The position numbers and the translations under genes are program-made. From Microcaldota archaeon (GTDB lineage: Archaea > Micrarchaeota > Micrarchaeia > Micrarchaeales > Micrarchaeaceae), in assembly GCA_021816895.1 (NCBI GenBank), contig JAKAWW010000001.1, forward strand, positions 681,067 through 745,066: 64,000 bases of DNA. Direction: 5' to 3'. A model generated the notes under the pieces. The model searched no databases and was not told the origin of the DNA. It saw only the letters and a list, made by a program, of their open reading frames with translations. Shown piece by piece: positions 1-64,000 of the stretch (its first letter is position 1; each line of letters begins with the position of its first letter).

Positions 1-47
1 TCGGCGACGAGCGCAGGCAGGAGATATACGAGAAGCTCAAGTCGAGG

Positions 48-644
48 ATGATAAAAAGCATTGAAAGGAGCGGAGCAACAAGCTTGCAAGGGAGCGCCGA
101 GGTCAGGGACGGCCAATCCATAAGCGCCATGGATAGAAACTTCACGATAAGCGTGAAGCGCTGCGAAAACAGGCGCTATTCAAGCGCAAGGCTCCGGGGC
201 AGCAACATCGAGATAAGGCTTGCGGGCGCCGTTGGGGAAGAGCTTGCAGGAAGGCACGCTACAGTGCTTGCAATAAAGACCATTTCAAGAGCTTTGCAGG
301 AGAGCGTTGAAGAGAGGGTAAAGGAGCTCAATGCGGTGCATTTCAACGCACGGATAAGCAGGGTGCGCATAAGGAACAACTCAAGGCTTTGGGGCAGCTA
401 CAGCATGAAGAGCAAAAACATAAGCATAAACTTCAAGCTTCTTCTTGCTCCTCCTGATGTATTGGACTATGTGATAATACACGAGCTCGCACATGCAAAG
501 GTGCATAACCACAGCAAGGAGTTCTGGAACATTGTCGCAGGCGCAATGCCTGATTATATGGAAAAGAGGAGATGGCTCAGGAAGAACGGAAACACGCTAG
601 ACCTGACGCCTCAAAATCCCGCGCCGTTTGGCATGCAGCGGTGA
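48..644 (+). CDS. YgjP/SprT-type zinc metallopeptidase (DUF45 family)
   Basis: The C-terminal half carries the zincin signature YVIIHELAHAKVHNHSKEFW (HELAH at about residues 144-148, with a downstream H-N-H-S-K-x-F-W segment that supplies further ligands), preceded by R-x-R-x-x-S-R-L-W-G-S-Y, the usual YgjP-like sequence before the active site. The fold is that of small soluble YgjP/WLM-type peptidases, whose substrates are mostly unknown. The reading frame is open upstream to the window edge, so the true start may lie outside; ATG 48 and ATG 129 are both possible, and the family core begins only near residue 30. It converges on the membrane glycosyltransferase gene that ends 14 nt away. Confidence 0.85.
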   Translation: MIKSIERSGATSLQGSAEVRDGQSISAMDRNFTISVKRCENRRYSSARLRGSNIEIRLAGAVGEELAGRHATVLAIKTISRALQESVEERVKELNAVHFNARISRVRIRNNSRLWGSYSMKSKNISINFKLLLAPPDVLDYVIIHELAHAKVHNHSKEFWNIVAGAMPDYMEKRRWLRKNGNTLDLTPQNPAPFGMQR

Positions 645-657
645 CTGCCTTACCATT

Positions 658-2211
658 TCAGTCAGCTTTGTATATTGCGCAGCCCATAACAGGCACGCCG
701 TATGCGCTGCCTGCAACTTTTGGCCCAATATTCTCAATCAGGGAGATGTTGCATTGCGGCGGCGCGTTTATTGCTCCGGGATTTGCGCTGGCGCTGCTGT
801 TATAGAAATATAATAGATATGCACTGCTTGCACCTGAGCACGCTGATATGGGTGCGACTCCGTAATCGCTTCCACTCATTATGCTGGCGTATTCCGCCGC
901 TTCATAGTTGTTCGAGAACACTGGCAGGCTATGGTACCGCATCACGTTAGCTGCCAGGGTAAGCACACGCGTGTCCGAGCCTATTGCTGAATTGTATTCA
1001 TGAATCATAAGGAAAGTAGGCACGCTGAACAGCACTATTTCTGCAATGAATATCGCTGATATTGCATAGGCTTTCCTCCCTATGCGGGATTCGAGCTTCA
1101 TGTGGAACCCGACAAGGCCGTATGCTGCCAAGACCGCAAGCGGTATCGCGATTATTGAGAAATACCTGGTTATGACGGCGATGAACGTATACGAAGACAG
1201 CTCCATGGTGCCGAAGAAGAGGTAGAAGAAGATGGGCCATGAAAGCAGGGAGAGAAATGCTGCATTGCGCTTCCTGTCTCCTATCGCGAAGATGGTGCCG
1301 ATTATGGAGAACACGATGGAAAACCCGTACGGGTATATGATCGGGCTTATCTGATACGCGGCCAGAATGCTGCCCGATCCAGTGTAAAGGTAGCCAAAAA
1401 GGGTGACATACAGGTTGGCCAGGTTGTCTGAAAGACCAACAGGGGATATCGCATGCTGCCACGCGCCGTAATTCTCAAGCGCTATTATGGCGCTTCCCGT
1501 ATATGCGTAGCTTATTGCCATATACAGGCATATTGCAACAGCGACGCCAAGCATCGCATACATGAACTCGCTTAGGCTTATCGAGAGGGCACTGGGCTGG
1601 CGCTTCCCCTTGGCTTTGACATGGTACATGGAAAGCACAAGAAGCGAAAGGGCAAAGAATAGCACAAAGGCAAGGCCTTCCAGCTTTGCGTATATAGTCA
1701 ATGCGGCAAAAGCGCCCGAAAGCAGAAATAGCGCGTTTCTTCTGCCTTGAATCCGCCTGCTCGAATAGCCCGCGCTTGCAAGCGCATAAAGCGACATGCC
1801 CGTAAGCATCCCGATAAGCATGTCCGGCATGGCCCTTGTAGCATATTGCACTATGAACGGAGCGATTATTACAAACAGCATTGCAAGCAGCCCTTCTGTT
1901 GAGCCGAAAAGCTTCCTGCCAAGCAGGAATGCAAGAAGCGCCATCGCGATGTATTCGACTATTGATGGAAGCTCGGCCTGGAAGGTGCCGTAACCGAATG
2001 CCTTGAATGAAAGGGCAAGCACCAATGGCATTAGCAGGCCATAGGCGCGCGGGGTATGCATGCTGAACGTACCGTTGAGCATCTGGTGCGCAAAGACGAT
2101 ATAGTCCATGTCATCGTATTCGTAGAAAGGCCCCGAGTAGAAAAAGGCGGCAAGGGCAAGCCCCAGCATTGCCAGTAGCGCAACGATCGCGATATAGCGC
2201 CTCCCGGACAT
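658..2211 (-). CDS. GT-C membrane glycosyltransferase (PMT/ArnT-like)
   Basis: This is a 517-residue polytopic membrane protein. After the first membrane segment comes an extracytoplasmic loop with the acidic pair Y-E-Y-D-D-M-D-Y (about residues 30-37), which is where GT-C enzymes of the PMT/ArnT/GT39 group hold their catalytic Asp. About ten further hydrophobic segments follow, then a soluble C-terminal stretch of about 80 residues. By family it would transfer a sugar from a polyprenyl-phosphate donor on the outer face of the membrane; acceptor and sugar cannot be read from the sequence. It is divergent from the STT3-like gene and shares a structured intergenic region with it, which suggests a common role in surface glycosylation. 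Confidence 0.75.
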   Translation of the reverse strand: MSGRRYIAIVALLAMLGLALAAFFYSGPFYEYDDMDYIVFAHQMLNGTFSMHTPRAYGLLMPLVLALSFKAFGYGTFQAELPSIVEYIAMALLAFLLGRKLFGSTEGLLAMLFVIIAPFIVQYATRAMPDMLIGMLTGMSLYALASAGYSSRRIQGRRNALFLLSGAFAALTIYAKLEGLAFVLFFALSLLVLSMYHVKAKGKRQPSALSISLSEFMYAMLGVAVAICLYMAISYAYTGSAIIALENYGAWQHAISPVGLSDNLANLYVTLFGYLYTGSGSILAAYQISPIIYPYGFSIVFSIIGTIFAIGDRKRNAAFLSLLSWPIFFYLFFGTMELSSYTFIAVITRYFSIIAIPLAVLAAYGLVGFHMKLESRIGRKAYAISAIFIAEIVLFSVPTFLMIHEYNSAIGSDTRVLTLAANVMRYHSLPVFSNNYEAAEYASIMSGSDYGVAPISACSGASSAYLLYFYNSSASANPGAINAPPQCNISLIENIGPKVAGSAYGVPVMGCAIYKAD

Positions 2212-2262
2212 CAGTATTATTTATGTTTTGAATATAAAAATTATGCAGTGGTGCCTGTTTGA

Positions 2263-2327
2263 AGCATTGGCGCATTTGCCTGGCAAAGGCGCGGCGCGCC
2301 TGCTTGAATGCAAGGCAGGAAAATGCT
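2263..2327. other. Cluster of inverted repeats between divergent glycosylation genes
   Basis: The 195-bp gap between the two divergent GT-C genes holds nested inverted repeats: TTTGCC-T-GGCAAA at 2275-2287, AGGCGC-ggc-GCGCCT at 2287-2301, and CCTGCTTG pairing with CAA-g-GCAGG at 2299-2319. All are enclosed by AGCATT (2263-2268) and AATGCT (2322-2327). The second and third stems overlap and exclude each other. AT-rich promoter-like sequence lies on both sides. It could be an operator cluster or a small structured RNA; there is no reading frame of interest. Confidence 0.4.
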
Positions 2328-2406
2328 GTGGAGCATAGCAAGATATAGATATTTTTCTGGCAATATTAAGCTGATTGCTTGAATCTTGCTTGGAGATGTG
2401 CTTACA

Positions 2407-5112
2407 ATGCATTATAAAGAAGTCAAGAAATTTTTCGACTTGAACAACAGGTATGTTTTCATTGCGGTAGTGGTAGTCATACTCGCGATAGGCGTCTTCG
2501 AAAGGACCGGCATGATGAAGTACCAGGGCCTGTACGAGCCCGATGGCTTCTATTACTACAGCATAATAACGCAGACCATCGCAAACCATTTCATAAGGCC
2601 GCACTACTCTGCATTTTCAGGCTTCCCCGTGCACAACATTGTGGCAGAGTCGCCCGGGCTTGAATACATTACGGTAATACCGTACATGCTGCTAAATGGG
2701 CTGGGCATTACAGCGCTGCAGATAATGCGCGTAATGCCGATTGTGTTTGCACTCCTTGAAATCATCACTGCGTATTATATCACTAGGTTCATCGTTGACA
2801 GCAGGCTTGCAGGCGTGCTTAGCATGTTCTTCATAGCGGTCTCAAGCGGCAACATTGCGAGGACGGCTGCGCTTGTTTACAGGGGGGACAGCTTCATAAG
2901 CCTGTTCCTAATGCTTGCATTGCTGTTCATGCTGCTTGCCTTGCGTAACATGGACCTGCTTTATTCAGATAGGCATGCGCTGCGCAGGCGCATGCTGCGC
3001 GAGCGCATAGGCAGCGAGCTTGTAAGGAGGCACATAAAAGAGGAGAAGGAGCTGAAGGGCAGGCACGAGGCAGAGCTTGCAGTGATAAAGGGCCACGAGA
3101 GCGCGGAGCTCGAGAAATTGAGGGCTTTCCACGCAGAGGAAGAGAAAAAGCTCATTGAGATGCACCTCAAGGATGAAGAGGCGCTCTACATAGAGCAAAA
3201 AGGCAAAGCGCCTGACCATGATGCAAGCGAGCGCGGGCACAGCATGCTCAAGCCCATAGCGTATATTTTAATATCCGCATTCTTGCTGAGCCTTGGCGTT
3301 GTGATATGGACGGGCTCACCTTATATCGTTGTAGTGTATATGTTCTCCATACTTTTCATACTCGTATATGCGTTCCTTGCAGGCGACGAGCACCTGTTGC
3401 TTTCTGACATATTGCTCAGCATAGGCCTGCTTGTGGCATACGCGCTTGAAAGGCTTTTCATGCTCATACACTTCGCGCCGCAAGGGATAACGCTCACAGG
3501 CAACAAGTTCTTCGTGTTCTATCTGCCGCTGCTTGCCGGAGCACTAGTAGCATGGTACCTTGTAAGCAGGAACTTCAAGATTGTGAGGGATCCGATAAGC
3601 AGGCTATCGCTGCTGGGCATAATCGTGGTAGTGCTGCTTGCGCTCTCCTTCACGATATTGCTGCCATTCATAAACGCCATGACCAGCACTGTTGGCATAA
3701 ACCTGATACCGCTACCTGCAAGCATAACCAACACGATAACATATGCGGTCGGCCAGACCACGCAGGAGCTCCAGAGGCCCACATGGGATTTCCTCTTTAG
3801 CAGCTTCCACGTGCAACTCATACTAGCCCCGATAGGCATACTGCTATTCCTCTTTGCAGGCAGCAGGATCGGCTCTACAAGGAGGCACAAGGCGCTTATA
3901 GGGGTGAACTTCAACGAAGGCATGCTTGCAATGCTCGCCTATTTCGTAGTGACAGCATTCCTTCAATACGCGGCGATAAGGTACAACGCCCTATTTTCGA
4001 TACCGATAGCGATATTTGCAGCGTACGGCACATACGCGATATGGGCGCTGCTCAGGAACAGGCAGATAACGCAAAAGATCGTAATCGCGTTCATAGCTGT
4101 CGTGTTTGACATTGTCATAGCTTACGCGCTTGCCACCAAGATATACCCGCTCTTTGCCACTGGGCTTGCGCTGCTTGTAATCAGCGCGGTAATGGTCAAC
4201 CTTCTGCTCATATACGTGTTTGTATACAGCATTTATGCGACAATGAAAAGCAGGCTCAGCCTGCAGAGCGTGTTCATAGGGCTCATGGTCGCGCTTCTTG
4301 TAATGAACTTCTATTCTACATACGTGCAGTCCATATCTGTGGGACAGGCAGACGGGATAAACCCGCAGTTCCTGCAGGCGATGGCGTGGATGCGCAACAA
4401 CACCGCAAGCAATGCTACAGTGCTAACAATGTGGCCTGACGGCTCCGTTGTTGAAGGGTGGGCGCATAGGCAGAGCTACACGGACAGCGTTGGCGGCGAG
4501 AATGCATCACGTATATACCCGTTCGCGAGCTTCCTTTTCGAGACAAACCAGTCTAGCCTTTCCTATATACAGGAAGTGCACCCCGATTACATAGTCGCAA
4601 GGACCTTCTGGTTTGACGAGATAGGAGGCGTTGCCGTGGAAGGGCTTGTGCAGAACGCGAGCGCATACGGCTATGACATACTGACATCGCTCAAGGCTAG
4701 CAGGAACAACACGGCAAGCTTTTACCTCTTCAATTCCACCACATACAAGGCCGAGATGGTCATAAACAACATAAATGGCACTAGCAGCCTGCTCGCTTAC
4801 ATAGGTGCAGCCAGCTCCCCAACAATGGTGCCCATAACAAGGGTGCTGTTCTACAACGCATCAAGCTACTCCTACTCCTTGGTCAACACAACGACAAGGC
4901 CGGCGCTGAACTACACGCTTATGGTTTCATATTCTCGCAATGGCATAACTGGCGCAACGATACTGGGGCCGAAGCTTCTCGAGAGCAACATCTTCAAGCT
5001 CGTGTATCTGTGCAACTACAACGGCTGCCCGTACAACGGCTCAGTAAGAATGCGCGACATATACATGAACAACGACACGCGCATACTGCAGGTGTATTAC
5101 AACAGCACATGA
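2407..5112 (+). CDS. STT3/AglB-like oligosaccharyltransferase with coiled-coil insert
   Basis: A 901-residue protein with about 13 membrane segments and a soluble C-terminal domain of about 260 residues, the layout of archaeal STT3/AglB, which moves lipid-linked glycan to Asn in N-x-S/T. The first loop has E-P-D-G-F-Y-Y-Y, matching the family's acidic-Tyr motif. The position of the diagnostic W-W-D-Y-G reads M-W-P-D-G, a clear departure. Residues about 190-270 form a highly charged E/K/R-rich helix, predicted coiled coil, inserted between membrane segments and unusual for the family. I prefer ATG 2407 because GGAGATG (2392-2398) lies 8 nt upstream; an in-frame TTG at 2386 is less likely. Either a diverged AglB or a relative with another acceptor. 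Confidence 0.75.
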   Translation: MHYKEVKKFFDLNNRYVFIAVVVVILAIGVFERTGMMKYQGLYEPDGFYYYSIITQTIANHFIRPHYSAFSGFPVHNIVAESPGLEYITVIPYMLLNGLGITALQIMRVMPIVFALLEIITAYYITRFIVDSRLAGVLSMFFIAVSSGNIARTAALVYRGDSFISLFLMLALLFMLLALRNMDLLYSDRHALRRRMLRERIGSELVRRHIKEEKELKGRHEAELAVIKGHESAELEKLRAFHAEEEKKLIEMHLKDEEALYIEQKGKAPDHDASERGHSMLKPIAYILISAFLLSLGVVIWTGSPYIVVVYMFSILFILVYAFLAGDEHLLLSDILLSIGLLVAYALERLFMLIHFAPQGITLTGNKFFVFYLPLLAGALVAWYLVSRNFKIVRDPISRLSLLGIIVVVLLALSFTILLPFINAMTSTVGINLIPLPASITNTITYAVGQTTQELQRPTWDFLFSSFHVQLILAPIGILLFLFAGSRIGSTRRHKALIGVNFNEGMLAMLAYFVVTAFLQYAAIRYNALFSIPIAIFAAYGTYAIWALLRNRQITQKIVIAFIAVVFDIVIAYALATKIYPLFATGLALLVISAVMVNLLLIYVFVYSIYATMKSRLSLQSVFIGLMVALLVMNFYSTYVQSISVGQADGINPQFLQAMAWMRNNTASNATVLTMWPDGSVVEGWAHRQSYTDSVGGENASRIYPFASFLFETNQSSLSYIQEVHPDYIVARTFWFDEIGGVAVEGLVQNASAYGYDILTSLKASRNNTASFYLFNSTTYKAEMVINNINGTSSLLAYIGAASSPTMVPITRVLFYNASSYSYSLVNTTTRPALNYTLMVSYSRNGITGATILGPKLLESNIFKLVYLCNYNGCPYNGSVRMRDIYMNNDTRILQVYYNST

Positions 5113-5160
5113 TGCTCTGCTCCGTTCCATATTTGTCGATGGAAAATATTTTGCAGCAGA

Positions 5161-5171
5161 TTTTTAAAGTA
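5161..5171 (+). promoter_or_regulatory. TATA box of the ABC transporter operon
   Basis: The sequence TTTTTAAAGTA is centred about 25 nt before ATG 5191, so transcription would begin close to the start codon and the permease mRNA is probably leaderless. Confidence 0.5.
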
Positions 5172-5190
5172 TCGCTTCTCAATCTAAGAT

Positions 5191-6738
5191 ATGGCTTATG
5201 TGCTGCAGCTGCTCATTGACACACTGTTTTCGTGGGGGCGCATGTTCGTCGCGCTCGGCTTTTCAATATTGATAGGCATTGCTGTGGGCATATACGCGGC
5301 AATAAACCAAAAGGCAGAGAAGGCAATAATACCGATTGTGGACATATTGCAGACGCTGCCAATACTGGCTTTCTTCCCTTTTGTGATATACATAATAGTA
5401 GCCACGCTGCCCGGATACATAGGCATCAATGCGGCAGTTGTTTTTCTTATAATAACTAGCATGCTCTGGAATATAATATTCGGCGTATACGAGGCAGTAA
5501 AGAGCCTTCCAAAGGAATTCACTGAGCTTGCTGAGCTTTACGGCATGAGCGCCATTGACAAGCTGAAAAAGATATTTGTGCCGGCAAGCATGCCCAAGGT
5601 GATGGAGCAGTCGACGCTTTCGTGGGCGATAGGCCTGTTCTACCTGGTAACGAGCGAGATATTCTCGACATCGAACGCAAACTATGCAGTAAAGCACGGC
5701 ATAGGCGTCGCCTTGACAAGCCTTGCGGTTAGCGGAAACTTCACCGAATATGCAGTAGGCATAATGATATTCATAATCTTCGTTATAGCAACAAGGCTGC
5801 TTTTCTTCGCGCCTTTGGAGAGATACTTCAACAGGTACAACTACAGCAATGCAAAGCTCGGCACCATAGAGAGGGCTAAGCGGACATTCTCGAAGCTGTC
5901 CCGCTCGCACATGCTCGCATTCCATGTGCATAGGGTCAAGCATGCCCCTGCCGTGCACGCCGCAGTGGCAGCATCAGGTACAGCAAGCGCCAAGAGGCGC
6001 TTCAGCGCCGCGCGAATAACATACGCTGTGCTCATCATCGCCAGCGTGGCGGCACTTATCGCAAGCAAGACGCTCATGCATGACGAGCTCTTCGTGCTCG
6101 CATCGCTTGCCGCTTCGTTAGTGCGGGTATGGCTAGCTTTTGTGGTGATAGTAGTAGTAGCTGTGCCCATAAGCATATACCTGCTGTTCATGACAAAAAA
6201 GCCCGGCATGTATGTGCTGCTCTTCCAGGTCATAGCGTCAATACCAGCTACGATACTGCTGCCATTGATTGTGCTCAGCCTGAAGAATGCGCCGCTTCAC
6301 AACGAGCTCGTGGCTTTCGTAATCTTCTTCCTTAGTGGGATATGGTATGTCGTGTTCAGCATACTCTCGCACAGGGCGTACATACCGCAGAGCGTCATTG
6401 AGGTAAAGAGGCTCTTCGGCGTGAAGGGCCTGCTGGCCTGGAAGAAGATATACATATACGCCATACTGCCAGGCTTGCTTACAGGCGCAGTGACTGGCAT
6501 AGCGGCAGAATGGAACGCAAGCATCGTTGCAGAATACTTCACCACCACTGCGATAGGCAGCGGGGCTGTGATAACATCGGTATCGCTCGGCATAGGCAGA
6601 TTGCTCGATACATCGCTTGATTCGGGCAACATGCTGCTCATGGTGCTCGGCCTGGTGAACCTCACGGTGATGATTATCCTAATAAATAGGTTTGTATGGA
6701 AAAGATTCTATGACAAGGTTGGCGCCGTATACAAGTAA
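5191..6738 (+). CDS. NitT/TauT-type ABC transporter, fused double permease
   Basis: The 515-residue protein contains two BPD_transp_1 permease domains in one chain, where bacterial relatives normally use two copies of one subunit. Domain 1 (about residues 1-215) has the cytoplasmic coupling loop E-L-A-E-L-Y-G-M-S-A-I-D-K-L-K-K-I-F-V-P; domain 2 (about 270-510) has V-K-R-L-F-G-V-K-G-L-L-A-W-K-K-I-Y. They are joined by a positively charged Ala/Arg-rich linker. The family imports nitrate, sulfonates, taurine or related anions. The ATPase follows after 4 nt. No substrate-binding protein is encoded in this window, so the substrate cannot be assigned. Confidence 0.85.
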   Translation: MAYVLQLLIDTLFSWGRMFVALGFSILIGIAVGIYAAINQKAEKAIIPIVDILQTLPILAFFPFVIYIIVATLPGYIGINAAVVFLIITSMLWNIIFGVYEAVKSLPKEFTELAELYGMSAIDKLKKIFVPASMPKVMEQSTLSWAIGLFYLVTSEIFSTSNANYAVKHGIGVALTSLAVSGNFTEYAVGIMIFIIFVIATRLLFFAPLERYFNRYNYSNAKLGTIERAKRTFSKLSRSHMLAFHVHRVKHAPAVHAAVAASGTASAKRRFSAARITYAVLIIASVAALIASKTLMHDELFVLASLAASLVRVWLAFVVIVVVAVPISIYLLFMTKKPGMYVLLFQVIASIPATILLPLIVLSLKNAPLHNELVAFVIFFLSGIWYVVFSILSHRAYIPQSVIEVKRLFGVKGLLAWKKIYIYAILPGLLTGAVTGIAAEWNASIVAEYFTTTAIGSGAVITSVSLGIGRLLDTSLDSGNMLLMVLGLVNLTVMIILINRFVWKRFYDKVGAVYK

Positions 6739-6742
6739 TTGA

Positions 6743-7492
6743 GTGTTTCAGATGCAGATGCTTGATATTGATAATATTGCATATTCCATAGGGCAGATAA
6801 GCATAATAGATGACATAAGCTTCAATGCGGGCAAGGACGAATTCGTGTCCATAATCGGCCCGTCAGGCTGCGGAAAGAGCACGCTGCTCAGGATCATTGC
6901 CGGCCTTATCAAGCCCAGCAGGGGCAGCATAAGGTACAACGGCGAAGAAGTTACCGGGCCGAACAGCGAGATATCGTTCGTATTCCAGGATTTTGGATTG
7001 CTGCCTTGGCTTACGAACATAGAGAACGTCAAGGTAGGGCTCTCCTTGCTTGACATAAGCGAGGAAGAGAAGGACAAGCGCGCGGCAAGCATATTCAAGT
7101 CGATGGGCCTGGAGGGATTTGAGAACGCGTATCCCAACATGCTCAGCGGGGGCATGAAGCAAAGGGTAGGAATAGCGAGGGCGATAATATCCAATCCAAG
7201 AGTGCTGCTCATGGATGAGCCGTTCAGCTCCCTTGATGAGCTTACCGCTGAAACGCTGAGAACCGATATAGTAGACATGCTCAAGAGCACAGACGTGCCG
7301 GTAAGCTGCGTGCTCATGGTGACGCACAACGTGGAGGAAGCAGTGGAGCTGTCAAGCAAGATAGTGATACTTTCGCAGAGGCCTTCCGCGGTAAAGGAGG
7401 TAAAAGATGTAGAGATAGCCTATCCGAGGAACAGGCACAGCAATGATTTCATGGACATGGTGGACTATGTGTACAAGGTGCTCACTGAATAA
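6743..7492 (+). CDS. NitT/TauT-type ABC transporter ATP-binding protein
   Basis: Complete ABC ATPase of 249 residues: Walker A GPSGCGKST (about residues 39-47), Q-loop FVFQDFGLLPW, signature LSGGMKQR (about 136-143), Walker B VLLMDEPFSSLDE and switch His in MVTHNVEEA. The closest type is SsuB/TauB/NrtD. It starts at GTG 6743, or at ATG 6752 or 6758, just after the permease stop and must be translated from the same mRNA. It ends where the ABC fold ends and lacks the C-terminal extension that many archaeal homologues carry; that extension appears to be encoded by the convergent gene at 7523-8011. Confidence 0.9.
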   Translation: MFQMQMLDIDNIAYSIGQISIIDDISFNAGKDEFVSIIGPSGCGKSTLLRIIAGLIKPSRGSIRYNGEEVTGPNSEISFVFQDFGLLPWLTNIENVKVGLSLLDISEEEKDKRAASIFKSMGLEGFENAYPNMLSGGMKQRVGIARAIISNPRVLLMDEPFSSLDELTAETLRTDIVDMLKSTDVPVSCVLMVTHNVEEAVELSSKIVILSQRPSAVKEVKDVEIAYPRNRHSNDFMDMVDYVYKVLTE

Positions 7493-7522
7493 CGCCGCGC
7501 TTCAACCACTTATGAACATAAA

Positions 7523-8011
7523 TCAATGCTTAGGCGGGATTGACCACAGGTCATCGCTCCTGCTGTATGATACAATCTTGGAGCGCACGCCCCACTTGAG
7601 CAGCAGGTTCCTGAGCATCTCCATGTTGGTAACGTCGTCAGCATAAAGTATTATGTTCTTGCCTTTCAGCGCTGCAGCAAGCTCCGATGAAGTTAGGGGG
7701 CCTTGCGAGAGGGCATCCATGACGGACTTGAATGGCTCTATGCCGGAGAGCGCCTTGGCAAAAACCTGCGGCGCATTTCTCTGCGTTAGGCCTATGCCTG
7801 TGCTCGTAAGCTTTACCGTGCCGTTTTCGACTGTGCACAAGCCCAGCATCTCTGCAGCATCGAGCAGCGGCAGCAGCTTGTCAACTTCTTCTTCAGCTTC
7901 TTCGGCAAGCTTTGACAGGCTTAGCGCGTTGCCGTTATCCTTGACAATCTCTATTATGCCGCGAACCTCGCTTATACCTACATTTATAGGAAATTGACCC
8001 ATCTTCTCCAT
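7523..8011 (-). CDS. Stand-alone AAA-associated C-terminal domain protein
   Basis: The 162-residue protein begins with a winged-helix-like region (V-R-G-I-I-E-I-V-K-D-N-G through L-P-L-L-D-A-A-E-M-L-G-L) followed by a second helical half. It resembles the domain found fused to the C-terminus of archaeal nitrate/sulfonate ABC ATPases (PF09821 by recognition of its pattern). Here it is separate and convergent with the ATPase gene, which lacks the domain. I infer a partner or regulator of that transporter. A TATA box about 25 nt upstream supports a leaderless start at ATG 8011; ATG 8002 is an alternative. Confidence 0.7.
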   Translation of the reverse strand: MEKMGQFPINVGISEVRGIIEIVKDNGNALSLSKLAEEAEEEVDKLLPLLDAAEMLGLCTVENGTVKLTSTGIGLTQRNAPQVFAKALSGIEPFKSVMDALSQGPLTSSELAAALKGKNIILYADDVTNMEMLRNLLLKWGVRSKIVSYSRSDDLWSIPPKH

Positions 8012-8030
8012 ATCCTATGACTGTAAAGGA

Positions 8031-8064
8031 TTATATAATTTTTGATTGCAGCGGGCGCTGCAAT
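8031..8064 (-). promoter_or_regulatory. TATA box plus perfect palindrome upstream of the 8011 gene
   Basis: TTATATAATT at 8031-8040 serves the minus-strand gene. Directly upstream of it lies a perfect inverted repeat, ATTGCAGC (8045-8052) and GCTGCAAT (8057-8064) around GGGC. The position next to the TATA/BRE fits a repressor or activator site. The rest of the 8012-8358 gap holds the ankyrin-array promoter and a possible leader ORF; I see no tRNA or other RNA gene in it. Confidence 0.45.
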
Positions 8065-8180
8065 GCTCTATCATGGATCTGCCCATTTTGGAGCAGAATG
8101 CCACAAACATGCGCTCCTAAGGTACAATCTGCTAGAATTGGTAGTATCATATAAATATGTATCGTTCTTGCTGGCGCAAA

Positions 8181-8191
8181 TTATAAATATA
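8181..8191 (+). promoter_or_regulatory. TATA box of the ankyrin array
   Basis: TTATAAATATA lies in an AT-rich stretch; the predicted transcription start is near 8210-8216. A second candidate, CATATAAATATG, lies at 8148-8159. Apart from the segment before the AAA+ gene this is the only clear promoter for the plus-strand ankyrin block, because all other junctions are overlaps. Confidence 0.5.
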
Positions 8192-8228
8192 ACCTAAATT
8201 TCATCTCTCATGGCAGTTGGGGGTCTCC

Positions 8229-8336
8229 ATGGCGGCTGATTCTGAATTTGGAGTACTGCAGGTACGCAGCATTGCAGTATATGAAATAAAAAGTTCACAC
8301 CATGGCAACATGACACAAGGGAAGATCGAGCTATAG
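8229..8336 (+). CDS. Possible 35-residue leader ORF ahead of the ankyrin array
   Basis: An ATG with GGGGGT just upstream opens a 35-codon frame (MAADSEFGVLQ at its start) between the array promoter and A1. The same GGGGGT string precedes the AAA+ gene. There is no recognisable domain. It could be a leader peptide or chance. Confidence 0.3.
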   Translation: MAADSEFGVLQVRSIAVYEIKSSHHGNMTQGKIEL

Positions 8337-8358
8337 CTTAGATAAAAGAAGAGCGGCA

Positions 8359-9414
8359 ATGGGCATGACGCATAAATACTTAGGCAAGGAAGAGTTGGGC
8401 AAGCAGTTGATAGAGGCAGCTAAAGCCGGAGATATAGAGAACCTGAAAAGATTACTTGAGCAGGGGGCAGGGGCAAACGCGCGATACTATTATAGGAAAA
8501 TGGCGCTGATAGGGGCCGCATATGAAGGGCATCTTGACGCTGTAAAGCTTCTTGTTGAAAAAGGAGCAGATGTAAACGCAAGGGACAAAGATGGATGGAC
8601 GGCGATGATGTGGGCTGCAGTTGTCAGGCACTTTGATGTTGTAAAGTTTCTTGTTGATAATGGAGCAGATGTAAACGCAAGGAGTTACAGTGGATGGACG
8701 GCGATGATAATGGCTGCATATAATGGGCAGCTTGATGTTATAGGGTATCTTATTGAGTATGGGGCAAAAATAGATGCAAAGGGCAAAGGAGATGGATTGA
8801 CGGCGCTGATGGGGGCTGCAGAAAATGGGCATCTTGACGCCGTGAAGCTTCTTGTTGAGCATGGTGCAAAAGTAAACGCAAGGGACAACATTGGATGGAC
8901 GGCGATGATGTGGGCCGCATTAAACGGATATCTTGATGTTGTAAAGTATCTTGCGGAGCATGGAGCAGATGTAAACGCAAAAGATGATGATGGATGGACT
9001 GTACTGATGATAGCTGCAGCGCATATGCGGCTTGATGTTGTAAAGCTTCTTGTCGAGTGTGGAGCAAAAGTAAACGCAAGGGACAACAATGGATGGACCG
9101 CGCTGATGTGGGCTGCAGTTGAAAGTAGCCTTGATGCTGTGGAGTATCTTGCTGAACATGGAGCCGAGATTGACGCAAGGGATTATAGAGGGAGGACAGC
9201 TGCGATGATTGCAAGGGAGAACGGTCGCAAAGATATTGCAGACTATTTGGGTTCCTATTTAGATTCGTTGGCACACGTCAAAAAGAGAATAGATAGCGCA
9301 GGAAAAAGCAATGGTAGCGGTTTAGAGCTGAAGCCAGAGCTAAGTGGTCTTTTGAGAACCAGAGAAGAGCAGGGATACATTATAGCAAAATATGGTGTAA
9401 GCTATGGCGTATAG
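8359..9414 (+). CDS. Ankyrin-repeat protein A1
   Basis: First gene of the array, with 9 ankyrin units and a class III tail. ATG 8365 aligns with the starts of the other heads (MTHKYLGKEELGK), so the two codons from ATG 8359 may not be used. The second unit is atypical (Y-Y-Y-R-K-M-A-L-I-G-A-A). Units 3 and 4, with A-V-V-R-H-F-D-V-V-K-F and M-I-M-A-A-Y-N-G, closely match those of B17 on the far side of the array. The end reads KYGVSYGV and overlaps A2 by 11 nt. Confidence 0.95.
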   Translation: MGMTHKYLGKEELGKQLIEAAKAGDIENLKRLLEQGAGANARYYYRKMALIGAAYEGHLDAVKLLVEKGADVNARDKDGWTAMMWAAVVRHFDVVKFLVDNGADVNARSYSGWTAMIMAAYNGQLDVIGYLIEYGAKIDAKGKGDGLTALMGAAENGHLDAVKLLVEHGAKVNARDNIGWTAMMWAALNGYLDVVKYLAEHGADVNAKDDDGWTVLMIAAAHMRLDVVKLLVECGAKVNARDNNGWTALMWAAVESSLDAVEYLAEHGAEIDARDYRGRTAAMIARENGRKDIADYLGSYLDSLAHVKKRIDSAGKSNGSGLELKPELSGLLRTREEQGYIIAKYGVSYGV

Positions 9415-10033
9415 CAAAAAGGAACTGAATGAGCGATTGAGAGAGGCAGCGCAAGCAGGAGACATAGAGAATGTAAAAAGGTTACTCGGGCTTGGAGCAG
9501 AGGCAGACGCGAAAGACAAAGATGGATGGACGGCAATGATGGATGCTGCAGGATCTGGGTATCTTGATGTTGTAAAGCTTCTTGTCGAGAGTGGAGCAAA
9601 AATAAACGCAAGGGACAAATATGGATGGACGGCGATGATAAATGCCGCTTATTGGGGGCGTCTTGATGTTGTCAAGTTCCTTGTTGAAAAGAAGGCAGAG
9701 GTAGACGCAAGGGACAATGAAGGATGGACTGCACTAATGAGGGCCGCATCGAATGGACACTTTGATGTTGCAAAGTTTCTTGTTGATAATGGAGCAGATC
9801 CGGGCGCAAAGAACAATGAAGGGAAGACAGCTGCGACGATTGCAAGAGAGAGAGGCCACAAAGAGGTTGCAGATTTCTTGGATTTGTTGGCATGGGTTAA
9901 AGAGAAAACGGATAGCATAGGAAGAATCGATGGCAGAAGTTTAGAGCTGAAGCCAGAGCTAAGTGGTCTTTTGAGAACCAGAGAAGAGCAGGGATACATT
10001 ATAGCAAAATATGGTGTAAGCTATGTGGTATAA
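9404..10033 (+). CDS. Ankyrin-repeat protein A2
   Basis: A five-unit protein of 209 residues, the commonest size class. The head (MAYSKKELNERLREAAQAG) is unlike most others. The last 26 or so residues, including LRTREEQGYIIAKYGVSY, and the DNA that encodes them are the same as in A1, while the preceding linker differs, so the 3' end was copied as a block. Confidence 0.95.
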   Translation: MAYSKKELNERLREAAQAGDIENVKRLLGLGAEADAKDKDGWTAMMDAAGSGYLDVVKLLVESGAKINARDKYGWTAMINAAYWGRLDVVKFLVEKKAEVDARDNEGWTALMRAASNGHFDVAKFLVDNGADPGAKNNEGKTAATIARERGHKEVADFLDLLAWVKEKTDSIGRIDGRSLELKPELSGLLRTREEQGYIIAKYGVSYVV

Positions 10034-10565
10034 AAAACCGAGCAAAGAGGAACTGAACGCACAGCTGATAGAGGCAGCGGAAGCCGGAAATATAAAGAAT
10101 GTAAAAAAGTTACTTAAGCAGGGAGCTGAGGTAGATGCAAGGGACAACTATGGATGGACGGCGCTGATGCGAGCTGCAATGTGGGGGCATCTTGATGTTG
10201 TGAAGTTCCTTGCTGAGCTGGGAGCGGATGTAAACGCAAGGGACAAATTGGGATGGACGGCGCTGATGCGAGCTGCAATGTGGGGACATCTTGATGTTGC
10301 AAAGTTTCTTGTTGATAATGGGGCAGATCTGAGCGCAATGAACAATGAAGGGAAGACAGCTGCGACGATTGCAAGAGAAGATTATCAATACGATATTGCA
10401 GACTATTTGGATCATTTGGATTCGTTGGCACGGGTTAAAGAGAGGATAGATAGTGTAAGAAAAAGCAATGGTAGCGGTTTAGAGCTGAGGCAAGAGATAA
10501 GGGACATTTTGAGAACCGGAAAAGAGCAGGAATACAGTATAACAAAACATGGTGTGAGTTATTGA
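10023..10565 (+). CDS. Ankyrin-repeat protein A3, shortened at its last codons
   Basis: Shortest standard member, with 4 units. Units 2 and 3 are nearly identical (GWTALMRAAMWGHLDV), a recent 99-bp duplication. The tail is class III-like. The protein stops right after GVSY with TGA, two residues early, because the sequence at the junction changed from TATG to TATT; this also removes the ATG of A4. Confidence 0.92.
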   Translation: MWYKKPSKEELNAQLIEAAEAGNIKNVKKLLKQGAEVDARDNYGWTALMRAAMWGHLDVVKFLAELGADVNARDKLGWTALMRAAMWGHLDVAKFLVDNGADLSAMNNEGKTAATIAREDYQYDIADYLDHLDSLARVKERIDSVRKSNGSGLELRQEIRDILRTGKEQEYSITKHGVSY

Positions 10566-11295
10566 GAATAAAGAAACAAGCAAGGAAAAACTGGACGAGC
10601 AGATGATAGATGCAGCGAAAGCAGGGAATATAGAAGGTGTGAAAAGGCTCCTTGAGTATGGTGCTGAGGTAGACGCGAGGGATAACAAGGGATGGACAGC
10701 GATGATGCTTGCTGCATGGAATGGGCATCTTGATGTTGTGAGGCTTCTCGTTGAAAAAGGAGCGGATGTAAATGCAACGGAGAACGATGGACGGACTGCA
10801 CTGAGGTGGGCTGCGTGGATGGGGCATCTTGATATCGTGGAGCTTCTTGTCGATAAAGGAGCAGATGTAAACGCAACAGACAACTATGGGTGGACGCCGA
10901 TGCTGTGGGCTGCAAGTTGGGGGGATCTTGCTGTTATGAGATTTCTTGTTGAGCATGGAGTTGATGTAGACGCGAAAGACAAAAATGGAGCGACAGCGAT
11001 GATGATGGCTGCGTGGAATGGGCATCTTTATATTGTGACGTTTCTTGTTGAGCAGGGAGCGGATCCCAGCATAGAGAACAATGAAGGGAAGACTGCAGCG
11101 ATGATTGCAAGAGTAAACGGTCACAAAGAGGTTGCAGACTATTTGGATCCATTGACACAGTTTAAGGAGAGGGTGAATAGCACAGGAAAAGGCAATGATG
11201 GCAGTGGTTTAGAGCTGAAATCAGGGATAAGAAGCATTCTGAGAACTGGATATGAGTATAATGCAGCAAAACATGGTGTAAGCTATGTGGTATAA
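10561..11295 (+). CDS. Ankyrin-repeat protein A4 with lost ATG
   Basis: Six units and a class I tail ending KHGVSYVV. Alignment to other heads places the first codon at ATT 10561 (followed by E-N-K-E-T-S-K-E-K-L-D-E-Q), where all intact junctions have ATG; the first in-frame ATG is 10603, 14 codons later and inside the first helix. Start at ATT would be rare; start at 10603 would trim the head. One unit has T-P-M-L-W in place of T-A-M-M-W. Confidence 0.88.
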   Translation: MENKETSKEKLDEQMIDAAKAGNIEGVKRLLEYGAEVDARDNKGWTAMMLAAWNGHLDVVRLLVEKGADVNATENDGRTALRWAAWMGHLDIVELLVDKGADVNATDNYGWTPMLWAASWGDLAVMRFLVEHGVDVDAKDKNGATAMMMAAWNGHLYIVTFLVEQGADPSIENNEGKTAAMIARVNGHKEVADYLDPLTQFKERVNSTGKGNDGSGLELKSGIRSILRTGYEYNAAKHGVSYVV

Positions 11296-11914
11296 AAAAA
11301 CGAGCAAGGAAGAACTGGACAGGCAAATGATAGATGCAGCGAAAGCAGGAGACGTAAAAAGTGTGAAAAGATTACTAGAGCAAGGAGCGGATGTAGACGC
11401 AAGGGACAACTATGGATGGACAGCGGTGATGGGGGCTGCAGATAAAGGGCATCTTGATGTTGTAAAGCTTCTTGTTGGAAAGATGGCAGATGTAAATGCA
11501 AAAGACGAAGAGAAAATGACGGCGCTGATAAGGGCTGCATTGAACGGATATCTTGATATTGTAAAGTTTATTGTTGAAAAGAGAGCAGACGTAAACGCAA
11601 AAACCAGCAACGGATGGACGGCGATAATGTATGCTGCAATGAAAGGATATACTGATGTTGTTAAGTTCCTTGCTGAACAGGGAGCGGATCCGAGTATAGA
11701 AAACGATAGGGATAAGAATGCAGCGATGATTGCAATGGAAAAAGGTCACAAAGAAGTTGCAGACTATTTGGGTTCGTTTACGCAGCAGAAGAAAATAATA
11801 AACAGCATGCGCAAGGATAGCGAGCGCCTTGCGCTCAAACCAGATATACAAAAAATCTTGAGAACAGGGCAGGAGTATAATGCAGCAAGGCGTGGTGTAA
11901 GCTATGTGGCATAA
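11285..11914 (+). CDS. Ankyrin-repeat protein A5
   Basis: Five units, 209 residues, class II tail. Units 2-4 contain the unusual strings LLVGKMADVNAKDEEKMTA and EKRADVNAKTSNGWTA, which recur in B10 about 21 kb away, so a block of roughly 230 bp has moved across the AAA+/VWA core. The capping unit is altered to D-K-N-A-A-M-I-A-M-E. Confidence 0.95.
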   Translation: MWYKKTSKEELDRQMIDAAKAGDVKSVKRLLEQGADVDARDNYGWTAVMGAADKGHLDVVKLLVGKMADVNAKDEEKMTALIRAALNGYLDIVKFIVEKRADVNAKTSNGWTAIMYAAMKGYTDVVKFLAEQGADPSIENDRDKNAAMIAMEKGHKEVADYLGSFTQQKKIINSMRKDSERLALKPDIQKILRTGQEYNAARRGVSYVA

Positions 11915-12533
11915 AACACCAAACAAAGAAAAACTGGACGGTCAGCTTATAAATGCAGCGCAAGCAGGAAACATGAAGAGCGTGAAAAGATTACTAGAGC
12001 AAGGAGCGGACGTAAACGTAAGGGACAACTATGGATGGACGGCGTTGATGCGAGCTGCAATGTGGGGGCATCTTGATGTTGTGAAGTTCCTTGCTGAGCT
12101 GGGAGCGGACGTAAACGCAAGGAATAATGCTGGAGAGACAGCGATGATAAATGCCGCTTATTGGGGGCATCTTGATGTTGTTAAGTTCCTTGCTGAACAG
12201 GGAGCGGATGTAAACGCAAGGGACAACGAAGGATGGACTGTACTAATGAGAGCTGCAGAAGAAGGGCATCGTGATGTTGTTAAGTTCCTTGCTGAGCTGG
12301 GAGCGGATCTGAGTGCAAAGAACGATGAAGGGAAGACAGCTGCGATGCTTGCAAGAGAAAACAGCCGTAAAGAGGTTGCAGACTATTTGGATCCATTGAC
12401 ACAGTTTAAGGAAATAATAGAGAGCACAGGGAAAGGCAATGATGGTTTAGAGCTGAAACCAGGGATAAGAAGCATACTGAGAACGGGGCAGGAGTATAAT
12501 GCAGCAAAACATGGTGTAAGCTATGCAGTATAA
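11904..12533 (+). CDS. Ankyrin-repeat protein A6
   Basis: Five units, class I tail without the Ser-Gly pair (GKGNDGLELK). The head MWHKTPNKEKLDGQLINAAQ is shared exactly with A11. The unit series RAAMWGH, NAGETAMINAAYWGH and RAAEEGH is shared in the same order with B13, so A6 combines a head and a repeat block that occur in two different genes. Confidence 0.95.
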   Translation: MWHKTPNKEKLDGQLINAAQAGNMKSVKRLLEQGADVNVRDNYGWTALMRAAMWGHLDVVKFLAELGADVNARNNAGETAMINAAYWGHLDVVKFLAEQGADVNARDNEGWTVLMRAAEEGHRDVVKFLAELGADLSAKNDEGKTAAMLARENSRKEVADYLDPLTQFKEIIESTGKGNDGLELKPGIRSILRTGQEYNAAKHGVSYAV

Positions 12534-13254
12534 AAAACCGAGCAAAGAGGAACTGGACGAGCAGATGATAGATGCAGCGAAAGTAGGAGACGTAAAAAGT
12601 GTGAAAAGGCTACTAAAGTATGGGGCAGGTGTAGGCGCTAAAGATAACAAAGGAGAGACTGCGATGATGAAAGCTGCGCAATATGGATATCTTGATATTG
12701 TAAAGCTTCTTGTTGAGCACAGGGCAGAGGTAGACACAAGGGACAACGAAGGATGGACGGCGATGGTGTGGGCTGCAGAGGATGGATATCTTAATGTTGT
12801 TAAGTTCCTTATTGAGCATGGAGCTGATGTAGATGCAAGGAGCAACGAAGGATGGACGGCGATGATGGGGGCTGCATGGAACGAACAGGTTGATGTCGTA
12901 AAGCTTCTTTTTGAGCATGGAGCGGATGTAAATGCGAGAGACAACTACTACGGATGGACGGCGCTGATGTGGGCTGCACGGTATGGGAATCTTGATGTCG
13001 TAAAGCTTCTCGTTGAGCATGGAGCGGATCTGAGCTTAAAGGACAATGAAGGCAATATTGCAGCGACGATTGCAAGAGAAAACAGCCGTAAAGAGGTTAT
13101 GGACTATCTAGACCTATTACAGTTAAAGGAGAAAATGAAAAACATAGGAAAAGGTAACGATGGCGGTTCAGCGTTAAGGCCAGAGATAAGAGGCATGTTG
13201 AGAACAGGGCATGAGTACAATACATCAAAGCGTGGTGTAAGCTATGTGGCATAA
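12523..13254 (+). CDS. Ankyrin-repeat protein A7
   Basis: Six units. The head (KPSKEELDEQMIDAAKVG, then KRLLKYGAGVGAKDN) belongs to a sub-type shared with A14 and B20. One unit carries an extra Tyr (D-N-Y-Y-G-W-T). The tail is a drifted class I, with LQLKEKMKNIGKGNDGG and HEYNTSKRGVSYVA. Confidence 0.95.
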   Translation: MQYKKPSKEELDEQMIDAAKVGDVKSVKRLLKYGAGVGAKDNKGETAMMKAAQYGYLDIVKLLVEHRAEVDTRDNEGWTAMVWAAEDGYLNVVKFLIEHGADVDARSNEGWTAMMGAAWNEQVDVVKLLFEHGADVNARDNYYGWTALMWAARYGNLDVVKLLVEHGADLSLKDNEGNIAATIARENSRKEVMDYLDLLQLKEKMKNIGKGNDGGSALRPEIRGMLRTGHEYNTSKRGVSYVA

Positions 13255-14089
13255 AAAACCGAGCAATGAAAAACTGGACGGGCAGCTGATATATGCAGCA
13301 AGAGTAGGAGACGTAGAAAGGGCAAAAAGGCTGCTGGAGCATGAGGCGGAAGTAGACGCAAGGGACAACAATGGATGGACTGCGCTGATGCGAGCTGCAG
13401 GTAGTGGGTTTCTTGATGTCGTAAAGCTTCTTGTTGAGCAGGGAGCTGATGTAAATGCGAAAGACAAAAAAGGAGCGACAGCGATGATACTTGCTGCAGA
13501 GAATGGGCATCTTGATGTTGTGAGGTTTCTTTATGAGCATGGAGCAGATGTAGACGCAAGAGATAACTATGGAATGACAGCGATGATGTGGGCTGCATTT
13601 TGGGGGCATCTGGATGTTGTGAAGTTTCTTCTTGTTGAGAGTAAAGCGGATGTAAACGCGAAAGATAACGATGGAGAGACGGTGATGATGGAGGCTGCAG
13701 AAGAAGGGCATCTGGATGTTGTGAAGTTTCTTGTTGAGCATGGAGTTGATGTAAACGCGAAAGACAACAATGGAGCGACGGTGATGATGCAGGCTGCATT
13801 TTGGGGGCATCTTGATGTTGTAAAGCTTCTTGTTGAGCATGGGGCGGATCTGAGTGCAAAGGACAATGAAGGCAATATTGCAGCGACGATTGCAAGAGAA
13901 AACAGTCACAACGATATTGCAGACTATTTGGATTCCTATTTAGATCCGTTAACACGGGTTAAAGAGAGAATGGATAGTGTAGGAAAAAACGATGGCAGTG
14001 GTTTAGAGCTGAAACCAGGGATAAGAAGCATTCTGAGAACTGGATATGAGTATAATGCAGCAAGGCACGGTGTAAGCTATGCAGTATAG
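13244..14089 (+). CDS. Ankyrin-repeat protein A8
   Basis: Seven units; one has a single-residue insertion (K-F-L-L-V-E-S-K-A-D). Two adjacent units use T-V-M-M in place of T-A-M-M. The linker has the class III DSYLDPLTRVKERMDS string but the distal tail is class I (GLELKPGIRSILRTGYEYNA), a hybrid. Confidence 0.95.
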   Translation: MWHKKPSNEKLDGQLIYAARVGDVERAKRLLEHEAEVDARDNNGWTALMRAAGSGFLDVVKLLVEQGADVNAKDKKGATAMILAAENGHLDVVRFLYEHGADVDARDNYGMTAMMWAAFWGHLDVVKFLLVESKADVNAKDNDGETVMMEAAEEGHLDVVKFLVEHGVDVNAKDNNGATVMMQAAFWGHLDVVKLLVEHGADLSAKDNEGNIAATIARENSHNDIADYLDSYLDPLTRVKERMDSVGKNDGSGLELKPGIRSILRTGYEYNAARHGVSYAV

Positions 14090-15602
14090 CAAAGAGGAAC
14101 TGAACGGACAGCTTATATCTGCAGCAATAGTAGGAGACGTAAAAAGTGTGAAAAGGCTACTAAAGCCTGGTGTGGATGTAAACGCGAAAGACAATGACGG
14201 AATGACGGCACTGATGTGGGCTGCACGGTATGGGTATCTTAATGCTGTGAAGTTTCTTATGGAAAACGGAGCAGATGTAAACGCAAGAGACAACTATGAG
14301 TGGACGGCAATGATGCGGGCTGCAGAAAACGGGCATCTTGATGTTGTAAAGTACCTTGTAGAGCAGGGGGCAAAGGTAAATGCAATAGATATCAACGGTG
14401 ATATGGCAATGATAAAGGCTGCTTTTGGGGGACATATGGATATTATGAAGTTCCTTGCTGAGCATGGAGCTGAAGTAGACGCGAAAAATAGGTATGGATG
14501 GACTGCGCTGATGGAGGCTGTAAGATATGGACAGCTTGATGCTGTGAGGTTTCTTGCGGGGCATGGGGCAAAGGTAGACGCAAGGAACAACGATGGAATG
14601 ACGGCGATGATGCTGGCCGCGCGGAATGGACAGCTAGATATTGTAAAGTTTCTTGTTGAGCATGGGGCAGAGGTAGATGCAAGGAACAATGATGGAAGGG
14701 CGGCTCTGATGTGGGCTGCAGAGAATGGGTATCTTGATGTTGTAAAGCTTCTTTTTGAGCATGGGGCAAAGGTAAATGCAAGGGGCAATGATGGAGCGAC
14801 GGCGATGATGTGGGCTGCATATAATGGAGATCTTGATGTTGTAAAGTACCTTGTAGAGCAGGGGGCAAAGGTAAATGTAAAGGGTAAAGAGGGAGAGACG
14901 GCGATGATGCGGGCTGCACGATATGGAAATCTTGATATTGTGAGGTTTCTTGTTGAGCGTGGAGAGGGAGTAGACGCAAAAGACAAAAATGGAGCGACGG
15001 CGATGATGAATGCTGCATTGTATGGACATCTTGACGTTGTAAAATTTCTTATAGAGCAGGGAGCGGATGTAAACGCGAAAGGTAAAAAGAGATGGACGGC
15101 GATGATGTGGGCTGCAAGGGATGGATATGTTGATATTGTGGGGTTTCTTGCGGGGCATGGGGCAAAGGTAGACGCAAGGAACGACAATGGAATGACGGCG
15201 ATGATGCTAGCTGCATGGAACAAACATATTGATATTGTGAAGCTTCTTGTTGAGCATGGGGCGAAAGTAGACGCGAAAGATAAAAAGAGATGGACGGCGA
15301 TGATGGGGGCTTCATTGAATGGACATCTTGATATAGTGAAGTTCCTTGTTGAGCATGGGGCGGATCTGAGCGTAAAGGACAATAAAGGGAATACTGCAGT
15401 AATGATTGCAAGAGAAAACAGCCGTAAAGGGGTTGCAGACTATTTGGATCCATTAACACAATTTAAGGAAAGAATAGAGAACACAGGGAAAGGCAATGAT
15501 GGCAGTGGTTTAGAGCTGAAACCAGAGATAAGAGGCATGTTGAGGACCGAAAAAGGACATGAGTATAATGTAGCAAGGCATGGTGTGAGCTATGCAGTAT
15601 AA
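14079..15602 (+). CDS. Ankyrin-repeat protein A9 (longest, 14 units)
   Basis: At 507 residues and 14 units this is the largest member; it exceeds the five-unit size by almost exactly nine 33-residue steps. The head is two residues shorter than usual (MQYSKEELNGQLISAA). Pairs of units separated by several others resemble each other (two with AGHGAKVDARN, two with KKRWTAMM), which indicates growth by duplication of multi-unit blocks. Class I tail with a four-residue insertion (LRTEKGHEYN). Confidence 0.95.
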   Translation: MQYSKEELNGQLISAAIVGDVKSVKRLLKPGVDVNAKDNDGMTALMWAARYGYLNAVKFLMENGADVNARDNYEWTAMMRAAENGHLDVVKYLVEQGAKVNAIDINGDMAMIKAAFGGHMDIMKFLAEHGAEVDAKNRYGWTALMEAVRYGQLDAVRFLAGHGAKVDARNNDGMTAMMLAARNGQLDIVKFLVEHGAEVDARNNDGRAALMWAAENGYLDVVKLLFEHGAKVNARGNDGATAMMWAAYNGDLDVVKYLVEQGAKVNVKGKEGETAMMRAARYGNLDIVRFLVERGEGVDAKDKNGATAMMNAALYGHLDVVKFLIEQGADVNAKGKKRWTAMMWAARDGYVDIVGFLAGHGAKVDARNDNGMTAMMLAAWNKHIDIVKLLVEHGAKVDAKDKKRWTAMMGASLNGHLDIVKFLVEHGADLSVKDNKGNTAVMIARENSRKGVADYLDPLTQFKERIENTGKGNDGSGLELKPEIRGMLRTEKGHEYNVARHGVSYAV

Positions 15603-16419
15603 AGAAACAAGCAAGGAAGAGCTGAACGGGCAGATGATAGATGCAGCTAAAGGTGGATACATAAAGAGTGTGAAAAGGCTATTGGAGTGTGGGGCAGAAG
15701 TAGATGCAAGGGACAACAACGGAGAGACGGCGATGATGGGGGCTACGCGGAATGGGCATCTTTATATTGTGAAGTTTCTTGTTGAGCAGGGAGCGGAGGT
15801 AGATGCAAGGAACAAAGATGGAGATACGGCGATGATGCTAGCTGCATGGGATGGACATCTTGATATAGTGAGACTTCTCGTTGAAAAAGGAGCAGAGGTA
15901 GATGCAAGGGACAACGAAGGATGGACGGCGCTGATATGGGCTATATTGAAGGGGCATCTTGATGTCGTGAAGTTTCTTGTTGAGCAGAGAACTGATGTAA
16001 ACGCGAAAGACAACTATGGGAAGACAGCAATGATGCTGGCTGCATGGAAGGGGCATCTTGATATTGTTAAGTTCCTTGTTGAGCATGAGGCGGATGTAAA
16101 CGCAAGGAGCAACGAGGGATGGACAGCGATTATGTGGGCGGCATGGAAGGGGCGCCTTTATGTTGTGAAGCTTCTTGTTGAGCATGGGGCGGATCTGAGC
16201 GTAAAGGACAATAAAGGGAAAACTGCGGCGATGATTGCAAGAGAAAACAGCCGTAAAGGGGTTGCAGACTATTTGGATCCATTAACACAATTTAAGGAAA
16301 GAATAGAGAACACAGGGAAAGGCAATGATGGTTTAGATCTGAAACCAGGAATAAGAGGCATTCTGAGAACCGGATATGAGTATAATGCAGCAAAACATGG
16401 TGTAAGCTATGTGGCATAA
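15592..16419 (+). CDS. Ankyrin-repeat protein A10
   Basis: Seven units. The cap and linker (ENSRKGVADYLDPLTQFK and ERIENTGKGNDG) match A9 almost base for base, including the otherwise rare Gly in RKG, so the 3' portion was copied from its upstream neighbour or the reverse. Head sub-type MQYKETSKEELNGQMIDAA with G-G-Y-I-K-S, shared with A12. Confidence 0.95.
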   Translation: MQYKETSKEELNGQMIDAAKGGYIKSVKRLLECGAEVDARDNNGETAMMGATRNGHLYIVKFLVEQGAEVDARNKDGDTAMMLAAWDGHLDIVRLLVEKGAEVDARDNEGWTALIWAILKGHLDVVKFLVEQRTDVNAKDNYGKTAMMLAAWKGHLDIVKFLVEHEADVNARSNEGWTAIMWAAWKGRLYVVKLLVEHGADLSVKDNKGKTAAMIARENSRKGVADYLDPLTQFKERIENTGKGNDGLDLKPGIRGILRTGYEYNAAKHGVSYVA

Positions 16420-17050
16420 AACACCAAACAAAGAAAAACTGGACGGTCAGCTTATAAATGCAGCGCAAGCAGGAAACATGAAGAGCGTGAAAAGATTACT
16501 AGAGCAAGGGGCGGATGTAGACGCAAGGGACAAAGATGGAGAGACGGCGATGATGTTTGCCACTTCCTGGGGACATCTTGATGTTGCGAAGTATCTTGTT
16601 GAGCAGGGAGCGGAGGTAGATGCAAGGGACAACGATGGATGGACGGCACTGATGAAGGCTGCATGGAAGGGGCATCTTGACATTGTGAAGTATCTTGCTG
16701 AGCATGGAGCTGATGTAAACGCGAAAAACAAAGATGGATGGACTGCACTGATATGGGCTGCAGATAACGGACATCTTGGCGTTGTGAAGTATCTTGTTGA
16801 GCAGGGAGCAGATCTGAGCATAGAAAATATTGAAGGGAAAACTGCAGCGACGATTGCAAGGGAAAATGGTCACAGAGAGGTTGCAGACTATTTGGATTCG
16901 TCTATGCAACTTAATGAAAGGAGGGAGAAAATAATAAACGGCATGCGCGAGGATTGCGAGCGCCTTGCCCTCAAACCAGATATACAAGGAATCTTGAGAA
17001 CCGGACATGAGTATAATGTAGCAAAGAATGGCGTGAGTTATGCAGTATAA
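16409..17050 (+). CDS. Ankyrin-repeat protein A11
   Basis: Five units; head identical to A6. Class II tail, four residues longer in the linker (M-Q-L-N-E-R-R-E-K-I-I-N-G-M). Its final codons read GGC-GTG-AGT-TAT-G, one of two junctions where the usual GGTG is GGCG; the neighbouring GTGA could still pair with 16S rRNA. Confidence 0.95.
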   Translation: MWHKTPNKEKLDGQLINAAQAGNMKSVKRLLEQGADVDARDKDGETAMMFATSWGHLDVAKYLVEQGAEVDARDNDGWTALMKAAWKGHLDIVKYLAEHGADVNAKNKDGWTALIWAADNGHLGVVKYLVEQGADLSIENIEGKTAATIARENGHREVADYLDSSMQLNERREKIINGMREDCERLALKPDIQGILRTGHEYNVAKNGVSYAV

Positions 17051-17978
17051 AGCAATAAGCAAAGAAGAGCTGAACGGGCAGCTGATAGATGTAGCGAAAG
17101 GCGGATACATAAAGAGTGTGAAAAGGCTATTGGAGCGTGAGGCAGAAGTAGATGCAAGGGATAACGACGGAGAGACAGCGATGATGGGGGCTGCACGGAA
17201 TGGGCATCTTTATATTGTGAAGCTTCTCGTTGAGCATGGAGGGGAGGTAGACGCAAGGGACAAAAAGGGATGGACAGCGATGATGCTAGCTGCGTGGTAT
17301 GGGAATCTTGATGTTGTGAAGCTTCTTGTTGAGCATGGAGCTGATGTAAACGCGAAAAACAAAGATGGGTGGACGGCGATGATGAAAGCTGCAGGTAGTG
17401 GATTTCTTGATGTTGTGAGGTTTCTTGTTGAAAAAGGAGCGGAGGTAGATGCAAGGGACAATGATGGATGGACGGCGCTGATATGGGCTGCACAGCTAGG
17501 GCGCCTTGATGTTGCAAAGTATCTTGTTGAACATGGAGTTGATGTAAACGCGAAAGACAATGATGGAGATACAGCGATGATGTGTGCTGTATTTTGGGGA
17601 CATTTTGATGTTGTAAAGTTTCTTGTTGAGCATGGAGCTGATGTAAACGCGAAAAACAAAGATGGATGGACTGCGCTGATATGGGCTGCAGAGAACGGAT
17701 ATCTTGATGTTGTGAAGCTTCTTGTTGAGCATGGAGCGGATCTGAGTGTAAAGGACAATAAAGGGAAAACTGCAGCGACGATTGCAAGGGAAAACAGCCG
17801 TAAAGAGGTTGCAGACTATTTGGAGCCCTTAACTCAGATTAAGGAGAGAATTGAGAGTGTAGGAAAGGACAATGATGGCAGTGGTTTAGAGCTTAGGTCA
17901 GAGATAAGAAGCATGTTGAGGACTGGAAAATGGCAGGAGTATAATGCAGCAAGGCACGGTGTAAGCTATGCAGTATAA
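17040..17978 (+). CDS. Ankyrin-repeat protein A12
   Basis: Eight units. Head MQYKAISKEELNGQL is shared with B9, and GGYIKSVKRLLE with A10. Two separated units, both followed by DGWTALIWAA, contain the same GADVNAKNKDGWTA context, indicating a block duplication inside the gene. Class I tail with GKDNDGSGLELRSE and the insertion G-K-W-Q before EYN. Confidence 0.95.
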   Translation: MQYKAISKEELNGQLIDVAKGGYIKSVKRLLEREAEVDARDNDGETAMMGAARNGHLYIVKLLVEHGGEVDARDKKGWTAMMLAAWYGNLDVVKLLVEHGADVNAKNKDGWTAMMKAAGSGFLDVVRFLVEKGAEVDARDNDGWTALIWAAQLGRLDVAKYLVEHGVDVNAKDNDGDTAMMCAVFWGHFDVVKFLVEHGADVNAKNKDGWTALIWAAENGYLDVVKLLVEHGADLSVKDNKGKTAATIARENSRKEVADYLEPLTQIKERIESVGKDNDGSGLELRSEIRSMLRTGKWQEYNAARHGVSYAV

Positions 17979-18807
17979 AACACCAAGCAAAGAAGAGCTG
18001 AACGGGCAGCTGATAGATGCAGCAAAAACAGGAGAAATAGAAAGGATAAAAAGGCTGCTGGAACAGGGAGCTGATGTAGACGCAAGGAACAACGATGGAG
18101 AAACGGCGCTGATGAAGGCTGCATCAAAAGGACATCTTGATATTGTAAAGCTTCTTGTTGGGTATAGAGTGACAGTAGACGCGAAAGACAAAAATAGAGA
18201 GACGGCGCTGATGAAGGCTGCGTGGTATGGGAATCTTGATGTTGTGAAGCTTCTCATTGAGCATGGAGCTGAGGTAGATTCTAGGGAAAACATCCAGAAA
18301 AAGACGGCGATAATGTGGGCTGCGTGGAAGGGGCATCTTGACATTGTGAAGTATCTTGCTGAGCAGGGAGCGGAGGTAGACGCGAAAGACAGCTATGGGA
18401 AGACGGCGATGATGGAGGCTGCTTTTTGGGGAAATCACGATATTGTGAGATTTCTTGCTGAGCGTGGGGTGGAAGTAGACGCAAGGGACAAAGATGGATG
18501 GACTGCACTGATATGGGCGGCATGGAAGGGGCATCTTGACATTGTGAAGTATCTTGCAGAGCAGGGAGCGGATCTGAGTGTAAAGGACAATAAAGGAGAT
18601 ACTGCTTCAATGATAGCAAGAAAAAATAATTATAAAGAGGTTGCAGACTATTTGGATCCATTGACACAATTTAAAAAAAGAATGGAGAGCATAGTAAAAG
18701 GAGACAACGACAATTCAGAGCTGAAACCGGGAATAAGAGGCATGTTGAGAACCGGAAAAGGGCAGGAGTATAGTATAGCAAAACATGGTGTAAGCTATGC
18801 GGTATAA
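17968..18807 (+). CDS. Ankyrin-repeat protein A13
   Basis: Seven units with two departures from consensus: LLVGYRVTVDAKDKNRETA replaces the usual loop, and S-R-E-N-I-Q-K-K-T-A-I-M adds residues at a repeat boundary. Two units read AAWKGHLDIVKYLAEQGA. The tail is a drifted class I (KKRMESIVKGDNDNSELK) ending KHGVSYAV. Confidence 0.95.
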   Translation: MQYKTPSKEELNGQLIDAAKTGEIERIKRLLEQGADVDARNNDGETALMKAASKGHLDIVKLLVGYRVTVDAKDKNRETALMKAAWYGNLDVVKLLIEHGAEVDSRENIQKKTAIMWAAWKGHLDIVKYLAEQGAEVDAKDSYGKTAMMEAAFWGNHDIVRFLAERGVEVDARDKDGWTALIWAAWKGHLDIVKYLAEQGADLSVKDNKGDTASMIARKNNYKEVADYLDPLTQFKKRMESIVKGDNDNSELKPGIRGMLRTGKGQEYSIAKHGVSYAV

Positions 18808-19525
18808 AAAACCAAGCAAGGAAGAACTGGACGGGCAGATGATAGATGCGGCGAAAGTAGGAGACGTAAAAAGTGTGAAAAGGCTACTAAAGTATGGGGC
18901 AGGTGTAGACGCGAAAGACAACAGAGGAAAGACGGCAATGATGTGGGCTGCAGAGAACGGATATCTTGATGTTGTAAAGCTTCTTTTTGAGTGTGGAGCG
19001 GATGCGAATGCAAGAGACAACGAAGGATGGACGGCGATGATGTGGGCTGTAAGATATAGACAGCTTGATGTTGTAAAGCTTCTCATTGAAAAAGAAGCAG
19101 ATGTAAACGCAAAAAACAAATATGGGGAAACTGCGCTGATGCTTGCTGTGTGGAATAGACAACCTGCTATTGTAAAGTTTCTTGTTGAGCATAAGGCAAA
19201 GGTAAATGCAAGGAGCAATGGTAGAAGGACGGCAATGATGGGGGCTGCAGAGAATGGGGATCTTGATGTTGTGAAGTTTCTTGTTGAACATGGGGTGGAT
19301 CTTAGCGTAAAGGACAATAAAGGGAAAACTGCAGCGATGATTGCAAGAGAAAGCGGTCACAAGGAGATTGCAGACTATTTGGATTTATTTACGCAGCAAA
19401 AGAAAATAATAAACAGCATGCGCGAGAATAGCGAGCGCCTTGCGCTCAAACCAGATATACAAAGAATCTTGAGAACGGGGCAGGAGTATACTGCAAAGAG
19501 GCGTGGTGTAAGCTATGTGGCATAA
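18797..19525 (+). CDS. Ankyrin-repeat protein A14
   Basis: Six units. The head and first full unit (DVKSVKRLLKYGAGVDAKDN, then RGKTAMMWAAENG) are almost the same as B20, 20 kb downstream, but the tails differ: class II here (with the variant EYTAKRRGVSYVA), class I there. This is a clear case of head and tail being combined independently. Confidence 0.95.
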   Translation: MRYKKPSKEELDGQMIDAAKVGDVKSVKRLLKYGAGVDAKDNRGKTAMMWAAENGYLDVVKLLFECGADANARDNEGWTAMMWAVRYRQLDVVKLLIEKEADVNAKNKYGETALMLAVWNRQPAIVKFLVEHKAKVNARSNGRRTAMMGAAENGDLDVVKFLVEHGVDLSVKDNKGKTAAMIARESGHKEIADYLDLFTQQKKIINSMRENSERLALKPDIQRILRTGQEYTAKRRGVSYVA

Positions 19526-20498
19526 AAAACTGAGCAAAGAAGAATTGAACGCGCAGTTGATAGAGGCAGTGGAAGCAGGGAATATAGAGAATGTAAAAAG
19601 GTTACTTGAGCAAGGAGCTAAGGTAGATGCAAGGGACAACTATGGAGATAAAGCGCTGATGTGGGCTGCATTGTATGGGCAGCTTGATGTTGTAAAGTAC
19701 CTTTTTGAGCATGGAGCTGAGGTTGACGCAAGGGACAAAGATGGATGGACTGTGCTGATGTGGGCTGCACGGTATGGGCATCTTGATGTTGTTAAGTTCC
19801 TTGTTGAGCATGAGGTGGATGTAAACGCAAGGAGCAACGGGGGATGGACGGCGATGATGCAGGCTGCAGGTAGTGATTACCTTGATGTTACGAAGTATCT
19901 TATTGATCATGGAGCTTATGTAGATGCGAAAGACAAAAATGGAAATACAGCGATGATATGGGCTGCTTATGGGGGGCATCTTGATGTTGTGGAATATCTT
20001 GTTGGGCAAGGGACGGAGGTAGACGTGAAAGATAAAAATGGGATGACGGCGTTAATGTGGGCTGCACGGTATGGGCATCTTGCTGTTGTAAAGTTTCTTG
20101 TTGAGCAGGGAGCGGAGGTAGACGCAAGAAATAAATATGGATGGACTGCGCTGATGTTTGCCGCTTCCTTGGGATATCTTGATGGGTATCTTGATGTTGT
20201 GAAGTATCTTGTTGAGCAGGAAGCAGATCTGAGTGTAAAGGACAATAAAGGGAAGACTGCAGCGACGATTGCAAGAGAAAACAACTATAAAAAGATTGCA
20301 GACTATTTGGATTCCATAATGCATAGGAGAGATGCAATGATAGATAGTTTAATGCGTGAAGAGGGCACTAGCCTGGCACTCAGGCCCGAGATACTTAGCA
20401 TTCTAAGGACTGGACAGAAGCAGGCTTATGGGATTTTATTTGAAAAGGCAAAGAAAGAGCACTTTTATAGCTTTTGCAATTATTCAAATCGGATTTGA
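19515..20498 (+). CDS. Ankyrin-repeat protein A15, last gene before the AAA+ core
   Basis: Eight units, the last with a four-residue insertion (L-G-Y-L-D-G-Y-L-D-V-V). This is the only full-length member that is not followed directly by another ankyrin gene and the only one without the GVSYxx end. After LRTGQKQAYG it continues ILFEKAKKEHFYSFCNYSNRI and stops. The linker is also unlike the three tail classes (IMHRRDAMIDSLMREEGTS). Confidence 0.95.
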   Translation: MWHKKLSKEELNAQLIEAVEAGNIENVKRLLEQGAKVDARDNYGDKALMWAALYGQLDVVKYLFEHGAEVDARDKDGWTVLMWAARYGHLDVVKFLVEHEVDVNARSNGGWTAMMQAAGSDYLDVTKYLIDHGAYVDAKDKNGNTAMIWAAYGGHLDVVEYLVGQGTEVDVKDKNGMTALMWAARYGHLAVVKFLVEQGAEVDARNKYGWTALMFAASLGYLDGYLDVVKYLVEQEADLSVKDNKGKTAATIARENNYKKIADYLDSIMHRRDAMIDSLMREEGTSLALRPEILSILRTGQKQAYGILFEKAKKEHFYSFCNYSNRI

Positions 20499-20643
20499 TG
20501 AATTTTAACAAAAAGTAGCATTTATATATGAGGAAACAAGGAAAGTATGTGTATAAGTTACGCTAATGTGCCGCATGCATGTATGACGGTGCGGCGCTAA
20601 TATGCATATGTGATGTGAACAGAATATATTATGGGGGTATGAT
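20499..20643 (+). promoter_or_regulatory. Promoter and 5' leader of the AAA+/VWA genes
   Basis: TTTATATATG at 20521-20530 is a good TATA box; transcription would start near 20555, giving a leader of about 90 nt. The leader contains an inverted repeat GCCGCA (20570-20575) / TGCGGC (20590-20595) and ends with GGGGGT 8 nt before ATG 20644. The core genes can thus be expressed separately from array A. Confidence 0.5.
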
Positions 20644-23085
20644 ATGGCTAACAAAACTACAATCGCACCTGATGCACTTCTACGTGGTGGAATATCCACG
20701 CTTGATGATTTAGTAAATGCAGTGCGTGACGACCTTAAGAGCAAGATCAGCAACGAAGCGTCAGAGCTAGTGAGCAAAGCGGCATATCTTGCAAGCAGAG
20801 CAATAGAGTTTAATGATTACAGAGGATCAGAGATAAAAGGTATAAGGGCTTCTGGGCTTGAGGTACCTTATAATTTTGTTGCTGATGCGCCTGCAATCTT
20901 AAAGCAGGCAGATTCTAGCCGTAGGGATATGTTCTATGCAGAGCTTGAAAAGAATCTTGATGCGCTGCTAGGAGAAAATGAGCGGTCTAAGCTTAAAAGA
21001 ATAGAAGGAGCACTAGACAGCATAAAGAAGCACGCGGTGGAATATGCCGCTTATAGAGCTGCAACACGCCCCAATGATGACAATTCTTCTGAAGTAGAGG
21101 ATTTGTCTGTAATAAGGTACTTCTCCAAGGGCTCGGAGATACCAAAATTCTATATCATTAAGGGGGCACAATCCGAATCATACTTTAATGCGCTTGTTGC
21201 TTCTGCCCTTAGCGATATGCCGATTCTAGCATACGGGCCAACAGGCATAGCAAAAACACTGGCAGTAAACTATCTTGCCGCTGCATGGAATTCTAGGACT
21301 ATGCCTGTGCCGCATGCGCCGATTATCCCCCTAATAACATTGCAATGCAGCAGCGATTCAGACGCATATTCGCTCATAGGGCACGAGATCATTGAAAATG
21401 GCGCCGTCAAATTCCAGAAAGGGCCGTTGCCGATGGCAATTGAAGCTGCTAACAATAATGGCGTTGCAATACTCCTGATTGATGAGATAGCTGCATTGAA
21501 CCCGGAGACCCAGAAACTGCTCAACCCGCTGCTAGATGTGGGTAAGGCGGTAATTTTTGGGGAAAAGGCCTGGCATCTAGACCCAGACGCAAGACTTATC
21601 ATGGTGGCGACAACTAACATAGCAGGGGATATGGGATATGGAGGCATAAACAAGATGAATGAAGACCTGTGGAGGAGATTCCCAGTAAAGAAAAAACTTG
21701 ATTTTCCGGGGAAGGATGAAGAGAAGGGGATATTAGGGCACTTTACAAAGGACAATACCCTGATTGAAGCTCTCATAAAATTAGCAGAACATACCAGGAG
21801 CCCCAACAGCAATATTAAACCACTGTCAACAGCGACCCTTGTCAATGCAATAGAGCTAATACACTCGTACCAAGAGATGCTTGCGGACCAGCAAAAGACG
21901 TTTAATGCAGCCATAACTGAGGCAATAGTAGATAGCTATACTGAAGTGGAAGACAGAGAAGCAATAATTGAGAAGATAAAGGATATACTACCGAATTACA
22001 AGAAGGAGGGGCTTGAGCGGCTAAAAGGCATAAAAGAAGCAATAGAAAGCATTAAAGGGTATGCAAAAGGGTATGCCGCTACCCATAAGGATTCAATCGA
22101 GTCCAATGACGGCTCTTTGAAAGACTTGTCAGTAATAGTAGACTTTTCAAAAGACACCAAGGCAGCGATACCCGAATATAGCATTGTTGATGGAGGGCAA
22201 TCAGAAGAATATTTCAACTCTCTTGTAGCGGCCTCATTTTCTGGTAAGCCCATGCTAGTGTGGGGGCCAACAGGCATAGCAAAAACACTGGCAGTAAACT
22301 ATCTTGCCGCGATGCTGAGCGCTCCCATTGTAACTGCGCAATGCACTGCAGATTCCGACGCATATTCGCTCATAGGGCACGAGATCATTGAAAATGGCGC
22401 CGTCAAATTCCAGAAAGGGCCGTTGCCGATGGCAATTGAAGCTGCTAACAATAATGGCGTTGCAATACTCCTGATTGATGAGATCGCTGCATTGAACCCG
22501 GAGACCCAGAAACTGCTCAACCCGCTGCTAGACGGGGTAAAGGCGGTAATTTTTGGGGAAAAGGCCTGGCATCTAGACCCAGACGCAAAACTCATCATAG
22601 TGGCGACAACGAACATAGCCGGGAACAGGGGATATGGGGGCATAAACAAGGTGAATGAAGACCTGTGGAGGAGATTCATAATAAAGAAAGCACTTAGCTT
22701 CCCTGAGAAAGAAGAAGAGAAAAAAATACTGGAGCGCCACTTTAAAGGCAACCTTACAGATGAAGGAAGCAAACTAATAGATGACCTGATAAAGGTAGCT
22801 GAATATACGAGAAAGCCCGATAGTGGAATCATGCCGTTGTCCACAGCGACCCTTGCCAATACGGTACGCGTGATACCTGCATACCAGGAGGCGTTTGTAA
22901 ACCAGTCACTGGCATTTGAGGAGGCCATTAACAATACCATTGTGAACGAGTATCCAGAAAATGAGGATAGAGACGAGGTACTAAAGATCGTAAAAGGAAC
23001 ATTCAGTAACTACGGCAAGAAGCCCTCCGGCAAGAAGGATGGCACATCAGCCGGAGCTGACAACAGCTTCATAGATTCTGCCTAA
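20644..23085 (+). CDS. Tandem MoxR-type AAA+ ATPase
   Basis: 813 residues comprising two copies of a MoxR/CbbQ-like AAA+ module. Each has a variant Walker A GPTGIAKT (about residues 198-205 and 541-548, with the Ala before Lys typical of MoxR proteins), Walker B ILLIDEI, sensor-1 VATTN and an Arg-finger-type DLWRRF. Each is followed by a helical region starting PLSTATL. An N-terminal segment of about 175 residues precedes the first module. The family forms rings that work with VWA-domain partners to remodel or activate target proteins (RavA-ViaA, CbbQ-CbbO, NorQ-NorD). The VWA gene follows after 17 nt. The two modules share a 128-bp perfect identity and a 47-bp identity over the Walker A, far more than elsewhere, which points to gene conversion. 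The protein acts in the cytoplasm. Confidence 0.92.
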   Translation: MANKTTIAPDALLRGGISTLDDLVNAVRDDLKSKISNEASELVSKAAYLASRAIEFNDYRGSEIKGIRASGLEVPYNFVADAPAILKQADSSRRDMFYAELEKNLDALLGENERSKLKRIEGALDSIKKHAVEYAAYRAATRPNDDNSSEVEDLSVIRYFSKGSEIPKFYIIKGAQSESYFNALVASALSDMPILAYGPTGIAKTLAVNYLAAAWNSRTMPVPHAPIIPLITLQCSSDSDAYSLIGHEIIENGAVKFQKGPLPMAIEAANNNGVAILLIDEIAALNPETQKLLNPLLDVGKAVIFGEKAWHLDPDARLIMVATTNIAGDMGYGGINKMNEDLWRRFPVKKKLDFPGKDEEKGILGHFTKDNTLIEALIKLAEHTRSPNSNIKPLSTATLVNAIELIHSYQEMLADQQKTFNAAITEAIVDSYTEVEDREAIIEKIKDILPNYKKEGLERLKGIKEAIESIKGYAKGYAATHKDSIESNDGSLKDLSVIVDFSKDTKAAIPEYSIVDGGQSEEYFNSLVAASFSGKPMLVWGPTGIAKTLAVNYLAAMLSAPIVTAQCTADSDAYSLIGHEIIENGAVKFQKGPLPMAIEAANNNGVAILLIDEIAALNPETQKLLNPLLDGVKAVIFGEKAWHLDPDAKLIIVATTNIAGNRGYGGINKVNEDLWRRFIIKKALSFPEKEEEKKILERHFKGNLTDEGSKLIDDLIKVAEYTRKPDSGIMPLSTATLANTVRVIPAYQEAFVNQSLAFEEAINNTIVNEYPENEDRDEVLKIVKGTFSNYGKKPSGKKDGTSAGADNSFIDSA
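21361..21680 (+). repeat. Intragenic direct repeat, copy 1 (AAA+ module 1)
   Basis: The segment repeats at 22357-22676. The first 128 bp are identical and the remainder has scattered differences, mostly synonymous. It encodes the region from before Walker B to the Arg finger. A separate 47-bp identity covers Walker A (21235-21281 and 22264-22310). Confidence 0.85.
22357..22676 (+). repeat. Intragenic direct repeat, copy 2 (AAA+ module 2)
   Basis: Partner of 21361-21680, offset 996 bp. It begins at GACGCATATT and ends at the codons for DLWRRF. Confidence 0.85.
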
Positions 23086-23102
23086 ATCATCTAATAGAAA
23101 AG

Positions 23103-24995
23103 GTGTTGCAATTGCCAGAGACCACATCAAAAAAGGGCAACATAAACATTGAGGCACTGGAGAAGGAATTAGACCTAATAAGCAACTTTGAAGACAAGAA
23201 GATAACGCTTTCAATGCCCAGCGTCGATCTAACCAATGGCAGGGTTGCATTGAGCTTTAAAAAAGGCCCCAATGAGTATGGCATATATTTAGCTCCTGAT
23301 TCAGATCTTGTGGAAAGATCTGGAGAGAACTCAAATAATACGGCGCGCGCTCTGCTGCAACACGAGGCCGCGCACACCTGGCTTACAAATTTCGATGCCA
23401 CAGAAGAGATGATCAAAACTCTTTCAAAAAAATATGACATGCCGCCTGAATTTGTAAAGAACATAGAGAACGTCGTTGAGGACTGCAGGATAGAGGGTAT
23501 TTGGAGTTTGGTGTTTCCAGGTAGCAAGAGAAACTTTTCAGAACTCTACAAAGTAACCCTAGATGAGATAGAAGAAAGGACTACGACTAAACCTATTGAT
23601 TTTGTATCTGCATTGCTTATTGCGCGCTTTGGTATTACCGGTGGGGATATTATATGGCTGGAAAGCAAAATTCCAGAACAGGTAAGGCCGTACTATAACA
23701 GGTTTGCACAAGAATTGGAGAAAGTCAAAGCCACAGACTGGAGAGGCACACAGGTTGTAACGGATAGTATATTAAATATTTTCAAAGAAATTTTTGAGAA
23801 TAGACCACACCAAAAGCAAGGAGATAGCGGTGAGGATAAAGGGGACATGGGCGGCGGAGAAGCTGGAGACGAAGGGCAAGATCAGGATGGAGGCAACGGC
23901 AAGGATTCTGCCCGCAATAAAGGAAACAATGAAGATACAATTTTGAAACATTCAGAGGAGGCAGGCAAATTGCTTATAAAATTGGTGCCTATTTTGGGTG
24001 ACGTTGCCTCCGGTAAACCAGACTTAAACATCAAAGGTAAGGTTGAGGAAGTTTCAAACAGTCCAACTGAGGGAACACTCGATGAAAGCAGAAAAAATAT
24101 ACTAAAGCTTTTGGAGAATATACCATTATCAAAATATCCTATCATTAATGCTATTGGAGATATAGTAGAAGATACTTTTGCTTCTAACAAGGGATTTGAA
24201 AGCAAAAACCGTGGTGTCAACGTTGATGGGGAGGTGGTACCCACATACAATGGCCCGCTTGTGCAATACAGGAGAGTGATAAAACCCAACCCTAATATAA
24301 AAAAGATGCTAGAAGAGATTGAACTGGGGGACAAGCCCAAGAAGAACATGTATAATAGCACAAGTGGCAGCAGACTAGATATACGCAAACTCATACGCTA
24401 CGAGATAACAAAAGACCCAGTAGACCTTTCTAAACCATATCTTAGGCGTATCAAAAATACTGGTGCAGAGATATGGATACTTCTTGACATTTCAAGCTCA
24501 ATGGAAGGAGATAAGATAGACGCGGCAAAGAGGGTACTTGGGAGTATATATGACAGCTTGGATGGCTCTAGGTATGTGCACCTTAATATGTTCGGATTCT
24601 ACAACGATGAAGAAACCCATGTTTTCGCGCTAGATAGGGATCTGCTAATGAAGTTAGATGCTATTGGAGGCACACCCACAGACATAGCTATCTATTATAC
24701 CGCTGGGCTTATGAAGAGGGACAAGATAAATCTCAATAAAACCCTTTTCATAATCACTGACGGTTATCCAAATGACAGAGATAGCACCAAGGATGCCCTT
24801 ATGTACCTCAAGAGCGCAATAAAGTCTGTGAATATATTTACGATATTCATTTCGCCAAAGGACGAAGAAGCAGTGAATATTTTCTCTCCAAGCAACTGGT
24901 ACTTCAATGTAAGCTCTATCGAAGATGCAGGGAGGGTATTGGAACGGGGCATAAGAGGCATTGTTGAGAATATTAAAAAGCAGCTTAGGAGATAG
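23103..24995 (+). CDS. VWA-domain protein with HEAAH metallopeptidase-like N-terminus (CobT/DUF2201-like layout)
   Basis: About 630 residues. The N-terminal domain has Q-H-E-A-A-H-T-W (HExxH at about 87-91) followed by N-V-V-E-D-C-R-I-E (about 123-131); this HExxH plus N-x-x-E-D-x-R-x-E pair is seen in zincin-like domains of CobT-type and related VWA proteins. Residues about 234-280 form a Gly/Asp/Glu-rich low-complexity linker. The C-terminal VWA domain has a complete MIDAS: D-I-S-S-S (about 462-466), G-G-T-P-T-D and I-T-D-G. It is the expected partner of the AAA+ protein; AAA+ tandem plus acidic linker plus MIDAS is reminiscent of midasin split into two chains. Candidate starts are GTG 23103, TTG 23106 and TTG 23112; AGGTG at 23101-23105 suits TTG 23112. 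Confidence 0.88.
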   Translation: MLQLPETTSKKGNINIEALEKELDLISNFEDKKITLSMPSVDLTNGRVALSFKKGPNEYGIYLAPDSDLVERSGENSNNTARALLQHEAAHTWLTNFDATEEMIKTLSKKYDMPPEFVKNIENVVEDCRIEGIWSLVFPGSKRNFSELYKVTLDEIEERTTTKPIDFVSALLIARFGITGGDIIWLESKIPEQVRPYYNRFAQELEKVKATDWRGTQVVTDSILNIFKEIFENRPHQKQGDSGEDKGDMGGGEAGDEGQDQDGGNGKDSARNKGNNEDTILKHSEEAGKLLIKLVPILGDVASGKPDLNIKGKVEEVSNSPTEGTLDESRKNILKLLENIPLSKYPIINAIGDIVEDTFASNKGFESKNRGVNVDGEVVPTYNGPLVQYRRVIKPNPNIKKMLEEIELGDKPKKNMYNSTSGSRLDIRKLIRYEITKDPVDLSKPYLRRIKNTGAEIWILLDISSSMEGDKIDAAKRVLGSIYDSLDGSRYVHLNMFGFYNDEETHVFALDRDLLMKLDAIGGTPTDIAIYYTAGLMKRDKINLNKTLFIITDGYPNDRDSTKDALMYLKSAIKSVNIFTIFISPKDEEAVNIFSPSNWYFNVSSIEDAGRVLERGIRGIVENIKKQLRR

Positions 24996-25011
24996 CTAAG
25001 CGGTGGTATTT

Positions 25012-25416
25012 ATGATGATATATCGAAAATCAAATAGCTCTAAGAACTACAATGATCCTAGCTTTGGTTCTGTAAATATGAATGCAATGGATAACAATGG
25101 ATGGACGGACCTGATGGATGCCGCTTCTTGGGGGCAGCTTGATTATGTAAAGTTTCTTGTTGTTAATGGAGCAGATTCGAGCATAAAGAACAAAAAAGGG
25201 AAGACAGCTGCGATGCTTGCAAGAGAAAAAGGTCACAAGGAGATTGCAGACTATTTGGATTACTTGGATCCTTCGGTACAGCGGATTAAAGAGGGAATAG
25301 ATAGCGTAAGAAAAAACAGTGGCAGCAGTTTAGAGCTGAAACCAGGGATAAGAGGCATGTTGAGAACGGGGCAGGAGTATACTACAAAGAGGCGTGGTGT
25401 GAGCTATGTGGCTTAA
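25012..25416 (+). CDS. Ankyrin-repeat protein B1 (short, first of array B)
   Basis: Lacks the standard head: it opens M-M-I-Y-R-K-S-N-S-S-K-N-Y-N, then has only one full unit (N-G-W-T-D-L-M-D-A-A) and the cap before a class I-like tail with RRGVSYVA. ATG 25012 is preferred because GGTGGT lies 6 nt upstream; GTG 25003 would extend it by three codons. It starts 16 nt after the VWA stop. This looks like a member truncated at the 5' end that gained a new start when the core genes and array B were joined. Confidence 0.85.
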   Translation: MMIYRKSNSSKNYNDPSFGSVNMNAMDNNGWTDLMDAASWGQLDYVKFLVVNGADSSIKNKKGKTAAMLAREKGHKEIADYLDYLDPSVQRIKEGIDSVRKNSGSSLELKPGIRGMLRTGQEYTTKRRGVSYVA

Positions 25417-26722
25417 AGAGAAACTCAACCAGAAGTTGATAGAGGCAGCAGAAGTGGGAAACAAAGAAAGAGTAAAATGGCTACTGGTGCTTAGAGCTGA
25501 TATAGACGCAAAAGACGAAGATGGATGGACGGCGATGATGCGTGCTGCATGGAAAGGTCATCTTGACGTTGTAAAGTATCTTGCTGTGCATGGTGCAGAT
25601 GTAAACGCAAGCGACAAAGATGGAGGTACAGTGATGATAGAGGCTGCATGGAAAGGTCATCTTGACGTTGTAAAGTATCTTGTTGAAAAAGGAGCAGATG
25701 TAAACGCAATGGACGAACAGGGATGGACGGCGATGATGCTGGCTGCAAAGAATGGGCATCTTGATGTTGTGAAGTTTCTCGTTGAGCAGGGAGCGGAGGT
25801 AGACGCAAGGAACAATGATGGAGAGACGGCGATGATGCTGGCTGCAGAGAATGGGCAGCTTGATGTTGTGAAGTTTCTTGTTGAGCATGGAGCAAAAGTA
25901 AACACAAGGAACAAAGATGGAAGGACGGCGATGATAGAGGCTGCAAAGAATGGGCATCTTGATGTTGTGAAGTTTCTCGTTGAGCAGGGAGCAAAAGTAA
26001 ACGCAAGGGACAATGATGGATGGACGGCGATGATGTGGGCTGCATTGAATGGGAAGCTTGATGTTGTAAAGTTTCTTGTTGAGCAGGGAGCAAAAGTAAA
26101 CGCAAGGAACAAAGATGGAAGGACGGCGATGATGCTGGCTGCATTGAATGGACATCTTGCTATTGTGAGGTTTCTTGCAGAGCGTGGAGCGGATGTAGAC
26201 GCAGACGATAACGTAGGACTGACGGCGATGATGTGGGCTGCAGAGAATGGGCATCTTGATATCGTGAAATATCTTGTGGAGCAGGGAGCGGATGTAGACG
26301 CGAAAGATAAAACGGGATTGACGGCGATGATGCTGGCTGCATTGAATGGGAAGCTTGATGTTGTAAAGCTTCTCGTTGAAAAAGGAGCGAATGTAAACGC
26401 AATGGATAATGACGAAGAGACGGCGATGATGAAGGCTGCATTTTGGGGATATTTTGAGGTTGTAAAGTTTCTTGCTGAACACGGGGCGGATCTGAGCGTA
26501 GAGAACAAAGAAGGGAAGACTGCCGCGATGATTGCAAGGGAAAGAGGTCACAAAGAGATTGTAGACTATTTGGATCTATTAACTCAGACTAAGGAGAGAA
26601 TGGAGAGTGTAGTAAAAGACAACGATGGCAGTGGTTTAGAGCTTAGGTCAGAGATAAAAAGCTTGTTGAGGACTGTACATGAGTATAATGTAGCGAGGCA
26701 TGGTGTGAGTTATGAAGTATAA
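25406..26722 (+). CDS. Ankyrin-repeat protein B2
   Basis: 12 units, the second longest member. Head MWLKEKLNQKLIEAA with N-K-E-R-V-K-W-L-L-V-L-R-A-D-I is found only here and in B5, and the preceding junctions (B1/B2 and B4/B5) are also alike. The 3' end takes part in a perfect 218-bp repeat with B7. Tail class I with ERMESVVKDNDGSG and HEYNVARHGVSYEV. Confidence 0.95.
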   Translation: MWLKEKLNQKLIEAAEVGNKERVKWLLVLRADIDAKDEDGWTAMMRAAWKGHLDVVKYLAVHGADVNASDKDGGTVMIEAAWKGHLDVVKYLVEKGADVNAMDEQGWTAMMLAAKNGHLDVVKFLVEQGAEVDARNNDGETAMMLAAENGQLDVVKFLVEHGAKVNTRNKDGRTAMIEAAKNGHLDVVKFLVEQGAKVNARDNDGWTAMMWAALNGKLDVVKFLVEQGAKVNARNKDGRTAMMLAALNGHLAIVRFLAERGADVDADDNVGLTAMMWAAENGHLDIVKYLVEQGADVDAKDKTGLTAMMLAALNGKLDVVKLLVEKGANVNAMDNDEETAMMKAAFWGYFEVVKFLAEHGADLSVENKEGKTAAMIARERGHKEIVDYLDLLTQTKERMESVVKDNDGSGLELRSEIKSLLRTVHEYNVARHGVSYEV

Positions 26723-26767
26723 AGCAACGAGCAAAGAGGAATTGAACGCACAGCTGATAGAGGCAGC
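26550..26767 (+). repeat. Perfect 218-bp repeat across the B2/B3 junction
   Basis: Identical to 30605-30822 across the B7/B8 junction. It covers the end of the cap, the whole tail, the overlapping start and the first 18 or so codons of the next gene, so the exchanged unit was tail plus neighbouring head. Confidence 0.9.
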
Positions 26768-27254
26768 GAAAGCCGGGAATATAGAGAACCTGAAAAGATT
26801 ACTTGAGCAGGGAGCTGATGTAGACGCAAGGGACAATGATGGAGAGACGGCGATGATGCTGGCTGCAGCTAGTGAACACCTTGATGCTGTAAAGTTTCTT
26901 GCTGAACATGGAGCGGATGTAAACGCAAGGGACAAGGAGAGGAGGACTGTGCTGATGTGGGCTGCAGCAGGAGGACATCTTGATATTGTGATGTTCCTTG
27001 CTGAGCATGGAGCTGATGTAGACGCAAGGGACAATGAGGAGAGGACTGTGCTGATGTGGGCTGCAGCAAGGGAAAATTTTGATGTTGTAAAGTTTCTTGT
27101 TGCGTATGGAGCGTATCTGGGCGTAGATAATATTGAGAGGAAGACTGCGGCGATGATTGCATGGGAAAAAATAGAAGATATAAGAAGAGATACTAATGGC
27201 AGTGGTTTAGAGCTTAGGTCAGAGATAAGAGATATGTTGAGGACTGCACACTAA
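26712..27254 (+). pseudogene. Ankyrin-repeat gene B3, internally deleted and cut by a stop codon
   Basis: Five units, two of them tandem copies with E-E-R-T-V-L-M-W-A-A-A. The cap is cut short (A-A-M-I-A-W-E-K-I-E-D-I-R-R-D) and the part usually encoding HKEVADYLD..QFKER is missing. The frame stops at TAA 27252-27254 after LRTAH, yet the next 13 codons still read YNAAKYGVSYAV plus stop in the same frame, ending at 27293 with the normal 11-nt overlap. One nonsense change from GAA or a similar codon explains this. It may still yield a 180-residue protein. Confidence 0.85.
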
Positions 27255-27282
27255 TATAATGCAGCAAAATATGGTGTAAGTT

Positions 27283-27915
27283 ATGCGGTATAATGCAACG
27301 AGCAAAGAGGAATTGAACGCGCAATTAATAGAGGCAGCGGAAGCCGGGAATATAGAGAACATGAAAAGATTACTTGAGCAGGGAGCGGAGGTAGACGCAA
27401 TGGACTATGATGGAAATACGGCGATGATGCTGGCTACATGGAAGGGGCATCTTGGTGTTGTGAGGTTTCTTGTTGATAATGGAGCAGATGTAAACGCAGG
27501 TGATAACGTAGGATGGACGGCGATGATGTGGGCTGCAAATTATGGATATATTGATGTTGTAAAATTTCTATTTGAGAATAGAGCAGACGTAGACGCAAGG
27601 GACAAAAAAGGAGATACGGCGACGATGCGGGCTGCATGGAGGGGGCAGCTTGATATTGTAAAGTTTCTTGCTGAACACGGGGCGGATCTGAGCGTAGAGA
27701 ACAAAGAAGGGAAGACTGCCGCGATGATTGCAAGGGAAAGAGGCTACAATGATGTTGCAGACTATTTGGATTCATTAACACAATTTAAGGAGAGAATTGA
27801 GAGTGTAGGAAAAGGCAACGATGGCAATTCAGAGCTGAAACCAGGGATAAGAGGTATGTTGAGAACGGGGCAGGAGTATACTGCAATGAGGCGTGGTGTG
27901 AGCTATGTGGCTTAA
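27283..27915 (+). CDS. Ankyrin-repeat protein B4
   Basis: Five units, 210 residues, class I tail ending RRGVSYVA. Its ATG lies in relic tail codons of B3 and so keeps the GGTGTAAGTTATG signal, although translating ribosomes on B3 now stop 28 nt earlier. A unit has L-F-E-N-R-A-D, uncommon in this set. Confidence 0.93.
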   Translation: MRYNATSKEELNAQLIEAAEAGNIENMKRLLEQGAEVDAMDYDGNTAMMLATWKGHLGVVRFLVDNGADVNAGDNVGWTAMMWAANYGYIDVVKFLFENRADVDARDKKGDTATMRAAWRGQLDIVKFLAEHGADLSVENKEGKTAAMIARERGYNDVADYLDSLTQFKERIESVGKGNDGNSELKPGIRGMLRTGQEYTAMRRGVSYVA

Positions 27916-28825
27916 AGAGAAACTCAACCAGAAGTTGATAGAGGCAGCAAAAGTGGGAAACAAAGAAAGAGTAAAATGGCTACTGGTGCTTAGAGCTGAT
28001 ATAGACGCAAGGGATAAAGATGGATGGACGGCGATGATAGTGGCTGCCTGGTTGGGGCAGCTTGATGTTTTAAAGTTTCTTGTTAAGCAGAAGGCAGACG
28101 TAAACGCGAAAAACAACACAGGATTAAATGCATTGATGCTGACCGTGTGGAATGGGTATCTTGATGTTGTAAAGTTTCTTGTTGATAATGGAGCAGATGT
28201 AAACGCAATGGACAATAATAAAAACACTGTGCTGATGTGGGCTGCAGCAGGAGGACATCTTGAGGTTGTAAAGTTTCTTGTTGAAAAAGGAGCAGATGTA
28301 AACGCAAGCGACAACGATGGATGGACGGCGATGATGCGGGCTGCATGGAAAGGTCATCTTGACGTTGTAAAGTATCTTGCTGTGCATGGTGCAGATGTAA
28401 ACGCAAGCGACAAAGATGGAGGTACAGTGATGATCTATGCTGCATGGAAAGGTTATCTTGACGTTGTAAAGTATCTTGCTGTGCATGGTGCAGATGTAAA
28501 CGCAATGGACGAACAGGGATGGACGGCGATGATGGAGGCTGCAAAGAATGGGCATCTTGATGTTGTGAAGTTTCTCGTTGAGAAGGGAGCTGATACAAGC
28601 GTAGAGAACAAAGAAGGGAAGACAGCAGCGATGCTTGCAAGAGAAAGCGGCCATAAAGAGGTTGCAGATTATTTGGATCCATTAACACAATTTAAGGAAA
28701 GAATAGAGAACACAGGGAAAGGCAATGATGGCAGCAGTTTAGAGCTGAAACCAGGGATAAGAGGTATGTTGAGAACGGGGCAGGAGTATACTGCAATGAG
28801 GCACGGTGTGAGTTATGAAGTATAA
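27905..28825 (+). CDS. Ankyrin-repeat protein B5
   Basis: Eight units. The head is that of B2, and units with R-A-A-W-K-G-H-L-D-V-V-K-Y-L-A-V-H and D-K-D-G-G-T-V-M-I match B2 units 2 and 3, but they now occupy units 5 and 6: the gene is a rearranged relative of B2 with other units (T-G-L-N-A-L-M-L; K-N-T-V-L-M-W) placed before them. Class I tail, ending RHGVSYEV. Confidence 0.95.
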   Translation: MWLKEKLNQKLIEAAKVGNKERVKWLLVLRADIDARDKDGWTAMIVAAWLGQLDVLKFLVKQKADVNAKNNTGLNALMLTVWNGYLDVVKFLVDNGADVNAMDNNKNTVLMWAAAGGHLEVVKFLVEKGADVNASDNDGWTAMMRAAWKGHLDVVKYLAVHGADVNASDKDGGTVMIYAAWKGYLDVVKYLAVHGADVNAMDEQGWTAMMEAAKNGHLDVVKFLVEKGADTSVENKEGKTAAMLARESGHKEVADYLDPLTQFKERIENTGKGNDGSSLELKPGIRGMLRTGQEYTAMRHGVSYEV

Positions 28826-29642
28826 AAAACCGAGCAAAGAGGAATTGAACGCACAGCTGATAGAGGCAGCAGAAGCCGGAAATATAGAGAATGTAAAAAA
28901 GTTACTTAAGCAAGGAGCTAAAGTAAACGCAAGGGACAACGAAGGATGGACGGCGATGATGAAGGCTGCAGAGAAGGGGCATCTTGATGTTGTAAAGTTT
29001 CTTGTTGAGCAGAGAGCCGAGATAGACGCAAGGAGCTACTACGGATGGACTGCGCTGATGGAGGCTACATGGAAGGGGCAGCTTGACATTGTGAAGCTTC
29101 TTGTTGAGCATGGAGCTGATGTAAACGCAATGAGCAAAAATGGGGATACGGCGATGATGTTTGCCGCTTCTTGGGGGCATCTTGATGTTGTGGAGTATCT
29201 TGCCGAGCATGGAGCTGAGGTTGACGCAAGAACTAAAGATGGATGGACGGCGCTGATGAAGGCTGCAGAGAAGGGGCATCTTGGTGTTGTGAGGTTTCTT
29301 GTTGAGCGTGGAGTGGATGTAAACGCAAGGAGCAACTGGGGATGGACGGCGATGATGATAGCTGCATTGAATGGGCAACTTGATGTTGTGAAGTATCTTG
29401 CCGAGCATGGATGGAATCCCAGTATAGAGAACAATGAAGGGAAGACTGCCGCGATGATTGCAAGGAAAAGAGGCTACAATGATATTGCAGACTATTTGGA
29501 TTCGTTTACGCAACAGAAGAAAATAATAAACAGTATGCGCGAGGATAGCGAGCGCCTTACCCTTAAACAGGATATACAAAGAATGTTGAGAACGGGGCAG
29601 GAGTACAATGCAGCAAAATATGGTGTAAGTTATGCAGTATAA
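28815..29642 (+). CDS. Ankyrin-repeat protein B6
   Basis: Seven units. The last loop before the cap reads E-H-G-W-N-P-S-I-E-N where others have GADPSIEN. Class II tail in the T-L-K-Q-D-I-Q-R-M version, shared with B9 and B14. End KYGVSYAV. Confidence 0.95.
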   Translation: MKYKKPSKEELNAQLIEAAEAGNIENVKKLLKQGAKVNARDNEGWTAMMKAAEKGHLDVVKFLVEQRAEIDARSYYGWTALMEATWKGQLDIVKLLVEHGADVNAMSKNGDTAMMFAASWGHLDVVEYLAEHGAEVDARTKDGWTALMKAAEKGHLGVVRFLVERGVDVNARSNWGWTAMMIAALNGQLDVVKYLAEHGWNPSIENNEGKTAAMIARKRGYNDIADYLDSFTQQKKIINSMREDSERLTLKQDIQRMLRTGQEYNAAKYGVSYAV

Positions 29643-30777
29643 TGCAACGAGCAAAGAGGAATTGAACGCGCAGTTGATAGAGGCAGCAGAAGCCGGAAAT
29701 ATAGAGAATGTAAAAAAGTTACTTAAGCAGGGAGCTAAAGTAAACGCAAGGGACAACGATGAAAAGACGGCGATGATGTGGGCTGCGCAATATGGGAAAC
29801 TTAATGTTGTAAAGCATCTTGTTGAGAATGGGGCGGAAGTAGACGCAAGGAGCAAAGATGGAAGAACGGCACTGATAAGGGCTGCATTGAATGGGCATCT
29901 TGATGTTGTGAAGTGTCTTGTTGGACGTGGGGCAGAAGTAGACGCGAAAGATAAAGAGAGAAGGACGGCGATTGTTGTAGCTGCATGGGGAGGGCATCTT
30001 GATGTTGTGAAGTTCCTTGTGGAGCAGGGAGCGGAGGTAGATGCAACGGACAACGATGGATGGACGGCGATGATGTGGGCTGCAAAGAATGGGCATCTTG
30101 ATGTTGTGAAGTTTCTTGTTGAGAAGGGAGCGAAAGTAGACGCAAGGAACAACGATGGAGAGACGGCAATGATTGAGGCTGCATTGTATGGACATCGTGC
30201 TGGACATCTTGCTATTGTGAGATTCCTTGCTGAACATGGGGCTGATGTAGACGCAGACGATAATGTAGGACTGACGGCGCTAATGTGGGCTGCGCGGAAT
30301 GGGCATCTCGATATTGTGAAGTTTCTTGTTGAGCAGGGAGCGGAGGTAGATGCGAAAGATGGGTATGAGTGGACAGCGATGATGGAGGCTGCAAAGAATG
30401 GGCATCTTGATATTGTGAAGTTTCTCATTGAGCATGGAGCATATGTAGACGCGAAAGAAAAATATAATGGAGATACGGCGATGATGAAGGCTGCATTTTG
30501 GGGATATTTTGAGGTTGTAAAGCTTCTTGTTGAGAAGGGAGCTGATACAAGCGTAGAGAACAAAGAAGGGAAGACTGCAACGATGCTTGCAAGGGAAAAA
30601 GGTTACAAAGAGATTGTAGACTATTTGGATCTATTAACTCAGACTAAGGAGAGAATGGAGAGTGTAGTAAAAGACAACGATGGCAGTGGTTTAGAGCTTA
30701 GGTCAGAGATAAAAAGCTTGTTGAGGACTGTACATGAGTATAATGTAGCGAGGCATGGTGTGAGTTATGAAGTATAA
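29632..30777 (+). CDS. Ankyrin-repeat protein B7
   Basis: Ten units, one with a four-residue insertion (Y-G-H-R-A-G-H-L-A-I-V). The pair A-I-V-R-F-L-A-E and D-A-D-D-N-V-G-L-T-A also occurs in B2, and the 3' end is base-identical to B2. The last units before the cap (A-A-F-W-G-Y-F-E-V-V) again follow B2. Confidence 0.95.
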   Translation: MQYNATSKEELNAQLIEAAEAGNIENVKKLLKQGAKVNARDNDEKTAMMWAAQYGKLNVVKHLVENGAEVDARSKDGRTALIRAALNGHLDVVKCLVGRGAEVDAKDKERRTAIVVAAWGGHLDVVKFLVEQGAEVDATDNDGWTAMMWAAKNGHLDVVKFLVEKGAKVDARNNDGETAMIEAALYGHRAGHLAIVRFLAEHGADVDADDNVGLTALMWAARNGHLDIVKFLVEQGAEVDAKDGYEWTAMMEAAKNGHLDIVKFLIEHGAYVDAKEKYNGDTAMMKAAFWGYFEVVKLLVEKGADTSVENKEGKTATMLAREKGYKEIVDYLDLLTQTKERMESVVKDNDGSGLELRSEIKSLLRTVHEYNVARHGVSYEV

Positions 30778-30822
30778 AGCAACGAGCAAAGAGGAATTGA
30801 ACGCACAGCTGATAGAGGCAGC
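30605..30822 (+). repeat. Perfect 218-bp repeat across the B7/B8 junction
   Basis: Second copy of 26550-26767, offset 4055 bp. Confidence 0.9.
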
Positions 30823-31597
30823 AGAAGCCGGAAATATAGAGAATGTAAAAAAGTTACTTAAGCAGGGAGCTGAGGTAGATGCAAGGGATAAGGATGGATG
30901 GACGGCGATGATGAATGCCGCAGATAATGGACATCTTGATATCGTGAAATTTCTTGTTGAGCAGGGAGCGGAGGTAGATTCAAGGAACAACGATGGAGAG
31001 AAAGCGCTGATGGGGGCTGCATGGGGAGGGCATCTTGATGTTGTAAAGTTCCTTGTTGAACATGGAGCTGATGTAAAAGCGAAAAACAACACAGGACAGA
31101 CGGCGGTGATATGGGCTGCATGGAATGGACATCTTGATGTTGTGAAGTATCTTGTTAATAATAGAGCAAAAGTAAACGTGAGGGACAAAGATGGAAAGAC
31201 GGCGATGATGTGGGCTGCTTATGGGGGGCGTCTTGATGTTGTAAAGTACCTTTTTGAGCATGGAGCAGATGTAAACGCGAAAGACAACACGGGATGGACG
31301 GCGCTGATGTATGCTGCTTTTGGGGGGCATCTTAATGTTGTAAAGCTTCTCATTGAGCATAGAGCTGATACAAGCGTGGAGAACAAAAACGGGGAGACAT
31401 CTGCGATGCTTGCAAGAGAAAAAGGTCACAAAGAGATTGCAGACTATTTGGATTCATTAACACAATTTAAGGGGAGAATTGAGAGTGTAGGAAAAGGCAA
31501 TGATGGTTGTTTAGAGCTGAAACCGTGGATAAGAGACATGTTGAGAACCGGATATGAGTATAATGCAGCAAAGAATGGCGTGAGTTATGCAGTATAA
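30767..31597 (+). CDS. Ankyrin-repeat protein B8
   Basis: Seven units, class I tail with GKGNDGCLELKPWIRD, a rare Trp and Cys. The final codons read GGC-GTG-AGT-TAT-G, the second junction that lacks GGTG, and the DNA around it matches the A11/A12 junction (KNGVSYAV, then QYKAISKEELNGQL), so this whole junction exists in both arrays. Confidence 0.95.
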   Translation: MKYKATSKEELNAQLIEAAEAGNIENVKKLLKQGAEVDARDKDGWTAMMNAADNGHLDIVKFLVEQGAEVDSRNNDGEKALMGAAWGGHLDVVKFLVEHGADVKAKNNTGQTAVIWAAWNGHLDVVKYLVNNRAKVNVRDKDGKTAMMWAAYGGRLDVVKYLFEHGADVNAKDNTGWTALMYAAFGGHLNVVKLLIEHRADTSVENKNGETSAMLAREKGHKEIADYLDSLTQFKGRIESVGKGNDGCLELKPWIRDMLRTGYEYNAAKNGVSYAV

Positions 31598-32216
31598 AGC
31601 AATAAGCAAAGAAGAGCTGAACGGGCAATTGATGGATGTAGCGAAAGATGGAGACGTAGAAAGGATAAAAAGGCTGCTGGAACAGGGAGTTGAGGTAGAC
31701 GCAAGAGACAACTATAGATGGACGGCGATGATGTGGGCTGCATTGAATGGGCAGCTTGATATTGTGAGGCTTCTTGTTGAGCGTGGAGCGGAGGTAGACG
31801 CAAGGGACAAAGATGGAAAGACGGCGCTAATGTGGGCTGCCGCTTGGGGGCAGATTGATGTTGTAAAGCTTCTCGTTGAGCAAGGAGCAGATGTAAACGC
31901 GAAAGACAACACGGAAGAGACGGCACTGATGTGGGCTATAGTCAATTGGCAGCTTGATGTTGTGAAGCTTCTTGTTGAGAAGGGAGCGGATCTGAGTATA
32001 GAGAATATTGAAGGGAAGACTGCAGCGATGCTTGCAAGAGAAAGCGATCACAATGATATTGCAGACTATTTGGATTCGTTTACGCAACAGAAGAAAATAA
32101 TAAACAGCATGTGCAAGGATGGCGAGCGCCTTGCACTTAAACAGGATATACAAAGAATGTTGAGAACGGGGCAGGAGTACACTGCAATGAGGCACGGTGT
32201 AAACTATGTGGCATAA
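31587..32216 (+). CDS. Ankyrin-repeat protein B9
   Basis: Five units; head shared with A12. The last unit (L-M-W-A-I-V-N-W-Q-L-D-V-V) and cap (A-R-E-S-D-H-N-D-I-A-D-Y-L) recur in B21. Class II tail with the end RHGVNYVA: Ser became Asn, while GGTGT and TATG are untouched. Confidence 0.95.
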   Translation: MQYKAISKEELNGQLMDVAKDGDVERIKRLLEQGVEVDARDNYRWTAMMWAALNGQLDIVRLLVERGAEVDARDKDGKTALMWAAAWGQIDVVKLLVEQGADVNAKDNTEETALMWAIVNWQLDVVKLLVEKGADLSIENIEGKTAAMLARESDHNDIADYLDSFTQQKKIINSMCKDGERLALKQDIQRMLRTGQEYTAMRHGVNYVA

Positions 32217-32934
32217 AAAACCGAGCAAAGAAGAATTGAACGCACAGCTGATAGAGGCAGCAGAAGCCGGAAATATAGAGAATGTAAAAAAGTTACTTAA
32301 GCAGGGAGCTGAGGTAGATGCAAGGGATAAGGATGGATGGACGGCGATGATGCAGGCTGCATGGGGAGGGCATCTTGATATTGTGCAGTTTATTGTTGAA
32401 CATGGGGCGGAAGTAGATGTGAGGAATAAATATGGATGGACGGCGATGATGTGGGCTGCAGGGAATGGGCATCTTAATATTGTAAAGCTTCTTGTTGGAA
32501 AGATGGCAGATGTAAATGCAAAAGATGAAGAGAAAATGACAGCGCTGATAAGGACTGCATTGAATGGGCATCTTGATGTTGTAAAGTTTCTTGCTGAAAA
32601 GAGAGCAGACGTAAACGCAAAAACCAGCAACGGATGGACGGCGACGATGTATGCTGCAATGTGGGGGCATCTTGATGTTGTTAAGTTCCTTACGGAACAT
32701 GGAGCAGGTCCAAGTATAGAAAACGATAGGGGTAAGAATGCCGCGATGATTGCAAGAGAAAGCGGTCACAAGGAGATTGCAGACTATTTGGATTCGTTTA
32801 CGCAACAGAAGAAAATAATAAACAGCATGCGCGAGGATAGCGAGCGCCTTGCGCTCAAATCAGATATACAAAAAATCTTGAGAACGGGGCAGGAGTACAA
32901 TGCAGCAAGGCACGGTGTAAGCTATGTGGCATAA
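32206..32934 (+). CDS. Ankyrin-repeat protein B10
   Basis: Six units, class II tail. Carries the GKMADVNAKDEEKMTA and EKRADVNAKTSNGWTA block of A5, together with the altered cap (D-R-G-K-N-A-A-M-I) in the same order. A loop reads H-G-A-G-P-S-I-E-N. Confidence 0.95.
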   Translation: MWHKKPSKEELNAQLIEAAEAGNIENVKKLLKQGAEVDARDKDGWTAMMQAAWGGHLDIVQFIVEHGAEVDVRNKYGWTAMMWAAGNGHLNIVKLLVGKMADVNAKDEEKMTALIRTALNGHLDVVKFLAEKRADVNAKTSNGWTATMYAAMWGHLDVVKFLTEHGAGPSIENDRGKNAAMIARESGHKEIADYLDSFTQQKKIINSMREDSERLALKSDIQKILRTGQEYNAARHGVSYVA

Positions 32935-33676
32935 AAAACTGAGCAAAGAGGAATTGAACGCACAGCTGATAGAGGCAGCGAATGCAGGGGATATAGAGAA
33001 TGTAAAAAGGTTACTTGAGCAGGGGGCGGATGTAGACGCAAGGGACAACGATGGAGAGACGGCACTGATGGGGGCTGCGCGGAATGGGCATCTTGATGTT
33101 GTTAAGCTCCTTGCCAAGCATGGAGCGGATGTAAACGCGAAAGACAACGGTGAAAGGACGGCGCTGATGAAGGCTGCATTGAATGGGCAGCTTGATATTG
33201 TGAGGCTTCTTGTTGAGCAAGGGGCGGAGGTAGATGCACGGGACAACGATGGATGGACGGCGATGATGCAGACTGCATGGGGAGGGTATCTTGACAGGTA
33301 TCTTGATGTTGTGAAGCTTCTTGTGGGCTGTGGGGCGGATGTAAACGCGAAAAGCAACACGGGATTGACGGCGATTATGTTTGCTGTATGGGGAGGAAAT
33401 CTTGATGTTGTGAGGTTTCTTGTTGAGCATGGAGGGGATCCCAGCATAGAGAACGATGAATGGAAGACTGCAGCGATGCTTGCAAGGGAAAATGGTCACA
33501 AGGAGATTGTAGACTATTTGGATCAGTTTACGCAACTTAAAGAAAGGAATGAGAAAATAATAAACAGCATGCGCGAGGATAGCGAGCGCCTTGCGCTCAA
33601 ATCAAATATACAAAAAATCTTGAGAACGGGGCAGGAGTACAATGCAGCAAGGCACGGTGTAAGCTATGCAGTATAA
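32924..33676 (+). CDS. Ankyrin-repeat protein B11
   Basis: Six units; one has the insertion G-Y-L-D-R-Y-L-D-V-V, an echo of the GYLDGYLDVV insertion in A15. Class II tail with the longer linker QFTQLKERNEKIINSM, shared with B14. Confidence 0.95.
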   Translation: MWHKKLSKEELNAQLIEAANAGDIENVKRLLEQGADVDARDNDGETALMGAARNGHLDVVKLLAKHGADVNAKDNGERTALMKAALNGQLDIVRLLVEQGAEVDARDNDGWTAMMQTAWGGYLDRYLDVVKLLVGCGADVNAKSNTGLTAIMFAVWGGNLDVVRFLVEHGGDPSIENDEWKTAAMLARENGHKEIVDYLDQFTQLKERNEKIINSMREDSERLALKSNIQKILRTGQEYNAARHGVSYAV

Positions 33677-34316
33677 AACACCAAGCAAAGAAGAATTGAA
33701 CGCGCAGTTGATAGAGGCAGCGAAAGCTGGGAATATAGAGGATGTAAAAAGGTTACTTGAGCAGGGAGCTGAGGTAGATGCACAAGACTATTATAGAGAG
33801 ACGGCGATGATGTGGGCAGCGCGGAAAGGGCATCTTAAAATTATAGAGTTTCTAGTTGGAAAAGGAGCAGATGTAAATGCGAGAAATAACTACGGGTGGA
33901 CGGCGATAATGAATGCAGCGTGGAGGGGGAGGGTTGATGTTGTAGAATTTCTAGCCAATAAGGGGGTAGATGTTAATGTTAAAAATTATAATGGAGAAAC
34001 AGCGCTAATGAAGGCTGCATTTTGGGGAAACAGCGATAACGTAAGGCTTCTTGCTGAACATGGGGCTGATCCAGGTGTAAAAAACGATGAAGGAAAAACT
34101 GCAGCGATGATTTCAAGGGAAAAAGGTCACAAAGAGGTTGCAGACTATTTGGATTCCTATTTAAATTCGTTAATACGGGTTAAAGAGAGGATAGATAGTG
34201 TAGGAAAAAACGATGGCAGTGGTTTGGCGCTGAAACCAGAGATAAGAGACATGTTGAGGATCGGAAAAGGACAGGAGTATAATGTAGCAAGGCATGGTGT
34301 GAGTTATGAATTATAA
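33666..34316 (+). CDS. Ankyrin-repeat protein B12
   Basis: Five units, the most divergent repeats of array B (L-K-I-I-E-F-L-V-G-K; F-L-A-N-K-G-V-D-V-N-V-K-N-Y; S-D-N-V-R-L-L). Codon choice in these units is also less uniform than in neighbours, which suggests it has not been homogenised recently. Class III tail, end RHGVSYEL. Confidence 0.95.
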   Translation: MQYKTPSKEELNAQLIEAAKAGNIEDVKRLLEQGAEVDAQDYYRETAMMWAARKGHLKIIEFLVGKGADVNARNNYGWTAIMNAAWRGRVDVVEFLANKGVDVNVKNYNGETALMKAAFWGNSDNVRLLAEHGADPGVKNDEGKTAAMISREKGHKEVADYLDSYLNSLIRVKERIDSVGKNDGSGLALKPEIRDMLRIGKGQEYNVARHGVSYEL

Positions 34317-35034
34317 AAAACCGAGTAAAGAAGCATTGAACGCATGGTTTATAGAGGCAGCGAAAACCGGGAATATAGAGAGCCTGAAAAGATTACTCGA
34401 TCAAGGAGCGGATGTAAACACAAGGGATAACGATAGATGGACGGCACTGACGGGGGCCGCAGTATGGAAGCGGCTTGATGCTGTAAAGTTTCTTGCTGAA
34501 AAAGGAGCAGATGTAAACGCAAGGGACAACTATGGATGGACTGCGTTGATGCGAGCTGCAATGTGGGGGCATCTTGATGTTGTAAAGCTTCTTGTTGAGC
34601 AGGGAGCAAAAGTAAACGCAAGGAATAATGCTGGAGAGACGGCGATGATAAATGCCGCTTATTGGAGGCATCTTGATGTAGTGAAGTTTCTTGCTGAGCG
34701 CGGGGCGAAGGTAAATGCAAGGGACAAAGATGGATGGACAGCACTAATGAGAGCTGCAGAAGAAGGGCATCTTGATGTTGTCAAGTTCCTTGCTGAGCTG
34801 GGAGCGGATCTGAGTGCAAAGAACAATGAAGGGAAGACGGTGATGATGATTGCAAGAGAAAACAGCCGTAAAGAGGTTGCAGACTATTTGGATCCATTGA
34901 CACAGTTTAAGGAAAGAATAGAGAGCACAGGGAAAGGCAATGATAGTTTAGAGCTGAAACAGGGGATAAGGAACATTTTGAGAACGGGGCAGGAGTATAC
35001 TGCAGCAAGGCATGGTGTAAGCTATGCGGTATAA
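34306..35034 (+). CDS. Ankyrin-repeat protein B13
   Basis: Six units. The head differs from the norm (K-E-A-L-N-A-W-F-I-E-A-A). Units 3 to 5 follow A6 (RAAMWGH, then NAGETAMINAAYW, then RAAEEGH), with AELGADLSAKNNEGKT before the cap as in A6. Class I tail GKGNDSLELKQG. Confidence 0.95.
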   Translation: MNYKKPSKEALNAWFIEAAKTGNIESLKRLLDQGADVNTRDNDRWTALTGAAVWKRLDAVKFLAEKGADVNARDNYGWTALMRAAMWGHLDVVKLLVEQGAKVNARNNAGETAMINAAYWRHLDVVKFLAERGAKVNARDKDGWTALMRAAEEGHLDVVKFLAELGADLSAKNNEGKTVMMIARENSRKEVADYLDPLTQFKERIESTGKGNDSLELKQGIRNILRTGQEYTAARHGVSYAV

Positions 35035-35863
35035 AACACCAAGCAAAGAGGAATTGAACGCACAGCTGATAGAGGCAGCAGAAGCCGGAAATATAGAGAA
35101 TGTAAAAAAGTTACTTAAGCAGGGAGCTAAAGTAAACGCAAGGGACAACGAAGGATGGACGGCGATGATGTGGGCTGCAGAGAATGGGGATCTTGATGTT
35201 GTGAAGCTTCTTGTTGAGCGTGGAGCGGAGGTAGACGCGAAAGACAAAGAGAGAGAGACGGCGACGATGCAGGCTGCATGGAATGGACATCTTTATATCG
35301 TGAAGTTTTTTGTTGATAATGGAGCAGATGTAAACGCAAGGGACAGTGAGGGATTGACTGTGATGATGTGGGCTGTATTAGGGGGATATCTTGATGTTGT
35401 GAAGTTTCTTGCGGAGCATGGAGCTGAGATAGACGCAAAAGATGAAGGGGGATGGACGGCGATGATGATAGCTGCACAGCATGGGCGGCTTGATGCTGTA
35501 AATCTTCTTGTTAATCATGGAGCAAAAGTAAACGCAAGGGACGAAGATGAAATGACGGCGATGATGTGGGCTGCATTAGGTGGATACCTTGGTGTTGTAA
35601 AGTTTCTTGCGGAGCATGGAGCTGAGATAGACGCAAGGAATAATAGATGGGAGATTGCAGCGACGATTGCAAGGAAAAAAGGTCACAACGATATTGCAGA
35701 CTATTTGGATCAGTTTACGCAACTTAAAGAAAGGAATGAGAAAATAATAAACAGCATGCGCGAGGATAGTGAGCACCTTACCCTTAAACAAGATATACAA
35801 AGAATCTTGAGAACGGGGCAGGAGTACAATGCAGCAAGACATGGTGTAGGCTATGTGGCATAA
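35024..35863 (+). CDS. Ankyrin-repeat protein B14
   Basis: Seven units; two alternate units both read GGYL-D/G-VVKFLAEHGAEIDA, an internal copy. The cap is unusual (N-N-R-W-E-I-A-A-T-I-A-R-K). Class II tail ending RHGVGYVA: the Ser position is Gly here, again with GGTGT and TATG preserved. Confidence 0.95.
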   Translation: MRYKTPSKEELNAQLIEAAEAGNIENVKKLLKQGAKVNARDNEGWTAMMWAAENGDLDVVKLLVERGAEVDAKDKERETATMQAAWNGHLYIVKFFVDNGADVNARDSEGLTVMMWAVLGGYLDVVKFLAEHGAEIDAKDEGGWTAMMIAAQHGRLDAVNLLVNHGAKVNARDEDEMTAMMWAALGGYLGVVKFLAEHGAEIDARNNRWEIAATIARKKGHNDIADYLDQFTQLKERNEKIINSMREDSEHLTLKQDIQRILRTGQEYNAARHGVGYVA

Positions 35864-36683
35864 AAAACCGAGCAAAGGAAAACTGGACGGTCAGCTTATA
35901 AATGCAGCTAATGCAGGAAACATAAAAAGTGTGAAAAGATTACTAGAGCAAGGGGCAGATGTAGACGCGAAAGATAACACTGGAGAGACGGCGATGATAG
36001 GGGCTGCGTGGAATGGACATCTTGATGTTGTAAAGCTTCTTGTTGAGCATGGAGCAGATCTAAACGCGAAAGACAAAAGTGGAGCGACAGCAATGATATG
36101 GGCTGCATTGAATGGGCAGCTTGATGTTGTAAAGCTTCTCGTTGAAAAAGGAGCGGATGTAAACGCAATGGATAATGATGGAGAGACAGCGATGATGGGA
36201 GCTTCATTGAAGGGACATCTTTATATCGTGAAGCTTCTCGTTGAACATGGGGCGGAAGTAGACGCAAGGAACAATGATGGAGAGACGGCGATTATGAGAG
36301 CTGCATGGAATGGACATCTTGAGGTTGTAAAGCTTCTTGTTAAGCATGGAGCAGATGTAAACGCGAAAAGCAACATAGGATGGACGGCGACGATGTCGGT
36401 TATATTGAAGGGGCAACTTGATGTTGTAAAGCTTCTCATGGAGTGTGGGGCGGATCCCAGCATAGAGAACAATGAAGGGAAGACTGCCACGATGCTTGCA
36501 AGAGAAAGCGGTCACAACGATATTGCAGACTATTTGGATCCATTGACACAGTTTAAGGAGAGGATGAATAGCACAGGGAAAAGCAATGATGGTAGTTTAG
36601 CGCTGAAACCAGAGATAAGAGGTATTTTGAGAACTGAACAGGAGTATAATGTAGCAAAGCGTGGTGTAAGCTATGTTATTTAG
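35853..36683 (+). CDS. Ankyrin-repeat protein B15
   Basis: Seven units; head sub-type KLDGQLINAANAGNIKSV related to A6/A11. The 3' 413 bp are base-identical to the end of B20. Class I tail GKSNDGSLALKPE, end KRGVSYVI. A unit has the rare T-M-S-V-I-L-K-G-Q. Confidence 0.95.
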   Translation: MWHKKPSKGKLDGQLINAANAGNIKSVKRLLEQGADVDAKDNTGETAMIGAAWNGHLDVVKLLVEHGADLNAKDKSGATAMIWAALNGQLDVVKLLVEKGADVNAMDNDGETAMMGASLKGHLYIVKLLVEHGAEVDARNNDGETAIMRAAWNGHLEVVKLLVKHGADVNAKSNIGWTATMSVILKGQLDVVKLLMECGADPSIENNEGKTATMLARESGHNDIADYLDPLTQFKERMNSTGKSNDGSLALKPEIRGILRTEQEYNVAKRGVSYVI

Positions 36684-36831
36684 GCGCGTAACACGTGAAG
36701 AAAAGTTGAATAATAAGATGATAGAGGCAGCAAAAGCAGGGGACATAAAATGGATAAAAAAGCTACTGGAGCAAGGAGGGGAAGTAGATGCAAGGGACAA
36801 TGGCAGGAGGACGGCGATGGTGTGGGCTGCA
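36271..36831 (+). repeat. Perfect 561-bp repeat across the B15/B16 junction
   Basis: No difference from 40005-40565 (B20/B21 junction) was found in a base-by-base comparison. It covers about two and a half ankyrin units, the cap, tail, overlap and head plus first half-unit of the next gene. Confidence 0.93.
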
Positions 36832-37404
36832 CAGTATGGGAAACTTAATGTTGTAAAGCATCTTGTTGAGCAGGGGGCGGAAGTAGATGTAAGGGACAAA
36901 GATGGAAGAACGGCGATGATGTGGGCTGCATTGAATGGGCAGCTTGATGTTGTAAAGCATCTTGTTGAGCGTGGAGCTGAGGTAGATGCAAAGGACAAAG
37001 ATGGGTGGACGGCGATGATGTGGGCTGCAGCAGACGGATATCTTGATGTTGTAAAGTATCTTGCGGAGCATGGAGCTGAGATAGACGCAGGGAATAATGG
37101 ATGGACGGCGACGATGTGTGCTGTGCAACATAGGAAGACTGATGTTGTGAAGTATCTTGCGGAGCATGGAGCGGATCTGAGCTTAAAGAACGGTGAAGGG
37201 AAGACTGCTGAAATGCTTGCAAGAGAAAGAGGCTATAAGGAGATTGTAGACTATTTAGATACATTGACACAGTTTAAAGATAGGACGGAAGGCATAGGAA
37301 AAACCAATGGCAGTGGTTTAGAGCTGAAACCAGGGATAAGAAGCATGCTGAGAACGGGGCAGGAGTACAATGCAGCAAGGCATGGTGTAAGCTATGTGGC
37401 ATAA
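36673..37404 (+). CDS. Ankyrin-repeat protein B16
   Basis: Six units. Head MLFRRVTREEKLNNKMIEAA is shared only with B21. One unit is a residue short (A-G-N-N-G-W-T-A-T-M). Its cap reads K-T-A-E-M-L-A-R-E-R-G and its tail D-T-L-T-Q-F-K-D-R-T-E-G-I-G-K; both recur in B18 and B22. Confidence 0.95.
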   Translation: MLFRRVTREEKLNNKMIEAAKAGDIKWIKKLLEQGGEVDARDNGRRTAMVWAAQYGKLNVVKHLVEQGAEVDVRDKDGRTAMMWAALNGQLDVVKHLVERGAEVDAKDKDGWTAMMWAAADGYLDVVKYLAEHGAEIDAGNNGWTATMCAVQHRKTDVVKYLAEHGADLSLKNGEGKTAEMLARERGYKEIVDYLDTLTQFKDRTEGIGKTNGSGLELKPGIRSMLRTGQEYNAARHGVSYVA

Positions 37405-38038
37405 AACACCAAGCAAAGAGGAATTGAACGCGCAGTTGATAGAGGCAGCAAAAGCAGGGAGAGTTAGAAGAGTTAAAAGATTACTAAAGCATGGGGCAGA
37501 ATTAGATTCTAGAGATGAGTACTTTAGAAAAACAGCGCTGATGCTGGCTGCGGAGAGTAGAGAGCTTGGTGTTGTGAAGTTTCTTGTTGATAATGGAGCA
37601 GATGTAAACGCAAGGGACAAAGATGGATGGACGGCGCTGATGCGGGCTGCAGTTGTCAGGCACTTTGATGTTGTGAAGTTTCTTGTTGATAATGGAGCAG
37701 ATGTAAACGCAAGGGACAACTATGGATGGACGGCGATGATAATGGCTGCATATAATGGGCGGCTTGATGTTGTGAAGTTTCTTGCAGAGCAGGAAGCGGA
37801 TCTGAGCATAGAAAATATTGAAGGGAAAACCGCCGCGAGGATTGCAAGAGAAAGCGGCCAAAATGTTGTTGCAGAATATTTGGATTCGCTTCTAGAACTT
37901 AAGGAAAGGAATGATAAAATAGTAAACAGCATACGCGAGGATAGCGAGCGCCTTACCCTTAAACAAGATATACAAAGAATCTTGAGAACGGGGCAGGAGT
38001 ATAATGCAGCAAAACATGGTGTAAGCTATGCAGTATAA
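37394..38038 (+). CDS. Ankyrin-repeat protein B17
   Basis: Five units. The first repeat has extra residues (S-R-D-E-Y-F-R-K-T-A-L-M) and the head a basic variant (G-R-V-R-R-V-K-R). Units 3 and 4 match A1. Class II tail with D-S-L-L-E-L-K-E-R-N-D-K-I-V-N-S-I. Confidence 0.95.
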   Translation: MWHKTPSKEELNAQLIEAAKAGRVRRVKRLLKHGAELDSRDEYFRKTALMLAAESRELGVVKFLVDNGADVNARDKDGWTALMRAAVVRHFDVVKFLVDNGADVNARDNYGWTAMIMAAYNGRLDVVKFLAEQEADLSIENIEGKTAARIARESGQNVVAEYLDSLLELKERNDKIVNSIREDSERLTLKQDIQRILRTGQEYNAAKHGVSYAV

Positions 38039-38660
38039 AAAACCGAACAAAGAGGAGCTGAACGAGCAGCTGATAGAGGCAGCGAAAGCAGGAGACATAG
38101 AGAATGTAAAAAGGTTACTTGAGCAAGGGGCAGATGTAAACGCAAGGGACAAAGATGGATGGACAACGATAATGAATGCCGCAAATAATGGACACCTTGA
38201 TATCGTGAAGCTTCTCGTTGAGCATGGGGCGGAAGTAGACGCAAGGAACAACTATGGAGAGAAAGCGCTGATGGGGGCTGCGTGGAATGGGCATCTTGAT
38301 GTTGTGAAGCTTCTCGTTGAGCATGGAGCTGATGTAAACGCGAAAAGCAACACAGGAGAGATGGCGATGATGTGGGCTGCAGGGAATGGACATCTTGATG
38401 TTGTGAGGTTTCTTGTTGAGCATGGAGCTGATACAAGCGTAGAGAACAAAGAAGGGAAGACTGCTGAAATGCTTGCAAGAGAAAGAGGCCATAAGGAGAT
38501 TGTAGACTATTTAGATACATTGACACAGTTTAAAGATAGGACGGAAGGCATAGGTAAAAGCAATGGCAGCAGTTTAGCGCTGAAACCAGAGATAAGAAAC
38601 ATGTTGAGAACAGAGCAGGAGTATAATGCAGCAAGGCACGGTGTAAGCTATGTGGCATAA
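38028..38660 (+). CDS. Ankyrin-repeat protein B18
   Basis: Five units. Contains D-G-W-T-T-I-M-N-A-A-N-N-G, which recurs in the next gene B19 (as Y-G-W-T-T-I-M-N). Tail as in B16 but with SSLALKPE and LRTEQEYN. Confidence 0.95.
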   Translation: MQYKKPNKEELNEQLIEAAKAGDIENVKRLLEQGADVNARDKDGWTTIMNAANNGHLDIVKLLVEHGAEVDARNNYGEKALMGAAWNGHLDVVKLLVEHGADVNAKSNTGEMAMMWAAGNGHLDVVRFLVEHGADTSVENKEGKTAEMLARERGHKEIVDYLDTLTQFKDRTEGIGKSNGSSLALKPEIRNMLRTEQEYNAARHGVSYVA

Positions 38661-39393
38661 AACACCAAGCAAAGAGGAATTGAACGCGCAGTTGATAGAG
38701 GCAGCGAAAGCAGGAGACATAGAGAACCTGAAAAGATTACTTGAGCAGGGAGCGGATGTAGACGCAAGGAACAACAAAGGGGAGACCGCGCTGATGTGGG
38801 CTGCATTTTGGGGGCATCTTGATGTTGTGAAGCTTCTCGTTGAGCAAGGGGCAGATGTAAACGCAAGGGATAACTATGGATGGACAACGATAATGAATGC
38901 CGCAAATAATGGACACCTTGATATCGTGAAGCTTCTCGTTGAGCATGGGGCGGATGTAGACGCAAGGAACAACAAATGGGAGACTGCGCTGATGGTGGCT
39001 GCGTGGAACGGGCATCTTGATGTTGTAAAGTATCTTGCAGAGCATGGAGCAGATGTAAACGCGAAAAGCAATACAGGAAAGACGGCGATGATGCGGGCTG
39101 CAGGGAAAGGTCACTCGGATGTTGTGAGGTTTCTTGTTGATAACGGGGCAGATCTGAGCGCAACGAACAATGAAGGGAGGACAGCTACGATGATTGCAGG
39201 GGAAAACTATCAATATGATATTGCAGACTTTTTGGATTCCTATTTGGATTCGTTGGCACGGGTTAAAGAGAGAATAGATAAAATAGGAAAAAGCAATGGC
39301 AGCAGTTTAGAGTTGAGGCCAGAGATAAAGAACATTTTGAGAACGGGGCAGGAGTATAATATAACAAAACATGGTGTAAGCTATGTTGTATAA
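38650..39393 (+). CDS. Ankyrin-repeat protein B19
   Basis: Six units, class III tail (DSYLDSLARVKERIDKIG) with EYNITKHGVSYVV. The cap carries E-N-Y-Q-Y-D-I-A-D-F-L, otherwise seen in A3 (E-D-Y-Q-Y-D-I-A-D-Y-L), another link between arrays A and B. Confidence 0.95.
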   Translation: MWHKTPSKEELNAQLIEAAKAGDIENLKRLLEQGADVDARNNKGETALMWAAFWGHLDVVKLLVEQGADVNARDNYGWTTIMNAANNGHLDIVKLLVEHGADVDARNNKWETALMVAAWNGHLDVVKYLAEHGADVNAKSNTGKTAMMRAAGKGHSDVVRFLVDNGADLSATNNEGRTATMIAGENYQYDIADFLDSYLDSLARVKERIDKIGKSNGSSLELRPEIKNILRTGQEYNITKHGVSYVV

Positions 39394-40417
39394 AAAACCA
39401 AGCAAGGAAGAACTGGACGGGCAGATGATAGAGGCAGCGGAAGTAGGAGACGTAAAAAGTGTGAAAAGGCTACTAAAGTATGGGGCAGGTGTAGACGCGA
39501 AAGACAACAGAGGAAAGACGGCGATGATGTGGGCTGCAGAGAACGGACATCTTGATGTTGTGAAGCTTCTTGTTGAGCAAGGAGCAAAAGTAAACGCAAA
39601 AAATAATAATAGAGAGACGGCGATGATGAAGGCTGCAGAGTATGGACAGCTTTTTATTGTGAAGTTTCTTGTGGAGCAGGGAGCTGAGGTTGACGCGAAA
39701 GACGACAGTGAAAAGACGGCGATGATGCGGGCTGCAGAGAATGGGCATCTTGATGTTGTGGAGTATCTTGCTGAACATGGGGCTGAGGTAGACGCAAGGG
39801 ACAAAGAGAGAATGACGGCGATGATGCTAGCTCTGGCTACATGGAAGGAGCATCTTGATACTGTAAAGCTTCTTGTTGAGCATGGAGCAAATGTAAACGC
39901 AAGGGACAATGATGGATGGGCAGCGATGATGTGGGCTGCATGGAATGGACATCTTGAGGTTGTAAAGTTTCTTGTTGAGAAGGGAGCGGATGTAAACGCA
40001 AGGGACAATGATGGAGAGACGGCGATTATGAGAGCTGCATGGAATGGACATCTTGAGGTTGTAAAGCTTCTTGTTAAGCATGGAGCAGATGTAAACGCGA
40101 AAAGCAACATAGGATGGACGGCGACGATGTCGGTTATATTGAAGGGGCAACTTGATGTTGTAAAGCTTCTCATGGAGTGTGGGGCGGATCCCAGCATAGA
40201 GAACAATGAAGGGAAGACTGCCACGATGCTTGCAAGAGAAAGCGGTCACAACGATATTGCAGACTATTTGGATCCATTGACACAGTTTAAGGAGAGGATG
40301 AATAGCACAGGGAAAAGCAATGATGGTAGTTTAGCGCTGAAACCAGAGATAAGAGGTATTTTGAGAACTGAACAGGAGTATAATGTAGCAAAGCGTGGTG
40401 TAAGCTATGTTATTTAG
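39383..40417 (+). CDS. Ankyrin-repeat protein B20
   Basis: Nine units. 5' part like A14, 3' part identical to B15, so it is a chimera of the two lineages. One unit has an insertion (M-M-L-A-L-A-T-W-K-E-H-L-D-T-V). Confidence 0.95.
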   Translation: MLYKKPSKEELDGQMIEAAEVGDVKSVKRLLKYGAGVDAKDNRGKTAMMWAAENGHLDVVKLLVEQGAKVNAKNNNRETAMMKAAEYGQLFIVKFLVEQGAEVDAKDDSEKTAMMRAAENGHLDVVEYLAEHGAEVDARDKERMTAMMLALATWKEHLDTVKLLVEHGANVNARDNDGWAAMMWAAWNGHLEVVKFLVEKGADVNARDNDGETAIMRAAWNGHLEVVKLLVKHGADVNAKSNIGWTATMSVILKGQLDVVKLLMECGADPSIENNEGKTATMLARESGHNDIADYLDPLTQFKERMNSTGKSNDGSLALKPEIRGILRTEQEYNVAKRGVSYVI

Positions 40418-40565
40418 GCGCGTAACACGTGAAGAAAAGTTGAATAATAAGATGATAGAGGCAGCAAAAGCAGGGGACATAAAATGGATAAAAAAGCTAC
40501 TGGAGCAAGGAGGGGAAGTAGATGCAAGGGACAATGGCAGGAGGACGGCGATGGTGTGGGCTGCA
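40005..40565 (+). repeat. Perfect 561-bp repeat across the B20/B21 junction
   Basis: Second copy of 36271-36831, offset 3734 bp. Differences begin immediately outside both ends. Confidence 0.93.
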
Positions 40566-41138
40566 AGGGATGGATATGTTGATATTGTGAAGTTTCTTGT
40601 TGAGCAAGGAGCTGAGGTTGACGCAAGAAACAACTATGGATGGACGGCGATGATATGGGCTGCATCGAACGGGCAGCTTGATATTGTGAGGCTTCTCGTT
40701 AAACAGGGGGCTGATGTAAACGCGAAAGACAACACGGAAGAGACAGCACTAATGTGGGTTGCCGCTTGGGGGCATCTTGATGTTGTGAAGTTTCTCGTTG
40801 AACAGGGAGCTGATGTAAACGTGAAAGACAACGATGGAGAGACGGCACTGATGTGGGCTATAGTCAATTGGCAGCTTGATGTTGTGGGGTATCTTGTGGA
40901 GCAGGGAGCGGATCTGAGTATAGAGAATATTGAAGGGAAGACTGCAGCGATGATTGCAAAGGAAAGCGATCACAACGATATTGCAGACTATTTGGATTCG
41001 TTTACGCAACATAAGAAAATAATAAACAGCATGTGCGAGGATAGCGAGCGCCTTACCCTTAAACAGGATATACAGAGAATCTTGAGAACGGGGCAGGAGT
41101 ATAATATAACAAAACATGGTGTAAGCTATGCGGCATAA
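40407..41138 (+). CDS. Ankyrin-repeat protein B21
   Basis: Six units. Head and first half-unit identical to B16; the last unit and cap follow B9; class II tail with Q-H-K-K-I-I-N-S-M-C-E-D and end KHGVSYAA. At least three sources are visible in one gene. Confidence 0.95.
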   Translation: MLFRRVTREEKLNNKMIEAAKAGDIKWIKKLLEQGGEVDARDNGRRTAMVWAARDGYVDIVKFLVEQGAEVDARNNYGWTAMIWAASNGQLDIVRLLVKQGADVNAKDNTEETALMWVAAWGHLDVVKFLVEQGADVNVKDNDGETALMWAIVNWQLDVVGYLVEQGADLSIENIEGKTAAMIAKESDHNDIADYLDSFTQHKKIINSMCEDSERLTLKQDIQRILRTGQEYNITKHGVSYAA

Positions 41139-41958
41139 AACACCAAGCAAAGAAGAATTGAACGCACGGTTGATAGAGGCAGCGAATGCAGGAGATATAG
41201 AGAATGTAAAAAGGTTACTTGAGCAAGGGGCAGATGTAAACGCGAAAGACGACTATGGAGAGACGGCAATGATGGGGGCTGCGCGGAATGGGAATCTTGA
41301 TTTTGTGGAATATCTTGTTGAGCAAGGGGCGGAGGTAGATGCAAGGAACAACTATGGAGATAAAGCGCTGATGTGGGCTGCATCGAACGGGCATCTTGAT
41401 GTTGTTAAGTTCCTTGCTGAGCATGGGACTGAGGTAGATGCAAGGAGCAACTATGGATGGACCGCGCTGATGTGGGCTGCATCGAACGGGCATCTTGATG
41501 TTGTTAAGTTCCTTGCTGAGCATGGGACTGAGGTAAACGCGAAAAGCAACACAGGATGGACTGCGATGATGTGGGCTGCAGAAGAAGGGCATCTTGATGT
41601 TGTGAAGCTTCTCGTCGAGCATGGAGCAGATGTAAACGCGAAAGACAACGATGGATGGACTGCACTAATGAGGGCCGCAGATAACGGGCATCTTGGTGTT
41701 GTGAAGTATCTTGCGGAGCATGGAGCGGATCTGAGCTTAAAGAACGGTGAAGGGAAGACTGCTGAAATGCTTGCAAGAGAAAGAGGCTATAAGGAGATTG
41801 TAGACTATTTAGATACATTAACACAGTTTAAAGATAGGACGGAAGGCATAGGAAAAACCAATGGCAGTGGTTTAGAGCTGAAACCAGGGATAAGAAGCAT
41901 GCTGAGAACGGGGCAGGAGTACAATGCAGCAAGGCACGGTGTAAGCTATGTGGCATAA
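41128..41958 (+). CDS. Ankyrin-repeat protein B22
   Basis: Seven units; units 3 and 4 (K/T-A-L-M-W-A-A-S-N-G-H-L-D-V-V-K-F-L-A-E-H-G-T-E-V) are recent 99-bp tandem copies. Cap and tail follow B16 (K-T-A-E-M-L; F-K-D-R-T-E-G-I-G-K-T-N). Confidence 0.95.
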   Translation: MRHKTPSKEELNARLIEAANAGDIENVKRLLEQGADVNAKDDYGETAMMGAARNGNLDFVEYLVEQGAEVDARNNYGDKALMWAASNGHLDVVKFLAEHGTEVDARSNYGWTALMWAASNGHLDVVKFLAEHGTEVNAKSNTGWTAMMWAAEEGHLDVVKLLVEHGADVNAKDNDGWTALMRAADNGHLGVVKYLAEHGADLSLKNGEGKTAEMLARERGYKEIVDYLDTLTQFKDRTEGIGKTNGSGLELKPGIRSMLRTGQEYNAARHGVSYVA

Positions 41959-42691
41959 AACACCAAGCAAAGAGGAATTGAACGCGCAGTTGATAGAGGC
42001 AGCAAAAGCAGGAGACATAGAAAGGATAAGAAGGCTGCTGGAACAGGAGGAGGATGTAAACGCGAAAGACAACGATGGATGGACTGTACTGATGTGGGCT
42101 GCACAGTATGGGCATCTTGATGTTGCAAGGCTTCTTGTTGAGCACAGGGCAGAGGTAGACGCAAGGGACAAAAACGGAGAGACGGCGATGATGGAGGCTG
42201 CAAGGGATGTATATGTTGATATTGTGAAGTTTCTTGTTGCGCATGGGGCAAAGGTAGACACAAAGAACAACGATGGAATGACGGCGATGATGCGGGCTGC
42301 ATTTTGGGGGCATCTTGATGTTGTAAAGCTTCTTATGGATCAGGATGCGGATGTAAACACAAGGGACAAAGATGGATGGACTGCGATGATGATGGCTGCG
42401 TGGAATGGGCATCTTGATGTTGTTAAGTTCCTTGCGGAGCATGGAGCGGATCTCAGCATAGAGAACAATGAAGGGAAAACCGCCGCGACGATTGCAAGGG
42501 AAAACGGTCACAAAGATATTACAGACTATTTGGATTCCTATTTAGATTCGTTAATACGGGTTAAAGAGAGAATAGATAGTGTAGGAAAAACCAATGGCGG
42601 TAGTTTAGAGCTGAAACCAGGAATAAGAAGTATACTGAGAACGGGGCAGGAGTATAATATAACAAAACATGGTGTAAGCTATGCGGTATAA
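41948..42691 (+). CDS. Ankyrin-repeat protein B23 (last complete gene)
   Basis: Six units. The first unit has L-L-E-Q-E-E-D-V-N in place of the usual GAD loop. Class III tail with SLIRVKERIDSVGKTNGG and EYNITKHGVSYAV; the GVSY end and overlapping ATG are intact although the next gene is only a remnant. Confidence 0.95.
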   Translation: MWHKTPSKEELNAQLIEAAKAGDIERIRRLLEQEEDVNAKDNDGWTVLMWAAQYGHLDVARLLVEHRAEVDARDKNGETAMMEAARDVYVDIVKFLVAHGAKVDTKNNDGMTAMMRAAFWGHLDVVKLLMDQDADVNTRDKDGWTAMMMAAWNGHLDVVKFLAEHGADLSIENNEGKTAATIARENGHKDITDYLDSYLDSLIRVKERIDSVGKTNGGSLELKPGIRSILRTGQEYNITKHGVSYAV

Positions 42692-42770
42692 AAAACCTAA
42701 CAAAGAGGAGCTGAACGAGCAGCTGATAGAGGCAGCGAATGCGTGCGCTGCACAAATTGTATTGATGTAA
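42681..42770 (+). pseudogene. Remnant ankyrin gene B24 (head only)
   Basis: The overlapping ATG opens a normal head, MRYKKPNKEELNEQLIEAAN, that loses similarity after Ala-Asn and stops after CAAQIVLM, 29 codons in all. The head is almost that of B18. It marks the broken right end of the array, next to ordinary chromosomal genes. Confidence 0.9.
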
Positions 42771-42771
42771 A

Positions 42772-42793
42772 AATCTGCATTCAGATTGTTTTT
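42772..42793 (+). terminator. Hairpin with T-run after the array
   Basis: AATCTG (42772-42777), loop CATT, CAGATT (42782-42787), then GTTTTT. It lies one base after the stop codon of the remnant and could end transcription of the ankyrin block. Confidence 0.45.
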
Positions 42794-42818
42794 ATGTGTT
42801 GTTCGTTGATTATTTATT

Positions 42819-43163
42819 ATGCCAGCTTCTGAAGGAAAAAGGGATAAAGCAATGAATAACGTAAGCACTATATATGCACGGGACAGGCTCATAAACTGCT
42901 TTGAAACCGCTAACAAGGAGATAAACGAGGCGCTGGACCAGAAGGTGCCAGAAAAGGAGCTAAAGGCGCGCGTGAAGCTTTTTGTCGGAGACGCGTTCAA
43001 GAAATGCAACGTCGACTTCAACAACCCGAGCAAAGATGGCCTGTTAAAGGCAATGGACCTCTGCAAGAGGAACACAGAGAAGATGCTTGGCAAGAAAGGA
43101 GCCAAGATCGTAGAGAAGCATTACAACGAAATGCTTGAGATAATGAGCAGGATACAAGAGTAG
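42819..43163 (+). CDS. Small helical protein of unknown function
   Basis: 114 residues, mostly helical and charged, no membrane segment, two Cys (C-F-E-T; K-C-N-V) and one more in L-C-K-R-N. Start at ATG 42819 or ATG 42852. Base composition is like that of the chromosomal genes, not the array. I do not recognise the family; it may be a lineage-specific core gene at the array boundary. Confidence 0.6.
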   Translation: MPASEGKRDKAMNNVSTIYARDRLINCFETANKEINEALDQKVPEKELKARVKLFVGDAFKKCNVDFNNPSKDGLLKAMDLCKRNTEKMLGKKGAKIVEKHYNEMLEIMSRIQE

Positions 43164-43198
43164 CACACTTGAAGCCCGGGTGCAGCTAATCCTGCGCA

Positions 43199-43939
43199 TC
43201 AGAGCGTTTTCATGCTTATGTAATCATTGGCTATCTTCTTGCTTCCGAAGCCTTGCACCGCCCTGTCAAGCTCTTCCTTATCAATGCCTTTCATGCATAC
43301 CATTATGCGGTTGCCGAGGTTGTATGCGCCCACTATGCCCACCTTGAAGCAGCACTTGAGCCTGCCTTTATAATCGTCAAAATAAGGTGTGTTGTCTGAG
43401 CTCAGAGCGTAGTTTATTGCTAGAATGCCCTTCTGCTTCAGCGCCTTGTAAGCATCTTGTATGAAAGCGCTGCCCATGAACTCGCTAGGTATTCTTGCAT
43501 TTATGTATGTGTCAAGTATTATCAGGTCATAGGCGCCGCTTGCCATCTTGACAAAGTCAACGCCGTTGGCTATGATTATGCGCGACCTTAGGCTCCTGGG
43601 GAGGAAGACCTTTGCCATGCTTGCCATGTTTGGGTTGATCTCTACAGCGTCTATGCTTATATCGCTGTATAGGGTCTCAAGCTGGTATGGCACGGTGCCG
43701 CCACCTAGGCCGATTATGAGCACATTGGCTTTGTTGAACACGCTTGGCAAAGGCATGAAGTAGTCCCAATAGCCATATGTGAAGAGGGAATCCTTCCTTA
43801 CCCTTGAGAACGTGATGCCGTTATAAAGCAGGGTGCGCTCACCCTTGCGCTCGCGCACCTCTATATACGCTCTGGGCTCGCGTATCGATGCGATCAGCTT
43901 GCCTTTTATCAGTGCTTCTATGCTATCTACAAGCTTCAT
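43199..43939 (-). CDS. Spermidine-synthase-like (SpeE fold) protein
   Basis: 246 residues with a Rossmann methyltransferase/aminopropyltransferase core: V-L-I-I-G-L-G-G-G-T-V-P-Y-Q (about residues 75-88), D-A-V-E-I-N-P (motif II acid) and D-L-I-I-L-D-T-Y (motif for the catalytic Asp). True spermidine synthases have GGGDG at the first motif; here it is GGGTVP, so polyamine synthesis is doubtful and a SpeE-like methyltransferase or other nucleotide-binding enzyme is possible. It ends the minus-strand cluster that starts with the Exo5-like gene and begins 7 nt after carS. Confidence 0.7.
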   Translation of the reverse strand: MKLVDSIEALIKGKLIASIREPRAYIEVRERKGERTLLYNGITFSRVRKDSLFTYGYWDYFMPLPSVFNKANVLIIGLGGGTVPYQLETLYSDISIDAVEINPNMASMAKVFLPRSLRSRIIIANGVDFVKMASGAYDLIILDTYINARIPSEFMGSAFIQDAYKALKQKGILAINYALSSDNTPYFDDYKGRLKCCFKVGIVGAYNLGNRIMVCMKGIDKEELDRAVQGFGSKKIANDYISMKTL

Positions 43940-43946
43940 GCCATCA

Positions 43947-44456
43947 CTACCACGGCACCTTCTTCAGCCTGAGCCTGTGGGCGCCCATGTTTGTAAGCAG
44001 GTGCAAAATGCCTGTAAGCACTATTATGAAGGCATAGCCGTATGCGCCTGGCAGGTGCCCCAATGGCAGGGAAAACAGCACTGCGAATATGAAGAAGCCA
44101 TACTGGTCCATCACAGGCAGGCTGGCACCCTCCTTCATGCCAGCTCTGCGCTTTGCGAAGCTGCCCAGGAGGTCGCCAAAAATCGCGCCTATTGACATAA
44201 GCACGGATACTGCGAGCATGTAATGGAAGAACGGGTACTCTATCAACCCAATAATTATGCCCCCGGCAAGCATCGCTATTGCGCCCCTGACTGTCTTGTG
44301 GTCGCCGAATATGCGCTTGCCTCCTATGCTCCTGCCCATGTCAAGAGGCTTCCCGCCGCCAAAAAGCACGGGCGCGCCGTTTGCCACGTATGCCGGGAGT
44401 ATATACAGCAGCGGATATGCGAATACTGCATAAAGAAAGATATACTGCACGCACAC
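43947..44456 (-). CDS. carS: CDP-archaeol synthase
   Basis: 169-residue membrane protein with about five segments and the family sequence A-N-G-A-P-V-L ... P-L-D-x-G-R-S-I-G-G-K-R-I-F-G-D-H-K-T-V-R-G (about residues 26-60), plus G-D-L-L-G-S-F-x-K-R-R (about 93-103). It uses CTP to activate unsaturated archaetidic acid to CDP-archaeol, the branch point of archaeal phospholipid head groups. The start is GTG 44456, two bases after the alaS stop, so it belongs to the same transcript. Confidence 0.9.
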   Translation of the reverse strand: MCVQYIFLYAVFAYPLLYILPAYVANGAPVLFGGGKPLDMGRSIGGKRIFGDHKTVRGAIAMLAGGIIIGLIEYPFFHYMLAVSVLMSIGAIFGDLLGSFAKRRAGMKEGASLPVMDQYGFFIFAVLFSLPLGHLPGAYGYAFIIVLTGILHLLTNMGAHRLRLKKVPW

Positions 44457-44458
44457 AC

Positions 44459-47107
44459 CTATATGAGCTTGCCCTCCGCTATGCGCACGCCGCCGCCGCC
44501 CTTGAATGATTTGCCGATGCTTGCTGCAAACTTCTTTATGGCTTCGACGGCGCTTTCGCTGCTGCCTGAAAGCGCCACCACTTCGCCCTGCTTGTTGTAA
44601 AGTATGGCAATGCCTCCGGACATGTCTGCGTATTCTGTGGCTATCTTCCTTAGGGTTAGCCTGTCGTAGTCAAGCTCCTTTTCAACGCGCTTTCCGCTTA
44701 AAGAGAGCTCCTGCGCTATGTAGTCGGCAAGCCTCGCCGTGAGCTCCTCGTGCTGCTTCTTGTAGTGCTCGAGCTCCTTTAGCCTTGCCTCTATGCCTGC
44801 GCTGAGCTTGTCCCTGTCTATGCCTGCAAGCCTTGCAATGCCGTCAATGCCCTTCATTACATTGCTTATGTAATTTAGCACTGCAGGCCCGGCCACATAT
44901 TCCAATCGGTCTATGCCGTCGTGTATGCGATAGGCATTGATTATCTTTATTATGCCGATGCTAGATTCTATGCCTTCAAGGTGCAGGCCGCCGCACGCCT
45001 CTGCATCTATAAGCTTTCCATTCAGGTCGTAAACCTGCACTATCCTGAGCCTTTTCGAAGGCACGCCGTGGCCCTGGTATATGGAAAAGCCGAATGATGA
45101 TTCGGCATCGCTGCGCTCCATCTCATTTACCCTCACTTTTATGCCGTGCATTATGTACGAATTTGCCTTGTCTTCTATGGCTTGGACCTGCTCATCGGAA
45201 AGCCTTTCATAGTGCGCTATGTCTATATGCGCCTTTTCAGCACCCTTCCTTGCGCCCTCTTGCCATGCGTGGCTGCCCAGAACGCTACGCGCAGCTGCGC
45301 TGACAAGGTGTGTTGCGGTATGGTGTGCCATCAGCCTGAGCCTGCGCTCCCTGTCTACAACGCAGTGCACCGTTTCTCCCTTCTTGAAGTCTGGCTTGCC
45401 CGAAAGGATGTGGACTATTACGCCGCCAACATTCTGCACGTCAACAACATCATGCTCGCCGATGCTCCCGTGGTCGGCCTCTTGGCCGCCGCCTTCCGGA
45501 TAGAAAGGCGTGGCGTCAAGCACCACCATGCTTCCCTGTATGGAAAGCACCTTTGCATCGCACTCTGCATAGCCCTCATAGTAGAGCTTCCTTGTTTGCA
45601 CTATGCCTTTCGCGTCGAACGCGAGCTTTTGCTCCTTCTGCACTGATGCAAAATCGCCCTTGATGATCTGCTCGTATGCGTTGTCGGGCATGCTTATGCT
45701 TATGCGCTTCTGCTCTGAAACGCGCTCTATCATGTCAGGGGTTATGCCGTTGCTCTCATAGAGCATGGAAAGCTTCTCAGCGGTAAGCGGCTCCTTCTTC
45801 TCGAGCATTGCTGAGATTGTCTTCAGCGCGGCGCTCCTTGTCGAGGCGTAGCGCCTTTTTTCTATTTCTATTATCTTACCTATCTCGCCAAGATTTGAGC
45901 CGATGCTTGGGTAGACATCCTTGAGATCGCTTACATGAAGCTCCATGACCTTTATAATGTCTATATTGCCGTATGCTTCCATAAAGTCGAAGATGCGCCT
46001 CAGCAGTATGCGCAGGTTGTAGCCGCCGCCAACATTGCTCGGCAGCGCGCCATCGGTTATTGCAAACAGCAGCGTCCTTGCATGGTCTGCTATCGCATAT
46101 GCGGCCTGCATCGGCTTTATCGTTGAATAGTATTCTTCACTGCTTATCCCTGCGTTCTCTATTATTTTGGCTTCTGTGTCTGCTGTTCGCATCTTCTCTG
46201 CGAAGTCTATGGTGCCGAGCACGCCCGCTATTTTCGAATATAGCCTTTCGTTGGGCTTTATGCCCATCGACTTGTAGATGTATTTAAGCTCGTTCGGAAA
46301 GACTGCGTCGTACGCTGTCTGCGTGCCGGCATAATGCCACATGAGCCTCTCAAAGCCCCAGCCGACATCGACAACCTTGCCCTTGAGCTCCTCTGTCTTG
46401 CCCTCGGAGTAGCTGAACTGGGTGAACACACTGTTTACAAGCTCTAGCCCATGGGCAAAGCTTTCAAGGCACGGGCCGAATTCGGAGAAGTCGCCCATCG
46501 CCCAGACGTCTTCTATGTATGTTATGTCCTTCTTTTCTATCCCAAGGAGCTCTGTGAGTACCTTGAAATTGAGCTCTATCGTGCGGTCGCGCCAGTAGCC
46601 TTCTTTGGGGTAGTTGAACGCTGTCTGGTTCGCCATCATGAACGAGGTGAGGTGCCTGCCCGTTACGCCAGTGTTTGGTATGTCGTTGAAGCGCAGGCAC
46701 ATCTGCGGCACGAGCAACGGATTGGCAGGGTATTCGAAGTTCATCACGCCGTTTTCGATGCGCTGGAAATCCTGTATGCCTGCTATGGTGAAGTACAGGT
46801 CTTGGCGCCACCTGCTCACAACAGGGTAGCTGCCTATTATGCTGTGGCCAGCGTTGCTGAATATCTTCGAGAAGCGCTTCCAAAAATCGACATACGATAT
46901 GCTCTTGACATTGGCCTTCATGAATGAGTACGGCTCATGCGAGGGGTCGCCGCAAAGCTCCCTGCTTGGATCTGCAGTCCAGAAGCTCTTGCCGCATATC
47001 TTGCATCTCTTCCTTTCGAAGCCCTGCTCCTCGAATAGCCTTGTGGAATAGTACTTGCCCGGCTCTTTTGAAAATTCCTTCCTTAGAGAATCCTTGCTAA
47101 GCATCAT
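44459..47107 (-). CDS. alaS: Alanyl-tRNA synthetase, archaeal type
   Basis: 882 codons' worth of class II synthetase. The N-terminus has the archaeal extension with C-K-I-C ... C-G-D-P-S-H, a zinc site. The aminoacylation core follows (R-W-R-Q-D-L-Y-F-T-I-A; F-E-R-L-M-W). The editing domain has H-H-T-A-T-H (about residue 585) and C-G-G-L-H, the zinc ligands that clear Ser/Gly-tRNA(Ala). A C-terminal coiled-coil and C-Ala-like region end with GGGGVRIAEGKLI. The chosen ATG at 47107 overlaps the stop of the upstream nuclease gene as ATGA; an in-frame frame extension to 47167 lies inside that gene. Confidence 0.95.
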   Translation of the reverse strand: MMLSKDSLRKEFSKEPGKYYSTRLFEEQGFERKRCKICGKSFWTADPSRELCGDPSHEPYSFMKANVKSISYVDFWKRFSKIFSNAGHSIIGSYPVVSRWRQDLYFTIAGIQDFQRIENGVMNFEYPANPLLVPQMCLRFNDIPNTGVTGRHLTSFMMANQTAFNYPKEGYWRDRTIELNFKVLTELLGIEKKDITYIEDVWAMGDFSEFGPCLESFAHGLELVNSVFTQFSYSEGKTEELKGKVVDVGWGFERLMWHYAGTQTAYDAVFPNELKYIYKSMGIKPNERLYSKIAGVLGTIDFAEKMRTADTEAKIIENAGISSEEYYSTIKPMQAAYAIADHARTLLFAITDGALPSNVGGGYNLRILLRRIFDFMEAYGNIDIIKVMELHVSDLKDVYPSIGSNLGEIGKIIEIEKRRYASTRSAALKTISAMLEKKEPLTAEKLSMLYESNGITPDMIERVSEQKRISISMPDNAYEQIIKGDFASVQKEQKLAFDAKGIVQTRKLYYEGYAECDAKVLSIQGSMVVLDATPFYPEGGGQEADHGSIGEHDVVDVQNVGGVIVHILSGKPDFKKGETVHCVVDRERRLRLMAHHTATHLVSAAARSVLGSHAWQEGARKGAEKAHIDIAHYERLSDEQVQAIEDKANSYIMHGIKVRVNEMERSDAESSFGFSIYQGHGVPSKRLRIVQVYDLNGKLIDAEACGGLHLEGIESSIGIIKIINAYRIHDGIDRLEYVAGPAVLNYISNVMKGIDGIARLAGIDRDKLSAGIEARLKELEHYKKQHEELTARLADYIAQELSLSGKRVEKELDYDRLTLRKIATEYADMSGGIAILYNKQGEVVALSGSSESAVEAIKKFAASIGKSFKGGGGVRIAEGKLI

Positions 47108-47970
47108 AGCACCTTCTGTGGCCACCACACCTTGCACTCCTTGCCGTAAAAGGCGCAGAACCTGCACTTCCAGCTTTCTTCTTTTGGCACTGGCATTGCT
47201 TCGCGCTCTCCGTTCCAGTATTTCATCGCATACTGCAGTGTGCCTGCCATTTCCGCTTCGTCATATTTGAACTTGTATGATTTTATCTCTTTTCCAGTAA
47301 ACTGATTTATGTAGCGTATTGTAAGCACGTCCCCTGCTTCGGGCAGTGCCATCATTTCTTTGAAGTATGCCTTTGCCACTGCATCTATGCTTGCGAGGCC
47401 GCTTTTCACTCCCAGCGCATCAAGCTGCCTCTTAAATTCTTCTGTAACTGCAAGCTTTTCTGCCTTATAGGCGCTTTCAAAATTCTTGTAGCTATAGCTG
47501 CCTTGCTGCATGTCAACGATAAGCTTGCGGTAGAGCATCACCTGCACCTTGTGCGTGAGCTGCTGCGCCGAAGAAGGCACGTTGTCGTTGCCACGCGTCT
47601 TGTCCTCAACAATCTCTAATGTGCTGCCCTTAATCTCGAGCATGTCCACCTTGCCAACGAGCTTGTAGCCGTTTGCAGAACCATATACCTGCACCTCTCT
47701 TGTCTTCTTGTTGCTGCCGAGAGCGAGCAGAGCCATATAGCTCGTATATACATTCTTGTAAAGCGCATCTGCGTAGCTCTTGGGCTGCAGTATTATCGGC
47801 ACGTTGACTTCTTCTTCCAGCTCCTCGTGCAACGCCCTGCCCTGCCTTATGCTGTTGTTGATGCGCTTGCCATACCTGTAGTTGAGCTCCATCTGCCTCT
47901 CGCACCAGTACTGGGAAGCTATGTCGGTTATGCTAATGCTGCTCTTGTGCAGCTTTTCAAGCATGCTCAC
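47104..47970 (-). CDS. Exo5/Cas4-like PD-(D/E)XK nuclease with Fe-S cysteines
   Basis: 288 residues. The N-terminal Y-W-C-E-R-Q and G-R-A-L-H-E-E-L-E-E are followed by K-V-D-M-L-E-I and E-D-K-T-R, the Asp and E-x-K of a PD-(D/E)XK active site. The C-terminus has W-K-C-R-F-C-A-F-Y-G-K-E-C; with the N-terminal Cys this makes four ligands for a 4Fe-4S cluster, as in Cas4, AddB and Exo5. There is no CRISPR or cas neighbour, so a DNA-repair exonuclease is more likely than Cas4. Start GTG 47970 or ATG 47964; GGTGA is repeated upstream. ATGA overlap with alaS. Confidence 0.8.
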   Translation of the reverse strand: MSMLEKLHKSSISITDIASQYWCERQMELNYRYGKRINNSIRQGRALHEELEEEVNVPIILQPKSYADALYKNVYTSYMALLALGSNKKTREVQVYGSANGYKLVGKVDMLEIKGSTLEIVEDKTRGNDNVPSSAQQLTHKVQVMLYRKLIVDMQQGSYSYKNFESAYKAEKLAVTEEFKRQLDALGVKSGLASIDAVAKAYFKEMMALPEAGDVLTIRYINQFTGKEIKSYKFKYDEAEMAGTLQYAMKYWNGEREAMPVPKEESWKCRFCAFYGKECKVWWPQKVL

Positions 47971-48080
47971 CTTTTCACCGCTCTTTCATTTATCCTATTA
48001 TATTTCAGCCCGCCTACTTGTCTTCATCGCAAAAAGCTCAGCGATCACCTTACTCATCACACTATTATTTCTTCAAAAGC

Positions 48081-48090
48081 GTATAAAAAG
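48081..48090 (+). promoter_or_regulatory. Orphan TATA-like element
   Basis: GTATAAAAAG on the plus strand is a strong archaeal TATA match, yet the next plus-strand gene is 600 nt away. Transcription from it would run antisense to the gene at 48145-48594. Could be chance. Confidence 0.25.
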
Positions 48091-48144
48091 TATTGCATTT
48101 CCAATTGCACTGGCAAGGAGCGCACAATGACAGCGCTGATTCAC

Positions 48145-48594
48145 TTACAGCCGTGCCTTTCTGGGCACTACCTCCAATGAAGCTGATTCAGCGATACGCG
48201 CAATCTTGTTGTTGAATTCGTTGAACAGCCTTTCCGCCTTTTCGGTTTGCTCCTCATTCAGCGAAAATGACCTCAGCAAAGAATAGTAGTATGCAGTCTC
48301 CCTGGACATGCTGTTTATTGCGCGCATGAGCGATTTTGGGTCTTTGTTGCCTTCAAGGATATTTTTCGTTTCGTCTGCCGCCCTTGCATATTCGGCGATG
48401 GCGCTGACTGCTTTTTCCTCGCCAAGCACCATATTATTCTCCAGCCTGAGCAGCACTTTCATGCTAGCAAAATTGTCCAGAAATGCGCTATGCACGTAAT
48501 TTAATGCTCCGGCAAGCGCACTGCCGCCTTTTTCCCTGAGTTCAAATACCACTGTCTCCATGAGCATATATTGTGCATCCCGGTTTTTAAGCAT
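48145..48594 (-). CDS. Small helical protein of unknown function
   Basis: 149 residues, no Cys and no membrane segment, predicted almost all helix with heptad-like spacing (E-K-A-E-R-L-F-N-E-F-N-N-K-I-A-R-I-A-E). Family not recognised. Divergent from the CDGSH gene. Confidence 0.55.
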   Translation of the reverse strand: MLKNRDAQYMLMETVVFELREKGGSALAGALNYVHSAFLDNFASMKVLLRLENNMVLGEEKAVSAIAEYARAADETKNILEGNKDPKSLMRAINSMSRETAYYYSLLRSFSLNEEQTEKAERLFNEFNNKIARIAESASLEVVPRKARL

Positions 48595-48669
48595 TATGCT
48601 GTTTTTCTTTACTTTGCTTTGGCTTTTTAGCTTTCTGATACGGCATTGGCGGATATTTTTGCAATGCTA

Positions 48670-48702
48670 TTTATTTTTATTTGCACAAAATTATGCAGGT
48701 GA
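48670..48702 (+). promoter_or_regulatory. TATA box and ribosome-binding site of the CDGSH gene
   Basis: TTTATTTTTAT at 48670-48680 and GGTGA at 48698-48702, 6 nt before ATG 48709. Confidence 0.45.
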
Positions 48703-48708
48703 AACGAA

Positions 48709-48996
48709 ATGAGATTCATAAGACATGACAGGAACCATCCGTTTGTCGTAAAGCTTGGAGAGCTGCCAGGATTTGCCAACATAGCAGGCGATTCCGAGAA
48801 GGCGAAAAATTATGAGATACACCTTTGCGCATGCGGCCTTTCGGGCCACAAGCCCTTCTGCGACGGATCGCACATGCACGTGCAGAACGAAGAGCAGGGC
48901 AAGGTCTTTGCATACGACAAGAGCAAGAACAGGATAGACGCAACCAAGGAGCTTGCTGAGCTTGCCGAAAAGGTGCCAAACGAATATGAGGGTTAG
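48709..48996 (+). CDS. CDGSH iron-sulfur domain protein
   Basis: 95 residues with [16 protein letters not shown] (about residues 43-58), the three Cys and one His that hold a 2Fe-2S cluster in the mitoNEET/CDGSH family. One copy of the motif. Soluble, no membrane anchor. Role probably redox or cluster handling; the partner is unknown. Followed after 17 nt by a tiny zinc-ribbon gene. Confidence 0.92.
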
Positions 48997-49013
48997 CGGC
49001 AAGAGGCCATTCC

Positions 49014-49121
49014 ATGAGATGCCTTGTGTGCGGATTTGAGATGGAGCGCATCCATGCATGCCATCTGAAGTGCATGAACTGCGGCGCCGAAACAGACTGC
49101 AGCGACTGGATAGAGGACTAA
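49014..49121 (+). CDS. 35-residue zinc-ribbon protein
   Basis: M-R-C-L-V-C-G-F ... C-H-L-K-C-M-N-C-G-A-E-T-D-C: CxxC at residues 3-6 and CxxC at 20-23 form a minimal zinc ribbon, with further Cys at 16 and 29. It lies between the CDGSH gene and the next gene, 4 nt before the latter's ATG, and in the same direction, so co-translation is likely. Small size makes the call less certain. Confidence 0.6.
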   Translation: MRCLVCGFEMERIHACHLKCMNCGAETDCSDWIED

Positions 49122-49125
49122 TTCC

Positions 49126-49650
49126 ATGCAAGCCTGGCTGGAGTGCAACGACCTTTTCATAAGGGCCAAGAACGCCCTTTATGGGCGCGCGCTCGACTTG
49201 TTCGACGCTGAGATGAGAAAAGGCAACATCGCAGTGAACGGCAAGTTCGTCAAGTTCGAGGAAAACGAGATACAGGACAAGGACGAATACCTTATGCTAA
49301 ACATGCTGCAGAACAAAGACAGCATTATTGATTTCTTTGAGCAGAGCAGGAAAGCTGCATGGGACAATGCAGCAAAAAGGCTATCCGGATTCATAGATGA
49401 TGTAAAAGCGATAGACAGGCTTGTAAGGCTTAGCATGGTTTTCGACGATTGGGCAGAAGAAGCATTGCTCATGGTAAGGGAGAAAAGCGCGGAAGCGCTC
49501 ATGCTCAGCAGCATTGATGAGAATCGTGAAAGAATTGATGCGATAGCAGAGCTGCTAAGCCTTGAAAGCAGCAGAGATTCTAGCGGCTTATTCTCGAAGG
49601 AGGAGATTGCTGCATTTGCAAAAACACTCTCAAGTAAGCACGCAAAGTAG
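49126..49650 (+). CDS. Helical protein of unknown function
   Basis: 174 residues, charged and mainly helical, no membrane segment. Starts 4 nt after the zinc-ribbon stop. The middle region (D-A-E-M-R-K-G-N-I-A-V-N-G-K-F-V-K-F-E) has a short beta character. Family not recognised; co-transcribed with the two metal-site proteins upstream. Confidence 0.6.
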   Translation: MQAWLECNDLFIRAKNALYGRALDLFDAEMRKGNIAVNGKFVKFEENEIQDKDEYLMLNMLQNKDSIIDFFEQSRKAAWDNAAKRLSGFIDDVKAIDRLVRLSMVFDDWAEEALLMVREKSAEALMLSSIDENRERIDAIAELLSLESSRDSSGLFSKEEIAAFAKTLSSKHAK

Positions 49651-49675
49651 ATTATTGCGATAGCTCAAACACTTC

Positions 49676-49921
49676 TCAGCCTTTTGTTTTCTCGAAATCA
49701 AGCCATTTTTGGTATAATGATGCATCCCTCTCCTTGACCCTCTGCAGCACTTCGTCGCGTATCTCCCTGCTCGTGAGCGCATCGCGGCTGCTGAACTTGT
49801 TCTCCACAGAGTTTGCGATCTCTCTTGCTGCTTCGATGTCGAGGCCGTTTTTCACCAGGGCCACGGTTATCTTCTCCCTTATGAACTCCTCTTCGCGGCC
49901 GTCAGACTTCTTCACTCTCAT
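49676..49921 (-). CDS. Stand-alone ATP-cone domain protein
   Basis: 81 residues that match the ATP-cone pattern: R-V-K-K-S-D-G-R-E-E-E-F then I-T-V-A-L-V-K-N-G-L-D then V-L-Q-R-V-K-E-R-D-x-x-x-Y-x-K-W. The domain binds ATP/dATP at the N-terminus of ribonucleotide reductases and NrdR. Here nothing else is attached and no reductase gene is nearby, so an accessory nucleotide sensor is inferred. Confidence 0.75.
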   Translation of the reverse strand: MRVKKSDGREEEFIREKITVALVKNGLDIEAAREIANSVENKFSSRDALTSREIRDEVLQRVKERDASLYQKWLDFEKTKG

Positions 49922-50005
49922 TTATTCACCCCATATTGTCATAGCAAGACAAAATATTAACAACTTTGCGCCACATATTGTTTATCTTTGTAATAAGGGA
50001 TAGGC

Positions 50006-50620
50006 ATGACCGGATTGGTAGGCATAGCATTATCGCTAGTAAGCAGCTCATACGCTACGATAAGCCTGCTGGTAAAGCATTACAGCTATGCCGCGATATT
50101 CGTGCTCATGCTATTGGAGGGCTCATCCATACCGGTGCCGAGCGAGGTGGTGCTTCCACTTGTGGGCTTGTTCGCCAAGGAGGGCCTGCTCAAGCTCTAT
50201 CTTGGGGTCATTGCTGCACTGCTGGGCAGCATCGCTGGGCTTGCCATCGACTACTACATCGGCTACTTTATAGGCAAGGACATCGTGTACAAGCATCTTA
50301 AGAGGTTCCATATAAAGCAGGAATCGCTCGACGCGTTTGACAAGTGGTTCGAGAGAAACGGCCTTGCGGCGGTGTTCCTCTCCAGGCTCATACCAGCGTT
50401 GCGCACACTTATGAGCTTTCCTGCAGGCTTCGCAAAGATGCCGCCCAGGAAGTTCTTCGCCTACTCCATAGCAGGTTCTCTGATTTGGGATGTCGTGCTT
50501 GCACTTTATGGCTATTACGCGCTCTCGACGAGCAATGCCGTGTTGCTCATGACTAGCATAGGGCTTTTCGCGCTTGTGCTGTATGCGATTTATTACATTG
50601 CAAAAAAGCGCATGAAATAA
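50006..50620 (+). CDS. DedA/VTT-family membrane protein
   Basis: 204 residues with the family's motifs E-G-S-S-I-P-V-P-S-E (about 41-50), G-x-x-x-G-x-x-x-D-Y-Y-I-G-Y-F-x-G, and F-L-S-R-L-I-P-A-L-R-T-L-M-S-F-P-A-G (about 130-147), the re-entrant and Arg-bearing segments of DedA proteins, several of which are lipid flippases. Four to five membrane segments. Confidence 0.9.
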   Translation: MTGLVGIALSLVSSSYATISLLVKHYSYAAIFVLMLLEGSSIPVPSEVVLPLVGLFAKEGLLKLYLGVIAALLGSIAGLAIDYYIGYFIGKDIVYKHLKRFHIKQESLDAFDKWFERNGLAAVFLSRLIPALRTLMSFPAGFAKMPPRKFFAYSIAGSLIWDVVLALYGYYALSTSNAVLLMTSIGLFALVLYAIYYIAKKRMK

Positions 50621-50638
50621 CGTCGGCCATACAAAAAG

Positions 50639-50648
50639 GTTATAATCG
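50639..50648 (+). promoter_or_regulatory. TATA box of the 50669 gene
   Basis: GGTTATAATC is centred about 25 nt before ATG 50669, with no ribosome-binding site in between; a leaderless transcript is likely. Confidence 0.45.
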
Positions 50649-50668
50649 TTGCCTGCCAAAATTCCATT

Positions 50669-51001
50669 ATGCCAACAAAAAAGACTGATACAAGAGGTAC
50701 TCATGGAAAAAAGGTCACTAACAACATAAAGCGCGCTGCGAAGATGCAAAAGCTGCTGGAGCATATCGCATATTATTCGCTGTTCATAGACTTCGCCATA
50801 ACCGCAGTTACGCTTATATCGATAAACATGCACAAGCCGCTTGAATCAATAACATTTTACCTCAATTTAGCATTGTCTGTAGTGGTCGTGGTATCGATGG
50901 TTCTGTTTGCGGTAATATTCTTCCTCTCCCATTACGACAAGATACTTGACAGGTTCGCCCTTATGTATGCAAGAAAAACCGAGAAGGAGGAAAAGCCCTG
51001 A
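50669..51001 (+). CDS. Small membrane protein, two TM segments
   Basis: 110 residues: basic N-terminus (K-K-T-D-T-R-G-T-H-G-K-K), two hydrophobic segments at about 35-55 and 67-92, charged C-terminus (R-K-T-E-K-E-E-K-P). No recognised domain. Downstream, at 51041-51078, the DNA is a run of purines. Confidence 0.6.
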   Translation: MPTKKTDTRGTHGKKVTNNIKRAAKMQKLLEHIAYYSLFIDFAITAVTLISINMHKPLESITFYLNLALSVVVVVSMVLFAVIFFLSHYDKILDRFALMYARKTEKEEKP

Positions 51002-51086
51002 GCATGCAGGCGCCAGCACTGCCTTATGAGCATTGATTTGCTAAAAAAAGAAAAAGAAAAAGGGAAAGGGAAGGGATCAAATGTGA

Positions 51087-51260
51087 TTACACTTCCTTTA
51101 TCGCTGCCTTGACCTTTGCCATCATGGCATCGTCAATGTTGGTTATGTTGTGCGCCTTCCTTGCATGATCCGCGATCTTCTTCATTAAGGCTGCTTCGTC
51201 GTTGTCTCTTGCAGTGAACTTACAGTCCATACCTATATCTCTGCATGCAAAACTCTTCAT
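51087..51260 (-). CDS. DUF1059 small protein
   Basis: 57 residues starting M-K-S-F-A-C-R-D-I-G-M-D-C, with the spaced Cys pair and D-x-x-x-L-x-x-x-I-x-x-H-A of DUF1059. GGTGAT five bases before ATG 51260 and a TATA box at 51291-51300 fix the start; longer frames upstream are not supported. Function unknown; probably cytoplasmic. Confidence 0.8.
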   Translation of the reverse strand: MKSFACRDIGMDCKFTARDNDEAALMKKIADHARKAHNITNIDDAMMAKVKAAIKEV

Positions 51261-51264
51261 AGGA

Positions 51265-51300
51265 ATCACCAATATGGATGAGCGCCTTTCAGATATAAAA
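51265..51300 (-). promoter_or_regulatory. Promoter and ribosome-binding site of the DUF1059 gene
   Basis: On the minus strand TTTTATATCT (51291-51300) is followed by GGTGAT (51265-51270), then ATG 51260. Confidence 0.5.
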
Positions 51301-51412
51301 AGCCATATCCTGCAAGGGAGTGCTTTAAAGAGCTTTTCATTTTTGGAAGCAAATAAAAATAGATATGTTAATTGCAGAGGTGCCAAATTTTGATAGTATT
51401 TTGAAAGATATG

Positions 51413-52447
51413 CTAATCAGAGAGGCACGCGATGTCTTTGAAGGCGTGCAGCTGCGTTCCTGCGTCATCGCCTGCGCTTATTACTGCTATTTTCACATGC
51501 GCTGCCTCGGCCCTTGACAGGAGCCCTTGCACCTCGGCATCGCCCAAAACGCTGTCGTTCACTATTATCAGGCTTGCAGAAAAATCGTCAACAGCCTTTG
51601 AAACTGCTTCCAACCCGTATTTTGACCTGCCAGAGGAGAGCCCGATGAGAAAATTTTCCATCAACTTGAACTCCCCTCTTACCTGATCCTTCCCGAGAAG
51701 GCTTGAAACGCTCTCGCTTTTTATCAGCTCGTATACGCCTGACCGCTCCGCGTTGCTCACGCTATAGTACACAAGCTCCTTGCCGGGCTTTATGCCGTTG
51801 CTCTCTATATAAGCCTTGAAGTCGTCCTTGGCGAAGCCAGGTCCCGCCACTATGACAGTATCTACATCCATTGTTTTGATTACGCTCAATACGCCCTCGA
51901 AGAATTTCTTCTTCTGCTCCTCGAATTCCTTGACTGGCATGCGCTTGCTGAGCCTGCTGTACATCTCGTTGCCGAACTCCACGCCGTAGCCCAGCACGTA
52001 CGCGGGCAGTGCCTGGTCGTCGTCCATGACTATTATGCCAAGGCGGCGGCGCCTTGTGTTTGAAACTGCTTCTTTGACTATGTCCACAAGGTAGTCAGGC
52101 CACTGTTCCTTTCTTATCTCTATGATATCGCCTTCCGCTATGTTGAGTGTATGATAGCTGTTAAGCTTCACATATTCAAGGGGCCTTCCTTCGACGATCT
52201 TGCCTATAACCCTGAGCCTTCTGGCGGTCTTGTCAAGCTCGGTCTTTTCAGCTTTTACGGTAATGACAACCTGCTTTAGCTCGCCGACGTCGCCCTCGCT
52301 TGACTTGAAACGGCGCTCCGTTTCAGCCTTCACGTTGTCCCCGGCAAAGATTATCCTCTGCAATGACCATAAGTCCTCAAAGGTATCGACCTTTACCTTG
52401 AGCGTGTTTGTGGCGTTGTAGAACTTAACAATCTTCACATTGCTCAT
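51413..52447 (-). CDS. pelA: Pelota (Dom34) ribosome rescue factor
   Basis: 344 residues, the usual archaeal length: N-terminal Sm-like domain (about 1-125, with L-W-S-L-Q-R-I-I-F-A-G-D), central domain (about 135-260) and C-terminal eL30-like domain ending L-H-A-F-K-D-I-A. By family it enters stalled ribosomes with aEF1A and works with ABCE1 to split them. A single gene with the nucleotidyltransferase gene upstream in the same direction. Confidence 0.93.
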   Translation of the reverse strand: MSNVKIVKFYNATNTLKVKVDTFEDLWSLQRIIFAGDNVKAETERRFKSSEGDVGELKQVVITVKAEKTELDKTARRLRVIGKIVEGRPLEYVKLNSYHTLNIAEGDIIEIRKEQWPDYLVDIVKEAVSNTRRRRLGIIVMDDDQALPAYVLGYGVEFGNEMYSRLSKRMPVKEFEEQKKKFFEGVLSVIKTMDVDTVIVAGPGFAKDDFKAYIESNGIKPGKELVYYSVSNAERSGVYELIKSESVSSLLGKDQVRGEFKLMENFLIGLSSGRSKYGLEAVSKAVDDFSASLIIVNDSVLGDAEVQGLLSRAEAAHVKIAVISAGDDAGTQLHAFKDIACLSD

Positions 52448-52503
52448 GCCATTTGCTTAATAAAACATAGGAATTAAGCTATAAATTCATACGTGCAATT
52501 GGC

Positions 52504-53238
52504 TCAATGCTTGATTTTCCTGCTGTTTAGGGCTTTCTCTGCGGCGTTGAGCTGCTCCAGTGTGTTTATTGTTATAAATTCATCGAGCTTGTATGCGAAC
52601 ATGGCGATTTTGCCCAAACCAGTCTGGAAGACTTCACTTTCAAGCGAGAATGCATCCTTTTGCGGGAAAAAGTTGCTTATGCCACTGCTGAGCAGGTATA
52701 TGCCGGCATTTATTACATGGGAAGCGCACTTCGAAGGATCGGGCTTCTCCACGAAGCTGCTTATTTTGTCACCTTCTACATTCACAACGCCGAAGCCGCT
52801 CACGTCTTCGACGTTCGCTATTCCTATTGTCGCCATCGAATGCTGCGACCTGTGCAGCCGGTACATGCCCTGCATGTCTACCTTGAAGATTGTATCGGCG
52901 TATACCACAGCAAAATCTTCAGCGTTTTTGATCGCGTTCATCGCGTACCTTATCGCGCCGCCCGTGCGCAGTAGCTTTTCCTCTATTATGTAATCGATTT
53001 TGCATTCGCTGCGCTTGTTGGTCCTAGCAGTCAGGTAATCTATGACCTTATCAGCCTTGTAGCCTGTTGAAACCACTATGTGCTTTATGCCGTTCCTCTC
53101 CAGTTCCTCAATGGCATATTCCAAAAGGGGCTTGCCATTCACTTTTACCAAAGGCTTCGGTATGTCGTATGTGAGCGGCCTCAGCCTTGTGCCTTCGCCG
53201 CCTGCAAGCATTATTGCAGTAGAGAGATTTCCTTCCAT
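52504..53238 (-). CDS. Sugar-1-phosphate nucleotidyltransferase
   Basis: 244 residues of GT-A-like nucleotidyltransferase: L-A-G-G-E-G-T-R-L-R-P-L-T (about 12-24) binds the NTP, K-P-L-V-K-V-N-G-K-P-L-L-E follows, and V-V-Y-A-D-T-I-F is the metal-binding region. No C-terminal left-handed beta-helix, so it forms only the NDP-sugar. It probably supplies activated sugars to surface glycosylation, in line with the two GT-C proteins at the other end of the window. Confidence 0.88.
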   Translation of the reverse strand: MEGNLSTAIMLAGGEGTRLRPLTYDIPKPLVKVNGKPLLEYAIEELERNGIKHIVVSTGYKADKVIDYLTARTNKRSECKIDYIIEEKLLRTGGAIRYAMNAIKNAEDFAVVYADTIFKVDMQGMYRLHRSQHSMATIGIANVEDVSGFGVVNVEGDKISSFVEKPDPSKCASHVINAGIYLLSSGISNFFPQKDAFSLESEVFQTGLGKIAMFAYKLDEFITINTLEQLNAAEKALNSRKIKH

Positions 53239-53571
53239 ACATTCACCATTATAGGAAGGTAATTGCGGGGATCAAATATTTATTATGTTATGTCAATTTG
53301 GCATGCTGATAGGCTTATGCTGTTTTGCCAAGTATGAACAGCGATTACAAGATGCCAATAGATTGGACAAAAGGCTTAAATATCTATTTGCAAAGTGTAT
53401 TACACAGAGAAAGTCATTGGTAGGTTTTGATGCAAGCGTTGCAAATGTTGCACAGATTCATAGGCATAGATATGTGCAGCGTGAGCACAACTGTTTATAA
53501 TAAGCTTAATCCAATGACATGGGCCGCATAAATCATTCTTCCTTTAAAAACTTTTTAAAAAGGTGGTTTAT
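53239..53571. other. Intergenic region with promoter elements and a doubtful 33-codon ORF
   Basis: GCTTAAATATCT at 53374-53385 resembles a TATA box; 45 nt downstream ATG 53430, with GGTAGG 5 nt before it, opens a 33-codon frame ending at 53531 (MQALQMLHRFIGIDMC at its start). A second TATA-like CTTTAAAAAC lies at 53542-53551. No tRNA or other known RNA was seen. Confidence 0.3.
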
Positions 53572-53940
53572 GTGGCACAATTATATAGTTTAGAGTATAA
53601 GCAAAAGCTCAGCAGGAGAGAGCAACTGCTTGTGATAGAAATAGGCAGGGATAAGATAGACGCTGCATCAAAGTTCGTCGATTACATAAACGAGGCCTAT
53701 GGGATATCAAAGAGCTCTGCATGGTACCTGCTTAACAAGCTAAAGGAAAAGGGCATCGTCGACTTTGCCAGCAAAAGCGAGATCGGCAAGCCGCTATACC
53801 TTACAAGAGCAGGGCTTGCTGAGCTTTCAGGCGTGGAGCGGCAGAGCCTCAAGAACAAGATCACAGAGGAATTCAGCAACAGGTACTTGCAAGGTTATTA
53901 TGCAAGCAGGGCGGTGGATGAGATAGCATTCAGGCAGTAG
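53572..53940 (+). CDS. Winged-helix transcription regulator
   Basis: 122 residues. S-K-S-S-A-W-Y-L-L-N-K-L-K-E-K-G-I-V is the recognition helix and turn, followed by the wing S-E-I-G-K-P-L-Y-L-T-R-A-G. Type is MarR/PadR-like. GTG 53572 is preferred because AGGTGG (53561-53566) lies 5 nt upstream; the frame is also open from GTG 53563. Target unknown; divergent from the nucleotidyltransferase and convergent with carAB. Confidence 0.7.
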   Translation: MAQLYSLEYKQKLSRREQLLVIEIGRDKIDAASKFVDYINEAYGISKSSAWYLLNKLKEKGIVDFASKSEIGKPLYLTRAGLAELSGVERQSLKNKITEEFSNRYLQGYYASRAVDEIAFRQ

Positions 53941-53960
53941 GCTAGCGTTCTCTGCTAGCC
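53940..53960 (+). terminator. Perfect 7-bp hairpin at the regulator stop codon
   Basis: GGCTAGC (53940-53946), 7-nt loop GTTCTCT, GCTAGCC (53954-53960). It begins on the last base of the TAG stop. No T-run follows, so it may be a processing or protein-binding site and not a terminator. Confidence 0.3.
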
Positions 53961-54036
53961 TGCTGACCTGCAAACCAAGCATATTCTCTGTTTCTGCACT
54001 GCAATGATTTGCAGGCTACAATTGGGCTGATTGCTG

Positions 54037-57030
54037 TTACACGCGCTTTGATATGCCTTCCATAGTGTATTTTGAGATTGCTCCGGCAAGTGCGCTGCCG
54101 AGCCTTCCATTGAGGATTATTGGAATGTTGGAGTCAACAGCCTTTCTCCTTATCTTGTAATCGAAATTTTTGATGCTGCCATTAGTTATCACTAGCGACA
54201 ACCTATCAATGGCTTCGAGCGCCGAATTTATGCTCAACTTCCTTGCATTTATCGCATAAGCGCCGCCTATGGTCATTATGTCAAAATCCCTAGAAAGTTT
54301 TGCTGCTGCATCCTCTAGCACTTCTTTGCTTTTTCCATATATCAGGATCTTACCGTTCTTTTTCGGGATCGCATTGGGCTGCGCTCCAAGCCAGCTCTTG
54401 AGCAGCGCCTCTTCTCTGGTGCCCCCAAATGCTCCGCTCTCTCCTGTGCTTTTCATCTCCGGACCCAGCGTCGGATAAGCGCTGCGCATTTGCAACCAAG
54501 AGAACTGCGGGCTTTTTGCTGCAAAATAAGTGTGCCTTGGCTCGTAGAAGCCTTTGTGCGAGAATGCGCCAATCGAGCCTTCCAGCGCCTTCCCTATTAG
54601 GTTTACGCCTACGGATTTTGAGGAGAATGGCATGGACCTGCTGGCCCTGAGGTTTAGTTCTATCACATAGACATTCCCGTCTTTAACTATGAATTGCAAA
54701 TTGAACGGGCCCTTTATCTCAAGGGCTTTCACAAGTTTTAGCGCTACATCCTTCATTTTGGTTGCATAACCGCTTTTTACAGGGGTTATCATTGTCGAGT
54801 CGCCGCTGTGCACTCCCGCTTCCTCTATGTGCTCTATGGCAATGCCTATCGCGTTATTGCCGTCGCCTACGGCATCGACTTCTGCCTCTACGGCGTCAGC
54901 CATGAATTTGGATATCACAACAGGATATTTTCTTGATAGATAAGGAACGGATTTTATGAACTCCAAAAGCTCTTTTTCATTCCACGCTATTTTCATCGAC
55001 GTGCCGCTCAGCACGTGGCTGGGCCTTACCAGTACGGGAAAACCGTGAGCGTCTATGAATTCCCTTATTCCCTTCAGGCTTTCGGCGCTTGCCCATTCAG
55101 GCTGCAATATGTGAAGCTTTGAAAGCTGCTCTGAAAACAAGGCCCTGTTTTCGGCTTTGTCTATGTTCTGTGCTTTGGTGCCTAAAATGCGCATGCCCTT
55201 TGATTCAAGCTCTACCGCAATATCGTTGCCCACCTGCCCAGCGGCAAACACAGCTACATGAGAAAAATGCTCCTTCTTGTTGAGCTCTTCTATTGTATCA
55301 GCGTCTATCATATCGAAATAAAGCTTGTCTGCTATATCCCAATCTGTAGAAACGGTTTCCGGATTATGGTTAAGCATTATTACCTGGTCGAAATTCCTTC
55401 TTGCACTCTTTGCAAGCAACACTGCGGAATAGTCAAACTCCACCGACACGCCAATCCTAAACCTGCCGGCGCCAATAATGAGCAGCTTGCTTTTGCTCCT
55501 CTCTTTTTCAAACTCGAGGTCGTCGCTGCTTGCAAGCTTTGTAGTATAAAGGTAATTCATGTTTGCCGGGTATTCGCCGGCAAGCGTGTCTATCTGCTTC
55601 ACGTGCATTCTGCCATTAAAGCCATTCTTGAGCGCTACTATCTTATTTACAAAGAATTCATCTACGCCTGTGATTACGCTCATCTCTTTTGGGCTCAATA
55701 CACTTGAAGCCCGCAATATGTCTAGGAACCAATAAGGTCTGCGCTCCCTTAGGGAATTTATTGCAGCGTTCCTTCCAATGCGCCCAGTAGATGCCTGCCC
55801 GAAAGCGTGCTCCAGGCCAAGCATTTTTATGCCCTTCATGAATGCTTCTTCTATGTTCCTGCCTATTGCCATCACTTCGCCTATGCTCCTCATTTCAGTG
55901 CCAAGGCTCTCGCGCATGTCGAACTTGACGAAATCCCAATACGGCATCTTTATCGTAACATAGTCAAGGCTGGGCTCGAAGAATGCTGATGTCGCCCTTG
56001 AAATGCTATTTTCAAGCTCGTAAAGCATCTTACCTAAAGACAGCTTTGCAGATATATACGCTAATGGATAGCCGGTGGCTTTGCTGGCGAGGGCGCTTGA
56101 CCTTGACATGCGTGGATTTGTTTCTATAACGAAAAACTTTGAGCTTTTTGGATCAAGAGCAAACTGCACATTGCATTCGCCCACCAAGCCTATGCTCTCC
56201 GCGACTTTTATTGCTGCGCTCCTCATTCTTTGATATTCGAAATTGTCAAGCGTCTGCGCTGGCGTGACAACGATAGAATCGCCGGTATGAACGCCCATCG
56301 GATCGATGTTCTCCAGGCATGCTGGCGCTATGCTGTTGCCTTCAATGTCGCGCACTACCTCATACTCTACCTCTTTCCATCCTTCCAAGTATCTCTCAAT
56401 TAGTACCTCTCCTGTCCTGCTTTGCGCGAAAGCCCTTCCTATGTTTTCAAGAAGCTCTTCCCTGCTGTGCGCTATGAATGAGCCCCTTCCGCCAAGGTTG
56501 AAGCTGACCCTGAGCATTACTGGATAGCCTATGGAGCTCGCGGCCTTAAGCGCCTCTCCAGTGCTGTGTATAGCAATTGAGCGCGGCACGCTTATCTTGC
56601 TGTTTTCCATGAGCTGCCTGAACTGCTTCCTGCTTAGGGCGCTTTCTATCCCAGCTATTGGAGTGCCTAGTACCCTTACACCATATTTTTTAAGCACCCC
56701 ATTGCGGTAGAGGTCGATTCCTACGTTGAGTGCGCTCTGGCCTCCAAATCCAACCATTATGCCGTCGGGCCTTTCCTTTTTTATTATGCTTCTTGCAAAT
56801 TCGTACGTTACAGGCAGTATGTATACCTTGTCGGCTATAGACTTGTCGGTTTGCACTGTCGCTATGTTGGAGCTCAGAATTATTGTCTTAATGCCTTCTT
56901 CGCGAAGTGCTTTCAATGCCTGATTGGCGCTATAATCGAATTCCGCGGCTTCCGCTATCTTTATAGGCCCAGAGCCTATGACAAGCACCTTCCTTACATT
57001 ATTTATTTTATTGCCTTTCTTGCCTTCCAC
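54037..57030 (-). CDS. carB: Carbamoyl-phosphate synthase large subunit
   Basis: 997 residues with both ATP-grasp halves: G-S-G-P-I-K-I-A-E-A-A-E-F-D-Y-S at the N-terminus and G-A-G-R-F-R-I-G-V-S-V-E-F-D-Y-S at about 510-525, and a shorter C-terminal MGS-like domain that binds regulators in bacteria. It makes carbamoyl phosphate for pyrimidines and arginine. The GTG start at 57030 has GGTGA 4 nt upstream (57035-57039) and lies within the end of carA, a 28-nt overlap. Confidence 0.95.
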   Translation of the reverse strand: MEGKKGNKINNVRKVLVIGSGPIKIAEAAEFDYSANQALKALREEGIKTIILSSNIATVQTDKSIADKVYILPVTYEFARSIIKKERPDGIMVGFGGQSALNVGIDLYRNGVLKKYGVRVLGTPIAGIESALSRKQFRQLMENSKISVPRSIAIHSTGEALKAASSIGYPVMLRVSFNLGGRGSFIAHSREELLENIGRAFAQSRTGEVLIERYLEGWKEVEYEVVRDIEGNSIAPACLENIDPMGVHTGDSIVVTPAQTLDNFEYQRMRSAAIKVAESIGLVGECNVQFALDPKSSKFFVIETNPRMSRSSALASKATGYPLAYISAKLSLGKMLYELENSISRATSAFFEPSLDYVTIKMPYWDFVKFDMRESLGTEMRSIGEVMAIGRNIEEAFMKGIKMLGLEHAFGQASTGRIGRNAAINSLRERRPYWFLDILRASSVLSPKEMSVITGVDEFFVNKIVALKNGFNGRMHVKQIDTLAGEYPANMNYLYTTKLASSDDLEFEKERSKSKLLIIGAGRFRIGVSVEFDYSAVLLAKSARRNFDQVIMLNHNPETVSTDWDIADKLYFDMIDADTIEELNKKEHFSHVAVFAAGQVGNDIAVELESKGMRILGTKAQNIDKAENRALFSEQLSKLHILQPEWASAESLKGIREFIDAHGFPVLVRPSHVLSGTSMKIAWNEKELLEFIKSVPYLSRKYPVVISKFMADAVEAEVDAVGDGNNAIGIAIEHIEEAGVHSGDSTMITPVKSGYATKMKDVALKLVKALEIKGPFNLQFIVKDGNVYVIELNLRASRSMPFSSKSVGVNLIGKALEGSIGAFSHKGFYEPRHTYFAAKSPQFSWLQMRSAYPTLGPEMKSTGESGAFGGTREEALLKSWLGAQPNAIPKKNGKILIYGKSKEVLEDAAAKLSRDFDIMTIGGAYAINARKLSINSALEAIDRLSLVITNGSIKNFDYKIRRKAVDSNIPIILNGRLGSALAGAISKYTMEGISKRV

Positions 57031-58115
57031 GCTTTCACCATGTCCATGAATCTTCTGAAAACATATGAAGCATCTACTGTGCCAGGGCCGCCTTCAGGGT
57101 GAAACTGCACCGACAGGATGTTTTTATCAGGGTAAATCAGCCCCTCTATTGTGCGGTCATCAAGACTGTAAAACCAAAGCTCTGAATTTAAAGGCTTTCT
57201 TGAAACAGCATACCCATGATTGTGTGTTGTTATGGATGCCCTTCTCTCGATCACGTCATATATGCCCTTGTTTATTGCCCTGTGCCCGTATTTCATCTTT
57301 TCAACACTGCCCCTGAAATGCATTGCAACGAGCTGGTGGCCGAGGCAAATGCCGAGCAGGGGCAAACCTGAATCTATAATGCCGCTCAAGTCAAAGCCCT
57401 TGCTTAATGTGTTTGGATCGCCCGGCCCGTTAGAGAGTATTATTCCGTCAGGGTTCATGCCCATGATTTTCTCGCTGCTATAGCTGTATGGAACCCTTAT
57501 TATTTTAGCATCGAAGCCTTCCATGCTTCGCAATATCCCGTGCTTGACGCCAAAGTCAATTATTACAATCCTGTTGCTCCCAGAGCCATGCACTGCTACC
57601 TTTTTTGGAGCGGTGTATGCTGCGTAATTGACCTTAGAGTATGAAAACCTTTTCAGCATGTTTTTTGCTTCTTCAATGCCGAAACTGCCATTTGCAATCA
57701 CTGCTTTTACGACGCCGTTGAGCCTTATGTTTTTTACTATCGCCCTTGTATCAGGTATGCTTATCCCGGGCACGTTGCTGCGCCTGAGCCACTCAGAGAG
57801 GCTTTCATGCTTGCTGTATTTTATGCCGCCGTTGAGCTCGCCAAGCACCACGCCTTCTACGTTGGGCTTTTCTGATTCGAAGTTCCTTATTACGCCATAT
57901 TTATCCTTTGTGATTCTTGGCACTCCGTAGTTGCCTATGAGTGGATGCGTAAACAGAAGCATTTGCCCGCGGTATGAAGGATCGGAAATGCTTTCAGGAT
58001 AGCCATTCATAGATGTTGTAAAAACAAGCTCGCCTGCGTGCATGGTTTCTGCGCCAAAGCCGCTTCCATGGATTACACTGCCGTCTTCAGTATATAAAAA
58101 AGCCAAGTATACCAT
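57003..58115 (-). CDS. carA: Carbamoyl-phosphate synthase small subunit
   Basis: 370 residues. The N-terminal small-subunit domain has T-S-M-N-G-Y-P-E-S-I-S-D-P-S-Y; the C-terminal glutamine amidotransferase has L-L-G-I-C-L-G-H-Q (nucleophile Cys) and H-P-E-G (His-Glu). It passes ammonia from glutamine to CarB. ATG 58115 matches the family's N-terminus (Y-L-A-F-L-Y-T-E-D-G); an upstream in-frame extension of 21 codons is AT-rich promoter sequence. Confidence 0.95.
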   Translation of the reverse strand: MVYLAFLYTEDGSVIHGSGFGAETMHAGELVFTTSMNGYPESISDPSYRGQMLLFTHPLIGNYGVPRITKDKYGVIRNFESEKPNVEGVVLGELNGGIKYSKHESLSEWLRRSNVPGISIPDTRAIVKNIRLNGVVKAVIANGSFGIEEAKNMLKRFSYSKVNYAAYTAPKKVAVHGSGSNRIVIIDFGVKHGILRSMEGFDAKIIRVPYSYSSEKIMGMNPDGIILSNGPGDPNTLSKGFDLSGIIDSGLPLLGICLGHQLVAMHFRGSVEKMKYGHRAINKGIYDVIERRASITTHNHGYAVSRKPLNSELWFYSLDDRTIEGLIYPDKNILSVQFHPEGGPGTVDASYVFRRFMDMVKAWKARKAIK

Positions 58116-58198
58116 TACGTTTAGAAAGTATTCAAATAAAAACATTACGCTAATGCTGGATCTATGGCTTATTGGCACTGCGCAAAAAAACAGAAAGT

Positions 58199-58210
58199 GT
58201 ATAAATAAAT
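58199..58210 (+). promoter_or_regulatory. TATA box of the MFS gene
   Basis: GTATAAATAAAT, predicted transcription start near 58231. The carA promoter must lie in the same 125-bp divergent gap. Confidence 0.45.
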
Positions 58211-58249
58211 ATTCAGTAATTTTATAGGCGCTTCTTTCCTGTGGTAACC

Positions 58250-59917
58250 ATGCAATACAAGTGGACGGTCCTTACCAATACTACGCTGGGGGTGATCATG
58301 TCATCACTCAACATGAACGTGGTGATGATCTCTTTGCCAGCAATATTCAGGGGCCTTGGTATAAACCCGTTTGTGCCTGGCGAATTTACATACCTGCTTT
58401 GGGTTTTGATGGGCTACAGCATTGTGCTTGCCACGATACTTGTCACATTCGGCAGGATTTCTGACATTTTTGGCAGGGCTAGGCTCTACACGTGGGGGTT
58501 CATAATATTTACAGCTGCGTCTGTGCTGTTGTCTATAATACCGGACAACACTGGAAATTTCGGAGCCCTGCTTCTTATACTGTTCAGGCTTGTGCAGGCG
58601 ATAGGAGGGGGATTCCTTATGGTAAATAGCACCGCGCTGCTCACAGACGCTTTCCCGCCAAACGAGAGGGGCAAGGCGCTCGGGCTGAACCAGGTAGCGC
58701 TCATAGTTGGCACCCTGCTGGGGCTAATTGTTGGCGGAATACTAGCTTCGTACGACTGGCATCTTATATTCATAATGAGCGTGCCATTCGCGCTTGCCGG
58801 AGCAGTGTGGTCCATATACAGGCTAGACAGGCACCACGAGAAGAAAGAAGTGCACATGGACTACATGGGAAACATAACCATTGCGATAGGGCTTATACTC
58901 GTGTCGCTGGGCTTTACATATGTGCTAATGCCTTACAAGAATTCGCAGCTGGGATGGGCAAATCCCTGGGTAATAGGGTCATTCGCAGCTGGCATTTTGT
59001 TCATTGTGCTGTTTGCATTCGCAGAAAAGAGGGCTGCAAACCCGTTATTCAACCTCTCATTCTTCAGGATCAGGCCATTCACATTTGGAAACTTGAGCCT
59101 GCTGCTGTCTTCGCTAGCAAGAGGGGCTTCGATGTTCCTTGTTGCCATATGGCTGCAGGGCATATACCTGCCTTTGCATGGCATACCTTACACAGAAACG
59201 CCGCTGTGGGCAGGCATATACATGCTTGCGATGATGTTCGGCATGGTCACAATGGGCCCCATAAGCGGGTGGCTTACCGACAAATATGGGGCAAGAATTT
59301 TCGCAACAAGCGGAATGCTAGTCATAGCGCTCTCGCTTTTCGCACTCACGCTGCTGCCTTATAACTTCAACCCGATAGCGTTTGAGCTGATACTGTTCTT
59401 CAATGGCATAGGCAACGGACTTTTCGCTTCGCCAAATACTACTTCAATAATGAACTCCCTGCCCCCCAAGGACAGGGGCACTGGAAACGGCATGAGAATG
59501 ACCCTGAGCAATATAGGCTCAAGCATAAGCATGGCCATATTCTTCTCTGTTGCAATAACAGTGTTTACGATCTACGTGCCTGGAGCCATGTACAGCTCAG
59601 ATGTTCAGCAAGGCATACCCACAGAGGCGGCGCACCTGCTTGCGCAAATACCGGCATCGGGGCTTCTTTTCGGCGCGTTCCTTGGCGTTGATCCGCTTGC
59701 AGCATTGCCGAAATCGCTCACAAGCTCATTGCCTGGCGCAGCCATAAACGTATTGGAATCACATACATTCCTGCCGAACGTGCTCGGGCCATCGTTTATG
59801 CAGGGCCTGAGGACCTCTTTATACATATCGGTCGTGCTTATAGGGATAGGCGCGGTGCTTTCTGCACTAAGGGGAAAAAGATATGTATACGAGGAGCACA
59901 ACGGAATTGAAAAATAG
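58250..59917 (+). CDS. MFS drug exporter, DHA2 (14-TM) type
   Basis: About 555 residues and 14 predicted membrane segments. Motif A is G-R-I-S-D-I-F-G-R-A-R (about 65-75), motif C-like V-G-T-L-L-G-L-I-V-G-G-I-L-A-S. The layout matches EmrB/QacA proton-coupled exporters. ATG 58250 has GTGGT 4 nt upstream; GTG 58241 would add three codons. Substrate cannot be predicted. Confidence 0.88.
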   Translation: MQYKWTVLTNTTLGVIMSSLNMNVVMISLPAIFRGLGINPFVPGEFTYLLWVLMGYSIVLATILVTFGRISDIFGRARLYTWGFIIFTAASVLLSIIPDNTGNFGALLLILFRLVQAIGGGFLMVNSTALLTDAFPPNERGKALGLNQVALIVGTLLGLIVGGILASYDWHLIFIMSVPFALAGAVWSIYRLDRHHEKKEVHMDYMGNITIAIGLILVSLGFTYVLMPYKNSQLGWANPWVIGSFAAGILFIVLFAFAEKRAANPLFNLSFFRIRPFTFGNLSLLLSSLARGASMFLVAIWLQGIYLPLHGIPYTETPLWAGIYMLAMMFGMVTMGPISGWLTDKYGARIFATSGMLVIALSLFALTLLPYNFNPIAFELILFFNGIGNGLFASPNTTSIMNSLPPKDRGTGNGMRMTLSNIGSSISMAIFFSVAITVFTIYVPGAMYSSDVQQGIPTEAAHLLAQIPASGLLFGAFLGVDPLAALPKSLTSSLPGAAINVLESHTFLPNVLGPSFMQGLRTSLYISVVLIGIGAVLSALRGKRYVYEEHNGIEK

Positions 59918-59979
59918 GGCAAAGAAAAAAGGCAGGGGAAGCTTTATTATTTTTACCTGCGATTACATGATGTGGTGGA

Positions 59980-60900
59980 ATGGAAAGCAAATACGCTGGG
60001 CTAAAAGTTTGGCTTGATGGCAGGATTGTCCCTTATGAGAAGGCAGTGGTGCCTATACTGACGCATTCGCTCCAATACGGCTCTGGCATATTCGAAGGCA
60101 TCAGGGCATACGATACAGGCAAAGGCACGGTGATATTCAGGCTCAAGGACCATGTTAAGAGGTTCATGAACAGCATGAAGATTTATTATATGCATATAGA
60201 CTACAGCGAAGAAGACATCATGAACGCGATATTAAAAGTGGTAAAGGCAAACAAGCTAAGCTCCTGCTACATAAGGCCTTTCGCATTTTACAACAGCGAT
60301 GCCATAGGGGTAAGCCCCAAAGGTAAGAAGATTAGCACATACATAGCGGCAGTGCCGTTCGGCGCTTATTTCGGTGCAGGCAAGGAAAAAGGCATAAGGT
60401 GCAAGGTCTCTTCATGGCATAGGATCAATTCCCTGATACTGCCACCTCAGGCGAAAGCCAGCGGCAATTACATAAACTCCATACTTGCCAGTATGGAGGC
60501 AGCGGCAAGCGGGATGGACGAGGCGATACTGACTGCGATAAATGGATATGTTGCAGAAGGCCCGGGGGAGAACATCTTCGTTGTTGAAAACAACAAGCTG
60601 ATTACGCCTTCAAGGGAATCAGACATATTGTTAGGCATAACAAGGGATACGGTGATAATGGCGGCAGAAGGCCTTGGGATAGAGGTCGTAGAGAGAAGCA
60701 TACACAAAGAGGAGCTTTATACGGCAGATGAGCTGTTCTTTGCAGGCACCGCAGCAGAGATAACTCCGATAGTAAGCGTCGATTCTATACAGGTAGGCAG
60801 CGGGAAACCCGGCCCAATTACGAAGATTATCGCTGAGAGATATTCATCAATCGTAACAGGCAAGGATAAGGAATATAGCGACTGGCTAACTTACGTATAG
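59980..60900 (+). CDS. ilvE: Branched-chain amino acid aminotransferase
   Basis: 306 residues of fold-type IV PLP enzyme. The N-terminus has V-W-L-D-G-R-I-V-P and S-L-Q-Y-G-S-G-I-F-E-G-I-R; the PLP lysine is in Q-A-K-A-S-G-N-Y; E-G-P-G-E-N-I-F-V and G-I-T-R-D-T-V-I bind cofactor phosphate; the end has F-F-A-G-T-A-A-E-I-T-P-I. It catalyses the final step of Val, Leu and Ile synthesis or the first of their breakdown. No other branched-chain genes are present here. Confidence 0.93.
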   Translation: MESKYAGLKVWLDGRIVPYEKAVVPILTHSLQYGSGIFEGIRAYDTGKGTVIFRLKDHVKRFMNSMKIYYMHIDYSEEDIMNAILKVVKANKLSSCYIRPFAFYNSDAIGVSPKGKKISTYIAAVPFGAYFGAGKEKGIRCKVSSWHRINSLILPPQAKASGNYINSILASMEAAASGMDEAILTAINGYVAEGPGENIFVVENNKLITPSRESDILLGITRDTVIMAAEGLGIEVVERSIHKEELYTADELFFAGTAAEITPIVSVDSIQVGSGKPGPITKIIAERYSSIVTGKDKEYSDWLTYV

Positions 60901-60964
60901 TTTCGCATGCTTTTTTGATCTTTTGCTGCTGCGGTAACTTCAAGCATGCCTTGAAATCGGCAAT

Positions 60965-60974
60965 GTTTAAATAC
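60965..60974 (+). promoter_or_regulatory. TATA box upstream of 61007
   Basis: GTTTAAATAC, 33-42 nt before ATG 61007; would serve the membrane protein and the XRE regulator. Confidence 0.4.
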
Positions 60975-61006
60975 TTGACAAATAAATTACTATTGCAAGT
61001 GGTCCA

Positions 61007-61714
61007 ATGAGGAAGAAGGTAGTATATGCAGGGCTCATACTGCTAGTGCTGTCAATCGCACTATTATACGTATCAAATGCAGAAGCGCAAAATGCGATAA
61101 AGGGCTATGGCAGCACAAGCAACGTGACAGTCAAGAACGACAGCTTTTCAGTGATACCGATAAACAGAGCAAGCACTGCAAACGCGATAACAGCCATATT
61201 CGTCTATGCAAACAACGCACTCAATGAGTATGTTTTTAACGCAAGCACATTTAGCCAGTGGAAATCTGCGATGCTAGGCAACAGCTCTGCAAGCGGCATA
61301 CACTATGCAAAACTCTTTGACAAGGGCAACACGTCAATTATATACAGCAACAACGCAATCGTAAGCCTTATACTGCCCCAGAACGTCAGCTCTAGATATT
61401 CGTATCTTGTAATCGATAACACGCCAGGCAGCAACTCTTACAGTATCGATGTGCCGGCAAGGATAATGGTGCTTGCCACGCCGGAAAGCGCGCTTATACC
61501 GTTTGCTGGCGGGGACATAGCAGGGGTTATAATACTTCTGTCAGGTATAATAGTGATTATATACGGACTTTTAAGAAAGCCCAAGGTATATGCGCAGCCT
61601 GAAGGCGGTGCAGGAGGCGCCGCCAATGCGAGCAGCGAAAGCGCCTACATAGACAGCTTGTACAAAAGCATAGAATCCAACAAGAGGAAGAGCAAGAAAA
61701 ACAAAAATGGCTGA
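61007..61714 (+). CDS. Exported, membrane-anchored protein with many N-glycosylation sites
   Basis: 235 residues: N-terminal signal or anchor (K-K-V-V-Y-A-G-L-I-L-L-V-L-S-I-A-L-L), an extracellular part of about 145 residues, one membrane segment (A-G-V-I-I-L-L-S-G-I-I-V-I-I-Y-G-L-L) and a basic cytoplasmic tail (R-K-S-K-K-N-K-N-G). The outer part has at least six N-x-S/T sequons (NVT, NDS, NAS, NSS, NTS, NVS), so it is a likely substrate for an oligosaccharyltransferase. Five bases separate it from the XRE gene, suggesting shared regulation. Confidence 0.7.
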   Translation: MRKKVVYAGLILLVLSIALLYVSNAEAQNAIKGYGSTSNVTVKNDSFSVIPINRASTANAITAIFVYANNALNEYVFNASTFSQWKSAMLGNSSASGIHYAKLFDKGNTSIIYSNNAIVSLILPQNVSSRYSYLVIDNTPGSNSYSIDVPARIMVLATPESALIPFAGGDIAGVIILLSGIIVIIYGLLRKPKVYAQPEGGAGGAANASSESAYIDSLYKSIESNKRKSKKNKNG

Positions 61715-61719
61715 TTGCA

Positions 61720-62403
61720 ATGGACGAACTGAAAGAGAAAATTGCAGGAGAGATAGCGCTGTCTGAGAGCCCAGGAAGCACTATGAAGAAATGGCGTGAG
61801 CTTTTCGGCATAACCCAGACTGAGCTTTCAAAGCAGATACGGATATCAGCTTCTACGATAAGCGACTATGAGAGCAACCGCAGGCTCAGCCCTGGCGTTG
61901 GGGTCATAAGGCGCTTTGTTGATGCGCTTTTTACGATAGACGAGAAAAAGGGCAGCAGCGTGATCAACGGCTTCAACAAGCTCAATGTGCAAGAAGAGCC
62001 GTTCTACAAGATACACGACTTCACGGCGCCGCTGAGCGGCGTGGATTTCAACAGGATCATAGAAGGCAAGGTAGTAGCAAATCCATCTTATCTTGACACT
62101 GTGAAATTGTTCGGCTACACGCAGCTTGACAGCCTCAGGGTCATTCTTGAGATGTCGCCCGCAGAATATCCAAAGCTTTTCGGCTCCACAACAGAGCGCG
62201 CATTCATATTCGAGCACGTCTCTACGGGCAGGTCGCCGATGGTTGTAATCAGGGTTGCCCCGATAAAGCCTAAGCTCGTTGTGCTCCACAATATTTCAAG
62301 CGTCGACAAGCTTGCCGTGAAGATAGCACAGGTAGAGCACATACCGCTGCTTACCACCAAGCTGCCGCTTGAAGAGGTATACGGCAGGCTTGCCAAGATA
62401 TAA
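61720..62403 (+). CDS. XRE-family transcription regulator
   Basis: 227 residues. The helix-turn-helix is at about 25-60 (I-T-Q-T-E-L-S-K-Q-I-R-I-S-A-S-T-I-S-D-Y). The C-terminal 150 residues look like the ligand- or dimer-domain of archaeal XRE regulators of this length; it ends with V-E-H-I-P-L-L-T-T-K-L-P. Located directly downstream of the exported protein, which it may control. Confidence 0.82.
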   Translation: MDELKEKIAGEIALSESPGSTMKKWRELFGITQTELSKQIRISASTISDYESNRRLSPGVGVIRRFVDALFTIDEKKGSSVINGFNKLNVQEEPFYKIHDFTAPLSGVDFNRIIEGKVVANPSYLDTVKLFGYTQLDSLRVILEMSPAEYPKLFGSTTERAFIFEHVSTGRSPMVVIRVAPIKPKLVVLHNISSVDKLAVKIAQVEHIPLLTTKLPLEEVYGRLAKI

Positions 62404-62433
62404 AAAAAGCAGGCAGCAAATTCACAATTATGC

Positions 62434-63165
62434 TCAGCCCCATACGTCTGCCTTTAGCTTTGAAGTGTCGATGCCTAGGATCTCAGCCGCGTCTTTCATT
62501 GCCTTGACAAATCCCAGAGGGCCGCACACGTATACAGTGCGTTCATTGAAATCTGGAGCGTATTTCCTTATGGTATCTGCGCTTATGTGCCCTTTCTCGC
62601 CGCTCCAGCCATCGCCCTCTTGCGGCCTTGTGACGGTGACTACAGTTTTAAGGTTCAGCGCCTTTTCAAGCTCATCAAGCTCCTCTTTTCTTATTATCTC
62701 TGTAGGGTATTTGACGCTGTATATGAGCACTATGTCATTGCCAGAGCCCAGGTCGCGTATCTGCCTGAGCATGGACATGAACGGAGCAAGCCCCGTGCCA
62801 CCTGCAAGGAACAGCACCTTCTTCTCTTCGCTTGGCACGAACCTGAACTGGCCGTACGGGCCGGTAATATAGTATATGTCGCCTTCCTTCGCGGTGTCGA
62901 GGTGCGACGTGAACCTTCCGTGTATCATGCTGATGAAGAATTCGAGGTATGGCTGAGTTGGCGATGAAGCTATAGAGAACGCCCTGCTTATTTTTTCCTT
63001 CGTGGAAGCATTTGCGTATTCGACCATTACGAACATTCCGGGATCAAACTTTATCTTTGCGTTGTCTTGCGGATTGAAGCGGAACAGCGTAACCTCTGGT
63101 GTTTCCTTGCCTATGAATGTTATCACATAGGGCTTCTCCTTTATCTGCAGTGGAATAATTTCCAT
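62434..63165 (-). CDS. Ferredoxin-NADP reductase-like flavoprotein
   Basis: 243 residues: FAD-binding barrel with R-A-F-S-I-A-S-S-P (about 62-70), G-P-Y-G-Q-F-R-F, then the NAD(P) domain with F-L-A-G-G-T-G-L-A-P-F-M-S-M-L and Y-V-C-G-P-L-G-F-V near the C-terminus. No iron-sulfur domain is fused, so it needs an electron partner from elsewhere. Confidence 0.87.
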   Translation of the reverse strand: MEIIPLQIKEKPYVITFIGKETPEVTLFRFNPQDNAKIKFDPGMFVMVEYANASTKEKISRAFSIASSPTQPYLEFFISMIHGRFTSHLDTAKEGDIYYITGPYGQFRFVPSEEKKVLFLAGGTGLAPFMSMLRQIRDLGSGNDIVLIYSVKYPTEIIRKEELDELEKALNLKTVVTVTRPQEGDGWSGEKGHISADTIRKYAPDFNERTVYVCGPLGFVKAMKDAAEILGIDTSKLKADVWG

Positions 63166-63188
63166 TTTATCACTTGTGCATTTTTAGC

Positions 63189-63932
63189 TTATAACACAAT
63201 GAAATTTGATACCGCATCACTTACATCGTTTGGATTGTCGTAATGCGGGTTGTGCCCAGCGCCTTTTATCATCTTTACCAAACTGCCATTTATATGCTTT
63301 GACATTATGCTTGCAAACTTAGGGTTTATCACATTGTCGTTTTCTCCCCACAATATGAGGGTTTTGGCCCTTATGGTGCTCAATACGCTTGCACTAAGCT
63401 GCTCTTCGCCAAAATCGCTGTCAACAATGCTCCTTAGCACATACTCCTTGTTATTGTTGAGCTGCATTGCGGCGCTCACCATGCTTTTCTTGTATGCCTC
63501 GGCGCTTTCCGTGCTTAGTATCTCGTCAAAATTCTCCTTGATGCCTGCTGGATCCTCCAGCATGAGCCCCTTCACGCTGTTTTCATGGGCATAATAAGCG
63601 CTCACCCAACCACCATACGAATGACCGAACAGGTATGGATCTGCTTTTACTTCCTTTTCTATGAACTCGTTTACTGCCTTGCTTTGTATTGATATAGTAT
63701 ACGCTATGCGCGGCGCAGATGACAGGCCGTGGCCGAGCATGTCTATGGCGTAAATATCAAGCTTGCTGTCAAGATATTCAAACAGGCGCTTCCATACAAT
63801 CAGGCTTGCCCCGAAGCCGTGCAGGAAAATGACAGGTGCCTTATCACCTGCATGGTGCATGAAGTGCAGGTATCCTAGGGTGGTGCTTGTGTAGCCTTCT
63901 TCAAAATCCTTCGAATAGTCCATGGCATTCAC
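63189..63932 (-). CDS. Alpha/beta hydrolase
   Basis: 247 residues: oxyanion loop H-G-F-G-A-S, nucleophile elbow G-H-S-Y-G-G (about residues 104-109), acid in G-E-N-D-N-V-I-N and catalytic His in G-A-G-H-N-P-H. Covers esterases, lipases and related enzymes; substrate unknown. GTG start 63932 overlaps the stop of the upstream partial gene as GTGA; ATG 63923 is an alternative. Confidence 0.85.
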   Translation of the reverse strand: MNAMDYSKDFEEGYTSTTLGYLHFMHHAGDKAPVIFLHGFGASLIVWKRLFEYLDSKLDIYAIDMLGHGLSSAPRIAYTISIQSKAVNEFIEKEVKADPYLFGHSYGGWVSAYYAHENSVKGLMLEDPAGIKENFDEILSTESAEAYKKSMVSAAMQLNNNKEYVLRSIVDSDFGEEQLSASVLSTIRAKTLILWGENDNVINPKFASIMSKHINGSLVKMIKGAGHNPHYDNPNDVSDAVSNFIVL

Positions 63933-64000
63933 TTACCGTAGAAGAAGTGTATAGGCCTGCCCAATGCTGCCTCGGCCGCTTCCTGCACCGCCTCGCTGTA
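63929..64000 (-). CDS. C-terminal end of a gene cut by the window edge
   Basis: The last 23 codons are open to the edge and read Y-S-E-A-V-Q-E-A-A-E-A-A-L-G-R-P-I-H-F-F, then YGK and stop. Too short to name. The 3-nt shared GTGA junction indicates one transcript with the hydrolase. Confidence 0.5.
   Translation of the reverse strand, partial: YSEAVQEAAEAALGRPIHFFYGK

Follow-up and report, generated by a model that had tools for sequence, protein, structure and literature searches.

The locus lies in a 64,000-nucleotide window (the whole stretch of DNA analysed) of a Microcaldota archaeon, and consists of a one-stranded array of ankyrin (ANK) genes with an AAA+ and a VWA gene placed between two blocks. 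ORF calls and Pfam matches agree on this arrangement, which had been proposed in an earlier, sequence-only reading of the same DNA. That reading counted 39 ANK genes and about 250 repeat units. ORF calls give 38 intact genes, all on one strand and flanking the AAA+ and VWA genes, and only a truncated start for the 39th; the 33-residue ANK repeats are indeed numerous, but a repeat profile matches 234 of them. All 150 scored genome-wide Ank matches, out of 230 candidates, fall inside the array region. The second block sits directly downstream of the VWA gene, separated from it by a 7-bp gap.

Table 1 Features of the ANK array, in window positions.
Feature	Position	Strand	Description and basis
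ANK block 1	8359..20498	+	15 ankyrin genes, mostly 11-bp overlaps; ORF calls, Pfam Ank matches
Junction element GGTGTAAGCTATG (example)	10013..10025	+	GVSY end, SD-like GGTG, next start codon
AAA+ ATPase, double CobS/NorQ/MoxR-type, 813 aa	20644..23085	+	PF07728 x2, motifs
VWA protein, 630 aa	23103..24995	+	PF00092, alignments, Foldseek
HEAAH of metallopeptidase-like domain	23361..23375	+	Alignments
MIDAS DISSS in VWA domain	24486..24500	+	Alignment
ANK block 2	25003..42691	+	23 ankyrin genes, overlap signature as in block 1
Truncated 39th ANK gene start, closing the array	42681..42770	+	Translation MRYKKPNKEELNEQLIEAANACAAQIVLM*

Exactly the same 11-bp overlap recurs at no fewer than 33 of the 40 gene junctions of the cluster, far from what chance would give, and 30 of the 32 whole-genome matches to the junction element (at most one mismatch) lie inside the array. 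The ANK proteins share a conserved GVSYxx end because the overlap with the following gene's start codon encodes it. We considered a protein tag and rejected it: the sequence is the ribosome-binding/overlap element of the next gene, and block 1 closes with a gene that lacks it. The constancy of GVSY reflects an overlap that couples translation of neighbouring genes.

The AAA+ protein is a MoxR/CobS-type ATPase of the CobS/NorQ/CbbQ group, with sequence matches to NorQ, CbbQ, CobS and phrog_249 (E=1e-53). Its two AAA_5 modules are 61% identical to each other, and both retain Walker A (residues 198 and 541), Walker B, sensor 1 and the NEDLWRRF arginines that supply the arginine finger. The double MoxR-type protein noted in the initial reading is present here, but its relatives have a single AAA module as a rule, and the doubling is particular to this genome.

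The VWA protein, described as metallopeptidase-like in the first reading, comprises an N-terminal metallopeptidase-like domain, an acidic linker and a C-terminal VWA domain with an intact MIDAS (DxSxS at residue 462, T, D). The N-terminal domain carries the motifs HExxH (HEAAH, residues 87-91) and NxxEDxR[IV]E (NVVEDCRIE, residues 123-131). In alignments, the H, E and H of HEAAH are invariant in five micrarchaeal proteins and a cyanophage 'peptidase', and the downstream acidic ligand expected of a zinc metallopeptidase is conserved as well. The top Foldseek matches in the PDB are the VWA domain of NorD from the NorQD complex and Rea1-MIDAS; none of these corresponds to the HExxH domain itself, of which we found no characterised homologue. 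Since the model of the VWA protein is of moderate quality (pLDDT 67) and the N-terminal domain lacks such a homologue, peptidase activity is a prediction from the motifs.

The matches of the AAA+ protein to CobS, NorQ and CbbQ and the fold match of the VWA protein to NorD would also suit a CobST/NorQD-like metal chelatase or metal-insertion pair with the ANK proteins as accessory scaffolds, and homologues of the pair in viruses are annotated as CobS/CobT (PMC8651126). A cobaltochelatase was rejected: CobN (PF02514) is absent from the genome and present in archaeal controls. No denitrification, Rubisco or NOR gene occurs among the neighbours examined. A metal-related function would moreover leave the diversified ANK family unexplained, and we regard it as highly improbable.

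The ANK domains are predicted with high confidence by AlphaFold (pLDDT 97-98), and their variability is concentrated at repeat positions 3, 5, 10, 13, 14 and 26, which we take to be essentially the randomised binding surface of DARPins. Among close pairs, the ratio of pN to overall pS is 1.15-1.72 at these six positions and below 0.5 at most framework positions. Over all pairs the variable positions give a pN/pS of about 0.9, so that these ratios do not tell relaxed constraint from positive selection. The nearest paralogues of the N- and C-terminal parts agree in only 2 of 35 genes (r = -0.10), and exact repeats, the longest of 561 bp, with neighbour-biased sharing show ongoing recombination among the ANK genes. 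Judged by these comparisons, the gene halves are shuffled between paralogues; that the variability extends over numerous paralogues whose segments are shuffled suggests recombination instead of a diversity-generating retroelement.

Cultivated Micrarchaeota live with host archaea, and effectors of intracellular bacteria often contain ANK repeats; the ANK proteins of the array show matches to such families. This raises the possibility of a host-interaction arsenal: ANK proteins would be sent out to the host archaeon, into the cell or onto it, with the AAA+/VWA pair as a tail-recognising export or assembly chaperone. We consider it unlikely. The ANK proteins begin with a charged SKEELN-type sequence and by eye show neither a signal peptide nor a membrane segment, no secretion genes were recognised beside the array, and no export route known to us relies on a MoxR/VWA pair.

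All 38 ANK proteins of the array close with a short basic helix motif, LKPxIRxILR. Versions of it occur in 14 of 15 ANK proteins from the genomes G016, G017, G060 and G101, and in none of 17 ANK proteins sampled from seven genomes that do not carry the AAA+/VWA pair. With a pN/pS of 0.38 and L1, L9 and R10 invariant, the tail is maintained by purifying selection, and AlphaFold predicts it to be unpacked (pLDDT <50).

A flexible conserved end would also be expected if the ANK proteins were substrates or effectors, with the machine recognising the tail and cleaving or releasing an ANK protein that then acts alone. The FxSxx-COOH peptide-processing systems linked to MoxR-vWA systems combine a conserved C-terminus, a variable protein and a metallopeptidase in this way (PMC7159879), although their peptidase is separate and not fused to a VWA domain. 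In the array, the diversified part is the ANK contact face and not the tail, which is a better fit to binders, and we judge the substrate reading to be improbable.

We scanned 301 Micrarchaeota genomes for the VWA and for the AAA side of the pair. Six of them, from four genera scattered over an AlaRS tree, carry the AAA+/VWA pair or a part of it. At each of the six loci an ANK gene or ANK gene end lies immediately beside it, and the genomic surroundings are of at least four kinds. The gene orders outside the present genome are AAA-VWA followed by three (G016) or four (G017) ANK genes, AAA-ANK-VWA followed by two ANK genes (G060), and, at contig ends, AAA-ANK (G015) and ANK end-VWA (G061). The last of these is no exception to the linkage, as its contig begins within the end of an ANK gene. 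Searching the GTDB R220 contig set with a three-sequence alignment of the N-terminal domain returned one locus, the G017 contig. The pair was not found in G101, a genome 71% complete in which three tailed ANK genes lie in one place.

The sequence-only reading had called for such a search and had named two findings that would make the association accidental. The first, pairs occurring regularly without ankyrin genes, is contradicted by every locus found. As to the second, ankyrin arrays without the pair, many Micrarchaeota have ANK genes and no pair, but the 17 ANK proteins sampled from such genomes lack the tail. Because all six loci are ANK-adjacent in at least four settings despite the common pairless genes, we conclude that the AAA+/VWA/ANK association is real and conserved, and reject accidental adjacency. 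In the other carriers the ANK genes found number only about 2-5, and a large repertoire is therefore not general. A viral origin of the cassette was also rejected: no full relative appeared in phage records (queried with the VWA protein) or viral contigs, where searches gave CobS matches only, all distant. Plasmids returned only generic VWA or AAA matches.

The exact repeats and their neighbour-biased sharing could reflect a selfish or neutral expansion, in which recombination would have multiplied the ANK genes next to the pair with no joint function. None of the 38 genes, however, has lost its reading frame or the tail motif, purifying selection acts on tail and framework, and the linkage is kept in relatives that have few ANK genes and different settings. 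We regard such an expansion as very unlikely.

We propose instead, as somewhat the more probable account, a modular targeting machine in which shuffled, tailed ANK binders hand many targets to one AAA+/VWA-metallopeptidase-like motor. The AAA+ rings and the VWA protein would form a NorQD/CobST-like motor that also bears the metallopeptidase-like domain; the VWA finger would occupy the pore of the AAA+ ring with the MIDAS on top. The 38 ANK proteins would serve as cytoplasmic adaptors, each binding a different protein through a concave surface varied at the classical contact positions and recombined between paralogues. The flexible basic helix would dock the loaded adaptor on the motor, although the AAA+/VWA pair may not be its partner. 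The motor would unfold the bound target and probably cleave or inactivate it. The shared tail and hypervariable repeats, together with the conserved association, fit the one machine with many adaptors envisaged at the outset. The sequence itself shows the anatomy, the conserved linkage and tail, the repeat variability, the shuffling and the overlapping junctions; from these we infer tail docking on this machine, target binding, remodelling, proteolysis and the role in conflict.

A role in conflict, against viruses or mobile elements or at the contact with the host archaeon, would be the most likely purpose, given that the system is patchily distributed, has been relocated, and comprises many paralogues whose contact residues vary. 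Only tentatively do we suggest the fuller version, a recombining bank of hypervariable ANK receptors whose common docking tail steers a single ATP-driven metallopeptidase machine towards many proteins, either foreign or from the host. If true, this would be a protein-level counterpart of a guide array in an archaeon. The array looks like a protein-based targeting repertoire of an undescribed kind. It takes up some 34 kb, or about 3.7% of a reduced 0.93-Mb genome, and selection on it is probably strong because so large a share is given to one binder bank around one motor. If the model is right, it would represent a new modular way for a single prokaryotic AAA+ machine to reach many targets, and would link a virus-type CobST-like pair to protein targeting. 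The diversified ANK bodies vary naturally at their contact sites and could be used as a native library of binders.

The AAA+/VWA pair most closely resembles NorQD and the CobST-like pair of tailed viruses, found in cyanophages (T4-GC 150/146, phrog_249/phrog_459), group 2.2 jumbo phages and haloarchaeal tailed viruses. Shared with the viral pair are a CobS-type AAA+ gene near the VWA gene and an N-terminal HExxH fused to the VWA domain and followed by NxxEDxRIE (NxLEDARIE in the viral proteins) and then [YF]PG. Identity to the cyanophage proteins is about 31% in the N-terminal domain and about 26% in the AAA protein; the cyanophage gene order, VWA protein before AAA, is opposite to that of the array, and the stretch of S-SSM5 examined has no annotated ANK genes. 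Virion assembly or B12 synthesis has been proposed for the viral pair (PMC7824862; PMC8651126). The combination of a MoxR-type AAA+ protein with a VWA-MIDAS partner is shared with NorQ-NorD, CbbQ-CbbO and Rea1/midasin, but these act on one client each, whereas the array has no adjacent client gene and many tailed ANK genes.

MoxR-vWA ternary conflict systems likewise join a MoxR/vWA core to a rapidly evolving third component, namely VMAP, iSTAND, iSTAND2 or TERNS3 (PMC7159879, PMC8195603). Here that place is taken by an ANK family; no third component of a described kind, such as VMAP or iSTAND, was recognised among the scanned cluster genes and neighbours, and the VWA protein stops soon after its VWA domain, with no C-terminal effector domain fused to it. 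The carrier is a DPANN archaeon, in contrast to the multicellular bacteria that carry the ternary systems, and the account of MoxR-vWA systems in PMC7159879 makes no mention of ankyrin. PADLOC and NCBIfam gave generic AAA or ANK matches only and no known defence family, and a literature search found no ankyrin/MoxR-VWA system.

In eukaryotes, F-box or BTB substrate receptors combine a variable binding domain with a constant docking segment to serve one machine. We liken the array to these adaptor repertoires and to DARPins by functional analogy, with no claim of homology. Unlike them, it is a clustered, recombining bank in an archaeon with a 0.93-Mb genome.

The array lies on the + strand of the genome of a Micrarchaeota-type DPANN archaeon, assembled as a single contig of 928,770 bp, of which the window covers bases 681067-745066. 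Fifteen ankyrin (ANK) genes (block 1) and a 145-bp gap precede a double AAA+ gene and a VWA gene, and 23 further ANK genes (block 2) follow. The sequence-only reading had counted 39 ANK genes; the last of these is a truncated start, leaving 38 ANK proteins, and the ORF directly past the array end has no Pfam or PHROG match. The pair and block 2 may have a promoter of their own, judging from a TATA-like sequence ahead of the AAA+ gene.

Relatives of the VWA and AAA+ proteins were sought in 301 Micrarchaeota genomes. Strong VWA matches occur only in the window's genome (G000), G016, G017, G060 and G061, and AAA+ relatives in G000, G016, G017, G060 and G015. An ANK gene adjoins at every locus found, which bears out the association proposed earlier; by a rough estimate, the chance of such adjacency is about 1% per genome. 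G061 was rejected as an exception, since its contig opens inside an ANK end (NGHEETAEAIRKA...AMERIVRK...) preceding the VWA gene. The other neighbours differ: the window has an ABC transporter and alanyl-tRNA synthetase (AlaRS), whereas, as read from translations, G016 has an arginine-deiminase-like gene, G017 a PfkB-type kinase, and G060 ThrRS, a TnpB-like gene and FtsZ-like genes. On an AlaRS tree, the four placeable carriers require four changes and their sisters are non-carriers. The cassette is therefore patchy in distribution, relocated and maintained as a unit. The TnpB-like ORF of G060 is possibly linked to relocation. The relatives G060 (C8), G061 (C13), G006 (C7) and G020 (C2) give only weak, partial matches to a 902-aa archaeal AlaRS in frames of 597-644 aa, which suggests a divergent or replaced enzyme in these four genomes.

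Features of the array in the window's genome (G000) and of ANK and pair loci in related genomes
Genome	Position	Strand	Feature or gene order	Tail version	Remark
G000	19515-20498	+	final ANK gene of block 1		GVSY-type end lost
G000	20515-20535		TATA-like ttatatat		~120 bp upstream of AAA+ gene
G000	42681-42770	+	truncated ANK gene start		counted as 39th gene in sequence-only reading
G000	42819-43163		114-aa ORF		directly past array end
G016			AAA-VWA-ANKx3	LKTEFSNVLRR
G017			AAA-VWA-ANKx4	LREGFGEIHKK	two contigs, broken at repeat within VWA linker
G017	L036:13372-14667; L034:8235-9473		long GTDEEGT-type repeat		VWA linker; breaks assembly
G016, G017	L033:5840-6709; L035:4524-5240		carrier-type tailed ANK genes		far from AAA/VWA locus
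G060			AAA-ANK-VWA-ANKx2	MESNIKRLIRG
G060	L040:4448-5602		TnpB-like ORF		directly upstream of AAA gene
G015			AAA then ANK		at contig end
G061			ANK end directly before VWA gene	VKAAMERIVRK	contig begins within ANK end; tail recognised by eye
G101				LKPKMQGILRK
G091	L041:4001-8545		1514-aa protein, about 28 ankyrin repeats		no tail

The motif L[KR]xx[IL]xx[IML]LR stands close to the C-terminus of all 38 ANK proteins of the window; L1, L9 and R10 are invariant among them, and pN/pS is 0.38. One regular expression recovers the tail in 14 of the 15 ANKs of G016, G017, G101 and G060, and the fifteenth (LRKGFGEIRKK) is one position off. Seven non-carrier genomes supplied 17 ANK ORFs for comparison: in 13 the protein ends no more than 33 residues past its final repeat match, and the remaining four have unrelated ends. 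AlphaFold models the ANK domain at pLDDT 97-98 and the tail below 50, with a helix predicted across the motif; a conserved, unpacked helix of this kind looks like a docking motif, and we infer that it docks on the AAA+/VWA pair. The distant tailed genes of G016 and G017 are placed as would fit adaptors acting in trans. Tailed ANKs were present and the pair was not found in G101 (71% complete), reflecting either incompleteness or an exception. The pair was not found in G091 either.

At least 33 of the 40 cluster junctions share an exact 11-bp overlap. The junction sequence GGTGTAAGCTATG is double-coding, specifying the GVSY near-end of one ANK protein together with the SD-like GGTG and ATG of the next, so the invariant GVSY is explained by translational coupling; in a whole-genome search allowing one mismatch, 30 of 32 matches fell inside the array. 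Coupling does not explain LKPxIRxILR, some 12 residues upstream, because relatives keep this motif without GVSY.

An alignment of 152 repeats shows a framework with hardly any change and variation at positions 3, 5, 10, 13, 14 and 26. Among close pairs, pN at these positions exceeds overall pS (1.15-1.72); taken over all pairs the ratio is about 0.9 (framework 0.44), which leaves them short of proof of positive selection. The variation sits on the ANK contact face. DARPins are randomised at positions 2, 3, 5, 13, 14 and 26, a set to which five of the six variable positions belong (chance about 1.5e-4, hypergeometric count). The N- and C-parts have matching nearest paralogues in 2 of 35 genes (r = -0.10). 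Shared sequence is identical over as much as 561 bp, and some of these exact blocks cross the AAA/VWA genes; together these results show a bank reshuffled by recombination.

The double AAA+ module described in the sequence-only reading stands: motifs are complete in both modules, which are 61% identical and share a 128-bp exact repeat. The module is single in the relatives found, so the duplication is specific to the window's genome among those seen. The protein matches NorQ, CbbQ and CobS, as well as the phage CobS family phrog_249 (E=1e-53). A cobaltochelatase was rejected because CobN is absent from the genome. The VWA model, only moderately confident, has the NorD VWA of NorQD complexes and Rea1-MIDAS as top PDB matches; in NorQD the pore of the ring holds a VWA finger, and the MIDAS is believed to be turned towards the client (PMC13036017, PMC9976466). 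HExxH, NxxEDxR[IV]E and then FPG are kept in the N-terminal domain of all micrarchaeal members.

We lean towards a mechanism in which adaptors with diversified ANK surfaces would capture proteins and, once loaded, dock through the tail on the AAA+/VWA motor, which would remodel their cargo and perhaps cleave it, proteolysis being a putative activity read from motifs. That the ANK proteins are instead the motor's substrates we consider less likely. For the adaptor system a conflict role is favoured, given the patchiness, relocation, shuffling and contact-site variation; host interaction is a less likely role for the bank.

Taken one by one, MoxR/VWA pairs, CobST-like pairs of viruses and expanded ANK families have all been described before. 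The 'peptidase' gene of cyanophage S-SSM5, two genes upstream of cobS, encodes the same HExxH/NxxEDxR[IV]E motifs and a VWA domain; the viral and micrarchaeal pairs both combine a CobS-type AAA+ with such a protein. Viral pairs of the cyanophage type have been named CobST (PMC8651126); those of jumbo phages have been described as chaperone pairs of a MoxR and a metallopeptidase-vWA protein (PMC7824862). The shared motifs and the phrog_249 match mark the micrarchaeal pair as a cellular relative of this viral group. MoxR-vWA conflict systems are known with other third components (PMC7159879, PMC8195603), whereas the pair described here comes with an ANK bank, a version that we did not find in the literature searched. 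What is new is the combination of a MoxR/VWA-type pair with a common, predicted docking tail and a recombining ANK bank, possibly a categorically new targeting repertoire.
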